Assembly: GCA_963920765.1 (NCBI GenBank)
Contig: OY987243.1
Location: 14,322,001-14,386,000, forward strand
Direction of reading: 5' to 3'
DNA: 64,000 bases
Source of the DNA: Ulota crispa
Lineage: Eukaryota; Streptophyta; Bryopsida; Orthotrichales; Orthotrichaceae
How positions within the stretch are numbered: the first letter of the stretch is position 1; the number at the start of each line of letters is the position of its first letter. Positions 1 to 64,000 of the stretch are shown one piece after another. Below the pieces are notes generated by a model. It saw only the letters and a list, made by a program, of their open reading frames with translations, made no database searches and had not been told where the DNA came from. The translations under genes and the position numbers were made by a program.

Positions 1-1115
1 AGTTACGGAATCCATGAGTGCAATGGAGAAGACGAAGGAGAAGAACAAAGTGCGGAAACAGGGAAAAGAAAAACTTAGGAACAGGTGCCGGTGTGCAAGA
101 TTCTTCTGGTGGCGTTGAAAGACCGGATTGCGAGATATGTGGAATTCTTTACAACAATTTGCTTAGGTTCCCAGGTAACTTACTTCTGTAGATTTGCAGC
201 TGATTGAGTTTGAGAGTTCAGATCTTTGTTGAAGTGCATCGTGGAAAGAAGTCAGAAAAGGGTTGATCAAACGGCGTGTATCTTACAATGTCATCTTTTA
301 TCATTTTACAGAGAGAGTGATTTGAAAATCAAATCATCTTGGTTTATTTGGCCAGTAGAATTACGTATTCAAGAGAACTTTGTATTTTAGGGACTTTCCG
401 TATGGTCAATTCTGAAAGGCAAGAGGTTTTGCTCTTTTTGCTGATGTGTCAAGAAGTTTTGAGTTGTTCCAAATTTATAGTCTCTTTAGAGAAAGGCTAA
501 AATCTTAATGTTTACATTCTTCTTGGATGAATCCAATTGGAGGCTATCTTAGCTTGGCTTATCTGCGAGAGAAATCCTCACTGGTTCTGTTTGAATCTCA
601 AAGATGGTTTGTTTTCAGCCCCTTCTGAAGGTGAAGTTTCTGAATTGTGAACGTTTACTCAATAGAAGGAAGTACATGGTAGGAGAAGTAAACCTAAATT
701 GCTTTGGCAACGTTCCAAAATCACTAAAAGTTTAGAAAATTTAGAGTGATATGAAGAGCAGCTTACGCTTACATGAAGCTAAGTTTAGCCCATAAGTGTT
801 TGAGTATGAGAGCTTGTGGGGTTTGCCTTTCAAGTTTCTAGTATAATTTCTGTATATATTTTGGATTAGAAGTGCGAACTCCTTGTTTCCACATAAGAGA
901 TGCTGGACTCATTTGTTTTTGTTGCCTTTGAAGTTTGACATGAAAGCTGAAAATGGCTGACACTTAGTCCAAATAATGGTTATCCAATTAGTCTAGGATT
1001 CGGGCTTTAGAAACATCTGAGACCTCAAAAAAGGACCTTGACTTTCCATGAAGTGCACATGGCTTACTAAGTTGGCCATAACTTGTTGGCTAGGTTTGTT
1101 AATTGCAAAAACATT
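1..1115. other. No confident gene; exon-like left edge
   Basis: Bases 1-48 resemble the start of the ITPK upstream region at about 6973-7022, so a duplicated segment probably extends off the left edge. A short open stretch runs to about 173, where CCCAG is followed by GTAACT, a possible splice donor. This could be the tail of a gene that begins before the window, but no protein family is recognisable. The rest to 1115 is AT-rich without a supported feature. Confidence 0.25.
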
Positions 1116-1332
1116 GAAATTGAGACTAGCAATAGTAAAAGGGAATTACTACAGCGACACCCTAAATTGCTAACAAGACACCTCTTTGAGCATGAAAATG
1201 TGATTTTTAATACTAATTTTGTGTGAAATTGAGACTAGCAATAGTAAAAGGGAATTACTACAGCGACACCCTAAATTGCTAACAAGACACCTCTTTGAGC
1301 ATGAAAATGTGATTTTTAATACTAATTTTGTT
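1116..1332. repeat. Perfect tandem duplication, 109-bp period
   Basis: The unit beginning GAAATTGAGACTAGC at 1116 is repeated exactly at 1225. Each unit holds about 25 bp of flanking DNA, including the target-site copy TAGTAAAA, plus the first 84 bp or so of the adjacent MITE. The duplication therefore happened after the MITE inserted, and its lack of differences suggests it is recent. Confidence 0.9.
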
Positions 1333-1650
1333 GATTTTTATTTGGATCAAAAGGTTTGTTTCACCTTTATCATTGTAAGGTTATACTAAAAAAAAGGTGT
1401 ACTTAAATTTTAAACTCAAAATATAGGACTTTTGAGTTACTTAAAGCAAAAATATAAAAGAAAATAGTATTGGTGCAACAATATTTCAAATTTTTTTGTA
1501 TTTGTCATGTATTCTTTCAAGGAGGTGATAATGTCATGATTGAATGAATGATGGACCACTTAATAAATCAAAAATAGCACTAAATGATCAAATTTCATGC
1601 TCAGAGGGGGTGTCTCGTTAGCAATTTAGAGTGTTGCTCTAGTAATTCCC
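1250..1650. mobile_element. hAT-like MITE, 401 bp, 8-bp TSD
   Basis: Terminal inverted repeats of about 57 bp begin GGGAATTACTACAGCGAC on the left and read GGGAATTACTAGAGCAAC on the right when reverse complemented. The element is flanked by the 8-bp direct repeat TAGTAAAA at 1242-1249 and 1651-1658. Eight-base duplications are usual for the hAT superfamily, although these ends lack the common hAT start CAGGG or TAGGG, so the assignment is tentative. There is no coding capacity. A second copy lies at about 56062-56453. Confidence 0.85.
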
Positions 1651-1658
1651 TAGTAAAA

Positions 1659-2832
1659 ATAATTCTTCGTCAAATCTAGAGTGTATTTTACACTTCTCAT
1701 TAGTTGGGTTTGAAAATATGATGAGAAAAGCATGGAGAACAAAAAAGAATTGTAGAACACAAAATGGTAATAGCAGGTGACCTCAACAAAATCCTTTGTA
1801 TTTTTAGTTGACCTGATACTTTGAGAGTGTAACAACAAAAATTGTGGAGCGGTGTCAAATTGCATAAGGTCATTGTTGCTAGCAAAAGGGACATGTGGCA
1901 ATGTTTTCTTTAAGCAATGTTTATGCAAGCTAGAGGTATGTTCATACTTGGTGTTAAGAGCGGTAGTAGCAAAAGAAAATTACATGCATTTGGACATACC
2001 TTTAGACTACACTCATATTGCTTAGACCCCTCCGAATACCAAATGTGAACATACTATAAGAGCCTCATGCACAAGCAATCTCATGTTTGTGTCATTGGTT
2101 ATTTTGGCTCCTCAAGCTACACATGTAGTTCCCAATGGCTTAAACATGAGAATGTCCTTGTGTGCGGCCCTTACCTTGCACTTTTAAGATCTCAAATTCA
2201 TTATACTCCCCAAATTCTTTGCATTTGTCAAATTCTTTGTAATAGTAGAATGGTAAAAAATTTCTACCACCTCTTGTTGGGTAGTCACACCTTCTTCAAT
2301 AATGAAACTTTCATGAACAATAAGAAAATACAAAGTGAAAATAGAAGCCAATGGGAGCACTTCTCCATGGAAGAAGGTGTGACACCCCTTTTGTGGGTGC
2401 CGGAGAATGGAGGATGGAGAAAGGAGAATGATCTACCTAGAGAATGATTTCACGTAAGAAAAAAAACTACATTCACAATGAAACAGAAACATAAGGTGTA
2501 GTTTCATGGATTTGAGGAATTGCTCCATTTTTATTCTTTCTATTGAGCGGTTTGAATGTTAAATGTACCACTTTATATGTTTTTAGATGTTACCAATATA
2601 GGTCTTGGACATTGTAAATAAATAAGAATCCATATGTGGTGCATTTTTTTGCTACAAACAAGAAAATTGTGCGTCCATTGAAAAGCTAATCTGGCTTGCT
2701 TCTTGAAGCATATCTTGAATCACGTGCAAGTAAAGGTATGTTTTCCAAAATTAGATTTTTTTCCTTGAATGGTGGTGGGGTCTTTTGTTCTTCAACACAG
2801 TCTATGATTAAAAGTATGCGGTGCTTGGTTGC
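1659..2832. other. AT-rich intergenic DNA, nothing recognised
   Basis: An open stretch of 126 codons occurs at 2067-2447 (+), but its composition is not protein-like, it has no recognisable motif, and no splice or promoter context supports it. I see no further structure. Confidence 0.4.
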
Positions 2833-3503
2833 TTAACCCCTAAAGGATCATGGCCTTTTTCTTATCAAAAGAAACTCAAAATTGTCACCTCTATGGCAAA
2901 GAGTAAAAAAGTTTGAAAATCAGGCGTTTTGCATATTTGATCGTAGGATCTTGTGCTAGACTACTATAAGAATGTGTCATACAAAACTCAAGAACTTTGA
3001 CCGCATAGATTGGAAGATATTTGCATTTAAAAAGTTAAAAACAACTTTTTTTGCACCTTGCTAGATTAGATTTTTTAACTTTGAACATTTTTGACTTAAA
3101 TATTTTGCACCACAAAGTTTGGAATTCTATTTTTCCATGGTGGGAAGTTAAGTTGGGAATCTTGGGAAAAATTTTAAAAAAGAATACTTAATTTTCATTC
3201 TTTAAAAAATATTAGGTAGAAGAAGGTATGAGATTGAACAAAAACTTAAATTGCTAATAACCCTGCAATATAATTGAAACGCAATAATCCCAATGGTGAG
3301 ATTGTTCTAGAAAGCAAACTTCACCCTCTCCAACAAATTTTTTTGAAAAAATGTTAAACTTGCATTCAAAAATGAAATTTATAAGTTATTTTTTCAAGAA
3401 GATGCTTGAGTTACCCGAAAACAAAATTGTCCATAATTTTCTCATAACTAGTCCAAATGGAATGATTCAAAGCTTCAAACGTACACAAAGATATAATCTA
3501 TAA

Positions 3504-3576
<73 letters not shown>

Positions 3577-3808
3577 CAAGTTTTTGTAAGAATTTTTTTT
3601 ATTGCCCCTAGTTCCCAAATTTGTGCTTATTTGGGCATAACTTTTGCTCCCTGGCATCAATTGGAATAAAAGTTAGATTCCCCAAAAGCTAATGTGTTTT
3701 TCTATCTTCATAAAAAGTTTCAAAAAATCCGGACAAAAATTGAGGCTTTAGGTACCTGCCTGAAATCCCATTTGTCCCCCGTAGGGACAATGGTCTTGTA
3801 GGGGTTAA
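2833..3808 (+). mobile_element. TTAA-flanked non-autonomous element, 0.95-kb family
   Basis: It starts TTAA-CCCCTAAAGGATCATGG and ends with a GGGACAATGG motif, then GGGG-TTAA at 3805-3808. The layout matches the other copies of about 940 bp, including the internal words GATCTTG and, near the right end, TTGTCCCC...GGGACAATGG. It is the most diverged copy and contains an expanded TA microsatellite at 3505-3573. No ORF with transposase character is present. Confidence 0.75.
3505..3573. repeat. (TA)n microsatellite
   Basis: A run of about 34 uninterrupted AT/TA dinucleotides lies inside the TTAA-flanked element. The reading frame it opens on the minus strand (alternating Y and I) is an artefact. 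Confidence 0.97.
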
Positions 3809-4400
3809 ACAAAAAACAAATGCTATGCTTGAGAAATGGATGGACTTTTAATTCCAATATTACCATTGTTCCCAAAAGGTACAAAGTGACATATTGGGCC
3901 AATTTTCTACAACTTGAATTTTCAATGAAACTTTTTTAGTATTTCTTGTATTCTAAGAATTTCTTGGAAGACAAGTTTTTTTTTTGAGTTTTTGGATTTT
4001 CTGTTTCAATTTGTGCTCAAGAGCAAAAGTTACACAACAACAACCTAATTAACAAACTAATCAAGAAACATAAAAATAAATAAGAATAGTGAAATAACAT
4101 TTGTAAAACTTGTGGTTACAAATACTACATTTGTTCTACATGCATAGTTTTTATTCATTCCATTTGAACTATTATACGTTACTAGCAGTTGAGGGACTCA
4201 ATAATTAATCAAAGTGCAAAATTAAGGTTAGGCACATGAAAAAATAACATGAAATTTTTATTTATTTAAAAAAAAATAGTATTAATGCACTCATCCAAGT
4301 CAATCACTAAAGTCATGGTATTTAGTTATATTATTTTGTTAGTATGATTAATAACTTGAGGTGACCTTCATTTTAGTATTCATTAATAAGATTGCATTCA
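3809..4400. other. AT-rich spacer between two TTAA elements
   Basis: This stretch between two elements of the same family has no gene-like sequence and no further terminal repeats that I can identify. Confidence 0.4.
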
Positions 4401-5349
4401 TTAACCTCTAAAAGTCCAAGTCCTTTTTTGTGTGAAAGTCACTAACAATTGCCACTTTTTGGGGAATGAGTAGAAAGGTAGAAAAAGTGTTTTTTTTTTA
4501 AAAATCCATCCTTTAGATCTTGCCCTAGACTATGCAAGGTACTTGAGAGAAAAAAATCAGCTTATTTTAAATGTAGAGGAGTGAGATATTAACAACTAAA
4601 AAGGTTTTTCTATGCAACCCAAATTTTTTATAAGCCTTTGACCGCTCCTGTATCAAAAAAATTGATCTACACAAATTTGAGGTTGATTTTTTTCATGTAG
4701 AAGACTAAGCTAGGTATGTGTGAGAGAATTGTCAAATGAAATGGAGGTGTGGATCATCCTTTGTAAAATCTTGCAATGTCGTCAAGCCATGAAGTTTGCA
4801 TATGCACTAGGCAAAATTGGAGGATTTATGTGAAATTTAGAAATCTAAATTACTTTGATCTAGATGGTGAACACCAAGGAAACCCATGAATCTTGGTCTA
4901 CAACAGCTTGGAAAAAAAGAAGTCAAAAAACAAATACATAAAGAGCTCAAAAAAGTAAAGCACCAACTTTTGCAAGGGGCAAAAGGAATGGAGGTTTGGG
5001 AGTCCCATACCTACTCACAAACTAAGACTTCTCACTTATTAATCAAAATTGAATGATTCAAAACTTCCCACATATACATAAATATAAAGAACTAATTTCA
5101 AATTTTTGTTTTAAATAATTACAATTATTTAAAAAAATTGGGCTACCCGCCTTCCCCCATATTTCATAAATTCATGCATAACTTCCTTAATAAATGTTGG
5201 AATGAAGAAAATATTGGATATCCACGTAGATCTTTGAATTCCCCATCTTCCATAAAAGTTTCAGAAAATCACACAAAGTAATTTAGAAATAAGTACATGC
5301 CCAAAATCTTGTTTGTCCCTCAAAGGGACAACAATCCTTTAGGGGTTAA
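4401..5349 (+). mobile_element. TTAA-flanked non-autonomous element, 949 bp
   Basis: The left end is TTAA-CCTCTAAAAGTCCAAG and the right end is ...CAATCCTTTAGGGG-TTAA. The GGGACAA motif near the right end and the internal GATCTTGCCCTAGACTA motif match the copies at 20391 and 59537. It is full length for the family and carries no ORF. Confidence 0.88.
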
Positions 5350-5990
5350 TTGAGCTTTGAAATAAAATCTAATAGTTCCCTTGACTTCTGCATCTGTGCC
5401 CATTGCAAATTAATTGAGCCTTCACGAAAATAAAATTTGAGGGATACCGCAACCTTTGTAGTATAAAATAGATGGAGTTATTCCTTTTGCTCAACCATAT
5501 GCCAACAATTAGGGGCAGCAGTCGGGAGGAGCAACCACAAGGGTGAATAACGTATAGGGCAATGCTCAAGGAGGGATTTGCGCAAATAAAGGGCCGACAA
5601 GGAGGGATTTGCGCAAACAAAGGGCCGACAAGGAGGGTGGAGCCCAATAAGGAGGCATTTCATTTGCGCAATCCTCTCTTTGAAGGGCATTGTCCAGCTT
5701 AAATCAATACAGGGAAGTTTGAATGAATATGTGAGTCTAGATGAAGAATTTGTAATCCCTGATGAAGAATCCATGTTCTTGAGTTACGCAAGTTTTCCCG
5801 CAAAATACAAGGCTGCAACATAGAACCCACCCCACACCTCGCACCCCGCACCCCATAAGTGAACTGCAAATATCCTTGCGGTGGTTTACAAAGGACAAGC
5901 AGTGAAAACGAGAAGGCTTGAGGTGAAAAACTCACACCAGAAGAATTCCCTACCCGATTCTCCACTCGCACAGAAGAAGACAAAATTTTC
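5350..5990. other. Intergenic, with a short 30-bp tandem repeat
   Basis: The motif AAGGAGGGATTTGCGCAAA occurs twice in tandem (about 5568-5627) with a partial third copy. Minus-strand reading frames of 92-130 codons cross the area but show no recognisable domain and no codon structure I trust. Confidence 0.5.
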
Positions 5991-5997
5991 TCCATCT

Positions 5998-6545
5998 TCA
6001 TAGAATGGAGCTCCCATCGACGGCAGATAGCCTGCCACACCCCATTCTCTAAAGATTGAGAATGGGGTGGGGTAGCTGTGACTACCCCCACGCCAAACCT
6101 ATCCCGGTGAATTTATTTACTCCATATTTCCTAGAATCATACAATCAATAGTCTAATTTCTCCAACTCGCCTAGATTTCTGTAACCAAAAACTACAACCT
6201 TTCCTAGATAATTTGTGATAGGCTTGGAAGATAATGATTCTCCTTGACCCTGTTGCTTGCAGGCGCAAGGTGAAGAAAAAAGCTTCTCAATCTTTAGAGA
6301 ATGGAGCTCCCATTGACGGCGGACGGCCTGCCACGTCCCATTCTCTAAAGATTGAGAATGGGGTGGAGTAGCTGTGACTACCCCATGTCAAACCTACCTC
6401 CGGTGAATTTATTTATTCCATATTTCCTAGAATCACATAATTGATAATCCAGAATCTTCAACTTGCCTAGATTTCAAAAACCAAAAACTACAACCTTTAC
6501 TAGATATTGTCTGATAGGCTTGGACAATAACGATTCTCCGTGACA
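5998..6545. repeat. Diverged tandem duplication, about 296-bp period
   Basis: The block starting GAATGGAGCTCCCAT at 6003 recurs at 6299 with roughly 85-90% identity by eye, running to GATAATGATTCTCC and ATAACGATTCTCC. Each copy contains a perfect hairpin, CCCATTCTC...GAGAATGGG. The phrase TGACCCTGTTGCT occurs between the copies (6246) and again near 6775, so the series continues towards the ITPK upstream region. Confidence 0.85.
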
Positions 6546-7753
6546 TGAACGGGGAGAGCCAAAAAACAATAGAAAGTTAACCAAATGAAATGTGTAAAAA
6601 ACCGATTAAAATTTGAAGAAATCGGCTAAAAACTGACTAAGTTTTTGAAAAATTTCCAATTATAGTGTAGGCATATGGAGAATAGCCGGTGCATCCACTG
6701 AAAAAACCTAATGAAACTGAGAAATGTAGGCTTTGAGCGGAAAAAGCTCAAAATCTCCCCGCACACTGCTCCGTGACCCTGTTGCTCGCGGGCGCAGCAA
6801 TATTGGGATCTCGCGTTGTTGGTCCGCCAGAGCCCGCGCTATCTTTAGCATCGCCGTGCTCCGCGACACACAGCATCTCATGCCCATGTGATTGACGCCG
6901 ATGCTGTTGGAAGGTTACAAACTTACAGATCAAGGAGAAAATTCAGAACACCTGGACGCGGAGACAGAATCGAAATTACGGGCATCCATGGTGCAATGGA
7001 GAAGCCGAAGGAGAAGAACAGTGGATGCCGACGACGACGACGAAGACGATGCAGCAACGACGATGATCTGACCTTTCTCTGACCTAAATCCATTCTTCCT
7101 TCGTATCATAAGAGCAAGATATGGTAATCGCGACTAGGTCTTCCAAATTCTTCACAAGGCCTTTGTTAATATAGTGCCCCAGAGGAGCGCGAATATCGTC
7201 GTCGTCGACCATTCCTGCAGTTCCTTTCTCCGGTAGTGGCCTCGCTCGATTTGGTGCGTATTCTGATGTTTATGTCATACCAATTTGTGTGCCCTAGGTT
7301 TTAGATCAATGAACGGCGAGGTTTTCCAGGTTCTTCAGGGTTTCATTTGATCGGATCGGTGTTCAGAAGCGATTTGTTCTTTTGTTCGATCGAGCGGAAT
7401 ATGGAATTCGCGGAGATGGATCTTGGTAGACTCCGGGGGGTGCTGAGTGGAGCCAATTCGTTGTTACCATGATCGGGCTCTTTGTGTGCCGATGATCGCC
7501 GTTCGTGTTTGCGTTTTCTTTTTATAATGGCGGAGTGTTGTGGATGGATTTTTAGGGTTTTTTCAGGTTCTTTAGGGTTTGGTGTGCATTTGATCGGATC
7601 GTGGTAGAGTCCGGGGGGTGCTGAGTGGAGCCAATTAGTTGTTATCGTGATCGGGCTCTTTGTGTGCGGATGATCACCATTCGTGTTTGCGTTTCTATTT
7701 TGTAATGGCGGAGTGTTGTGGATGGGTTTTTAGGTTAGGGTTTGGCGGAAACC
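6546..7753 (+). promoter_or_regulatory. ITPK upstream region and leader, internally duplicated
   Basis: From about 6745 the sequence becomes G+C-richer than its surroundings, which suggests promoter or leader sequence. The leader contains two similar blocks: GGTAGACTCCGGGGGG at 7425 is repeated at 7603 as GGTAGAGTCCGGGGGG (178-bp offset), and both run through TTTGTGTGC and AATGGCGGAGTGTTGTGGATGG. The phrase CAGGTTCTT(C/T)AGGGTTT precedes each block. No TATA box or transcription start can be fixed. Upstream ATGs occur in the leader, for example in the repeated AATGGCGGAG. Confidence 0.5.
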
Positions 7754-9392
7754 ATGGCGTCAGAGGGAGAGGTGTTTGCGGTAGGGTACGCATTGGCGGA
7801 GAAGAAGCAGAAGAGTTTTGTGCAACCCTCGTTAGTGGCACACGCGAAGAGCAAGGGCGTGAACCTGGTGCCGGTGAACATGAGCAAGCCTCTGGAGGAG
7901 CAGGGCCCGTTCGACGCCATCATCCACAAGCACGGGGGCGATCTCTGGAACCAGCAGCTGCTGGAGTACAAGGATCGTTACCCGCATGTCATCTTAGTAG
8001 ACCCCCCTGCCGCCATTGAGAAGCTGCAGAACCGCATTTCCATGCTGGAGGCTGTGGCTCATCTGCGCATCTCCGAAGGGCTCGGCACTTGCGGCATTCC
8101 CAAGCAGCTCATTGTTGATAACAAAGAGCTTTTCGACGACGACACCGCCATTTCTGAGCTGACGTTTCCTGTCATTGCCAAACCTATGGTCGCAGACGGC
8201 AGCGCCCTTTCCCATGCCATGTTCCTGCTGTTCAACACTCGCGGTCTGCATAAGCTGAACCCTCCTATGGTGCTCCAGGAGTTTGTCAACCATGGTGGAG
8301 TCATTTTCAAAGTGTATGTTGCTGGGAAGTATATTAAGTGCGTGAGACGGAAATCTCTTCCTGATGTTCACGAAGCCCAGGTGAACTAAATCATCCCTTA
8401 GAAAGCCAAACCTTTCATGGTTTTATCTAACCAACTCGATTAATTATAGGAAAAATTTGATGGATATCCATGAAGTTTGCAATATTTGTATAGATACCCC
8501 TGGTCTTTCAGAAAGTGCACATATACCCTTGGACCAAAAAAATTTGAGCGTTTGTTTTCTTTTGTTGTGCATGCCAATTTCCTTTTTTCTTTATGCGCAC
8601 GTTGCGGTTCTTTTTTGTTTCATTACATTCCCTTCTTCAACATTGGTCATGAAGGATGTAAGAGCACATAATGCCTGAAAATTTTGGTCCAAGGGTATTT
8701 GTGCAATTTCTGAAAAAGCAGGGGTATCTATGCAAATATCGCAAACTTCAGGGGTATCCATAAAGTTATCCCTTCGATGTTGTGAAATCTTTAATTCTGA
8801 CGAGGTCAAGTTTCATTACACCAGGATCCTGTGCATGTGTTTGATCAGTAAGTAAATGAAATCAGACAGTAGAATGTCTCATATAACCCACTGTGCTAAA
8901 ATTGTATGACGCTCAACACGGGGCCTCTTGGTCCCAGAATATTCTCTTGTATTTGGATGCTTTAGGATTCACTCTTGCTGAATACGGAATATTTGCTTGT
9001 GTTCGGTAACCTTGCAGGTGAGCAGCACTGAAGAGCCCCTGCCATTCTCCCAGATTTCCAACTTGATTTCAGGAGCCACCATGGACGAGAATGTTGCAAA
9101 GGCGGAGCTTCCACCGGAAGAGTTCATTGCTGATGTGGCGAATGGTTTGAGGGAGGGGCTTGGACTGCGGCTTTTCAACTTCGATGTGATCAAAGACTCC
9201 AAGGCTGGCAACCATTACCATGTGATTGACATCAACTACTTCCCCGGGTACGCTAAGATGCCTGCCTTTGAGAGTGTTCTTACAAATTTCCTGCTGGACC
9301 TTCGGCATGAGAAGGTCTCGGAGAGCGACTCCGAGACGCAGTCCTATGCCTCCATTGCCAGCAAGCTTGGTGTTCCTGTGAAAGAAGTGTAG
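7754..9392 (+). CDS. Inositol tris/tetrakisphosphate kinase (ITPK family)
   Basis: This gene encodes a cytosolic/nuclear ATP-grasp inositol phosphate kinase of the plant ITPK1-type family, which phosphorylates inositol tris- and tetrakisphosphates on the way to phytate. There are two coding exons, 7754-8380 and 9018-9392, with a phase-0 GT-AG intron, giving 333 aa (usual family length is about 310-350). The ATG at 7754 sits in a strong context (ACCATGG). Visible family motifs are an N-terminal GYAL..KK lysine-rich stretch, HKHGGDLW near residue 56, NRISMLEAV, then FPVIAKPMVADGS..SH near 145, LQEFVNHGGVIFKVYV near 180, CVRRKSLPDV, and in exon 2 LFNFDVI and DINYFPGY, which holds the Asp/Asn metal ligands. 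Nothing looks damaged. The exact ITPK subgroup and substrate preference cannot be told from sequence alone. The intron carries a 324-bp foldback element. Confidence 0.95.
8449..8772. mobile_element. Foldback MITE in the ITPK intron, 324 bp
   Basis: Arms of about 90 bp are inverted copies: the left has GAAGTTTGCAATATTTG and ATAGATACCCCTGGT, while the right, reverse complemented, has GAAGTTTGCGATATTTG and ATAGATACCCCTGC. Both continue through a near-identical CCCTTGGACCAAAA. The loop is about 140 bp. A related copy lies at 13939-14260. I see no clear target duplication. The element is within the spliced intron and does not touch the splice sites. Confidence 0.85.
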
Positions 9393-9916
9393 GTGCAACA
9401 ATGTCGCCATTGGACTTCTAAGTTTCAGGAACCAATCAGGACACGCTCCTCTCTTGTATTCCAGCATTTTGTTTCTGTCCAATGATTGGTGGAATTCAAT
9501 TTGTGAAGACCGTCCATCCTTTTTCTGTATTTGGTGTATATATGTTTTTGGATTTGTGCTGCCAATGTTAATCCATCTCCATTCCTTGTGCATGTTATAA
9601 GTTTTTTCTGTGTATCTGATTGACCTGTCAATCTGTATTTATGTAGGTCTTAACAAAAATACTCCGCTGTTTCACGTTTTGAAGGACACTAGAGGGAGCA
9701 ATCTTTGTGCTTTTCAAAAACAAGAGTATTTTGTTGAAAAGACTGATTCCTGAATGCATGGTGTGTCAATTCCAACAGCTACTATTGTGTGTTACATACA
9801 GTAAGGTCTGATAAAAAAAAAAAATAGTCATGCGTCGACAAATTGTTTGGAGTTGTACATGGAGTTCCTCAAATGGCATTTGAATATTTTTTGCAAAAGT
9901 TATTAGCGGTGGCAGT
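9393..9916 (+). other. ITPK 3' flank
   Basis: This T-rich sequence downstream of the ITPK stop is likely to contain the 3' untranslated region. No clear polyadenylation signal can be assigned. Nothing else is recognised before the TTAA element at 9917. Confidence 0.4.
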
Positions 9917-10010
9917 TTAACCCCCGAAGGGCGGCTTTGGAGCTACGGTACCAAATACGGTCGCAACCAATATTCAGAAGTTTGAATCAGCTGGAAATTA
10001 AGTGTTACAA

Positions 10011-10332
10011 CCATACATATAGAAGGGTTGAACCATACATATCGAAGGGTTGAACCATACATATCGAAGGGTTGAATCATACATATCGAAGGGTTGAACC
10101 ATACATATCGAAGGGTTGAACCATACATATCGAAGGGTTGAACCATACATATCGAAGGGTTGAACCATACATATCGAAGGGTTGAACCATACATATCGAA
10201 GGGTTGAACCATACATATCGAAGGGTTGAACCATACATATCGAAGGGTTGAACCATACATATCGAAGGGTTGAATCATACATATCGAAGGGTTGAACCAT
10301 ACATATCAAAGGGTTGAACCATACATATCGAA
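10011..10332. repeat. 22-bp minisatellite, array 1 (about 14 units)
   Basis: The unit is CCATACATATCGAAGGGTTG plus AA. Units are almost identical; GAATCAT variants occur at two places. Because 22 is not a multiple of three, the minus strand stays open in several frames across the array, which is a property of the unit and not evidence of coding. Confidence 0.97.
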
Positions 10333-10504
10333 AGCGTTGTTTTTTAACTGGAAGACCTAGAGCAAACTATCGTGATTTTGGTTTATCTAGACATGTATTA
10401 AGAGAAATGGCTCATGCATGCTTTTTACCTAGACTAACTAAATCTAGTTGGTAAAAATTTTGAAAAAAAAAATAAAAAAAAATTGTAATTAAAAAGCCCC
10501 CCTA

Positions 10505-10863
10505 AGGGTTGAACCATACATATCGAAGGGTTGAACCATACATATCGAAGGGTTGAACCATACATATCGAAGGGTTGAACCATACATATCGAAGGGTTGA
10601 ACCATACATATCGAAGGGTTGAACCATACATATCGAAGGGTTGAACCATACATATCGAAGGGTTGAACCATACATATCGAAGGGTTGAACCATACATATC
10701 GAAGGGTTGAACCATACATATCGAAGGGTTGAACCATATATATCGAAGGGTTGAACCATACATATTGAAGGGTTGAACCATACATATCGAAGGGTTGAAC
10801 CATATATATCGAAGGGTTGAACCATACATATTGAAGGGTTGAACCATACATATCGAAGGGTTG
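10505..10863. repeat. 22-bp minisatellite, array 2 (about 16 units)
   Basis: The unit is the same as in array 1. Towards the right edge a three-unit block containing CATATATATCG, CATACATATTG and CATACATATCG is itself repeated, giving a 66-bp higher-order period and indicating expansion by blocks. Confidence 0.97.
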
Positions 10864-11116
10864 TATGACAAGGGGTGCATAATTTTTTTTGGAAAGTCCT
10901 TAAAGTAGCTCAAATACGTCTGAACATAAGGCCATAGGGCGTTCGGGACATTCAGGGGTTAATTGGCACATTTTTTAATATTGTGTGCTAATTTAAGAGT
11001 TGCATTAGACTTTGAACGCTGAGCATGTAATTGTTATGTAAATTTATTAGAGGATGCTTTTGGGAACACGTAAATCAAGTAACCCTACTTCAATACTGCC
11101 TCCTCACTAAGTAGTA

Positions 11117-11691
11117 CTCCCTCTGTTTCACAAAAAACCCTATGTTTGAGAGTTTCTGAGGGGTTAAGAAAAATTAACAACAAATTGTAATTGAAAGTTA
11201 TTGGATATTAGGTTTAAACTATTCAAAACACAATTTTGATTTTTTTAGAATTAAGGTTTTCTAAAAAGGAAAGGAAATAAGTGCCAAAGTTTTGAAATTT
11301 CAAGTGTTTTGTTATTGTTTTCAATAAGTAGTAAAATGATTGATATGAAGCGTGTCAATGCAATTGTAAGTAAAGAACAAGTTAACCTAATTGCCCAAGT
11401 TGTCCCATTTACAAAAAACCAAATCTTATTGTTGATATTATTAATGATTCTAGCTTAATGATAAGCACAATTTGCAAAAAAAATCACTATATCAAGTTTG
11501 TAATACTAACATTAGCAATCAATGAGCATAAAAAGCCCAAAATATCACCAAACTTGTGAAGTAGTTGATTTTCATTTTAGAGATAAGCATAGGTTTTTTT
11601 TAAAACAAAAATTAAGTCAATAGACAAATATAGGTTTTTTTTAAAACAAAAAATAAGTCAAAATACGGGGTTTTTTCAGAAATAGAGGGAG
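11117..11691. mobile_element. Stowaway-like MITE, 575 bp, TA target site
   Basis: The left end reads TA-CTCCCTCTGTTTCACAAAA; the right end, reverse complemented, reads TA-CTCCCTCTATTTCTGAAAA. This is the CTCCCTC(Y)GTTTC terminus known from plant Stowaway (Tc1/Mariner-type) MITEs, and TA duplications flank it (11115-11116 and 11692-11693). Near the right end a segment beginning TAGGTTTTTTTTAAAACAAA is duplicated in tandem. Confidence 0.88.
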
Positions 11692-11822
11692 TATACATGA
11701 AAGTTATGAATTATTTTATAGTTAAACCACTTGGCATTGGAACAATATAGTAAGGTATGATATCTAATTGCAACACCTTGGCTTAGGTGTGATACTTCAT
11801 AATTCTCTGTTAATTACATAAG

Positions 11823-12342
11823 TACCGTAGTGTGACATGGGTTTTGTTTTTGCAAAGACAAAATAATTATTATTTTTGAATGAAGAGGTTCATTTTTGTT
11901 TAAATGGAATAATGATGATTTTGTTTTTGTAAGTACATAATTATTAGATTTTTTGTCATACATTCAATTTGAATAATATATTGCGTCCTTTCAAATTTAA
12001 AGGGACAATCAAAAAGTGGTTGATTTCTTATAATGTTTACAATGAATGAAAATGGAGTTGGTTTGACGGTTTTTAATTGAATTGGTAACGGTTGCAAGTA
12101 GTGGTTCATTTATTTGCTTTTATCAGCCTACCAAACTTATTTGAATATATATATCGGTATGCAATGTACTACAATGGATTTATTAAAAATATTTTGTGTT
12201 GCCATAGGACAATTACTAAACTTTTTGCCATATCTCTTACAAATTTATTACAAATTTTGTTATTTGTACCCTAACATTTTTTGGAAATTTGTGTTTTTCA
12301 TTTTTGAAATAATAAAAAACAAACCCCATGTCACACTACGGT
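11823..12342. mobile_element. MITE with 28-bp terminal inverted repeats, 520 bp
   Basis: Left TACCGTAGTGTGACATGGG and right CCCATGTCACACTACGGTA are perfect reverse complements, and the match continues with minor differences through a T-rich GTTTTTG segment. TA lies at both outer ends, consistent with a TA target site. The interior has no ORF of note. The family is not recognised. Confidence 0.85.
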
Positions 12343-12383
12343 ATATTGCAGTAGGTGCTAAGGTTGGATGCAGTCCTTTTGGA

Positions 12384-12614
12384 TTAACCCTTGAAGGGCC
12401 ATTGTGCTTTGGAGCTACAGTACCAAATATGGTCGCCACCAATGTTCAAAACTTTGAATTAGGTGAAAATTAAGTGTTCCAACCATACATATTAAAGGGT
12501 TGTATGATGGGAGGTGCATAATTTTTTTGAAAAACCCTCAAAGTAGCTCAAATATGTCTGAACATACGGCCAAACATATGGCCACAAAGGGCATTCGGGA
12601 CGTTTAGGGGTTAA
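12384..12614 (+). mobile_element. TTAA-flanked MITE, 231 bp, single-unit form
   Basis: It runs from TTAA-CCCTTGAAGGGCC to ACGTTTAGGGG-TTAA. It is the compact relative of the minisatellite-bearing copy at 9917-10962 and holds one CCATACATATTAAAGGGTTG unit, in which CAACC and GGTTG can pair as a small stem. A third, incomplete, reverse-oriented relative ends at 40168. Confidence 0.9.
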
Positions 12615-13938
12615 AGGAACAGAAATTTTGGTTGATGGTAGAATAGGTTTTCAAGTAGAAGATGTTTTAGAATTCTTTTGGTTTTCTAAAAAGGCCAACA
12701 CACAAGCAAATTTTGTTTTTCACAAAAGTTAGCCATGGGAGAAGGTTTGAGCATCTTCTGTAAAGAAATGTCGTACCTTCCTTTATTTTATCTTTCATAT
12801 CTTATGTTGTTCTTGTGATTGTTACCTTTGGTGCACCTTAAAATACTGTAATCCATACAAAGAAAAACTATTGGGAACTACTTAATTGTTGCATCTTGCA
12901 AATTCTCTTATTTCTCGAAGTATTGCAAGTTAGCCTTGTTAGCATGAGACACACTAATTGAAACAATTTATGTAGTACAATTCTAGAGTTGTAGAACGTT
13001 AATTAGTAAGGCTTGAAGTTTTCTACAGAAGTTGACTATTTTTGTAAATTTTTGGCTCAAAAAACTTAACAAATAAGACCAATAGTGAAGGTGAAGTTGA
13101 CATTTACAATTTCATTAGCAAAGAAATTAATCACAGAGACACCTGGCAGTCAGTTGGACAAAGGCTTGGATTAAGCGGTCGCACAAAAACAAAAACTGGG
13201 CCCTTAGTTACTGTGCTTGGATATAAGTTAAATCCCAACTCAATTCCATCGTTGAATAATGTTATGGAAGGAATGAAAATTTTAAAACAATAATTTCACA
13301 CACATGCACACAAGCTTTGTGGAAATAATCTTTTAGACCACCACAAGATTCCGTTGCACCCAAAAAGTGATTTCTACCAACACTGTATTCCTTGGAATTC
13401 CGGAAATGCTTTATCAAAGTTTGCTGCATCAATGGCAGTGCAACAGTGCAACGCGTGGTAAGCTTAGGCAGAATCAAACGAGCTCTCCTCAAAACCATGA
13501 GACATTCTTCACCGAGTTGAATCGTCTGAAGGCCGGGCCACACAGGCCAGAACATGCGTTCGAAATCGGCATTTTGTAAAAAACAGGTAGCTAAGTTACT
13601 AGATTGTGTAAAAGCAGATTCTTTGACTTTCATAGGACCCACTTATTTGGTTTGTTCAAAATTGTCAATTTTGAGAGTTCACAAATCGGCGTCTCAAACC
13701 TTCTGCCCTAGAATGGTGGAGATGTCATCTTTAGGTGAACAACAGATGAAAAGTTGGAAAAGTATTTGTCTCCCAGTTTTCCAAAAATACAAGTTACTCT
13801 TCATCTATTTCAAACCGCTGATTTTGTGCGTGTGTGGCCTCGGCATTAGTCATAGGAGGAGGTTATTGAGTTTCACCGGGTAAAATCCTTAATTTCTCAT
13901 TATTTTCTGATTTTTCACATGCCTACAATAACATAAAG
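12615..13938. other. Intergenic, no supported gene
   Basis: A minus-strand open stretch at 13262-13642 (126 codons) overlaps a slightly G+C-richer patch, but no motif is recognisable. The 19-bp word GGCCACACAGGCCAGAACA at 13536 recurs with one change at 28218, suggesting an unnamed repeat. Confidence 0.35.
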
Positions 13939-14260
13939 GGAAAATTTTATGCATACTCCTGAACTTTACCAAAGTTTGCAATACTTGTATAGATACCCCC
14001 AGTTTTGCAAAAATTGCATAGATACCCTTGGATCATGACTTTCAAGTGTTTGTTTTGTTGTGCACTTTACTTCCTTTGTGACCAATGTTGAAGCAAGGAG
14101 TGTAATAGAACAAAAAAGAAGTAACATGCGCTCAAAGGGAGAAAAAGTGTCAACAAAGGCCTAAAAATTATGGTCAAAAGGTATTTGTGCTATTTTGCAA
14201 AACCAAAAGTTTCTTTACAAATATTGCAAACTTCAAGGATACCCATGAAATTTTTTTTCT
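13939..14260. mobile_element. Foldback MITE, 322 bp, same family as the ITPK intron copy
   Basis: The left arm has AAGTTTGCAATACTTG and ATAGATACCCCC; the right arm has ACAAATATTGCAAACTT and GGATACCCATGAAATTTT, its reverse complement with scattered differences. Arm order, the ACCCTTGGATCATGA word and total length match the element at 8449-8772. Confidence 0.8.
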
Positions 14261-15254
14261 AATATAGGTACAGTTTTTATTTTATTTTTTGAATTGATTA
14301 GTATTGATCTTGTAGTTTCAAAGTTCAACCAATATTTTTTGCATTTTGACCCACTAATGGGACACTAATTGCGGATTTCTCCCAAACACTAATCAAAAGT
14401 TTTTTGGAGCCTAGTAGATCTCAATCCTTGCCTCTCATTGGGCCTTTAATTGCTTTAATTTTTGAAATAAGCCTCAAGGTTTTACTAATGGGAGGCCCTC
14501 AATACATCCTATGCGGCTATGCCCAAGTGAGCAAGTCCTACCTCAATATGAGATTCCAAACATGTTGGGTTATACATGATAAACAAAAAGAAACAGGAAA
14601 GAAGGCTTTAAAAAAATTTACGCAAAAGAAGTGGTTGGGTTTGGTTTCAAAGTTGAGTAGAGAAAAACATTCAACCAAGCTCTTGAGGAAAGTCTCACCT
14701 TCTTGGCATCAAAACTTCTAAATTTAGGTGTTACTACGTAGGCATGTTTTTGATGAACCACAACATGGGACTTGGGACACAGTGCAAATTGTCAAGTTTC
14801 AACTTTTTTTTCTTGACTAGTTTGATTCATAAATTTCAGTTGGTCATGGGATGTATTGCAAGCCATCTCTAAGAGTTTAGCCAAAATATACAAAAAAAAA
14901 ATGGCCTATTTTTTGGTAGGCAAGTCCAACAAAGCAAGTTTTCTTTGAGAGCCACATAAAAGATACAATGGACACTCAAATGTGTTGTAAGAAGTGTGAA
15001 GAGAAGGGACACAATATATACATGCACATGTGAGCAATGCTCTTGATGAGGTTTACATGTTATTGATAGTGATAAAGTCATTAAAGTGGAATGAGCAAGA
15101 TCAACTGACATTCAATGGTAACTTAGCACTAGACAAAAGACATACAATAGGGGGCTTCAAACATCACTCCTAATGTGATTCACGTTAGGAGTGAATTCCA
15201 AAAATTCACCTTTGCGCAGCTCATCATACCCTTGACTTGTGCACAAAACCCTAC
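14261..15254. other. Intergenic, no supported gene
   Basis: A 105-codon open stretch at 14404-14721 (+) has no recognisable domain. A short perfect hairpin, CACTCCTAA...TTAGGAGTG, lies near 15163-15191. Nothing else stands out. Confidence 0.35.
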
Positions 15255-15660
15255 TTAACCCCTAAAGAACCAAGCCCTTTTTTTGTGAAAATCATTGAAA
15301 ACTACCACTTCTAGGAGGTTTGGTAAAAAGAGCTTTTAGGTTTTGTTTTTAAGAAATCCAACCATAGGATCTTGCCCCAAACTAGAAGAAGTACTTGTGG
15401 GAAGAAAATCAGCATCATTCTAGGGGTGAAATGTTTACATTTAAAGTGAAAAAAAAGTTTTTTTCCATGCTACCCAAAAATTTCAGAAGCATTTTACCAC
15501 TATTATAATAAAAAAATTGCTCTACCCAAAGTTGCGCTTCATTTTTTCCATGTAGAAAATCAAGCTAGGTATGTATGGGAGAATTTTCATATCAATTGGA
15601 ATTATACAACACATGGGAAAAAATAGTAAGTAAAAATAAGTAGAGAATGAGTCAAATCAA
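15255..15660 (+). mobile_element. TTAA element, left part only (0.94-kb family)
   Basis: It starts TTAA-CCCCTAAAGAACCAAG and follows the copy at 20391 through GATCTTGCCC, AGAAGAGGTACTT, and the CACATGGG...GTAAGTAAAAA stretch. It stops matching after AGAGAATGAGTCAAA at about 15655. The right half is missing, apparently lost where the next repeat begins. Confidence 0.8.
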
Positions 15661-16289
15661 AACCAACTATTTTGGAGCCAAGGAATCCAATGGCATTGTT
15701 TGTTTGTTTGTTGTTTGGAGCTATGCTCCAAAAGTTATCAGTTTTTCATCAAGATTTCATCCATTTTGAGATTTTCTTAAATTTTAGGTAGATTTCAAGG
15801 AATCCAGGGATCTCCTAGATAAAGGGCCGAGAGGCCCTCCCAAAAATGTATAAAAGAGGCCCACCTCCTTGCAAAAGGGGGCTGGTCACCATCTCTTACA
15901 ATCATTTCCGTCACTTTCATTAGTAATCTCTAGCCTTTTTCCCACTTCTCTTGTCCTTGAGCTCTCTTGTGTCTCACCCTTAGTAGAGTTCTTCTCTTTG
16001 CAATTAGTTAGAGTCTTTGGGTTGGAGGTGTTGGTACTTCCAAACATTTAGGGGGAATTAGCATTGGTTATCATTTGGTCATACTAACCCCTAGGAAGTT
16101 GGATTATGACATGGCAATGCTGCTCTTCCATACTTCTTAGAAGTCCTAGTTAGTGTTGTGGTTGTTAAAGTGGTTATTAGAGTCCCATAGTTAGGATAGG
16201 TCCCTTGCCTTAAGCTTTCCATTTCCCACTTTCCACCGTTACCAAAAACCAAGCCTCACTTCACCACCGTATCAAATTTTGTAGCATTC

Positions 16290-16960
16290 TCACAGGCTCT
16301 CCGAGCGCTCACCTTGCAGCCAATTCTCACTAATTTTTTCTTGAGAGCCTTTAGCAGCCAATTCTCATCTCTTTGAGCTAAGGCCCTGCCTCTGAGAGCT
16401 TAGATTTTGCAACATTCTTTCAGCCTCTCACAAGAGCTCAAACCAGTAGTCAATTCTCACTAGTTTCCTCTGAGCTCACATCCCACAGACAATCCTCACC
16501 TCTCACAAATTGAGGTCTTGCCTCCAAGAGCTCAAATTCCACAGCAGTCTTCTAGCCTCCTCCAAAAGCCCAAATCCCGCAGTCACTCCTCCACTCTCTC
16601 CAAGAGCTCACTAGTAGGTAATTCTTACTATTTTCCCCGTGAAGCTCACTCGGCAGCCAATTCTCACCTCTCACAAGCTAAATTCTTGCCTTCAAAATCT
16701 CAGATTCTGTAGCCTTTCCTAGCCTCTCCAAGAGCTCAACCAGTAGCTAAATCTTGCTAGATTTTTCCCAAGAATATTTGGTAGCCAATTTTTACCTCTA
16801 CGAGCTGAGTCCGTGCCTCCAAATGCTCAGCTTCCAAAGCCGCTCCCAGCCTCTCCAAGAACTCAACAAGCAGTCAGTCCTCACTAGTTCCCCGTGACCC
16901 CCCCCCATTAGCCAATTCTCATTTCTACAAGCTAAGCGGGGAATGCTATTTCATGAGCGG
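16290..16960. repeat. Degenerate CT-rich tandem repeats, about 130-bp unit
   Basis: Recurring phrases include AGCCTCTCCAAGAGCTCAA, AGCCAATTCTCA and CACTAGTTTCC. They come in the same order about five times, with many differences between units. A Mutator-like MITE is inserted near the right end. A related zone in opposite orientation lies at about 50.9-52.1 kb. Confidence 0.7.
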
Positions 16961-17179
16961 GTATCCATGAGTAGTGAGCAGTGAGCCAAGATTTTTTTTC
17001 AAAACACTCAGTTTCACCTATAATTGTGTACATAGGGCCCTATAATTGTACATTTTAAACTTTTATCTTTTGAGAAACTTGTCTTTTTTTAGTTTTTTCA
17101 TTGATTTGGAGATCTAAAATTAATTCTTGCTCACCAAATCTTGGCTCACCATTTTACGCTCACAAAATAGCGTCGTCCC
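16938..17179. mobile_element. Mutator-like MITE, 242 bp, perfect 9-bp TSD
   Basis: The ends are GGGAATGCTATTTCATGAGC and ...GCTCACAAAATAGCGTCGTCCC in inverted relation. The exact 9-bp direct repeat AAGCTAAGC flanks it (16929-16937 and 17180-17188). Nine-base duplications are characteristic of Mutator-like elements. A longer relative is at 35841-36415; both share TTTTTTCATTGAT and TTCTTGCTCAC near the right end. Confidence 0.92.
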
Positions 17180-18320
17180 AAGCTAAGCCATGTCTTCAAA
17201 AGTTCAAATCTGTAGCATCAAAGACGGAAGGCTAATTGACAGTGACGACCCCGCCTCCGATACCTAGTAGTACCCGGAAGTCAATCGGTGGCACCCAGTG
17301 GGGCCTAGTCCCCTCTCCCATCTTCAAACCAGCCTTTGAGGCTTGCCTCTAGGACTAGGGTAAAAAGACAAAAGGAAATTATCAAGAAGAACAAGGTCTC
17401 CAACTTTGGGTTTCCTCCCCCTCCAACTCTCTTTGCTTTCATAACTACTACCTAAACTATTAAACTGGGTTTGAATGGAAACCCATAAACTCCAATATAC
17501 TTCATAGTGGGCTTTTGTTTGCATCATAATTTGGGTATGGAGTAGCAAACTGTCATATTAGTAAACAAATAGTTCCATTGTGCCATTTCTGACACTATTG
17601 AGATTAGTTAAAGGGAATTGAGGCAATTCTTGTTCCTTTCTTTGGCTCTCATGCTATGTTGTGACTATTCATCACAACCATGTAGTGAAAATTGCTCCAA
17701 GGGTGAGGTTGGGTCAAACTGCCCACCAGTATGTTGTAATTATTTGTCTTTAAACTACTTATAACTTACCGCCAATCACACGCACATCCAAAGAAGAACA
17801 AAGGTCGTCAATGATCAAGTTGAGGGGTATGTAGAATCCCACGACAATGTATGATCACCTTTATTTTCCAATTCCCTATGTAATTTTGGTCTTTAACTCA
17901 TTAGATAAATTACCTTGCTTCACTTATCACTTTCAATTGTAGAATTATTAGAAAGATCCATTGCTTGGAATGCATCTTTAGTTGGAAATCTACAATCCAA
18001 ACCACCCTTTTATGTTTTCTTGTTTTTAGCTCATTCTCCAACCTACCCAAGGTTAAAGCTTTGAATCTAGTTGTGCTTGAGCTAGCCTCTTAAAGGGAGG
18101 TTTAAGCACTCACAACACCTTAGGAGGCTGAAGTTGCTCTCCAAAAGGTGGATGGTGTGGTATATTTTGGAAGGCTGATCCGGATTAAGTACTCCTATAC
18201 AATTAGAGATTCTCCAATTAGAGATTCTCCTAGTTCCATTCTTCAGTTGCTTCGTGACATTGCGGAACAGACACAACAGGATAGGCAAAATATTGGAAAA
18301 ACTTCATAGCACAGGAAAAC

Positions 18321-19454
18321 TCAACACGTGGCTATATGATTAGGTTGTTGTTGTATTAGCTATAACCCTCAAGTAATCATAACTCTCACTTCCAAGATCA
18401 AGAAGTTGATGAGGAGTCTATTTAGCTTCTTTGTCTGTTTAGCTTCTTTTTTAGTATCATGTGTGAGTGGAATATATATGTGTATCACATTGAGTTGTTT
18501 AGTGCATGTCTATGTAGCTGTAGTGAGCTTAATACTATGCATTAATTAGTACAATGACAACTTGTGTAAACTACTACTTACAGAATAAAGGGTGATTGCT
18601 TGAAGTAGATGATTTGTTGTTTGTTTCCTAATATGCTTAGTGGTACACAAGCTTAGAAAAATTTCAAAACAGAAGGCGCAGTACAACATCGCAAAAGTCA
18701 CCAAACATGCGCACTGAGATAAGAAACAAGCGCATTGGAACAGGGAAAAGGTGCAACAGTTAGAGATGGAAGTCCAATCATGTACAAAGTAGATGCAACA
18801 CTTAGAGATGTAAGTCTAATAGTGTACAAAGAGAGTCCAAGACTATATGAGGAAGTACATGGCAAATGAAAAAGATATGGCCACGTTGGCAATCCCATGC
18901 ATTAACCTGGTGGCAGGTATTTTATTCATAATTATATAATTTTTTTCATCATTTGTTTTTCAGGTTTTATAATTTTTCATTTTTATCAACAGTTTTTCTA
19001 AATTTTTCAAGTGAAACTCTTTACTGGATAATTGGGATGGTGAATGAATTGACGCCAACGAAGAAGAAGTTGAGCGTGTCAAGCTCAACAATTTGCAAAA
19101 AAATCCTCAAAGATCTGGCACTGGTTCCATGTGCGGCAATGTTCCATACCCGGGTGAATCACTTAGTGCATTTTAGAATTGACCTGTGACATAACATAGC
19201 AAGGATTTTATTCATTTGAGAAAAAAATTATAATGAATTTACAAATAAAAAAGAGAACATTCAAAGTACTAAATCTAATATAAATAATGTAGGTATACTA
19301 CAAATCTAAGACATTATTTTATTTACAACTTATATAGAGGCACAAGATTTGGCGTTATCCTATGTACAAGACTATATCTAGTATGGATCTGTACATGCAT
19401 TTAGGTATTCAAAAGGCCATGTTGTATTAAATGTAAAGTCAAAGCAAAGGTGAC
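18321..19454. other. Intergenic, no supported gene
   Basis: AT-rich DNA. A 78-codon frame at 18953-19189 (+) has no recognisable motif, and I find no terminal repeats. Confidence 0.35.
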
Positions 19455-20394
19455 TTAACCCCTAAAGGCCTAGCTGTCCCCCGGGGGACAAATGGATTTT
19501 GGGCATGTACCTATAGCTAATCTAGTTTTTGTGATTTTTTTAATCTTTTATTAAAGGTGGGGAATTCCAAGACCTATGAAGGAGTCTAATTTTTTTTTGT
19601 CATTCTAAAATTTGACAAAGAAGTTATGCAAGAATTTTTGTTGCCCAAGGGAAGGAAGACAATCCGAGCAGCCCAAAAACTTCTTAAAATTTTTATTTTC
19701 CTAAAATAGAAATCTGAAATTGGTTCTTTAGATTTTTTCATATTTGGGATGCTTTGAATCATTCAACTTCAAATCGATGAGATGAAAGTTATGACATGTT
19801 TTAGTTTGTGGGTAGTTATGGATTCTCTACTCTAAAATAAACTTTGAAGTCCTTTATTTTCCACAATTTCAATATTTTGGAAAAAAAATAAACCTAAGGA
19901 AGTAGATTTTTTTTTTACAACATTATAACCGTTTGGATTTGTATTTCTCATTTCAATAATTAAATTCTTAACAATTTAGTGATTTGACTCATTATCTACC
20001 TCTTTTTACTTACTATTTTTCTCCATGTGATGTGTATTTCTAATTGATTTGAAAATTCTCCCACATATACCTAACTTGGTCTTTTACATGGAAAAAATAA
20101 ACCTCAACTTTGTGTAGAGTAATTTTTTTCATGTAAGAAGGGTCAAAGGCTTTTGAAATTTACTAGCAACAAGGAAAAAAACCCTTTCTCTTCACCTCAG
20201 ATGTAAACATCTCCCTCCTCTCCGTCTAGAATGACCTGATTTTTTCCCACAAGTACCTCTTGTAGTCTAAGGCAAGATCCTACAGGTGGATTTGCAAAAC
20301 AAATTTTATTTCTTAATATTCTACTCAATCCCCCCAGAGTGGCAATTAATAGTGACTTTCACTAGAAGAAAGGGCTTGGGTCTTTAGGGATTAA
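19455..20394 (-). mobile_element. TTAA element, subfamily B, reverse orientation
   Basis: Read on the minus strand it starts TTAA-TCCCTAAAGACCCAAG and ends ...TAGGCCTTTAGGGG-TTAA. Internal words AGGTCATTCTAGA and TTCCTTGTTGCTAG agree with the copy at 60590-61531, which defines a subfamily distinct from the copy that abuts it. The terminal TTAA at 20391-20394 is shared with the next element. Confidence 0.9.
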
Positions 20395-21328
20395 CCCCTA
20401 AAGGACCAAGCTTTTTTTGGGTGAAAATCACTAAAAACTACCACTTTTAGGAGGTTTCGTAAAAAGGGATTTTATGTTTTGTTTTTGGGAACTCCAACCA
20501 TAGGATCTTGCCCTAGACTAGAAGAGGTACTTTTGGGGAAAAAATCAGCTCATTCCGGATAGAGAGAAGTGAGATGTTTACATCTAAAGTGGAAAAAAGG
20601 TTTTTTTCCATGCTCCCCAAAAATTTCAGAAACCTTTGACCACTCTTATAACAAAAAAATTGCTCTACCCAAAGTTGCGCTTTATTTATCCCATGTAGGA
20701 GATCAAGTTAGGTATGTGTAGGAGAATTTTCAAATCAATTGGAACTATACAACACATGGGACAAATCAATAAATAAAAAGAAGTAGAGAATGAGTCAAAA
20801 CACTAAATTATTTAGAATTTAATAATTTGAAATGAAAAATGCAAATCCCAAATGTTATCTTGTTGTGATAAAAAATCCACTTCCTTTGGTTTAGTTTTTT
20901 TTCCAAAATATTGAAAATTGAGTAAAATAATGGACTTCAAAGTTTATTTTAGAGTGGAGAATCCCTATTTGCCCGCAAACAAAAACTCCTCATAACTTTC
21001 ATGTCATTGATTGAAATTGAATGTTTCAAAGCTTCTCACCTATGAAAAAAATCTAAAGAACCAATTTCAAACTCTTATTTTTTAAAATATAATTTTTAAA
21101 GAAGTTTTTGGGCTGCTCGGACAGGCAATCCTCCCCAAATTTTCATAAATTCATGCATAACTTCTTCATCAAATGTTAGAATGAAGAAAAAATTTGATGC
21201 CCACATAGATCTTTGAATTCCCCACCTTCCGAAAAAGTTTCAAAAAATCATACTAAGTAGTTTAGCCATAGGTACATGCCCAAAGTCCAACCTGTCCCCC
21301 AAAGGGACAATGGTCCTTTAGGGGTTAA
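20391..21328 (+). mobile_element. TTAA element, subfamily A, 938 bp
   Basis: TTAA-CCCCTAAAGGACCAAG on the left and ...AATGGTCCTTTAGGGG-TTAA on the right give 14-bp perfect terminal repeats (CCCCTAAAGGACCA). It is closest to 59537-60469 and to the partial copy at 15255. It meets the reverse-oriented subfamily B copy head to head at one TTAA. It has no ORF. Confidence 0.93.
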
Positions 21329-21810
21329 GGCTAACCGCAAACTCATGAGTGTCTCAAACTTTGGGCATGCAAGTGAACAAAAATAACTCACTAGTGAGCT
21401 GGGATCCTATGAGGTGAGAAACTCATACACTTGATTTTATGCTTGAAGCCCCCTAATGACTTTGTGTTGTGGTAATGCCCTTACTTGTAATTACTTTCAA
21501 ATTGTGCCTCTACTAAGGAATCCGTTTCAAGAATACCTTTCAAATTTTGCCCCTCTCTTATTATTTTATGATTGTGTATCCATATTTTTTTACATTTGCT
21601 AAAAGAACAATAGTGGGTGTCAAACCTGGCTATTTCCCACCCGACAAGTTTGGCTGGGTCCACCCCACAACTCAACCAATTTTTGAAGTTATAAGGCATG
21701 ATAACTTCATCACCCACCTGTAGAGGTGGTTGAAAACTTAAATTAGTTATGGGGTCTCTTTATAATAGTTATCAAGTGATCTTGTAGCTCTCTTCTAGAG
21801 CGAGACTGTG
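21329..21810 (-). other. Unassigned 78-codon minus-strand ORF
   Basis: The open frame at 21717-21481 (-) is preceded by CTCTACAG/GTGGGTGATG, which could be a splice acceptor. Its composition (several W, H and C) is protein-like, but I recognise no family and find no partner exon. It may be a gene relic or part of an unrecognised mobile element. Confidence 0.25.
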
Positions 21811-22214
21811 ATACCAAAGAGGGAGGGTGTGACATTAAAGAGGGAGGGTGCGACATTAAAGAGGGAGGGTGTGATATTAAAGAGGGAAGGTGTGACATAA
21901 AAGATGTCAATGTTATTACTAATCATACTACTAAAATCTAAATTGCCTCTATAATATCACACCCTCCCTCTTTAATGTCACCCCTCCCTTTTTACAATCA
22001 CACCCTCTTTCTTTAATATCACACCCTCCCTCTTTAGTATCACACCCTCCCTTTTTAGTATCACACCCTCCCTCTTTAGTATCACACCCTCCCTTTTTAG
22101 TATCACACCCTCCCTCTTTAGTATCACACCCTCCCTTTTTAGTATCACACCCTCCCTCTTTAGTATCACACCCTCCCTTTTTAATATCACACCCTCCCTC
22201 TTTAGTATCACACA
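21811..22214. repeat. 21-bp minisatellite with 42-bp higher order and an inverted arm
   Basis: From 21951 to 22214 the unit TATCACACCCTCCCTCTTTAG is repeated about 12 times. Units with CTCTTT alternate strictly with units with CTTTTT, giving a 42-bp period. At 21811-21897 about four units of the same motif lie in the opposite orientation (AAAGAGGGAGGGTGTGA), so the locus is an inverted repeat with a spacer of about 55 bp. The G-rich strand has regular GGGAGGG runs. Minus-strand frames give a seven-residue repeat, which is automatic for a 21-bp unit. Confidence 0.95.
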
Positions 22215-23545
22215 TTAAATTTTGTGACATTATCCCCTACATAAGTCATGAAAACGTACTCAAATTTTTATCAAGTAGTTTGTGAAGTTTTGAAAAGGTG
22301 ATAACTTTAAAAAAATTGGTTCAGCCACCACCCAGTAACTTTACAAAAACATCGGGACAGAGTTATCCCGAAACCTTCAAATGTGACAGGATTGACACCC
22401 ACTAGTAGCTAGATAACTGGATCCCACCATTCAACTTGCCATAAAGTCCTGGCGGAGGAAGGCCTACCGAATTGCAGGTCTGGACCTGGACTGACCTGTA
22501 ACCGTGCGCACAGATTCACGACCCGGGTCCTCGGGAACAGGTCCAAGTCCATCAATACAGCGTCGAATCCGTCGATAACTTGCAGGTGAGCTAACGAAAA
22601 TTTCAACCCTCCGCCCCACGGACGAAACCGACGCCAATCATTGCCCACCACGTGTCAAGCACCCAGCACCCCATGACCCCAGGGCTCAAGCACTCGTTTC
22701 CCGAGCGGTGAGCTGACCAGCAGGGGTCATCCGTGTTGCCCCGACTCCCCTGCCGATCAAAACTGTCGGCCATGCTGGTCAAACATGTAATTCCTGACCC
22801 TCGTCCGTCGCCCTTCCCTGCATTCCCCATTCAATTAGATCGCCCATAAAATCCACCTCCACCTCCACCCCCTGCACCACATTAATTCCTCCCACGCCCA
22901 CGCCTCTCATTCCGTAGCTCCCTGCACCACAGCAGCCCTCACTGACTCACTGAAGCTTTTCACCCGGCACCCTGCTTGAATAATTCTAGCTCGTGTACGT
23001 CAATCCTCCGGTTTGATGTCTATCTCGAGTCCTGCATCCTTAGCCCCATTTAGTGTGGACTTCGAAATACTCTAGTTTCTGGCACAGCAAACTTTTGTTC
23101 ATTTGCTCAGACTGTCAGTTTCAGGAACACTTCACATTTTCCCTCAGTGTGAGCGGATAAACATTTCTGACTATTTCTTGTGTGATCTATTTTCCCTCTG
23201 TCACATTTCCCTGTTAGTACACAGGGAAATCATATGCAAATCCCCACAAGACAATTGACGAGACTTTGCTGTATGGTAACAAAATTCGGCACCTTCAGTT
23301 TATACTGCTGTGCTGCAGGATCCCATTACTGTGTCCCAAAGTGGGTGCTCATTCCTAGTCTCTATAACTCTGAGACTACCAAGAGCTTATGTCCACGTAG
23401 AATAGGTATTAGAGTTACTAATTATACGGCGCTTCACCAAAAAAAAAGCCGGGTTTATAATTACCGAAGTTATTAGTACTACTCGTCCAGTTTCCCGAAC
23501 TTGTCATTGCAATTGGTGTGGTGGTGGAATTTTACTGGTTTCGGA
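22215..23545 (+). promoter_or_regulatory. G+C-richer upstream region of the 23546 ORF
   Basis: From about 22390 to 23050 base composition is markedly richer in G and C than in the flanking repeats, as at the other gene starts here. ATAAAATCC near 22846 could act as a TATA-like box, followed by a pyrimidine-rich stretch. Overlapping open frames on the minus strand (22409-22830) show no domain. Leader introns are possible but cannot be placed. Confidence 0.3.
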
Positions 23546-23971
23546 ATGCCAGAGATGGAGGTCTCAAAGAGGAGAGTAGTACCGGTGTCGCAAGCACGCC
23601 TGGCCAAGCAGAAGAAGCGATCCGGGAGCCCTGCTCTGGAGCCCGTGCTCGAGCATTGCGTATTATATCCATCGGCAAAGAACTCGAAGCTCTGGGCCTG
23701 CAACAATGACACAGCTTTAGAGGCTGGGAAGAAGAAGACAGCGAGCCTGGGTATGCGGATTCTATGGAAGCTAAGAGACGGGTACATGAAGTTCATGAAC
23801 GATGTTACCACGGGGGCCGGTTACACCGGAACGGCGTCGTTCCCTGGGTGCCATGGACTGGAGCCATCGACCAATGCATGGATGACCCGGGAAGAGCACA
23901 ACAAGGACATCCTGTTGCGCGCTTTACAATTGCAACTGGCGCACTCGGATCACTCTCGACAAGTCTCTTAA
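23546..23971 (+). CDS. Hypothetical 141-aa basic protein
   Basis: This is an intronless open frame with ATG at 23546 (context GGAATGCC). A further in-frame extension upstream lacks an ATG. The product is basic at the N-terminus (KRRVVPVSQARLAKQKKR), has a middle CVLYPSAKNSKLW segment, and a possible amphipathic helix, MRILWKLRDGYMKFMNDV, near residues 80-100. No signal peptide, membrane segment or known domain is visible. The basic clusters could act in nuclear targeting. I do not recognise the family. It is supported as a gene by higher G+C, an isolated length advantage over other frames, and G+C-rich upstream sequence, but coding status is unproven. Confidence 0.5.
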   Translation: MPEMEVSKRRVVPVSQARLAKQKKRSGSPALEPVLEHCVLYPSAKNSKLWACNNDTALEAGKKKTASLGMRILWKLRDGYMKFMNDVTTGAGYTGTASFPGCHGLEPSTNAWMTREEHNKDILLRALQLQLAHSDHSRQVS

Positions 23972-24657
23972 TAAAGAGAAGTCGGTGAATCTGCTTGATT
24001 CGCCGAAGTTATGCTTTTTCATGGACCCAACCAATTGCACGTGCTATTTCGAAACAGCACCACTTTTTAAAGAAACCGGCAGAAGGGCACGACGAGACAC
24101 GCCCTGGCATGTAAATTTATAAAGAGGAAACTTCAAGAGTAGATGCCAGTGTTGAGTACACTCGCTTTGTATCATAGTATGATCAATGATGCGTTTCATC
24201 TGTTAAGGCTTTTGATGGGAGCTCCGCAATACAAACTTTATTTTTGTACAGTATGTGTTTAGTGAGAGCTGCAGTAACTTAATAGCTACTGCTACGGTCT
24301 GGATACTGGTACAATACATGAGTTTGATTACGTAATACCAACCGCATTTTGACACTACCAGGAATCTGTAGTGCCAGGTGACTTCCCTGTGAGGAATCTG
24401 AGTGTATGCATTTCTCAGTTCGGAGCCTCTCAAATGCTTACGAATTTCGATAATTGGCCACCTGCTAAACTTCCCTTTTTAGCAGGTGTCTAAACTGAAC
24501 AGTGATGTCTTGTTTTGAGAACCTGTCGGGAGGACATTGAGAATCACACAGGGAGGTACGTATGAGAGTGCTTTTGAGTGATATATGACCCAAATAACTT
24601 CTCATTCGTTCAAATAACGAATAACTTCTCATTTCATCCAAGCAACAATTATGTCTA
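23972..24657. other. Downstream flank, no supported feature
   Basis: It probably includes the 3' end of the 23546 transcript. No other gene or repeat is recognised before the MITE cluster at 24658. Confidence 0.35.
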
Positions 24658-24923
24658 ACACCATATTAGATAAATTGGGAAAATTGGGGTCCCAATTTGT
24701 ACGTCACCTAGATTCAAAGAAGTCACCCAAAATCAAATTTGAAGGTATCATATATAGTCTGAGCCACTAAGATTTTTTTCCTCGCAAATTCCTCCTCTCA
24801 CTTGAGGGCACGTATACAAAAAAAAAACATTGAGCTCAGTTGTAGGTGATCATGTACAATCTTCACCTCAAAATTTGAAGGTCCCAAAATGTACCCTTTT
24901 TCTCAATTTACCTAATATGGCGT
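24658..24923. mobile_element. ACACCATATT-family MITE, 266 bp
   Basis: The ends are ACACCATATTAGATAAATTG and its inverted partner CAATTTACCTAATATGGCGT, with TGTCTA on both sides (24652-24657 and 24924-24929), a 6-bp candidate target duplication. Inner arms share a GGGTCCCAATTTGTAC / TCCCAAAATGTACCC relation. Five copies of this family occur in the window. Confidence 0.85.
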
Positions 24924-25054
24924 TGTCTATTAAATAATAGTTGTAAAAAGATTGAGTGTCATTTCTTGTATTGTCATATCGTATAAAAAAAGACTGCCTA
25001 ACTGTTATTTGGCCTCACATATGATACTAACTTGTCCTCTTTATCATGCTTTAA

Positions 25055-25314
25055 ACACCATATTATATAAATTGGAAAAAACAAAAGGACCATTTTGTAC
25101 TCTACCTTAACCTTATATAGAGTAGATGTAGGCATAGCTATAGCTCAATTCTTCAAAATTGTAATTATTTGAAATTCTTTGAAGCAATCACTACTTCACT
25201 TTTGTACAAGAAAGTGCACGTTTGTTTTTTTGTAACATGCTAAATTGTACATAATGATTGAAATAGTGAATATCCTAGAATTTGCTAATTTTCCCAATTT
25301 ACTTAGTATGGTGT
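25055..25314. mobile_element. ACACCATATT-family MITE, 260 bp
   Basis: ACACCATATTATATAAATTG at the left is inverted at the right as CAATTTACTTAGTATGGTGT. Inner CCATTTTGTACTCTACC and GTAGATGTAGGCATAGCTA resemble the copy at 56984. The target duplication is unclear. Confidence 0.8.
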
Positions 25315-25857
25315 TTTCAATAAATAATGTTGAGTTGTTAACATTTTGAAAACAACATGCTTATACTTGTAAAATTAGTAAAAAAAAATTTTTAAATAAA
25401 AATGCAAAATCATTAGGGGAAAAATGAGCTCAAGAGAAGGTCCCTATGGAAAGACTAGTGGTTGGAGGGGTCAAAAGGATTTAAATGTAATGTTCTTTTT
25501 CAAATAAAAAGAGACTAATCCCCTATACCAACTTACAAGTATTTCATGAGAATAATTCATTTTTACAATATCATATGTTTTTTATATGATGAGTGTCCTT
25601 GTTTGATTGGGAACTCTAGTCCTAATTTATTCTTGTGCACCACTAAAGGTCCTTGCATTTGTCATTGTCATGTTATACTATTGTTTTCCATCATCAATCC
25701 TTTTGTTATGTACCATGGTACACTTGAGTAGTTCACACGAGGTAGAGACACTTGTATTGTAGGTACCTTACCTATGCTTCTCCTACCTAAGTAAATAAGG
25801 CAGTTTGTCAAGGTTGGGAGGCATTCTCTTGAGCTCATTTTTCCTCTAATGGTTACA
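25315..25857. other. Spacer in MITE cluster, no gene
   Basis: AT-rich DNA between two copies of the ACACCATATT family. Short open frames lack motifs. Confidence 0.35.
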
Positions 25858-26104
25858 TCACCATATTTGTTAATATGGGAAAAATGGTACATTTTGGGAT
25901 TTTTAGGAAGTGAGTCAGGAAGTTTGAGGTGATCACCTCAAACCAACACGTGGCCTCACCTAATAGGAGGGATTTACAAGGGAAAAAATCTTACTGGCTC
26001 AGACTAAATCTGATACTTTTGAATATGGTTTACAGTAACTTTTTGGGTTTGAGGTGGAGTACAAAATGGGACACCTATTTTTCCCAAATTAACGAATATG
26101 GTGT
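25858..26104. mobile_element. ACACCATATT-family MITE, diverged, about 247 bp
   Basis: The left end is TCACCATATTTGTTAATATG and the right end is AAATTAACGAATATGGTGT. It retains AAAATGGTACATTTTGGG and GTACAAAATGGGACACC as inner inverted words. Outer limits are good to a few bases. Confidence 0.75.
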
Positions 26105-26223
26105 TTTATCATGTTTACAATAATCCTTTTGTTGGAAGTTTTAGAATTATCCCATTTCAACAAAATGAAGTAAAAGATTCATCTAGACTACATATTTGTT
26201 TGATAGGATCTTAGGAGATGGGA

Positions 26224-26787
26224 ACAGCATATTTGTTAATTTGGGAAGAAACCTTGATTTTGGGGGTTTAACCCATAAAAGCCCACTTGTCCCTTTGGGG
26301 GACAAAATGGATTTTGGGCAACTCACTACAAGTGGACATTTCATCTTTTTTCTTTGAAAATTTCACACATGATGTATCCAAGGAGTAGCTTTAAGATCCA
26401 ACAGTTTTCATAACTTTTGACTACATGGTTCAAAAGTTATTGCATGAAATGTTGTTTTTTCTGAACTCTGGGCAGCCTGGGCAGCTCAAAAAACTTCTTT
26501 AAAAATTAAATTTTTTAAAACTACATTTCATGCAATAACTTTTGAACCATGTAGTTAAAAGTTATGAAAATTGTTGAACCTTAAAGCTACTCTTTGGATA
26601 CATCATGTGTGAAATTTTCAAAAAAAAAAGATGAAATGTCCACTTGTAGTGAGCTGCCCAATATCACTATTTTGCCAAAAAATAGTGCTTGGGCCTTTAG
26701 GGGTTAAGGTGACCACCTTAAACCGAGCTCTAGGTGTAAAGTGAGTATATTGGGAATTTGGTTTTTCCAATTTAATGAATATGGCGT
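26224..26787. mobile_element. ACACCATATT-family MITE split by a TTAA element
   Basis: The left part starts ACAGCATATTTGTTAATTTG and runs to 26267. The right part resumes at 26708 and ends TTTAATGAATATGGCGT. Removing the 440-bp TTAA element and one TTAA leaves about 124 bp of this family, so this is a shortened copy and a clear case of one element landing in another. Confidence 0.8.
26268..26707. mobile_element. Hairpin TTAA element, 440 bp, nested
   Basis: The outer ends are TTAA-CCCATAAAAGCCCACTTG and ...GCTTGGGCCTTTAGGGG-TTAA, typical of the TTAA group. The interior is almost one hairpin: CACTACAAGTGGACATTTC, CACACATGATGTATCC and AACTTTTGACTACATGG on the left recur as reverse complements on the right, with arms of about 170 bp around a loop of about 70 bp that contains GGGCAGCCTGGGCAGCTC. 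Confidence 0.92.
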
Positions 26788-26958
26788 TTGGGGTTATGGT
26801 TGTGCAAATATATATGGTCCACACACTTTAAGTGCATTCAACCTATAAATTATTAAAACCAACTGTTATGGATTCTATAAACAACAATTTAATGTGGGTT
26901 TTTTCATCTCATTATGAAACATCAACAAATTGTAATGTTACTTTTCAAGTGGCAAAAG

Positions 26959-27201
26959 CATTAGCAAAATTCTGAGCCCTCTAGAAGGCCCCTAAAAAAT
27001 GGCGGCACAATACATTACAAAGGTAGAAAAAAATAATAACTTTTTTTTTAAATATTAAAATTGTTGTCGCACATGATCTGAGTGCTCGCAAATGTCAAAA
27101 TTTGCCATTTCTAACAATCAGAAATGGCAATTTTTTTCTCTATATGCACATCTCTCATGTTGAGTTAGGGGCCTTTTGAAGGGCTCAAATTTTTCCTAAT
27201 G
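26959..27201. mobile_element. CATTAGCAAA-family MITE, 243 bp
   Basis: The left end CATTAGCAAAATTCTGAGCC with CTAGAAGGCCCCTAA matches the reverse complement of the right end (TTAGGGGCCTTTTGAAGGGC, CAAATTTTTCCTAATG). A longer relative lies at 27319. No target duplication beyond two bases is obvious. Confidence 0.75.
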
Positions 27202-27318
27202 CATGCAAGTATATATGTTTCTGGGTGTACAAAAGACCAAAAATTACCAAAATGTTAATAATTCATATCATGTAGACAAATAAAAAGTCAACGTGAAAAA
27301 TTGAGGATCATGTCCAGA

Positions 27319-27749
27319 CATTAGCAAAGTTTTGAACCCTCCAAGAGTTCCCTAGGGTTTGACAAACCAAGTTATTAATTGGCTAGCTTGAGTACAAGAA
27401 AAGGATACTCATACCCATTGCTATCTTCTATAATATACCTAAACATTCCCAAACCAAAACAATAAAAAAAAAACATTGTACTCATAAAACATGTAAATGT
27501 ACTCAATACTCACTATCCAAGTACTTCACTCATCTATTCAAATAGAGTAAAGTAGAGTTTATGGTCCTATTGTACATTTGTATCCATAGTTTTTGTCCGA
27601 TAGAGATAACATAATAATATAGTTTTCATGATTGCATTGAATTCAAAGGATGAGTGAAATAGGGGATTAGTGATTTGTTTGTTGTAATATGTACATGGTT
27701 CAAGAGACTTTGTAGGGGGCTCTTGGAGGGCTCAAAACTTTGAAATTGA
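27319..27749. mobile_element. CATTAGCAAA-family MITE, about 431 bp
   Basis: The left end CATTAGCAAAGTTTTGAACC, CTCCAAGAGTTCCCTA is inverted at the right as TAGGGGGCTCTTGGAGGG, CTCAAAACTTTGAAATTG. The interior is AT-rich with no ORF. Confidence 0.72.
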
Positions 27750-29235
27750 ATTCCAGCTTATACTTTTGGGTCCAATTGTGCCATTGCCCTACGGCCCCAC
27801 CCCTCCTCACAACTTGTAAACAACGCATTTTTTTCTGGCGAAAAATCACCAGTCTGGCGACAGATCTAACACGTTTAAGCCAATTGTGGCAGGTCCCTCC
27901 AATTTTAAACTAATGGGCACTGGACAGCCGGAATCTGGCGACAAGCACCGACACGAAAAAAAATGCCCTGCTTGTAAACTTTGGTCCCAGGTCTTTAGTT
28001 TATAGTGTTTATTTATATGGAAAAAGGCAACAATATACGGGAAAAACTGAACTTTTCTAAGTGCGTACTTTCTACTCGGTAGAAAAGTCAGAGTACACGA
28101 CTGCAGCAGTGCAGCATAGTAATTTTGGGACCTCGAATAAAAAATGCTTTCATCGCGTGTTTCACCCACAGGCACTGGCTCTCCGTGTTGAGACTTGAAA
28201 GTTGAGATTGATGCCGGGGCCACACAGGCCAAAACAGCTGGTTTGAACCGGATTGAAGTAACTTGTATTTTTGGAAAATTGGGAGATAATCATTCTATAA
28301 GGTTTCATCTATTGTTTGTTTAAAGATAATCTTTCCAACATTCTAGGGCAAGACGTTTGAGGGACCAATTTGGGAATTCTCAGAAACATCAATTTTAAAT
28401 AAATCAAAAAAGTGGCCGTAAGAAATCAAACAATCTACTTTTACACTCAAAACTAAATGCTGCCACTTGCTTTTTACAAAAAGCTATTTCAAAATGTTGG
28501 TTTAGTTTGGTTTGGCTAGGCCTTGAGGGGCAATACACACAAGTCCTAGGTCCCACGTCCTATTGAAATTAAAGAATTTGATTGGTGTAAACCCAAAAGT
28601 TGGGAACTACTACTTCACACCATGTCTTGGTTCATTACATTTTGCTAGCAACACTTTTTTAAGCTTATGGCGCCAAAAAGGGTGGGATTCCACTCAAGGT
28701 TCATTAAACCATTTTGTTAAATATAATTTTAGTCTAACTAGTAACTTAACATAAAATGCTCACTATGATTAAATCTGTACCTTTGAACATGACAATATGT
28801 TTACTAAGCCAAAAACTAGTCAAAAAATAGAAATATCTACTTTACAAATTTTGGCCCTCCCACACCCCACATTGAACTTTTTGTTGATCATAATTTTGTT
28901 ACTTAGGGGGGTTCATTTTAGAAGGGAAAATGTTTGTATGGATGTTTCCTACATATCCATGCAATCAAATCTAAAAAATTCATCACCAATGTGTTTTAAT
29001 CAACTTTCTTGTAAAACCATGATTTTGACACAAAACAATTCACCAAAAATAGGATTTTGGTTTTTACTAACCAAAATTTGGTATGGCCAATTGGGATTGC
29101 ATGAGAATCAAATACCAATAATATGAGATTGAAATACCATTTATATTTTTTGTTACACAAACTTGTTTGGAATGCCAAAACATGGATTACGTATCATTAT
29201 GGAAGGGTAATGTACATGTTTTGTCAAGTTTTAGG
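27750..29235. other. Intergenic, no supported gene
   Basis: A minus-strand open stretch (27846-28232) and plus-strand frames at 28563-29126 show no recognisable domain. The word GGCCACACAGGCCAAAACA at 28218 repeats one at 13536. No terminal repeats were found. Confidence 0.35.
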
Positions 29236-29837
29236 TTAACCCTTAAATGTCAAGGTGGATGTTTTTCATCTGTTAGCTTAGAAAAACCCTCTGTAGCACA
29301 GAATGTAAGTCATTTACATCTAATTCATTTTCAAAAATGACTATAAACACATGGTCCATCATGGATAGTAAAAAACAACCTCACCAAATACACCCATATT
29401 TTAAGGTAACCAAAATTATGAGAAGATTCAGAGACATTGTGTTAGGTCCCATGGTGCCCTTCTTGCAATTTTCATGAAGGGGCCATGCACTGTTGACTTT
29501 TGCAAGTTTGAGGAGTAATCTTACGAGGCGGGTACCACGGCATTTTTTGAGGCTAGTGGTTTTTGCCAAATTCAAAATAGCCACAACTGAGTGGGTGATC
29601 AAAGGCAAGATGAGCCAACACTAGTTGATATTTATTTGATATGTCACCAATTGGTGATAGTTTGCTAGAAGAAGATGCTATAGCGGACATTGTCACGATA
29701 TTGTAGCATGGCTGGTCACGGTGACAAGCCTGGCGATTAACCCTTAAGCGCTGAGGGGTCATTGTAGATACACATCCGCTTATGTATGAGCACGGACGAT
29801 TTTTTGTCCCAATGGTGCTTTAGGGGTTAAGGGTTAA
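29236..29837. mobile_element. TTAA element hosting a smaller TTAA element
   Basis: The left end is TTAA-CCCTTAAATGTCAAGG. The right end, with the inner element and one TTAA removed, reads CCTTGACC-like ...AGCCTGGCGATTAAGGG-TTAA, whose reverse complement is TTAACCCTTAATCGCCAGGC. The shared TTAACCCTTAA terminus contains a second TTAA, and that internal TTAA is where the 94-bp element inserted. Confidence 0.7.
29737..29830. mobile_element. 94-bp TTAA micro-MITE
   Basis: TTAA-CCCTTAAGCGCTGAGGGG on the left and CAATGGTGCTTTAGGGG-TTAA on the right. It is the smallest member of the TTAA group here and is inserted into the terminal repeat of the element at 29236-29837. Confidence 0.8.
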
Positions 29838-30626
29838 TATAAAGAAAAGAAAATGCTAGATTAACATCGGGTTGTCAAACAATACTAAAATAAAAATTGA
29901 CATCATGTACAAATGATAGTCACCATGGATAATATGTTAACATCAAATCATTATGAGAACTACACAAATCTAATGGCTAAAACTCAAAATTAAGAACTTT
30001 AGCCAATGTAATGGACAGATGTTGGGGCTTTAATTATTCGACTCCAAGTTACCTTCTGTTTTTTGATTCTACATACGTTGTTCAACTTTTACATTCTTGC
30101 CAGCAAATGGAAAGAAATAAACAATATGCTCAAAACATACACTCCACTTAGGAACCATCAACTGAAACATGTACAGAAAGCTCAATGCTACAACTGCAGT
30201 CTGAACAAAACTGAAGAAAATAATTGAGTTGAGCATATTACTTGAAGTCAAAAAGAATGTAATCAAAGCACTGGTGAGGCATTCCTGGCCTAATTAACAA
30301 ACCGCAAAACATTTAGTGGTGAGCTTGCACATACAAGACTGACCTGATCCCAGTGTAGAACTACAGAAGCATCAACGCTTCCAATCCAGAAACGTACATG
30401 AATCGAGCATGTAAAGTGAAAAACCCCTTGCTGTCTCTCATTCCTCATCACACCAATAAATTAAAGAACAGGAAAATATTTCCTCACGCAAAAAGAAATA
30501 CAAATGCCTGGAGACAAAAATGCCGAGTATCGATTATTCACATAAGGATATCCAATCGCCAAAATAGAGCTACAAAACGACTAGGAGCCTAAGAAAGTAT
30601 GAAACTACGTATAGTTAGGGAGCCCC
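29838..30626 (-). other. 3' flank of the PPR-SMR gene
   Basis: This AT-rich sequence probably holds the 3' untranslated region of the minus-strand gene that stops at 30627. No terminator or polyadenylation signal can be fixed with confidence, and no repeat was recognised. Confidence 0.4.
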
Positions 30627-33522
30627 TCACAGCAATAGCATGTGCTCAACATGCGGCTGGTGCAGCCAGTTTGAGAGGGGTTTACCATGACTGACAAAAC
30701 AGCCCACATTCGAGTTTTCGATATAAAAGGGAGACCCTAAAGCAGTGAGCAGATTCTGAACTGCTTGCCGCACTAAAGAAGAGCCTGTGACTCGACTATG
30801 CTTACCCCACCCGGTGATGATTTCGATCCTCTCAGGGGCCACGCCTGTGTACAGCATCGTCTGTCTGAAGCCAGAGAGCGTTCTGGAGAGCGCCACCAGT
30901 GCTGTCCCCATGGACATGACGTGCAGGTTGATGGAGTACTGGTTTTTGGCTTTCTCCTTCACTGCCTGGGGGTACAAGTCGTGCTCCCTTCCCACTTCCC
31001 AAACCAGACCTGCCTCGGGTCTCCTTCCCAAGTTATGAAGAAACTCAATTAAAGAATCCGTGAAGCCTCGCTTACAGTCATGCTCCTCCCCGTGTAGACC
31101 TGTAAAAAATTGCTGAACAATGTGTTTCAGCTCCTGGGGTGGGACTTCCCGGGATAGTAGTGTACATATAAAATCATATACCGGATGCAATGTGCTTGCC
31201 ATAAGGCTGACTACTTGCTGGTGTTGTGCACTGGCAGTGCAAGAGCTCAAAAGAATCGTGTGCGTCTGTAACGTTGGAACCAATCCCCATGCATTCATCG
31301 ACTCGAGCACGCCACGTGCCGAGTCGAATTGATGCATCCGAAGGTACGTACCCAACAGAGAGTTGCTCGTCTGAACATTTGGTGTCAATCCTGAACCTAA
31401 CATTTTCTGATACCACTCCCGCGCCCGTTCTGCGTTACCTGCCTTTCCCCACATATCCACCATGACGCCGTAGATGGGAGCGTCAGGCACCCAACCAGCT
31501 TGCTCCATTTCCTGGAACACGTGCTCTGCTTCGTCGATGTGCCCGGTTTGACCTAATACTTCCATCATAATGCTGTATGTTACCCTGTCTGGGTGGAACC
31601 CTGCATCTTGCATGTCGTTGTACAGCTTCATAGCCATGACATGGTTCCCTGCTTTGGCATGCAAATCGATGATAATATTGTAGGTGACTAAGCTGGGTAC
31701 GCACCCACGCTCAATCATCTCTTCAAAAAGCTTCAGGGCTGCGTTCACCTTGCCGGCCTTGCCCAGGCAGTGGATTATGACACTACATCAACGTACAGAA
31801 CAGTGGTCAGCTGTCTACGCTCGGCCTGGAGAAAGCACGAGAACACTGATAGCGAGAATAAAACAACTAACAGCATCATCAAATTGCATTCCAGCAAGGA
31901 AACAAAATACCTGTAAGTGAAAGTGTCTGGCTGGAACCCAGCTTGCTGCATTTGCTGATACATGTCCATAGCGACATCGTGAAATCCAGCTTTGGAGTGA
32001 AGATCCACAAGTGTGCAATATGTGACACGATCAGGGGCACAACCATCTGCTTGCATCTGATGGAATATACGCATGGCTTCGCCCAAGTAGTTTGCTCGTC
32101 CGTAAGCATGGATGAGTCTGTTGTAAGTCACAACGCAAGGCTCACAACCTTCCCTGCGCATCTCCTGAAGCAACCGAGTGCACACTTCAAAGTTTCTGGC
32201 ACGGCCGAGGATGCCTATCATAGTGGTGTACGTGCACACATCGTGCTTGTAGCCTGCTTGCCCCTTCGCCCAGTCGAAGAACTTTAATGCTAACCCCGAC
32301 TCTTTCTGATGCTTGAGGACCTCGTTGATATGAAAAGCACTGAGTGTCTTGTTGACATGAGATAAAGCCACCAGTGTGTCTGGGCGCCAATTCAGCTGTC
32401 TCAAGATGTTGCACACGTGGTCTACCACCTCTCCGTTAGCAGCTCGAGACTCCAAGGCAGCCTTGTGGGACTGTCTTCGACCACCAGTTTGTGATCGCCC
32501 GTTCTGCCCACCCCGGCCGTTGAAGCGCTCCTTGCTACTTGATCGAGGTGCCGGTACCTCATCCCTTGAAACGTCGACAGATGATCCGACTGACAAATGC
32601 CTTGGCGAGGGAGCCTTTGCAAGAGTGCCATCCTGTTGTGCCCACGGCTGCACTGGGGAAGATGGAAAGGCTGAAGGCTTAGACTGGGCGCCCCGTGATT
32701 GCCAACCTGGTTTGGAACGACCAGACCCCGCCTGGGAAGCTCCGTCAGGACCAGATCTCTGCTGCCGGGAATCAACTCCATTTGAAAGGATAGGAATTCC
32801 TTTATATCCTGAAGGGACCTCTCTCTCACGTTGAGCCGAAGAAGCATCTTTAACGTCTCTCTCGGTTGAGTTGTTCCTAGATGACGAGTTCGACTGCTGG
32901 CGTGGCAACCGGTAACTATTACTCCTCCCTCCGGCAGCACCGGTCACAACGTTCTCGACTGTAGATAAACTCGGAACGGCAGCAAAGCCAACTTTCTGTG
33001 GATGCTGAGGATCAGTGTTGGCAGCTGCAGCTGAGCCCCCAACTTTGGAGACCGTTTTCCCATCATGTCCAGAGCTTTCTGTAACATGTCCTGCTACACC
33101 ACTGTCACTTACATAAATTCCCGGAATGGAAACATTATGCAGAGGTGGCCTTCCGGCCACTGATGCAGGAAACCCAGCTGGGTGGAGAGGGGAATGCCCC
33201 AATCCATGCACCTGAAAAATATGTCACAAAACAAGAAAAAGTGAATACATGGTAACGGAGACACTTAAACTTTGACTAAAAAGAAAAAACCTGAAAAAAG
33301 AAAGCATATAAAAACCTTTTAAGGCAAAATACACACCTCATGCCCAACAAGTGGTAAATGCTGAGTTCGCTTGAGGTGTTCATCCCTGTCATCTGCGTTA
33401 GACAACCCATGCGGGTTGTTGCATGTGCCATCACCAGTACGCGACCCAGCAGAAGTACCAGCCAAAATCCATGATCGCTGACTAGCCTTGATCACAGGCA
33501 GTAGCTGCTTCGCACGAAGCAT
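30627..33522 (-). CDS. PPR-SMR protein, 880 aa
   Basis: This is a P-type pentatricopeptide repeat protein with a C-terminal SMR domain; such proteins bind organellar RNA or DNA, mostly in plastids or mitochondria. Coding exons are 33522-33337, 33211-31911 and 31782-30627, with GT-AG introns of 125 and 128 bp (phases 0 and 2). Joining them keeps PPR register exactly across the second intron (TFTY/SVIIHCLGKAG). Residues 1-62 start MLRAKQ; a Ser/Gly/Gln-rich low-complexity region follows to about 330; about eight 35-residue PPR motifs run from about 388 to 667; the SMR domain, with LHVMSMGTA and ITGWGKHSRVTGSS, lies near 775-870. From memory the layout and the MLRAKQ start resemble Arabidopsis At1g18900/At1g74750, whose exact role I do not know. 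A leader intron probably spans 33527 to about 35172. Confidence 0.95.
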
Positions 33523-33526
33523 TTGG

Positions 33527-35172
33527 CTAAAGTCATATCAAATAAATAGCATTAGAAGCATGGAAGAAAAAATTGTATTCTTCTAATCCCCTGGTACTTG
33601 AATAAATTCAAAAAGCCCGCCTTGGGAGCTCAGAGCCAATTTTATTGTAGATTCCAAATCATGATTTTATTGTTTAAAACAAAGAGAACAGCTTCTTCTT
33701 TCTATAAGTACATTTTGCTACATTATCTAAAGCCTCCTAGATGATCAATTTCAACTCCTAGATATGGAAGCTGCCACTTTTTAGTAACTTAGGCGACAAG
33801 GAACTAATTACAATCACTACTAATGCTAACAAAGTGATGTCAAGACCATGTAGAGGGAAAAGGGTGCCTAATTCACCTCAAGTTCTAATACTAGTGAAAA
33901 ATATAAGCACAATTATGCATTGATGTCGTACACAAAACTAAGAGCAAATACCTACTATGTAATTGAAAATGTAAAAATCACCAACCATACCTGTTCACAA
34001 ATCAAATTCAAATCCAAAAAGGTGGAATTTGATGAAGAGAAGCTGCAACTAAGTCATCCACAAACTGAAACATGAAAAAACCACATAACACACGTTAGGC
34101 AATGAACCTTGCATTCTTTTTAAAGTACCTTCTTTCTCACAATACCATGAAAAAAACAAAATCCTCATCAATCGTAAACAACAAGAGGATTACTTGCACA
34201 TGTGCAGGGCTACTTACCTTGGATCAAGGAAGAAAGACGGACAGGGTAGGAGCTCAACCCTGCCCCTCCCCCTTGAACCCTGCATCTTAAATAATCACAT
34301 AAAACATGAAACATCAGGTGCCAAATTCCAAATTTTGAAAACACACAAGTTCAAAACAAATGCAGAGTCTAGATTATGCCATACAAAGCTCATAAGAATA
34401 AGACAGACGAGTTCCACTACCTCCACGAAAGAAAAAGCCTCAATCCTCCACCATGAATGCAACTTGAAAGTAAGAAGGTGAACATCAAAGTACATTAACC
34501 CTTAAACGACCGAAAGGCCCTTTGCAACCAGTACAAATATGGAGTATTTGTCTTGTATTTGGAATGGATCCACACCTCTACTACATTTGAGACCAGCAAA
34601 GAAGTTGGAGAATAGATCAATGCGGTTCTAGTGAGCGACTTGAGATCCCAAATTAAAATTTCTTATTAATAACAAATGACAATTATACGTCAGCATATAT
34701 ACTATGCCCTATGGGCGTGTAAGGGTCAAGGGATGATTCTTATCACAACATCAAAAAACCTCAAATAATATGAAAAATCCCTCACATCTCGATACAACAA
34801 AAAACCCTACCTCATCGATAAATCTAAATCCGATTCGACCTAGAAATACTTCCAAATCAGTAAAGCTTCGCTTTCAGTCTTCTACTCACACAAGTACGTC
34901 ACCACAACAACAACAAAAAACAACCAAAAATCGAGGAAAAGGTGGAAAATTCCTAACCCTACACAGTCCAAAGTAACACCGTCCCTCACTAAACCCAAAA
35001 ACAGAAAACTCTCACAAAAAAGGGAACAGCTCAATCGAGAATCTCCTTAAACCTCCACAGCGACTAAATCTCATTTCACACATGTCAAATCCTTGGGCTC
35101 CAGAGAAAAAGAACAGATTCGCCCAAAACCTCAACTTTGGCCACCGACGGGAGAAATTCGAGAGAATGCTGA
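33527..35172 (-). other. Probable 5'-leader intron of the PPR-SMR gene
   Basis: On the minus strand TCACAG/GTCAGC near 35173 is a good donor, and GACTTTAG/CCAAATG directly before the start codon is a good acceptor. The enclosed 1.6 kb is AT-rich with no coding signal and contains a TTAA-flanked MITE at 34495-34729. Transcript evidence would be needed to prove splicing. Confidence 0.55.
34495..34729 (-). mobile_element. TTAA-group MITE in leader intron, 235 bp
   Basis: It runs from TTAA-CCCTTAAACGACCGAAAG to GCGTGTAAGGG-TCAA (the right target site has changed by one base). Its reverse complement matches 39708-39949 through CATTTGTTA, TTTTAATTTGGGATCT and GTGTGGATSCATTCCAAATA, so the two are copies in opposite orientation. 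Confidence 0.85.
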
Positions 35173-35660
35173 CCTGTGAGGCATGGCGATGGAGAGAAAG
35201 GGTTGGCGGCGGCAGCACGATGACGACGACGACGAGGTCCATTCACGGGAATGAAGCGAAGGAATGAACTATTAACTTAGCTGCGCCGCGGGGGCCGCCA
35301 TCGCTGCAACAACAACAACAACACCTCGAAACTGGCGAGACAAGCGACGAGTGACGCCTCCAAAGCAGCATCGCTCGCCCCGCCCACTCTCGTCTCGTAT
35401 TTTCGTTCCCTCCTTCCGAACTTTGTGATGGCGGCACCGAAATGGATGAATGTTGGATTGGATGTATTCTCGCCGTCGGTCGTTTGTGGATGGATGGAAC
35501 GGTGGTGATCCATCTACCACGCATTTACCGCTCGACTGATCGCGGTGATAGGATCAGATTGCATGCGTTTCGAATAACCCACGGTGGTAGGTCTCTATTT
35601 GGTCCACGAGCAATTGGCCAATCCTGTTCAGTCGGTGCATGAAGTGTCACTGCATTCCAG
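35173..35660 (-). promoter_or_regulatory. First non-coding exon and promoter region of the PPR-SMR gene
   Basis: This is a locally G+C-rich block. On the minus strand it includes a CAA/GTT-rich tract near 35310-35325 (GTTGTTGTTGTTG) and a CGTCGTCGTCATCG tract near 35220. It ends at the proposed leader-intron donor. No TATA box is evident. Open frames on both strands here have simple-sequence composition and are probably not coding. Confidence 0.4.
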
Positions 35661-35840
35661 TGAATTAATTAGAAGGCTTCCTTGGGAAGCACGTTACCTG
35701 TGTAGCGACCAACGGTCTGACTACACATGGCAGGTTAGCTGATATGTAGATGATATCCGGTAGATAACCGGCTGTGGAGAGTAAGCAAGTTCGGTAGTAT
35801 TTAACTTAACCGGGGTAAACTCCAACTTGACCATTCCAAT

Positions 35841-36415
35841 GGTGAATGCTAATTGTGAGCGGGATCCATGAGCTACATAACATTCAGTAGCACTAGTAAA
35901 GGCTGCCCTCTCTCCAAGAGAATGGTGTGGAATATTTCACACCATTTCATACACTTGGATGAAATGGTGTGGACTATTCCACACCCTTCTTTAGCTATGG
36001 GGACACTTGGTTAAATTTGTCAGAGTTTATGCAAGGGAGACCTAGTTCAGTGCATACACGTTGAGGGGTCTAGACATGTTACCAAATTATTAAAAAAAAT
36101 TTAAAAAAAAAAAAAAAAAAACTTTTTTTTTGTCAAGATGAAGATTGTGAATGATACCTGAAAAGAGGGAAAGGCAGCCTCTCTTCAGGCTACTGAATGT
36201 TATGTATGAGCTGTGAGCTTAGAGTTTCTGTCAAAATATTAAATTTCATCTGTATATGTGTATAGGGTTGTATAATTGCGCATTATGAACATTCATTTTT
36301 TTGAAAAATTGATTTTTTTCAAGTTTTTTCATTGATATTGAGCTCAGAATTGGTTCTTGCTCACAAAATCTTGGCTCACCACTATTGAGCTCACCATTTT
36401 ATGTTGCTTTGTCCC
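35841..36415. mobile_element. Mutator-like MITE, 575 bp, hosting another MITE
   Basis: The left GGTGAATGCTAATTGTGAGC and right ...ATTTTATGTTGCTTTGTCCC ends correspond to the 242-bp element at 16938. The flanks are CATTCCAAT (35832-35840) and CATTCCAAC (36416-36424), a 9-bp duplication with one change. Shared inner words include GAGCGGGATCCATGAG, ATAGGGTTGTATAATTG-like and GGTTCTTGCTCAC. A 333-bp MITE interrupts it near the left end. Confidence 0.9.
35874..36206. mobile_element. Nested MITE, 333 bp, 5-bp TSD
   Basis: TACATAACATTCAGTAGC at the left is the exact reverse complement of the right end GCTACTGAATGTTATGTA. TGAGC flanks both sides (35869-35873 and 36207-36211). Further inner inverted matches include AGAG(A/G)..GGCTGCC. 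Near the left arm a secondary hairpin is formed by GGTGTGGAATATTTCACACC and related words. Superfamily not assigned. Confidence 0.9.
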
Positions 36416-36424
36416 CATTCCAAC

Positions 36425-38030
36425 TTCCATGGGCAATCAAAATTGGAGGAGCTAGGAATACAACAAACAAGTTTTGGAGCCTTGCATGGAAGTGTGTTAG
36501 AAAATAGTAAAACAATAAATTGAGAAATGGTGGTCCAACAAGTTTCTAGTTACAGGCTCAAGAATCTGGGGTTTTCACATTTTCAATCAAAAAATGTCCA
36601 TCATTAAGATCGATTTTGATCGTTCATGGAAGTTGGCTCGCATTGCCCAAACATTCAAATTTTGTGTGATGAATGAGTATGGGGGCATCAATATTGTAAC
36701 TTATGTAAGAAGGTGGAAAAACCATGTTTTAGAAAGCAGGCCTAAAATTTAGGGTGACCATTCAAGAATCCTTCTTTCAATTATCCTACAAAATCAACGG
36801 AAGGGGTTAGATTTTGTGAATCTTTTTAGATTTGGAAATGCCTTCTATTGAGCGTTTTCTCTTGTCATTAAAAAAAACACTTCGCATATAATTATGGTAG
36901 ATGCAACAATGTTACTTTTAGATTTACTTTTTAAATGTGATACTTGTATCATCCAAGAGTTCTATTTTTGAATACACGTTCCATCTCTTATGCCTACTAA
37001 TGTAAGGAAGTCCCATGCATATGGAAACATGATATTTTTGTAAAATTCCATATTATTACATTAATGCATTGGTTCTTAACACTTGCACGGTAGAGATTTC
37101 CAATACTTTTATGAAGGAGCATTCTAAGGATTAAAGAGTACAAATATGTTTATTCTACCAAAAATAAACAATTCCAATGCAAGAAAAGGCCTGTTATTTC
37201 CTAAAGAAATATAAGACATTCTAGATGCTTAAAATGTGATGATGAGTCGTGAACTGCAATTTAGAAGTGCGTTGAATGATAACTTTCAAACAAAACCTAT
37301 AAGGACCTGTAGATCAAGAAAATTTCCTTCTAAAGCTGATCATGGAACAAAAATTAATTCCTTTTTGCAAAAGCAAAACTCCTTTCCATTTATGATATCA
37401 AATTCTCATTATAGTTTTTTCTTAAGGTATATGATTATAAATTGGTTTTTTATATTGTTTTTGGAGAGTGATTTTTGAATCAGTTTTTTTTTTTTTACAA
37501 ATATAACAAATTTGTATTTCTTGAGTTGAAGAATGATTGTCTCCCTTTTTACACAAGGGAATTTCTTGCATTGATTAGTTGAACACCTACTTCCTAAGGA
37601 GTAATAAAGTTCACCAATAACAGAGTTCAATTACATGTTTGACCAGGATAAAATGAATTCTTTAAGGATCCCGTTTTCGATTTTGAGATTCTCTTCGAAT
37701 GCTAATTGTTTTTGGATAATTTCATACTTAACATGGTACCAATTGTATTTAACTCTTAATTAAATTCAATGAGATTAGGTTTAGCTCCTAATAATTGGAG
37801 TTTTATATCTCTAATATAAAGGTGTGGGTGTTTGTCCATCACTAGAAATTCAAAATTCTCTCTTATGAAAGCATCTGTTGTCAAGCATCAAGTGTTTGTT
37901 TGTCAATTGAAACTTGAAATGAAACTTCCAATTTAAAAGGAGGGAGGGGAAAGAGAGAAAATGTAGGGAAAAGGGGGACAAAAAGTTATAAAAAATTAAG
38001 AGACAAAATGTAAAGCATGGGCAAGGCATA
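36425..38030. other. AT-rich intergenic DNA, nothing recognised
   Basis: Only short, low-complexity open frames are present. I find no terminal repeats and no protein motifs. Confidence 0.35.
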
Positions 38031-38039
38031 TTAGTGTTA

Positions 38040-38451
38040 GGGAATTGATATGTGTATCACACCCTTTGAACTACTGTATCACACCTTGGGGTAAATTTTA
38101 GATTTCTACCATCAAAAAGTTGAATTTGAGAATTTTGAATTCAGATATGGACTTAGAGACCATGATTTAGTCTAGAACTCAAATAATAGTGGCAATTCAA
38201 CAAGACCCAATGAAAAAGCTTATCTCTTTTTACAAACAAAAGGAAAAGTAACACTTTTCTCCTTAGCTAAACTTTTTCATTGGGTATTATTGGATTGCAA
38301 CTTTTTTTATGGTTCTAGACTAAATCATGATCTCTAAGTCCGAATCTAAATTCCAAATTCTCAAATTCAGCTTTTTGACAATAGAAATCTAAAATTTACC
38401 TCGGGGGTATGGTACAATAGTTCAAAGGGTGTGGTACACTTATCAATTCCC
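38040..38451. mobile_element. Long-arm foldback element, 412 bp, perfect 9-bp TSD
   Basis: Left GGGAATTGATATGTGTATC and right GTACACTTATCAATTCCC begin inverted arms that extend almost to the centre: CCAATGAAAAAGCTTAT faces a TTTTTCATTGGGTATTATTGG counterpart. The exact 9-bp repeat TTAGTGTTA flanks it (38031-38039 and 38452-38460), pointing to Mutator-type transposition. Three more copies and a relic are present in the window. Confidence 0.94.
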
Positions 38452-38809
38452 TTAGTGTTATTAGTGTTTATGTTTAAAAAAAAATTTGGAAGGATTAGTG
38501 TAGAAAGCTTCAAAGTTTATGTGCAATAAGAAAAATATATCGCTCTATTTTTTGTCAATGTCTTATTAGAGTGAAACTAGTGAACCCATGCACCCTTCGG
38601 GTCCTTTTCAAACACATAAGTTAAGGGTGAAGGCTTTAATCATGATTTGTTTGCTGTTTATTTTAATTGTTAATTCTTATCACGCTTATTGATTTGTTTA
38701 TTTTAATTGTTTCTTGCTTGCTTAATCACGTCATGTTGTTGCTTCTTTTAATCATTTTTTTGCTTATTTTAATGGTTTTTGTGACAAGTGAGGCTAATTG
38801 TTTCTTTAA

Positions 38810-39222
38810 GGGAATTGATATGTGCACACTAGGGGTTGATATTTGTACACCCCCTTGGGAGGTAAATTGTAGATTTCTACCATCAAAAAAGCTAAATTTG
38901 AGAATTTTGAATTCAAATTTGGAGTTAGAGACCATGGTTAATTCTAGAACCATTAAAAAAAGTTGCAATTAAACAACACTTAGTGAAAAAGCTTAGCTAG
39001 GGGAAAAAGTGTTACTTATACTTTTGTTTGTAAGAAAAGATAAGTTTTTTCATTGGGTGTTGTTCAATGGCAAAAAAATTTATGGTTCTAAAGTAAATCA
39101 TGGTCTCTAAGTCCAAATTTGAATTCAAAATTCTCAAATTCAGATTTTGATGATAGAAATCTACAATTTACCTCCCAAGCGGGTGTGCAAATATCAGCCC
39201 CTGGTGTGCACATATCAATTCC
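38810..39222. mobile_element. Long-arm foldback element, about 413 bp
   Basis: It is the same family as 38040, starting GGGAATTGATATGTGCACAC and ending GTGCACATATCAATTCC. The arms carry the shared words AGATTTCTACCATC, GAATTTTGAATTC and the central CATTGGGTGTTGTT. The target duplication is imperfect (TTTCTTTAA against ATTTTTTAA). Confidence 0.88.
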
Positions 39223-39707
39223 ATTTTTTAATTGTTTTTTTAATGTGTGACAATTGAGACTTATTTTAATTGTTTTTTATGTGTGATAGGTGAAATATCA
39301 ATCTGAAAACTTTTTATGATTATTTTTATCACCCCCATGGCCCCATGCATACCCTAACCCATACATACATATGGACATTTTATCATGGAGCCCCAACCCC
39401 CATGGCCTCACGCATACCCCATGACCCATGTGCAATTTTATCATGCAACCCCTCTTAACTAATACATACATACGGACACCCTACGCACTCGCAGCAGGCC
39501 ACGTACATATATAGACGCGCATTATTTTCTTAAATTTGATTTATTCAATTATGTTAGTGTTATTCATTTCTACATATCTCTTTCAGGCTTCAAATCATTT
39601 CCCATGTACGCCAAAACAAATTGTGAACAATTTGTGAGAGGATGTGAGGATCAGGACGTTTTCAGTGTATTTTTGGTTGGAGTGTATTTTGTACATGAAT
39701 TGATGAT
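39223..39707. other. Intergenic, no supported feature
   Basis: AT-rich DNA with a partly repeated phrase CCCCATGGCC(C/T)CA(T/C)GCATACCC near 39340-39420. No gene is seen. Confidence 0.35.
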
Positions 39708-39949
39708 TTAACCCTTAAAGGATGAGCCTACTATAATACATAGCATGTACACTGTTATATAATTGGCATTTGTTACCAACAAAATGTTTTAATTTGGGAT
39801 CTTGACTACCTCATTAGAATATCATTGATTTATATTCTAATTTCTTAGTTGATCTCAAATATAATAAAGGTGTGGATGCATTCCAAATACAAGAAAAATA
39901 CACCATATTGTACTAGTCGCAAAGTGCTGCCTTGTTCTTTAGTGGTTAA
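39708..39949 (+). mobile_element. TTAA-group MITE, 242 bp
   Basis: TTAA-CCCTTAAAGGATGAGCC to TGTTCTTTAGTGG-TTAA. It is the counterpart, in opposite orientation, of the copy at 34495-34729 in the PPR leader intron. Confidence 0.85.
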
Positions 39950-39997
39950 ATAGTAGTACTTCTGAAGCATTACACATCTACATGTATATTTGCAGAG

Positions 39998-40168
39998 ATT
40001 TTGAGCTGCTCTCAGAGCTTTCCAATTTTTTTTTTGCACCCACCATCATACAACCCTTCAATATGTATGGTTGTAACACTTAATTTCCACTTGATTCAAA
40101 CTTTTGAATATTAATTGCAATTGTATTTGGTACCATATCTCTAGAGCCCAAGGGCCCTTGAGGGGTTA
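39998..40168 (-). mobile_element. Incomplete TTAA MITE of the 22-bp-unit family
   Basis: On the minus strand it begins TTAA-CCCCTCAAGGGCCC and matches 12384-12614 through GGTACCAAATAC, AAATTAAGTGTTACAACC, the single CCATACATATTGAAGGGTTG unit and ATGATGG. It fades near a TTGAGCTGCTC word at about 39998, so the distal end is missing or diverged. Confidence 0.8.
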
Positions 40169-40911
40169 AGTTGTTTTGTAGTAGCATCATAGTACTAAAT
40201 GGTAATTGAATGATATGTGTTCTTAAGGTTTATTTTGCAGCTGGACACTTCATTTTCTTTATAATAATGAAGGAACTGACAATATATATAAAAAGTCTTT
40301 ATTGCAATCAAAGACAAGGTCACCTTCTTAAATATTATCATTTGGTAGCCTTCCATCCTATGTATAGAATCCTACTTATAGTCATTTTGATCGTGAAGTA
40401 TAGTTTATGTGAAATTTCTAATACAAATATATTTTCAAGATATTTAGACACTGTGTTGATTCTTCGAACATACTCTAAACAAAATTCAAACATATAAACA
40501 CAAATGAATTCAATTGCTTACTAAAAAATCAATATTAATCACACAAGCGGCAACAATTTCCATGTTCACCTCTTATACATTTCATTTTTCTTTGTTTTTC
40601 ATCAACATTCAAAGGAAATAGAGTAATTTGGAGTTAGCTCAGCAGTTTATAACATAAACACAATACCATGCTTGAAAGGTACTCAAAATGAATTTTATGA
40701 AGTCATTGCCATTGAAACGCAAGTATTTATAAAGCTTCTAGGCATGAAAGCATATCTTTTTCCTTTACAATATCAAGGGTAGACCCCTACAATTATTTAA
40801 TTACTTTTTTATCAAAAACTGTAATCTTCACCTGTTAAACCTCCATCATGTTCTTACCATCTAATACAAATGCACACAAACCTCTCTCCCATTTATTATA
40901 TATGGCATTTC
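40169..40911 (-). other. 3' flank of the CBS-CBS-PB1 gene
   Basis: AT-rich DNA downstream of the minus-strand stop at 40912; it probably contains the 3' untranslated region. No other feature is recognised. Confidence 0.35.
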
Positions 40912-43900
40912 TCATGAATTAGAGCGTCGGAGGTATAAGATAGCACTAACTGCAACAACTGCAAATGTGCAAGCAATGAATGTGGTCTGAACATTAGACC
41001 AGCCCTTAGTATTTCTTACTACTGATGAAGATCTGTTTGCAGAAATGGCCTTTCTAAGTCGAGGTACTTGTGATTCTTCCAGATGAAGTGCCAATGCCTG
41101 AATAACAAAGTCTCCATCAGTCTCCATCAGAAATGTCTTCTGACAGTTCCATGTAGGCTTGGTTCTAATTTTTACAACAATCAGCGGCATATGACAGAAG
41201 GCAAATTGCATTTAATTTGACATAAATGAAGAACCTAATAACAGCCAAACTATGACAAGCTTAAAATGGATTAACAACTCACCTTCCAGCCACTGATGCG
41301 GGCAAAATTGACAGCAGCCACAAGATCAGAGTCAGTGGCAAGTAACACCTTATCATCTTCATCATCAATATACTGCCACAAGAAAATCCATACATGTGAC
41401 TACTACAATTTGTCACCTTTGAATGAGACACAAATGCAGGTGCAATCCACAAAAACATGTTTGAATTGATGTCCTAGGCGAAGTAGACAACAAGTAGAGC
41501 TGCCAAAGGCTCTATGGTAACACAAAAAATAGTGGTATCTAATTTTTTTCCTCATGATGGCAATATTAGAAAAAGCAGCTCTTTAATTTTGCTACGAGCA
41601 TAAAAATTAAAACATATATCAAAAAATTCCAACATACCATAAGTCGAGGAAGATGAGTACGATCTATGTCATCACCAACACGTTGTACAATTGTAGACAT
41701 AAGTTCGGTTAAACTCTCACAACCTGGAATTTCAATGAAATTTAAATGAGTTCTTTAAGGCAGCTATAATCTTCTGCCGCAACTTTCAAAGAACATAACG
41801 AATTGTAACGGCAGAAATACACAATAAAATGCATCTATCTAAAATCCATAGCATTACAGGTTGCTCGCAAATTAGGACTTACCACAGTTAAATCGATGGT
41901 GGCCGACCTTGCCATCGTGACTAATTACTTTCAGTTTGAAAGTAAAAGTATTGCCAGGCCCGAATGATGGATAATTGGACTGTCTTTCTGAATAGACATC
42001 AGATTGTCGCGCAGATATATCGCTGGAATCAAAGAGAGATTGCTATGATGAAACTTAACTTGAATTGTGCGTGATTTCTATTAAAATGCAACAGAGTAGC
42101 GAAGAATAAAAGTTACACGGGCTTGCCTGCGAGAGTCAGATTCATCTTCAGCTTGTTCTAGCGCCAAAGCAGAGTCCCAGAACTTCTGTAGCATGGTTGT
42201 TGCCATGTCTTGACCCCCACCAGCAGCATTTCCAACCTGGAAACAGTTCCAATGCCATTTCAGAGGCTTTTCAGTTTGATCTACCTGCATACGGTAAAAT
42301 TGTTCTTTCCATCTATTTCCATCAAACTTCCAAGGAGATTTTTGTTACTAATTTGACATTCACGTGTCACAAGTGTTCCCTTCGGAGTACGAAGCCATCT
42401 ATATTGGCATGGTCAACGACATAAAAATGATAAAGAGTCATTGTTTTTTATTTTCTAATCATTAAAAATACACTCCGTTCATAGAAAGATCTCAAAAAGA
42501 GATAGTCAATTACAGTAGCAACAGCCCCGTGAGTGAGCTGTAAGACATCCACGCATGCCACCACAAACCCATCTGCACAGAATTCCACAAAGCACTATAC
42601 ATTTCAGCAAGTGAATTTTGATAAGCCCCTGTAAAAACTACGTACCCTTTGATTTGCTACGAAATGAAAGTAGAGGATTACTGAAGACCAGGGATAATAT
42701 AAAAGTAAGAGAATAAATCACTCGAGTAAATTACATCTCAAATTGCAAGAGAAGAGGAGAGTATCATACTCACCACAATCTGTGACAGGAAGATGAAGAA
42801 ACTTTCCATCGTGCATAGTATGTAGAGCATCCACAAGAGTAGTGTCCAAACCAGCACATTCAGGATTGGGTGTCATCACCTACACGCGCCTCCAAAGAAA
42901 TAATTGTTACACTCAGTCTAAAACTCCACCGTGTTTATGTTGCACCAGGAAAACATCAACTGATAAATATCAATAACTATCTAACTTCTTGGATCTTTCC
43001 ACATAAGATATTAACTAGAAATAAACACATACTTTTTTTCATAATAGGCATTGTCCAAAAAAATTGCACCTTGTCCAAAGTGGTGGTTTCAGGATTTAAG
43101 CCTTGAGCAACGACTCTCATCAAGACATCCTTTGAGCTAAAATCATCAATTCCACAATATCGTGTAAATTTGCAACATACGCTAAGATGGTTGAATATAC
43201 ATCAAAGGATAACGATTAAACTTGGCGAGAAGAGCAACAAGGAATTAAACAAATACTAAGTAAAGATTTCAATACTGAAAATAGCGTCAAAATTTGAATC
43301 AACATAATACCACTACTGATGATGCTTAGTAAGTACTAAAATTAAAAGGTAAACAAAAAAGGAGCTCACAAGTTAGGAACATTTAGAAACATTAAGAATC
43401 ATCACGGTCAAATCGTAGCATCAAAACACTTCACTTTAATTCTTCACAAACTTCCAAAGAGATAAGCAAAGAGACTTGAGGAGCACGTACGTGAGGATTC
43501 CAATTGGTTTGTTGCTTGGTGAAGTGATAACAACTGAATTCATTCGTTCTTCCTTCATTTTTTTGGTTGCAACCATGACCGTTTCAGATGGCGAACACGT
43601 GGGAACTCTGTCAAAAGCATCAACCTGAGAGACGCCCCAAGATTCTAAGAGCACCACACTACCTCCTCTAAAACAAGCAAGTAAGAATAAGATATTTGGC
43701 TCCACGAAAACTTACTTTGTTCCTTCCGCTATCAAGGATCCCAGAGTAGGCCTGAACATCCGATCGCGCAAATTCTCAATAAAATTGGATTTATCTAGAC
43801 AAATCAATTGGTCACGTAAGCTAGAAGCCGAATGTAGTCAATGGGACCACATGTCCTATATACTCGAAAAGCGGCGAGATATTATTCTATCTCATCTGGC

Positions 43901-45960
43901 TAATCAGGTTCTGACATAATTTAACTGGATCCAATGAAAACTTAGGGTTTCGAACTCTACTTGGTTGTTCATTAATAACATGACACCATATAAAAAGGAA
44001 AGTGAGAGGTCAAAACTTGCACGCACCAGAGCCTTTGACGCTCCACTCACGCTCAACAGACTCCACAGCAGCTGCGATAGCATTACCCTTCTCAGCAGCT
44101 CGCTCCATGCGAGCAATAGCATCGTAGAGACACTTTGTAATATCCAATAGTGCAACCACCTCCCCACCCTCTACTACAGGCAAGTGTCTGAATTTGCCTG
44201 TGAGGAACCAACAATCATCTCTGTCAGAAACTTCTGTAACCACGGGCATTTTGTTAAATCACACTGTTCCAGCAAGCATAGATTCAAGTCAATGCTATAA
44301 CGATAGACCACAAAGAACACTAATAAAGCAGGAAACATTGAAGCAATGTGAAAATTATGAATAAAATAAAAGAAATAAACATCCTAGTGAGATGCACATA
44401 AAACATGAAAGTTGCAGAACTAAAAACCCGTACAAGAAAAGGAAGCAAAATTATTGCACCTTGTACCATCTTCTGTAATGCTTCAACAGCTAAAGTGTCG
44501 CCCATTACAAAAATAGGATTTCTCGTCATCACCTTCGAAACTGATGTCTCGTGAGGCTTTAGTCCTTCTGCAATGACCCTCGTCGCCACATCCTGCAACA
44601 CAGATATGTTACTCACATGTAACATCTTCAACCTGATGGATCACAAATGACAATAATGTTTGTATTCCAGCAGACCTAGCTGCTAATTGCAGGTAGACAG
44701 GCGCAAACCAACAGTGTATACGTGCAACACATGCAAAATAGCAACCTCAACAGAGAATAATATCCAACCGAAACTGAAACAAGTAAACACGATGCAATAC
44801 AAATTATGCTCAATAAATCCGAACTACAGCCTGGAAGCTCAAGAGACTACAAATAAGATGATGCACTTCACCTTATCTGTGATGATGCCACAAAGAAGTG
44901 CACTAGAATCAGTGAGCAATGCAGCATCCACCCGTCGGGTGGCCATCCGACGGCAGGCATCAGCCACAGTAGTGCCATCAGGAATGGTGAGCGCCTTTGA
45001 AAGCCTCAAACGCTTGACAGTCCGTTCTCCTGCAGGACTGGAAGGACAAGAAAGATACCATTAATACTCTGAGAACAAAGGCATACGGTAGGGCGCCTTG
45101 ACCTCCAGGACATCAACAATTCAAGATTCAAGTGAAACACTAAAAAAATTCCAAAAAACTTAAAGTGAAGCAAGTGCAGCCTAGGAACTGCACGACGAGC
45201 GTGCAGATTTGGTATATTCACGCATTGACACTTTACACTTAGTTTATAGATTATTGATAGCACGACCGTTGAACCAAACAATCGGCAAGCTAGTCATGAG
45301 CTTGGACATGAAACTTCACAGTTTCCAATGAACAGAAGGTCACATTCTCAAAAGAATTTGCCACCAAGAAAATACGCAAACTTGTCACAGTTGTAAACTT
45401 TGAGCTTCCGTCTTTGAAGTTAATTTAAGATACAATAAAGATGATTAAAAAATTGCAGGTACGATATAAACGTGCGGTTATTAATCAGAAAACACAACAA
45501 CAAAAAATTAAATACCATAAAAAGACTCACAAACGTTCAAATGTCTCAATCAGCCCTCCCCTGAAAGCATACATCACTAAAGAGAAATTAAAAGAAAACT
45601 GGAAGCTCACGAGACGTACGACAGCATTCGATAAGGCAAAAAATTTCCTTTCAAAATTAGTGAGTATTGCAAAAGGCATCATTGCCCCTTGGCAAAAAAA
45701 AGGATTTCGAATTGTGCTTTTGCAAGCTAGTGAAATTACGGAATTCCAAACGTTTAGCAATGCCAGAAAGTAACGTACACAGATCTGGTTGGCTTGCGGG
45801 GAAGAATTGCGCCATTGCTTTGAGGCGATTTCTTTGGACCAGTAGTAGTGGGAGAAGTCGTAGTAGTAGTTCCGGATAGCGCACTCTTTTGCGACGACAT
45901 CGACCGCTTCGCAGTCTCACCCGCTCCACCTCCTCCGTCCGAACCAGCTCCGCTACTCAT
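40912..45960 (-). CDS. CBS-CBS-PB1 membrane protein, 563 aa, 14 exons
   Basis: This protein has four CBS motifs, a PB1 domain and a C-terminal membrane anchor, like plant CBSCBSPB proteins. CBS pairs bind adenosyl ligands and PB1 mediates protein pairing; the cellular role is not established. Coding exons: 45960-45779, 45037-44872, 44592-44460, 44197-44027, 43794-43716, 43607-43491, 43136-43070, 42879-42774, 42572-42514, 42236-42127, 42022-41883, 41723-41638, 41372-41283 and 41097-40912. All join in frame. Motifs: VMTRNPIFV and KFRHLPVV (first pair), VMTPNPECAGL and KFLHLPV (second pair), KFWDSALALE linker, PB1 with the acidic YIDDEDDKVLLATDSDL, and a hydrophobic span near 538-557 before LRRSNS. 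Length is close to the family's roughly 540 aa. The exon 10 donor is GC (CAG/GCAAGC). Exon 1 is Ser/Thr/Gly-rich, as in relatives. Confidence 0.95.
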
Positions 45961-46962
45961 CGTCCTCTCAATCAATCAATCAATCAACCTTCTTCACCTT
46001 CCTCCTCCTCTCCTTCTTCTTCTGCTTAATAATTGCATCCACGAGCTAAGGCTTCCACATCTAAGCCTCACAACCTACCCTAACCACAGCTGCACAACTA
46101 ACAACCAAAAATTGGTAATCTCCCGTAATTCACTACAACCACACCAAAACCAAAGAAATCACAACAGAATTTTTAAAGAACTTTAGTCTTAAACCGTAAA
46201 AAACAAAGTTAACAATCGCAATAAACTGGAAACAAAATTCTTCCAAAAAGGACAGAATTGCCTTTAAAATTGAACAAATTGAACAACCAAATGAGCTCTC
46301 AGTAACTTAACCGGTTGTCTTCAACTTACCGGTGTGCCGCGCCTACAACTGTCACCAAGAAATCGTTAACATGACACCGTAATTGACAGCAATTGCTCAA
46401 TTAACTAACAGAAAATTTTGAGTGCAACAAAATTGAAGGTAAGGTGCAATTTCAGACACAGAGGCTCAAGCAATTTGCTGCACGAGAAAAACAGAGACGC
46501 ATGCACGGAATCCAAACCGGCTTTGGAATTGAGCGAGGAGGACGGAGTGACAAGACACCTGTCGAACCTCTGGGAACCTATGGGAACCGATGGGAACGTT
46601 GTCCTCTTGACGGTTGCAGCCTCTGTTCCCACGTTTTAATTGCACAGTCCTGACACTTTTCTCACATTCTGGTGGGCCTGTAAAACGGAGGAGTTATTAT
46701 AAAGGTGCAAAAGTACCGTGTTGGTACAGAATCACTCGGGTTTGTGTGCTGCACTGAAAAAGGCCCTGAAAAGGGTCTTGATCAGGATATAGAACCCCTG
46801 CAATTACAAGTGCCTCGAGTATTCAAGAGTAATTGATGAATTAAAACAAAACTACAACGATAATAGAGATAGGTACTTTTTTTTTGGTCATTCTTGAAAA
46901 AAACAATTGCAGCAACTTTTCAATGTTTGTATAAATTCAATTTTTATTTTTGTACATCAGAT
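45961..46962 (-). promoter_or_regulatory. Leader and upstream region of the CBS-CBS-PB1 gene
   Basis: Directly before the ATG, on the minus strand, is a (TTGA)n run, GATTGATTGATTGATTGAG. A CT-rich tract (CCTTCCTCCTCCTCTCCTTC on the plus strand) follows. A G+C-richer patch at 46440-46640 contains open frames on both strands (69-75 codons) without recognisable motifs. A transcription start cannot be fixed. Confidence 0.4.
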
Positions 46963-47550
46963 CTACATCAAGTTGAATCTATAAATCTCAATCATCAAAT
47001 TCAAAGGTTCTTTCTTTAGATATTGCTCATTCCACAATGTGCATTTGTCTTGCATGTCTTGGAGAATTTTGGCCTCTCCTCTAAGCCACGGTAATGGAAT
47101 GTTGTCATTGTGTATCTTGATCACATCCACAACGCACCACTCATGTGGAATTTCTTGGCCATCTATCTTGTCCACGTTCCAAATTCCCGTAATCTTCCCT
47201 GAAGCTACAACATATGTTTTGTCAAGTGGATTAAGCAACAACACGTGATCTCCTTTTTTGTATTTGGAGACAACCACGTCAACCCCATCTGCCACTAAAA
47301 CATCTTCACGTTGACAATCAACACTTGCAATCTCCGTTTGAACATGGCTACCTTTTTCTTGGCACAATTTACAATGTCCTCCAAGAGCCGGTCCATTTGA
47401 AAAACGCCGTCCACATTTTGAACATGCAAACCCCTTCATGTTAGCAAGACTTGCATTTTGGTTGAAGGTGATGGAAATGTGTAACATATTTGCCATGGTA
47501 TTTGCACAATCAAGTTCCTCACTAGTCCATGGCTCCAAAAGTCTCGCCAT
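46963..47550 (-). CDS. Zinc-finger plus Ptta-like transposase C-terminal region, 195 aa
   Basis: This is an intronless open frame with ATG at 47550 in good context (GTAATGG). Residues about 40-65 form a C2HC finger, FACSKCGRRFSNGPALGGHC, resembling the plant QALGGH zinc finger with the final ligand as Cys. Residues about 95-185 (KKGDHVLLLN, VVASGKITGIW, EWCVVDVIKIHND, LPWL) resemble the C-terminal region of plant Ptta/En/Spm transposase-family proteins, a similarity I judge by pattern only. No catalytic transposase domain is present. It may be a relic of a CACTA-type element or a small domesticated gene. No CACTA terminal repeats were noticed nearby. The encoded protein is uninterrupted, which slightly favours recent activity or use by the host. 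Confidence 0.55.
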   Translation of the reverse strand: MARLLEPWTSEELDCANTMANMLHISITFNQNASLANMKGFACSKCGRRFSNGPALGGHCKLCQEKGSHVQTEIASVDCQREDVLVADGVDVVVSKYKKGDHVLLLNPLDKTYVVASGKITGIWNVDKIDGQEIPHEWCVVDVIKIHNDNIPLPWLRGEAKILQDMQDKCTLWNEQYLKKEPLNLMIEIYRFNLM

Positions 47551-47918
47551 TACCTCTTTGGTTGAAATTGTAGAGTTACTATTGATATATTGCTAACTTG
47601 GTCAATGGATGTCTACGTAATATAAAAATGAAAAATAAATATATAACATGAAATGCAAATTATTATATTTAACATCCACACATACTTATAGAATAGTTTA
47701 AAATGAAAATGAAAATAAAAGAGAATATTAATTAAAAAAATAAAAGACCACATCAGCCAAAAAATAAAAGAACATTTCAATTCAAAAAAGCAAAAGACTC
47801 ACATGTAAATATGTGTTATAGCTATGAAATTGCATGACTTGTAAATCCAACAATACTTTGGGTTTTTTAATAATTTGTAGAAATTTATTAATAGAAATTT
47901 TTAGAGGCATAACCAACC
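47551..47918. other. AT-rich flank, nothing recognised
   Basis: Very AT-rich sequence upstream of the 195-aa ORF; any promoter is not identifiable. Confidence 0.3.
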
Positions 47919-48118
47919 TCCATTAGGGGGTTTCAAATATGCCGTTCACCACCAATTTCATTCTTGAGGATGAAATTGGTGAATAACCCAGTCAAGGCAC
48001 TTTGTGAACAAGCCATGACGACCTTTTGAAGTCGTGACAGCATATTCATTGGTGAACAAAAACTCGTTCATGGTCATTTGTTCACTGTTTATTTGAGATA
48101 TTTGAACCCCCTTATTGT
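47919..48118. mobile_element. Small MITE with CATTAGGGGG ends, about 200 bp
   Basis: CATTAGGGGGTTTCAAATAT on the left faces ATATTTGAACCCCCTTATTG on the right, inverted terminal repeats of about 20 bp. A hairpin, CACCAATTTCAT...ATGAAATTGGTG, lies just inside the left end. There is no clear target duplication. The family is not assigned. Confidence 0.6.
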
Positions 48119-48772
48119 GCGTATCATTACTAGCGGTGAGCAAACAACGCATTTGACATGGTGTTTAGTTTTGATACAAATCTAGAAAGGCAATATAGGC
48201 AGAAAAAGCTATTTTTTTGTGGAGCAAGTGAACACCCTAGAACAAGCATACATTTATGTATACATCATGATATTAGCACTTGAACACACAAATGTTGCAA
48301 ATAGATTATTCAAGACAACACATAACTTAGATTGAATGTGCAATGAATATCAATAAAACCTCAATTAGAATGAAGGGTATATATCAATTTTAAGCCATGA
48401 AACTTACTACTTCAAAAGCCTTGAATTCTCCAATATAGTGCCATGAACTCATGTTAAATCATTCACTTCAACAAAGCAAATGGATTATCCAACAAGTAAG
48501 ACATTATAATTCTAGATTGTAAGTACGTAGTCATTAAAAAAAATCAACAATAAAGCCATACTTGTTACAAAAAAGCTCAACACTAACAATGGAATTTGGG
48601 CTCAAATTCTAAAGAACTACTAATTGGCTTTGACCACATACACCTTTTGTACACGGTTCTGAAGTGGCATTATTGGACTTCACCTAAGCAATTTATCCAT
48701 GTAGGATTAAAATCATCAAAAAAACCAACACTCCCCGACAAAGTATCAAGGCTATCAGAGAAATTCCCTCAA
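48119..48772. other. Intergenic, no supported feature
   Basis: AT-rich; no protein motif or terminal repeat found. Confidence 0.35.
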
Positions 48773-49021
48773 GGGCATTGATATGTGTATCACACCCTTT
48801 GAACTATTGTACCACACCTTGGGGTAAATTCTAGATTTTTACCATCAAAAAACTAAATTTGAGAATTTTGAATTCAAATTTAGACTTAGAGAACATGATT
48901 TAATTTAGAACCATAAAAAAATTACAATTTAACAACACCCAATTTAAAAGCTTATATTTTTTACAAACAAAAGTAAAAATAACACTTTTTGCCCTAGCTA
49001 GACTTTTTCATTGGGTGTTGT
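48773..49021. mobile_element. Half of a long-arm foldback element
   Basis: It starts GGGCATTGATATGTGTATC and follows the 38040 family through AGATTTTTACCATC and GAATTTTGAATTC to the centre TTTTTCATTGGGTGTTGTTG, where the match ends abruptly. The second arm is absent, so the copy cannot fold as the others can. Confidence 0.85.
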
Positions 49022-49759
49022 TGATGTCTAGCCTCCAACATGCTTATTAGACAACTCCCCTTTCGCCAATTCTGATGGTACATGTGAGACGTCCCTGTTG
49101 ATTGATGCTCATAACATAAGAGCACATTCTCGTTTAAAACAAAACAGAAAAAACTTGCCCTGGTTTTCACAGACTTGAGAAACCGCACTCTCACAAATGA
49201 GCCGAGGTTCACATTTGAGAATTTTGAACTTGAGATACACGAACACGTCACGTGTGCATAGTTCTCACATAATTTTTTTGACAAAACCTAAAATAAAACT
49301 TAAAAACTCTCCGTTGACCACGTCTTTCTATTGAAAGCAGAATGAATCACCACATAAAATTATACAAACAACTCTAACAAATTGCCATTCAGAAAGAAAC
49401 AGAGAAAAACAAATGAGGAAGCCGCACTTGCGCCATCGCCAGCCGCAGCATTGAAATTCTTGCATCGCTGCTCCTCAAGCAACCAACACAATCCCTTCGT
49501 CTTGTAAAGCACAGCTCCCAACTCGAAGTTTGTCCCACATATCATTCACCACGACAGAGTGTGGCTACAACCCCAGCCAAAGGCCCAAGCCCTAAACATA
49601 GGGTTTACAATCACACACAACTCACACGCTCCTTTGGTCTCTCCTAAAACTATCATATAACATTTGAAACTTAAAAATATGATGTTATGATGCTAGTATG
49701 CAAGGCTTGAGATTGGAAGATTGAAAAAACCACATATTAGTTGCAAACAAATTACAATG
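49022..49759. other. Unassigned, G+C slightly raised
   Basis: This stretch begins exactly where the foldback half stops and leads into the fossil LTR-type element. It may belong to that repeat family. Minus-strand frames of 61-96 codons have no clear domain. Confidence 0.3.
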
Positions 49760-51454
49760 ATCAATGTTTGCAAAAGTACAGAGTCAACAACATCTAAAAG
49801 TGTCCGTATGCATTCTTAAGCTCATCAAAGTGCTCAAGCAGAAAGATTTGATCATCTCCAAAATGGTTGGGGAACCTGTGAGTGCTCAAACCTCTCCCTC
49901 GAGAAGTAAGTGCAAGCACAACCGGATTCTAAGAGAAATGGGCAGTTGAGCTAAACACAAGGGGATAGCAAGAGGGTGGTTTTGGTTGTAGATTTCCAAC
50001 TAAAAGATGCCTTCCAAGCAATGGATCTTTTCCTAACACCTTCTACAACATACAATGATGAGCAAAATAGAACTCTGTACCTAAGGAACCAGACATCGTT
50101 TTGATGTGGGCTAATTGAAATAGGGAGTAGAAGTGATTATACCTCGGCGTAGGGCCCTACATACCCTATGGCATTGTCAACAATGGCCTCCATGTTGTCT
50201 TTGGGCAAGTTCTTGAGGTACAGATGCCTCCAATGGTAAGTACTTCTCAGTTGCCGACAAATAATCACAACATACTAGTGAGTCGCTTGGGACAAACCCA
50301 CTAGTGCACCGGCTCACACACCGTACTTATGACAAATAATCACAACGTCGGATATGTGTTCGGAAGGGGGTTGAGAATGACTTCTCCCTCCTTTTGATGA
50401 CCACAATAGTATTTAGAATGACGCTAAATGACTATTTCGCCCACCCTTAACCAAAATATGACAAGTTTGCTATCCCAAAGGCCGGGTTATGACGCAATCC
50501 AAGAGTTTAGTAAGTATCAAGAATATTTTGTGGTTCTAGGAGTGTAGAACTCACTATTCAACTTTTGCTATTATGACCTTTGTTGGATAATGCGTAGCAA
50601 GGCCCAAAAAGTTAGTGGAGAATTAAAAGCTCCTGGTGCTTTGCTACTCACTCTCTACCCTTTTTTGGGGTACTTTACCAATCGGAACAAATACCAAGTC
50701 CAAAGGTTGTTGACCTGGATAGAGTGCTGGGGGACGGGGGCTGAGGGCCGAAGCAGGGGGCGAAGGTCCGGGTAGCCAGGGTATGTGCCGAGAGTCCGAG
50801 TATGTGCCAAGAGGATTGGGTATGTGCCAAGAGGGCCGGGTAGGAACTGGCTGAGCGGCGGAGGGAGCGGCCCTGCCGCGGCTCCAGGCAGGTGATTGGT
50901 AGGCTGAGAGCTGAAACTGCTGTGACTGCTGCCGACTTCACGAATGGAGCTTTGACACTGGAATTCTAAGGGCTAATGCGGCTTTGACTGAGAGCTGATG
51001 CTGCCACGATTGAGAGTTAAGGCTGCAGGTCACGGGTGCTAGCTTCACGGACAAAATCTCAGCACTGAGACTATGAGAGTCGAGGCTACTGGAATTCTGA
51101 AGGATCGGTTAGGCTGTGGGAATTCTAAGGGATCAGCTAGGCTACTGAATTTTGAGGGAGAACTGGCTGTTGGAATTCTGAGAGCGAGGCTACTGGAATC
51201 CTGCGGGATCGCTAGGCTACGGTGCTTGAGAGCTAATGCTGCCGTGATCATTGGCTATGATCACGTATGCCGGCTTCACGAGCAGAAGCTCTGGGTACTG
51301 GAATTCTGAGAGCTAGTGTGGCTATGAGTGAGAGCTAAGGCTGCCGTGATCGAGAGCTAAGGCTGTAGGTCACAGGTGTTGGCTTCAAGAGCAGAAGCTC
51401 CGACACTAGGATTCCGAGGGCTAAGGCTGCTGTGACCAAGGTTGTAACACAGGA

Positions 51455-51795
51455 CCGCCTGTCCGCCTGCCCGTCAGTCCACTAGAAGTGCCCAATTGAA
51501 GTCATGTCTGTCCAATGTGGTCAACTCATAGTTGACTTTAAAAAATAGTACAAAATGCTAAAAAAAACGTACTTTGTACATGCTAGTGATATTCATTGTT
51601 GCCAACATGAAGTCAAAATGTGGATTTAAAGTCATATCATGTGATAAAAATGAAAAATAATAATTTGGTTCTTCCATTTCTAAGTCAAAAAACGGTCATA
51701 AAACTACAAGAAGACAGACATGTCTGCCTATCCTATCTTTTTTGCTTGCCTAACTCTCCCGACTGATAGCCAAAAGGCGCCCAATGTAACAACCA
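51455..51795. mobile_element. Probable MITE inside the tandem-repeat zone
   Basis: GGTTGTAACACAGGACCGCC on the left and GGCGCCCAATGTAACAACC on the right are imperfect inverted ends. The intervening sequence lacks the GAATTCTGAGAGC motif that fills both sides, so this is an insertion. A clean target duplication is not visible. Confidence 0.5.
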
Positions 51796-51877
51796 TGGCT
51801 GTGACTGAGGGCTAGGCTATGGGAATTATGAGAGTTAATGCGGCAGTGACTAAGAGCTAAGGCTGTGGAAATTCTGA

Positions 51878-51985
51878 GAGCTAGGCAGTGGGAATTCTGA
51901 GAGCTAGGCGGTGGGAATTCTGAGAGCTAGGCGGTGGGAATTCTGAGAGCTAGGCGGTGGGAATTCTGAGAGCTAAGGCTGCTGT
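51878..51985. repeat. 24-bp tandem repeat, about five units
   Basis: GGGAATTCTGAGAGCTAGGC followed by GGT is repeated nearly perfectly. It is the most regular part of the wider 50.9-52.1 kb zone, where GAATTCTGAGAGCTAA and related phrases recur with more divergence. Confidence 0.9.
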
Positions 51986-52539
51986 GACTAAGAGCTAAGG
52001 CTGTGGTCACATGTGGTAGCTTCACAAGCAGAGCTCCGGTACTGGAGTTCAAAGGGCTAAGGCCACTGAAATTCTGAGAGGAAGGTGAGCTAAATCATTG
52101 GTGTTGAAGGGAAGGCAAGGCCACTAGTTGAAAGACTCTATGAGCAAGGCAAGGCCTCAAGCTGAGAAAGTCAGTGAGCAAGGTGACTTCTCAAGGAATT
52201 GCTTAAGGAATTGAGAGAGCTAGCTAATTGAGGTTGAGCTTAAAAGATTCCCAAAGAGCTACTATAAGGGCTTGTTCTAGTACTAGAGTTCTAGTAATGG
52301 CCGGTGTCGGGTAGAGAGGAGCGTGCTTTGGGAACATTCAGGGTGTCTGACTGCGACTATTTCAGAGAATCAAGGGAGAGACTATATGCATACAATCACT
52401 ATCAAAATAACTCTCCAAGATGATCAGAATATAAGAAAACAAAACTCATGAAAATATAAATTAAGGTATATGAAAATATATTTTGGTTTCAACAAACACA
52501 AATATATAACAAATAATAATTGGTTTCTAAGAACAATGG

Positions 52540-52730
52540 TCTTAGAATACAAGACATATATGGAATAATAAAAATTGGTCTCAAAATATGATAAGACAAG
52601 ATAAGACATATATGGAATAATGAATTGATTTAAAAATATAAGATAAGACATATATGGAATAATGAGTTGGTCTAAAATTATAAGATAAGACATACATGGA
52701 ATAATAAATTGGTCTAAAAATATAAGACAC
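52540..52730. repeat. AT-rich tandem repeat, about four units
   Basis: ATAAGACATATATGGAATAA, followed by a variable TGAATTGGTCTAAAAATA segment, recurs about four times with a unit of about 45-55 bp. Confidence 0.85.
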
Positions 52731-53025
52731 CTTGTTCCAAATAGGGTTTCATCTCTATCCTAAAGAAAAAAGATATAAAGTAAAAATCATTCTCTACTAT
52801 TGGTTCTTGAATTATTTTTCTAAAATAAACTTTAGTGACTCTAATTAAACAACACTTCTAAACGGTTGTTGCACTAGTAGAAAACTCCGTCCAAAACAAT
52901 AGAAAACCAACAGTTTCTTGTTGATTTGGGCACTTGCCCACACTAATTGACTAATTTAACAGAATTCTGTAAAAAACTAAATACATTCCGTTGATTTGGA
53001 CACCATTACCTAAATCAACATAAAT

Positions 53026-53790
53026 TTTTGAATCTTTTGGGAATCTTTTGGAAATCTTTTGGAAATCTTTTGGGAATTTTTTGTGAATCTTTAAGAATCT
53101 TTAAGAATCATTTGGAAATCATTGAGAATCTTTTCAAGATTTTTAAAAACATTTAAGAATCTTTTTGAGATTTTAAAATCTTTGAGAATCTTCTTGGAAT
53201 ATTTGAGAATCTTTTAGGAATCATTAAGAATCTTTGGAAATCTTTGGGAATCTTTTCAAGTTTTTTTGAAATCTTTGAGAATGCTTGAGGACAATTGAGA
53301 ATCTTTGAGAATCGTTTAAGAATCTTTGAGAATCTTTGGAAATCTTTGGGAATCTTTTCAAGTTTTTTTGGAATCTTTGAGAATGCTTGAGGACAATTGA
53401 GAATCTTTGAGAATCGTTTAAGAATCTTTTAGGAATCATTGAGAATCTTTTTCAAGATTTTAGAATCTTTAGGAATCTTCTTGGAATCTTTGAGAATCTT
53501 TGAAAATCGTTGGAAATCTTTTCAAATTTTTTTGGAATCTTTGAGAATGTTTGAGAATCTTTGGAAATCTTTGAGAATATTTGAGAATCTTTTTGGAATC
53601 TTCTTGGAAGCTTTGAGAATCTTTAAGAATCTTTGGGAATCTTTGGGAATCTTTGGAAATCTTTGGGAATCTTTTGAGGACCTTTTTGGAAATTTTAAAA
53701 ATCTTTGAGAATCTCTGCGAATTTTCAAGAACCTTTTTGGAATCTTTGAAAATCTTTTTAAAATCTTTATGAAATTTGTTAAAATACTTC
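53026..53790. repeat. GAATCTTT(G/T)-type minisatellite, about 760 bp
   Basis: A short unit of about 10-12 bp (GAATCTTTGA, GGAATCTTTT and variants) repeats throughout, with an internal duplication of roughly 105 bp (GGAATCTTTTCAAGTTTTTT ... GAGAATGCTTGAGGACAATT) at about 53233 and 53337. Long frames opened on both strands (KDSQRFPKI-type and ESLRIFENL-type repeats) follow from the unit length. Confidence 0.95.
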
Positions 53791-54723
53791 AAAATATTTA
53801 TAGAAATAGAATCTCTTATACTGAATTAGAGTCCTTTAGGAATCTTTTTGTAATTCATCAAAATACTTTAAAATAGTTTTAATAAAAAAACTATTACAAT
53901 AGTTTAGGTTTGTTTTTGAAATCTTTCTAGAATTTTTTTGGACTTCATTAAAATGTTTTGAAGTTTTAAAAAATAAAAGAAGTTTTCAAAAAACATAGAA
54001 TCTTTTAGAAGTTTGAGTGTACATTGATTGGTTTTATTTTCTTTACTCTTCACAATTTGGTTAGATTTAAAATTAGCAGCCTTTAAAGTCAAGTAAAAAC
54101 ATGACCATAATAACAAAAAAATCAATAGTTTTCTGTTGATTTGGACACTTTTGGACACAACTTCACTAATTCAACAAAATTTTATATAAAAAGTACAACA
54201 TTTTGTTGTTTTAAATACCAAAATTTCTTTACAAACAAATATAAGCGATGCTCCTCAATTCTTTGAAAAAATCATATATGTCCCTCAAAGATTAAAAGTA
54301 CCAAAAATATCTTTCCTTTTTGTATAAATATCAACAATGCTTCTAATATATTGGGAAAATATTAAAAATGCTCCTCAACTATTTTAAATTATTTACATCT
54401 TTGTGTTATATGATAACCAAGTGTATAGTTTAATGCAAATTCTTACAAGAAACCAAAGGTGATTTTTACATTTCAAATAACACAAGGATATATTTAACAT
54501 TTCAAAATAGAAGAGCTTTTTTATTACTTTTCCAAAATAATAGGAATATAATTGATACTCCTACAAAAAATAAGGAATATTTTTTATGTTTCACATATTT
54601 TTGGCGTAAACTTGATATTTTGAAAGACTTAAAGGGTATTTTTAGTGTTTTTCCTTCTATTACCAACCAAATGAATTAATAAAAAAACAATCTTATAAAA
54701 CATTTATATAAGCTTTAAAAGAT
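53791..54723. other. AT-rich intergenic DNA, nothing recognised
   Basis: Low complexity with no gene-like frame and no terminal repeats. Confidence 0.35.
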
Positions 54724-55136
54724 GGGAATTGATATGTGTACCACGCCCTTCCAATTACTATACCACACCACCGGATAAATTTTAGATTTCTACCACCAAA
54801 AAGCTGAATTTGAAAATTTTGAATTCAAATTTGGACTTAGAGACCATGGTATTGTCTAGAATCATAAAAAAAGTTGCAGTTCAACAACACCCAATGAAAA
54901 AGTTTAGTTAGGGAAAAAATTGTTAATTTTACTTTCATTTGTAAAAAAAGATAAGCTTTTTCATTGGGTGTTGTTAAATTGCAACTTGTTTTTATGGTCC
55001 TAGACAATATCATGGTCTCTAAGTCCAAATTTGAATTCAAAATTCTCAAACTCAAATTTTTGATGGTAGAAATCTAAAATTTACCTTGGAGGTGTGGTAC
55101 AGTAATTCAAAAGGTGTGGTTCACATATTAATGCCC
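54724..55136. mobile_element. Long-arm foldback element, 413 bp
   Basis: GGGAATTGATATGTGTACC to CACATATTAATGCCC, with arms as in the 38040 copy and a central TTTTTCATTGGGTGTTGTT. The flanks TTAAAAGAT and TTAAAAAAT are a 9-bp duplication with one difference, supporting the Mutator-type assignment. Confidence 0.92.
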
Positions 55137-55606
55137 TTAAAAAATGTCCAAAACTATTCAAGGGTCTATAGAATTTGGATTTTATAATTGCAAGGTTTTA
55201 ATTCCATAACTTTTCACGATTTCATGTTATTTAAAGCTATCAAACTATGGAGGCTATTTTAACATAATAAGGTTCTTTTTACAAAAAAACTAGCACTAAA
55301 TAATAATTATTAATGAATCCAACCTTTGCCTGCAACTATCCTTTTGAGATTTGTGAATTCCAATAAAAATTTATAAACAAAATCAAAAGGGTGGAAATAA
55401 ACTATTTTTTAAAATTTCTAAACACCTTCTCTGATTTTAGCTCATAACTTTTGATAAAAAGATTGTAATCTAAAAAAAGTTGTTGGAGGTGAAAGTAAAA
55501 TACATTTACCAACTTTCTTAGTTCTAAGTTTTTTGAAAAAGTCCTTTAATGGGCCGAAATAGCCTTCAAAGTCTACTGGCTTACTAAAAACATGAACATT
55601 TAATGT
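55137..55606. other. AT-rich intergenic DNA, nothing recognised
   Basis: No motif, repeat end or coding signal was identified. Confidence 0.35.
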
Positions 55607-55617
55607 AAAAATAGAAT

Positions 55618-55849
55618 CATGATACTATTGTGCACATGTGTGGGTGCACGTGCGTTAGTGGTTATGAGTAATGTGGTAGAGTTGTGGAGTGTGAGCCCAG
55701 AGGTGGGGGGTTCAAACTCCAATGTCGGCAGCCTTGCCCGATGGTGCGGGCAGCTACCTGACGCCATGAGCAGCTGCCTAGCTCCTAGAAAATTTTGTTT
55801 TTTTATTAAAAAAAAAAAATCTATGAAAAAAAAAAAAAAAAAAGATAAA
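55618..55849 (+). mobile_element. tRNA-derived SINE, about 232 bp
   Basis: The head contains a pol III A-box-like TTAGTGGTTATGAG and a B box GGTTCAAACTCC about 40 bp downstream. A G+C-rich body follows, then a T-rich stretch and an A-rich tail. The 11-bp direct repeat AAAAATAGAAT flanks it (55607-55617 and 55850-55860), as expected for LINE-driven insertion. It has no coding capacity. I do not recognise the named family. Confidence 0.85.
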
Positions 55850-56061
55850 AAAAATAGAATTGAAGAACATAAAATACGTGAAAATTAATAAAAAAATCAA
55901 TAGGAAACTAACAAAAAACAACAAACAATCAACAAAAAATTAACAAAAAAGTCAACATACTCTTGTTGAAAAGTACCCAAATCAACTTGACCAAATCCAC
56001 AAAAAAAATCAACAGTTTTGGTTGAAATTTTGTTGATTTTGTGCTAAGTTTTCTACTAGTG

Positions 56062-56453
56062 TTATTGTTGCAACACCCTAAATTGCTAATGTGACACCTC
56101 TTGTGAGCATAAAATGTGATTTTTAATGCTGATTTTTTTATTTTGATCAAAAGATTTGTTTCACCTTTTATCATTCTAAGTCTATACTCAAAAAATAACA
56201 AGTGTGCTTCTATTTGAAACTAAAGTTATAGGACTTTTGAGTTACTTAAAGCAAAAAATATATCAAAAATAATATTGGTACAATAATATTTCCACAAAAA
56301 TTTGTGTTTATCATTTTTTTTTTCAAGGAGGTGCTAGTGCAATGATTGAATGAATGATGGACCACTTTAAAAATATAAAATAGCACTAAATGATCAAACT
56401 TCATGCTCACAAGGGTGTCCCATTAGTAATTTAGGGTGTTGTTGTAGTAATTC
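56062..56453. mobile_element. hAT-like MITE, second copy, about 392 bp
   Basis: The ends CACCCTAAATTGCTAATGTG and ...AGTAATTTAGGGTG are inverted, and the interior follows the 1250-1650 copy through GGATTTTTGAGTTACTTAAAG-like sequence, TCAAGGAGGTG and GAATGAATGATGGACCACTT. The outermost left bases have diverged, so its limit is approximate and no target duplication is seen. Confidence 0.82.
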
Positions 56454-56983
56454 CTTACAAAAAAGCTTCAATGTTTTTGAATGACCACTGCCAGTTGAAC
56501 TTTATGGAGAGTTCTACAATACAAGTACACTCACACCTGGCACACTCAATTTGCAAATCTAGTGGAAAGAGAAAAAAGTAGTCTCCACTATAGAAAAGCA
56601 GTTGTATCTCAAGCGACTCCAAAAGGTAAATGCTTTGCGAAGCAAATCCGATCCGATTGATTATCATTGCAATTCAATTTATCTTGGAAGAAAGGAACAT
56701 CTTCACATCTAGCATTACTAGCAAATCACTCTTCAATAGACCAGAGTTGAAGAATGCAACAACAACAATTCAGAAATGTCTTATTGTAATCAACTCTTGC
56801 ATGCTAATTGGGCTTGATCTTTCCCATAGTCCAATGTCCATAATAACAACAAACAACAACAGAATTGAAATATTTCTTACATGCCCAAACGGCGACATCA
56901 AAGCAAGAGATTTTGCATCCATTTGATAGATGGAATATTCATTCTGGAATGCATGTCGCTAGCACAAAGATTGAAAACACAAA
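56454..56983. other. Intergenic, no supported gene
   Basis: A 98-codon frame at 56630-56926 (+) shows no domain. No repeat was recognised. Confidence 0.35.
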
Positions 56984-57237
56984 AAACCATATTAGATAAA
57001 TTGGGAAAAAGAGTACATAATGGGACTTTCACTATTTCTGTCATTATGTAAAATTCAGCATATTACAAAAAAAAGCATACAATTTCTTGTACAATATTAA
57101 AGTCTTAGTGTTTGTCTACAAGATTTTCAAGTAATTTTTGACTTTGAGCTATAGCTATGCTTACATTTATTATATGCAAGATTAGGGTGGAGTACAAAAT
57201 GGTACCTCCGTTTTTCCCAATGTACCTAATATGGTGT
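56984..57237. mobile_element. ACACCATATT-family MITE, about 254 bp
   Basis: AAACCATATTAGATAAATTG on the left and CAATGTACCTAATATGGTGT on the right; inner arms carry GAGTACATAATGGG and GGAGTACAAAATGGTACC. It is the fifth copy of the family, 30 kb from the other four. Confidence 0.82.
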
Positions 57238-59536
57238 TACAATTATTCCTTTGTAACAATGCTCTTCTGACGCTTATACATGGACAATGAGAGTAGTTTT
57301 AATTCTTCCAAAATACTTTTTTTATTGATATAAACAAATTGGTTATTCCTTCTCTACATTGATGTATTTCATAGTTTTGTTTAAAGTTCTCGTCAAAGCT
57401 TTTTCAATCATTTATAATTGGAAAAGGTGAATCCAAATTTGTTGGGGTTGAATAAATATGAACATGAATTTTGTTTATAAGAGAAATTATAAGCTTTTAT
57501 TTTTTGCTCATGAGACAATCAAGCCATGATAAATATGAGATTGAGTTCAACCATTGATAACTTTAAAAAGACAATTAAAAGGAATGTTGTATTTTAATAA
57601 TTGCAATGTCCTTAATATTGCAAAAGCTTTGAGTTGAAGGGAGGCAAAATGAGCGCCTTTCAAATGAGAGATTAAACATAGATTGATCTTATGATCATAA
57701 ATGATGAATAATCAGGCAACCTTGCATTTAAAAGGCTAGCCTAAAATTTGAAAGTCATATGAGAAGCTTGCTAATATGTCAATTGTATAGCTTTGGTCTT
57801 GAAATTGTTGGAAAAATAATAAATAGGTGGAGGCAACTAAGGCCAAAAGAGTACATAACAATATATTTATACAACACGTGAATAATGCTTAAAGCAAGGG
57901 TTTTAGAGCTAGTGCTACACAATTGCACAAGCAAAGGTTTAGAAATTAGATTGCCAAATGCCCATATCTATGATTACATTTCTACCTTTAGCTTAGAAGA
58001 TTGGATGCATTTACAAGGGTATATTTACATTAAAAAAATTAGAGCTATGGATTTCTATAGCATCTTTTATATATGATAGTATGAAGCAAGGTAGTTGAGT
58101 TGCAATCTAACTAATCATGATAGATTACTAGTACCTATATTTTGGTAGACTAATTAGGCTTCAAAGTAGTATACTTGCTTTTCTTTGCGGTTTCATACAT
58201 ATTTTGTAAAATTGTGTGGTTTCAATGATGCATTATTCTAGGTGTGATTTTTCATAAATTTTTTAATCTTGATTGTTTAATTAATTTGCAATCCTTTTGT
58301 GCTCATTGTAATTTGTATGCCCAATTCAAAAGGCTATTATGTTGAAAACCTTGCAATTTCAAAAAGCAATAGATATTTTAACATTTCATGCATAGGTTGG
58401 ACACATCCTTCAAAATACCTCCCAACAATTTGAGAGGAGGACCTTGAGCTCAAGGAATTGAAGTATTGCACATATGTGTTTGTGGAGCCATAATGAAAAA
58501 TTTCAATTTTTTTTACAAAAAAGGGTTAAGGTAAAATCTATTCAATATGTTGGAGTTGCTAAGTTGTATCCTCCTTTGTAATTCTAGACCATATCAAGAT
58601 TTCTAAATCCAAGTGTGAATTCAAAATTCCGTAACCTGATGATAAATATATATACATTGTCAACCTTTTTGACAGGTGAAAGCCATGCTTTTTCACCATG
58701 CTCCATTTACACAATAAACTAAGGCAAGCCCAGCTAGCTCAAGAACTCCGGAATCTCCACAAACAGGCCCATGGCACGTTCCCTAACAAGTGTTCCCAAT
58801 TAAAATCCACAGCGCAGAGACGCAAATACATTATGTAGATCTATGGGCTGTACTCTCTTGTGCGCAAAGTGAGGTTCCAACAAACTCAATGCCACAAAGT
58901 GACGAGATTGCCCTAGAATTATACAAGAGGAAGACTCTAATAGTGTGAATGTGGCTCTTTCAAAAAGTGATGAGAGTAAGGCAGAAATACCATGAATGGT
59001 TAAAATAAGCCACTTAGTCAGTAAGATATGGCGAAGTTCTTGAGAAATTAACTTCCATTTGTATAGAAACAAGGATAAGGAAGAATGTAAAAAAAAACTC
59101 AAGAATGAATATTTTATGCAATATAAATGTGGATTCTTCATTTGGACCTATTCTTGTTTCATAAGTGCATCTTAAATGGCTATCTTTAGAATCTTATTTC
59201 GCAACAAGTGTGAACCAATCAAATGCAAGAAAATAGCATCTTCTCAAAATCTTTTTTGGAGCCAGTTATTGTTAGTTTCACAACAATCTACTCTGTCGTT
59301 AGAGGGGGTAACGGTTTATGGTATTCCTACCTTAGTAAATCTTTAATCGATAATAGTTCTCTAGATTTTCTAGATTCCCAAAGTTATCGGATGGCTGTGC
59401 CTTTTAAGAAAAGTCTGTCATATCCAAATGGAGAGGGAATAGGTTTAATAAATGTTCAATAAAGCATGTTTCTCGTTCATTTTTTCTCATATCAATTGCT
59501 ATAGTGAAGCACCTTCAAATCTTCATTGCATCAACC
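57238..59536. other. Intergenic; one foldback relic, no gene
   Basis: Near 58585-58635 a fragment (AATTCTAGACCATATCAAG, TGTGAATTCAAAATTC) resembles an arm of the 38040-type foldback family. Open frames at 58800-59141 (-) and 59223-59462 (+) have no recognisable motif. Confidence 0.4.
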
Positions 59537-60469
59537 ATAACCTCTAAAGGACTAACCCCCTTTTTTTGTGAAAATCACTAAAAACTGCCACTTTTAGGAG
59601 ATTTAGTAAAAAGGGATTTTATGTTTTGTTTTTGGGAAATCCAGCCATAGGATCTTGCCCCAGACTAGAAGAGGTACTTGTGGGAAAAAAATTAGCTCAT
59701 TGCAAATGGAGAGGAGTGAGATATTTACGTCTAAAGTGAAGAAAAAAAAAGTTATTTTCCAAGCTGCCCAAAAAATTCAGAAACCTTTAACCACTCTTAT
59801 AACAAAAAAATTGCTTCCCAAAGTTGCACTTTATTTTTCCATGTAAGAGATCAAGTTAGGTATGTGGGAGAATTTTCAAATCAATTGGAACTATACCACA
59901 CATGGGAAAAAATAGTAAGTAAAACGAAGTAGAGAATGAGTCAAAACACAAAATTGTTAAGAAATTAATTATTGAAATGAAAAATGCAAATCCCAAAGGT
60001 TGTAATATAGTGGTAAATAATATACTTCTTTTGGTTTGATTCTTTTTGAAAACATTGAAAATTGAGTAAAATAAAGGACTTCAAAGTTTATTTTAGAGTA
60101 GAGAATCTATAGTTGGCCACAAACAAAAACTCCTCATAACTTTTATGCCATTGATTGAAATTGAATGATTCAAAGCTTCCCATGTATAAAAAAATCTAAA
60201 GACCTTATTCCAAACTTTATTTTTTTTAAATACAAATTTTAAGAAGTTTTTGGGCTGCCTAGATGGGCAATCCTCCCCAAATTTTCATAAATTCATGCAT
60301 AATTTCTTCATCAAATGTTGGAATGAAGAAAAAATTAGATGCTCACATAGATCTTTGAATTCCCCACCTTCCAAAAAAGTTTCAAAAAATCACACAAAGT
60401 CGTTTAGCCATAGGTACATGCCCAAAGTTCAACCTGTTCTTGAAAAGACAATGATCCTTTAGGGATTAA
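59537..60469 (+). mobile_element. TTAA element, subfamily A, about 933 bp
   Basis: The left end ATAA-CCTCTAAAGGACTAACC (target site changed by one base) and right end AATGATCCTTTAGGGA-TTAA. It follows the 20391 copy closely, including GATCTTGCCCCAGACTAGAAG and GGAATGAAGAAAAAATT. It has no ORF. Confidence 0.9.
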
Positions 60470-60589
60470 TTTAACAAAATGGATTTCAAAAAGATGCAGT
60501 TAAAAAAAATTATAACCCAAACAACAGCTTCAAATGTCTATTTTGAGCTTGAGCAAGTATGGGCCGCCATTAGTCTTGTATTTATCCTT

Positions 60590-61531
60590 TTAATTCCTAA
60601 AGGACCATTGCCACTTAGGGGGACAAATTGGTCTTTGGGCATGTATCTTTGGATAAGCTACTTTGGGTGATTTATTGAAACTTAATCAAGGTGGGAAATT
60701 CAAAGATCTATGTAGGCATCTAATTTTTTCTTCATTTTGACATTCAACAACAAAGTTATGCAAGAAATTACAAAACTAGGGAGGGAGGGGGAGTTTGGGC
60801 AACCCAAAAAGCTTCTTAAAATTTGTATTTAAAAAAAATAAAGTTTGGAATAAGGTCTTTAGATTTTTTTATACATGGGAAGCTTTGAATCATTCAATTT
60901 CAATCAATGGCATAAAAGTTATGAGGAGTTTTTGTTTGTGGCCAACTATAGATTCTCTACTCTAAAATAAACTTTGAAGTCCTTTATTTTACTCAATTTT
61001 CAATGTTTTCAAAAAGAATCAAACCAAAAGAAGTATATTATTTACCACTATATTACAACCTTTGGGATTTGCATTTTTCATTTCAATAATTAATTTCTTA
61101 ACAATTTTGTGTTTTGACTCATTCTCTACTTCGTTTTACTTACTATTTTTTCCCATGTGTGGTATAGTTCCAATTGATTTGAAAATTTTCCCACACGTAC
61201 CTAACATGTAACTAATCTCCTACACTCAAAAATAAAAGCACAAATTTTGGGTTGAGAATTTTTTTTCATATAAGAGTAATCATAAGTTTCTGAAATTTAC
61301 TGGCAGCAAGGAAAAAACATTTTTCCCTTCACTTCATATGTAAATATCTCCCTCCTCTCCATCTAGAATGACCTGATTTTCTTTTCCATAAGTACCTTCT
61401 CTAGTCTAAGGCAAGATCCAATGGTTGGATTTCTAAATTTTAAAAAAAAATCTACCTTCTTACTCATCCCCTAGAAGTGGCACTTTTCACTAATTTTGGC
61501 AGAAAAAAGGACTTGGTCCTTTAGGGGTTAA
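60590..61531 (-). mobile_element. TTAA element, subfamily B, 942 bp
   Basis: On the minus strand TTAA-CCCCTAAAGGACCAAG to CAATGGTCCTTTAGGAA-TTAA. Shared AGGTCATTCTAGATGGAG and TTCCTTGCTGCCAGTAAA place it with 19455-20394. It faces the subfamily A copy tail to tail across about 120 bp. Confidence 0.9.
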
Positions 61532-61830
61532 GGACCATGAGATTATATTTTGATTGCAGGGAGTGGATCCTAGCCTATAGATTGAAATCACTTAACAATT
61601 TAAAATTTGGTATTGGAGAACACATGTGATCACAAGAATTTTGCATCCGTCTAAAAATAACAACGGACTCAGGTATGTGAGTTGACAAATAATGATGTTT
61701 ATATATCATGGCTTCAAAATACGTATCCACTTTTTTGGTCAAACATGGATCAAAGCAACAACACAACACATCACATATCCAAGAAAAATATCAAATTTCA
61801 ATTGCACAATCCTAAAAGATCTCAAATTGC

Positions 61831-62604
61831 TTAACCCGTAAAAGACTAAAGAGCCCAATATGGCCAAACGGGGTCTTGGAGGTGTAAAAGTAGACAAAAA
61901 AGTCATTGCATGCTCAAGTTTTGGTTTGCCACTCAAGTCCAAATGGAGCTAAAAGTCCAACAAAACTTTTGGATCGGCTTGTTGTTCCTTGAAGCCTCTA
62001 GATTTTGCACCAAAACGTTTGAATTTACTATTTTTAATATTAAAAATATTAATGAGAGTGTATATAGGCATTGTACATTGCATTGTGGATGGAGGAATTT
62101 TGGATGGGACGGGTTGGAAGCCCACACTCCCACGTATAGGGGAGAAGGTTGGTGATGTGCCACTTTTTTTTCTCTCAATTGAGCAAGTTTTTGTAGCTCT
62201 AAAGTAGTGAGCCAACTAGATCCACTTACTTTGAATGACTATAAGTTTTGGATTTTTTTCCCATTTGAGGAGTTTTTTTCCATCAAGTATAGCTAAACAC
62301 AGTCTCATGGGATCAACCATTAGGTAATTGTTATTTTTAGGAAAAAATCACATCAAAGCCCAAAATCCTTATTGTGAACTACTACCCAAATTAATAAACA
62401 TGAGATTCCCAACGATGGGGATTTTGCATATTTAATTGGATTTGAAATCAAATTGGCTTAAAACTTTTGATTTATAGTTGGGTATAAAATGACTAGTTTG
62501 GATTGTGTGAATACTTATTCAACTTTCTAAAAAGTGAGGGAATGTGCTGAAGATTCCATATTGGAGGTATGCTAAATTTTCTTAGCAAGACGCTTAGGGG
62601 TTAA
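61831..62604. mobile_element. TTAA-flanked element, 774 bp
   Basis: TTAA-CCCGTAAAAGACTAAAG to GCAAGACGCTTAGGGG-TTAA. The interior differs from the 0.94-kb family, but the ends belong to the same group. No transposase-like ORF is present. Confidence 0.7.
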
Positions 62605-63195
62605 GAAATATGCATGTATTGTTTTCTTATACATTAGTAGTACAATGATGGTATTTGAAGATCTATTGAAATGTTGTTGTCATCTCACCTTTAAAATTTG
62701 TCATCCTACATGTAAGGCCAATTCTTGATTGTTTTCACCAATCAGATTTTTCATAACAATTATCAAATTTCTTGTAGTATCAATTTAGGGTAGCAAAGAA
62801 AGTGGGATTTTGACCATTTTGTCCACTTAACTACACTTTGTGATTGCTATTTTTAACTATTTTGTGTGAAACTAGTCTTATTGGAAAGGTAGGAGACCCT
62901 GCTTTTTAGAAATGTAAAGCTCTTCTCAATCAACGCTTGCATGAAGCGATAACATTTGAAACCGCACAAGCATGAAAAACTATAGATTTTCCACTTACCA
63001 CTCACTCAATTATTATACTATTTCACCTCCAATAGTAGATCTAGATGAAATTTTGTCACATCACAATGAACAAGATGTCCACATTTGTATGGTTAGATTA
63101 TTAAAATTGGATCCATAATTGATTCAACTTCACATCCAAATTTATTACCCGTGGTATTAGTGGATTTTGTGAAAATGTGTGCGGTCCTTAAAGGG
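62605..63195. other. Possible further TTAA element, left end not found
   Basis: The right margin reads GGTCCTTAAAGGG-TTAA at 63187-63199, a good right end for the TTAA group, sharing its TTAA with the next element. I cannot identify the matching left end, so this is recorded as a candidate only. No gene is visible. Confidence 0.4.
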
Positions 63196-63914
63196 TTAAC
63201 CCTTGAACGCCCTAGAGGACCAAAAGCGTCCTCGCATGATTTCAAAGCCTTGTTTGAGGCACTGGATCTCATTTTTTGGTCTTGCTATAAATTACAATTA
63301 TGAAGGCATTCAAGTTGACCATGTCAATGGAGTAATGGTAAGGAAAGCTAAATGTTGTACAAGTGCTGCAAAAGATTTCAGTGGATGATGCACCATACGA
63401 GGAGTGGTGGCAAGCAGTGTTTACAAGCTGCAATTGGGCAATATCCCTTGTTGGCAAGGGTTCAAGCATGTTCTAGATCTTTATTGTGGTAATCCTCAAT
63501 GACGGTGTTGGTCATTGTTTTTTGTGCAATAGTAACTTGAAACCCTAAACTTTACAGAAAAAGAAGCACAATCTTCAAAAAGTTGCAAGTGTGTGCATTC
63601 ACATCTAATCCTGCTACTCACAAAAATTGAGATGAATTAGGAGCTTATAGAATTTGTAAAAATCCTCAAATAGCAACTATCTACCAAAAAAAGAAATTCT
63701 GTCATCACGTGATATTTGATCAAATGTTATAATCTTCCATCTTCCATGGTTAGTTGTTCCCTAAATTTGCAAGTCGTTCTAAAAACAGGTGTTCCATTGT
63801 TTTCAATGGTCACTTTTTATGGATCATTAGATGGACTGAGATGCAATGCATCAAAGTTGTAGGTCTCCCAAAACCTTGATTTTGGTGAAAATGGCATGGG
63901 CGCTTAGGGGTTAA
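63196..63914. mobile_element. TTAA-flanked element, 719 bp
   Basis: TTAA-CCCTTGAACGCCCTAGAGG to GCATGGGCGCTTAGGGG-TTAA. Its right terminus (CCCCTAAGCG on the reverse strand) matches that of the 61831 element. No convincing ORF. Confidence 0.75.
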
Positions 63915-64000
63915 TGTCACTATTGCACCACCAATTCTGTGAATTTGAGGAATAGTACTTGTGCTTGATTAAATTGACAAGAAACAGGAGAGGAAATGCG

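Follow-up and report, generated by a model that had tools for sequence, protein, structure and literature searches.

Probable non-autonomous piggyBac transposons with TTAA borders in a 64-kb window of the moss Ulota crispa genome

A 64-kb stretch of the Ulota crispa genome (hereafter the window) carries numerous elements with TTAA borders, similar ends starting in CCC and differing interiors, raising the question of which transposon superfamily they belong to and which enzymes moved them. An earlier note made from the letters of this DNA proposed piggyBac, with Kolobok as the alternative, and viewed the elements as a candidate for an undescribed system. Our analysis indicates that they are very probably non-autonomous piggyBac transposons of a moss, comprising both MITE-like copies and longer deletion derivatives. 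The LEAFY gene indicates a moss host. PiggyBac elements have been studied mostly in animals, from which they are best known.

Elements of the window and their borders

The motif TTAACCCYTAARNG has 14 exact matches in the window, compared with 0.01 expected (the mean of 100 dinucleotide shuffles, none of which reached 14). Allowing up to two mismatches per end, we resolved 14 two-ended elements of 94 to 1046 bp, along with three copies that are partial or interrupted (15255-c.15662, ~39987-40169 and the group G element ending at 63199; Table 1), and the repeated TTAA-bounded elements described in the earlier note are therefore real. The summed length of the 14 elements is 9,459 bases, with one 4-bp overlap counted twice, and some ends could be paired otherwise (9917 with 10512 or 11167, and 39708 with 40169). 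The proposed common end, CCCYTAARNG, is exact at both ends of only one of the 14 elements (20391-21328) and so holds as a consensus but not as a rule. Similarly, TTAA is present at both borders of 12 of the 14, but position 34729 is followed by TCAA and 59537 is preceded by ATAA. BLASTN among the window elements gave about seven sequence groups (A-G), in line with the "at least seven" interiors suggested earlier, but the palindromic element at 26268-26707 has group A ends, and short, weak matches link some groups (e.g., 61831-62604 matches 2833-3808 at 85% over a mere 34 bp).

Table 1. Elements and partial copies in the window (positions are those of the window).
Group	Position	Strand	Length	Basis	Remarks
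A	2833..3808	+	976 bp	ends	left interior diverged; TTAA at both borders
A	4401..5349	+	949 bp		ends resemble those of piggyBac element L050
B	9917..10962	+	1046 bp	ends	internal 22-bp tandem array (TRF period 22)
B	12384..12614	+	231 bp	ends, BLASTN	
A	15255..15662	+	~408 bp	similarity	left part only
A	19455..20394	-	940 bp	ends, BLASTN	border TTAA in common with 20391 copy
A	20391..21328	+	938 bp	ends	motif exact at both ends
A ends	26268..26707	+	440 bp	inner inverted repeat	palindromic
F	29737..29830	+	94 bp	ends, fold	one long hairpin, -32.9 kcal/mol
C	34495..34729	+	235 bp	ends	right target copy TCAA
C	39708..39949	-	242 bp	78% to 34495 copy over 190 bp	
B	39987..40169 (start approximate)	-		similarity	partial, right end only; adjoins group C copy
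A	59537..60469	+	933 bp	ends, BLASTN	left target copy ATAA
A	60590..61531	-	942 bp	BLASTN	at or within left end of group G element
G	61532..63199	.	~0.9 kb minus inserts	similarity	interrupted at 61831-62604
D	61831..62604	+	774 bp	paralogous empty site	inside group G
E	63196..63914	+	719 bp	ends	at group G right border TTAA

Group A is the commonest group in the window. Among the matches listed, its copy at 20391-21328 has at least 39 other rows at 85-91% (not counting the query, the neighbouring copy at 79% and a fragment of 65 bp) and the copy at 2833-3808 has at least 34 other long copies at 85-89%; the right ~105 bp of the latter matches the 20391 copy at 77%. The incomplete copy at 15255-15662 is 83.6-86% identical to the left portions of 59537-60469 and 20391-21328, and a right end was looked for and not found. 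In the palindromic element the inner inverted repeat is 81.8% identical over 374 bp, and its initial 53 bp are 81-85% identical to group A. Within group B, the element at 12384-12614 is matched by the outer parts of 9917-10962 at 77-83% and by the partial copy at 39987-40169 at 77% over 184 bp. Genome searches with groups C and E listed dispersed copies: most of the 41 rows listed for 34495-34729 span both query ends, at 90-93%, and many of the 43 listed for 63196-63914 run to identical ends.

Target site duplication

The nested group D element provides the clearest empty site. When its flanks are joined at a single TTAA they align unbroken to L034 (244 of 244 query bases, 84.8%) and, over bases 4-244, to L032 (76%), and the group G sequence on either side of the insert is matched by L034:8062-8978 and L032:229-1137. 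At the insertion site itself L034 reads TTAA and L032 reads TAAA. Two weaker empty sites were identified for group A copies outside the window, by comparison with L036 (TTAA) and with window positions 5976-6087 (TCAA), so that a clean TTAA is found only in L034 and L036; every one of these sites is paralogous, not allelic. In addition, TTAA was present on both sides in all 20 junction pairs chosen from the rows of the 20391-21328 search that span both query ends including the TTAA. Based on the paralogous empty sites, insertion duplicates the 4-bp TTAA, which supports the target proposed in the earlier note.

Transposase-bearing relatives

A search of the Ulota crispa genome with the PF13843 profile gave at least 120 matches (lowest E 1.3e-73; 116 scored out of 528 first-look candidates), and none of 14 control genomes matched. 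Only ten of the 120 transposase matches lack stops. The open frame of L033 matches the solved piggyBat (9c0f) and T. ni piggyBac (6x67), and its aspartates align with both at VDE, TDNFF and GVDxxDQ; we take these to be the catalytic residues. A Cys/His cluster, a possible counterpart of the C-terminal cysteine-rich domain of piggyBac transposases, was recognized by eye in the frames of L030, L042 and L050, with no Pfam domain match for the cluster.

Sixteen transposase loci were read at 6.4-9.0 kb. Both TTAA-CCC-type ends are present in five (L029, L031, L037, L038 and L050) and one plausible end in nine (L032, L034, L039, L040, L041, L042, L049, L051 and L052); the ends of L030 are ambiguous, and L033 had no good end within the 9 kb read. 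The five complete elements are 5.0-5.7 kb long and three of them end otherwise (CCCCTCATCG, CCCCTTGAGG and CCCCTCAACA), indicating that CCCYTAARNG represents one subset of ends. No CCCYTAARNG (up to one mismatch) was found in the 1.5-kb flanks of the 20 best transposase loci (L009-L028), a result we attribute to flanks too short for the purpose, so that longer stretches are needed, and inverted-match pairing of TTAA sites in these short loci yielded noise. The C1:1180709 region has three open blocks and a right-type CCC end ~1.7 kb downstream; a matching left end was not found within the 5.7 kb read. The transposases with CCCYT-type ends fall into at least four lineages of ~28-48% mutual identity.

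For group A, the transposase-bearing relative with the same ends that the earlier note had called for is present in the genome outside the window: L050:232-5386 (5,155 bp) has a piggyBac transposase, broken and split over frames, flanked on either side by the ends typical of the group. The window copy at 4401-5349 matches the L050 ends over its first ~545 bp (71%) and last 149 bp (79.9%). Furthermore, L049, L050 and L051 share a 613-bp end with L042, placed about equally far from the transposase, and so does L052, which copies L042 at 91.5%. The first ~355 bp of this end have matches at 74-78% in the group A copies of the window, and 20 genomic places match just its first ~354-366 bp, at 89-92%. 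Nested copies aside, the ~430-bp middle part of the 938-bp group A copy had no match in the transposase-bearing elements compared. The ends of L031 match, over 21-49 bp, those of a family of 637-652-bp miniatures that was not seen in the window. For one to four members of groups B-F, BLASTN against a few transposase loci revealed no transposase-bearing element with their ends, and group G was found just as a 909-917-bp element in the few loci compared. Membership of groups B-G in piggyBac is suggested solely by their ends and TTAA.

Relatives of 5.0-5.7 kb have a gene for a piggyBac transposase with a DDD catalytic core, and under the proposed mechanism, as in the known piggyBac one, the enzyme would bind the CCC-starting ends. 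The element would be cut out and joined into a TTAA, which would thereby be duplicated, and internal deletion may have produced copies retaining the ends that could be moved in trans. Any link between groups B-G and a particular transposase is likewise an inference, as is present-day movement.

Alternative origins, genomic scale and known systems

As CCCTAAA is similar to the plant telomere unit, chance TTAACCC motifs or telomere-like repeats were considered; this origin, of negligible probability, is refuted by the 14 TTAACCCYTAARNG matches against 0.01 expected, by dispersed copies that stop at identical bases and by the count of a 21-base form (4,911 versus 0). Tc1/mariner-like elements that duplicate TA with a T-TA-A preference are very unlikely, based on the fact that elements with these ends carry PF13843 transposases, although an empty TTAA would not by itself separate a TTAA from a TA duplication if the flanking T and A were fixed. 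We give equally little credence to Kolobok MITEs. Kolobok elements, such as the T2-MITE of Xenopus, share the TTAA duplication, but have AG-starting ends, printed as AGGRR/RR and AG, and a THAP/H2CH transposase (PMC6004289), whereas the ends here start with CCC and both group A ends sit on a piggyBac element, L050, which upholds the choice of piggyBac over Kolobok. THAP (PF05485) had no matches in the genome, but the control genomes likewise had none, so the result is no evidence of absence.

Within piggyBac, the similarity of ends between groups at CCCYTAARNG could reflect a single transposase that mobilised all seven interiors, as the earlier note supposed. We consider this improbable because CCCYT-type ends are carried by at least four diverged lineages, and because two of these correspond to group A (L050) and to the 637-652-bp family (L031), with transposases 43% identical.

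The scale of the piggyBac-type ends is large. Genome-wide, TTAACCCYTAAR occurs 43,736 times, versus 1,097 for the reversed control. Intact back-to-back junctions number 705, compared with ~259 estimated for random TTAA choice (2.7-fold), a rough figure obtained as N squared over TTAA sites, with N = 43,736/2 and sites scaled from the 430 in the window. Since clustering of transposable elements in gene-poor DNA could yield the same 2.7-fold excess, we claim no targeting. The ~43,700 ends and at least 120 transposase matches suggest that a land plant can have piggyBac as a major driver of its MITEs, which would add a superfamily to plant transposable element annotation and make end-sharing between diverged transposases testable. 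More speculatively, and with more doubt than conviction, we raise the possibility of an extensive piggyBac radiation in mosses, or in this moss lineage. Several lineages of transposase would retain nearly the same terminal code (CCCYTnArnG), such that many non-autonomous families might be shared and cross-mobilised among the enzymes, and >20,000 elements would have accumulated, with a tendency to insert at one another's border TTAA.

A search of an open-access library gave no paper on piggyBac DNA transposons of mosses; one moss paper has the word as "piggybacking" (PMC10619864), and the animal piggyBac element appears as a tool in the moss/Physcomitrella literature (PMC5505980). The presence of piggyBac in land plants is in itself no novelty: a table in a fern genome paper gives 1,230 PiggyBac copies (PMC6890710). 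The moss elements resemble the superfamily (T. ni piggyBac, piggyBat) in the DDE_Tnp_1_7 transposase with aligned aspartates, the TTAA target and the CCC-starting ends, CCC being the published norm and CCCTT the commonest form (PMC10813416). They differ in their moss host, in the 5.0-5.7 kb of the five complete elements and in having many more non-autonomous-type ends than transposase matches, the latter count being a minimum. The description of the elements as an undescribed system is not supported, as published coral piggyBacs (AmiPB1-6) and MITEs have similar 13-14-bp ends with TTAA, for example CCCTTTAAGCCCTA and CCCTTAGAGACCTA (PMC2872659). The elements very probably belong to a known superfamily, and it is their scale in a land plant that is the surprise. 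The coral CMITEs, one family of which is seemingly piggyBac-derived, also include tandem arrays, but are described as ~100 bp long with a conserved interior and varied ends (PMC2872659), whereas the moss elements, at 94-1046 bp, have similar ends and varied interiors.

Elements in the window and their target sites

The genome searched comprised 274.8 Mb in 157 contigs, with the window at C2:14322001-14386000. Within the window, TTAACCCYTAARNG had 14 matches against 0.01 expected, and both ends were present in 14 elements of 94-1046 bp when up to two mismatches per end were allowed. TTAA lies on both sides of 12 of these 14, in agreement with the TTAA-bounded elements of this size described in the earlier note. 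The common end proposed there, CCCYTAARNG, holds at this tolerance but is exact at both ends in one element of the 14. The further claim of at least seven interior groups is borne out by BLASTN, which gave groups A-G.

Window groups (BLASTN; window coordinates) and transposase-bearing elements elsewhere in the genome (locus coordinates)
Feature	Position	Ends (left / right)
Group A	starts 2833, 4401, 19455, 20391, 59537, 60590	
Group A, truncated member	start 15255	
Group A, palindromic member	start 26268	
Group B	starts 9917, 12384; partial copy 39987-40169	
Group C	starts 34495, 39708	
Group D	61831-62604	
Group E	start 63196	
Group F	start 29737	
Group G	up to 63199	
L031 element	1467-7212	CCCCTAAATGCCTAA / CCCCTAAATGCCTAA
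L029 element	1463-6489	CCCCTCATCGCC / CCCTTCATTGCC
L037 element	1995-7224	CCCCTTGAGG / CCCCTTGAGG
L038 element	920-6573	CCCCTCAAC / TCCCTCAAC

Group D sits inside a group G element. Closed up at a single TTAA, the sequences on either side of D give an unbroken alignment to the loci L034 (84.8%) and L032 (76%). At this point L034 has CAAATTGC-TTAA-AAATTTGC, compared with CAAATTGC-TTAA-[D]-TTAA-GAAATATGC in the window. The expected empty site with a single TTAA was thus recovered for group D in L034 and for a group A copy elsewhere in L036, but L032 has TAAA at the group D insertion point and window 5976-6087, compared with a second group A copy elsewhere, has a single TCAA. A third such copy was matched on its right side only. 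TTAA was present on both sides in all 20 junction pairs, chosen from matches that spanned a TTAA-containing query from end to end.

Genome-wide, TTAACCCYTAAR occurs 43,736 times (1,097 for the reversed pattern) and a 21-base form of the end 4,911 times (against 0); 12-mers of the TTAACCCYTAAR type number 16 in the window, the genome mean being 10.2 per 64 kb. Border TTAAs are common to two group A copies (20391-20394) and to G and E (63196-63199), and the group A copy at 60590-61531 lies at the left end of G or within it, a place at which the relatives have no clean TTAA. By eye, another CCC end adjoins 7 of 40 sides in a 20-copy sample. Back-to-back junctions number 705 genome-wide (control 0), against about 259 expected by rough estimate; arrays are also described for coral piggyBac MITEs (PMC2872659).

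Transposase lineages and the origin of group A

The transposase family PF13843 gave at least 120 matches in the genome, 10 of them without stops, and was found in 7 of 8 frames scanned; the remaining one, a second L031 frame (430 aa), had no family. In the PDB the L033 frame has two matches and no others, piggyBat at E 2.6e-24 and T. ni piggyBac at E 7.6e-20, with the aspartates in place.

Of the two superfamilies named earlier, piggyBac and Kolobok, piggyBac is upheld by the TTAA empty sites and by L050:232-5386, a 5,155-bp piggyBac element with TTAA flanks that carries both the left and right ends of group A, and so supplies the transposase-bearing relative. Its left ~345 bp are 72-74% identical to the left part of group A (71% over 545 to the 4401 copy) and its right 149 bp 80-84% to the right part (87% over 111 to 59537; 74% over 98 to 2833). 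This agreement at both ends indicates, from alignment, that group A consists of deletion derivatives of the L050 lineage or a close relative.

In L042, another transposase locus, a 613-bp left end is followed by the transposase after ~1.0 kb (~1.6 kb from the terminus). The same spacing recurs at C8:11102709, C8:14220647 and C9:13220917, and C3:33346278 is a 91.5% copy of L042 over 6.2 kb. The first ~355 bp of this end are 74-78% identical to window group A copies (71% over 634 bp for the 4401 copy). Twenty genomic places resemble just its first 354-366 bp (89-92%), and we take these for putative MITEs.

A single transposase mobilizing very different cargo, as first proposed, is not supported. 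By tblastn, the transposases fall into several diverged lineages: the L031 and L030 transposases are 39-43% and 52-56% identical, respectively, to those of L042, L049, L050, L051, and L052; that of L032 is 64% identical to L034, 63% to L041 and 31-38% to others; and that of L029 is 41-48% identical to L038, L039, and L040. Their ends are similar, not equal. This speaks against a common transposase behind every cargo and points to several lineages, which may cross-mobilize elements.

The window elements are real and largely explained as MITEs and deletion derivatives of piggyBac in a moss genome. While this superfamily is already known, of interest are its abundance in a land plant and a terminal code common to diverged transposases. 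Among the matches listed from the open-licence literature, no title concerned a native piggyBac in a moss. Two animal-piggyBac papers mention in passing that piggyBac is present in plants (PMC10813416, PMC10140906), PiggyBac copies are tabulated for a fern assembly (PMC6890710), PMC5505980 treats the animal transposon as a tool that has been applied in rice but not yet tried in Physcomitrella, and PMC10619864 and PMC12531127 use the word as "piggybacking."

Additional observations

L033 (C2:34591000-34600000) is stop-free over most of the transposase domain; its 9 kb hold no TTAA-CCC end at one mismatch or fewer and a single two-mismatch candidate at 7763. L097:391-3638 (C1:1178700-1184400) is a piggyBac-like coding region of three open blocks with DDD motifs by eye, possibly a domesticated gene with introns; one right-type CCC end lies ~1.7 kb downstream, and no left partner was seen. 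Same-score copies lie close together at C9:9402903, 9413556, and 9443859, at C2:36765124 and 36779670, and at C7:18203169 and 18223004, which suggests segmental duplications. The LEAFY C-terminal family matched two neighboring places in the genome; over 103 residues, one of them agrees at 101 positions with PDB 4bhk, from Physcomitrium patens, and is less similar to the other four LEAFY-type chains listed. We accordingly take the host to be a moss.

The group B element at 9917-10962 has a middle expanded into a 22-bp tandem array (~39 units by TRF, over a stretch that includes a gap without repeats), a pattern that resembles a satellite arising from a MITE. An orphan end at 29236, TTAACCCTTAAATG, has no clear partner and perhaps belongs to an element that the 94-bp group F copy has split. 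A near-palindromic repeat of ~415 bp, starting near GGGAATTGATATGTG, occurs at 38037-38452, 38809-39222, and 54723-55096 and is also nested in the L031 piggyBac (L031:2479-2888); no TTAA ends were seen, and it is probably another TE family.
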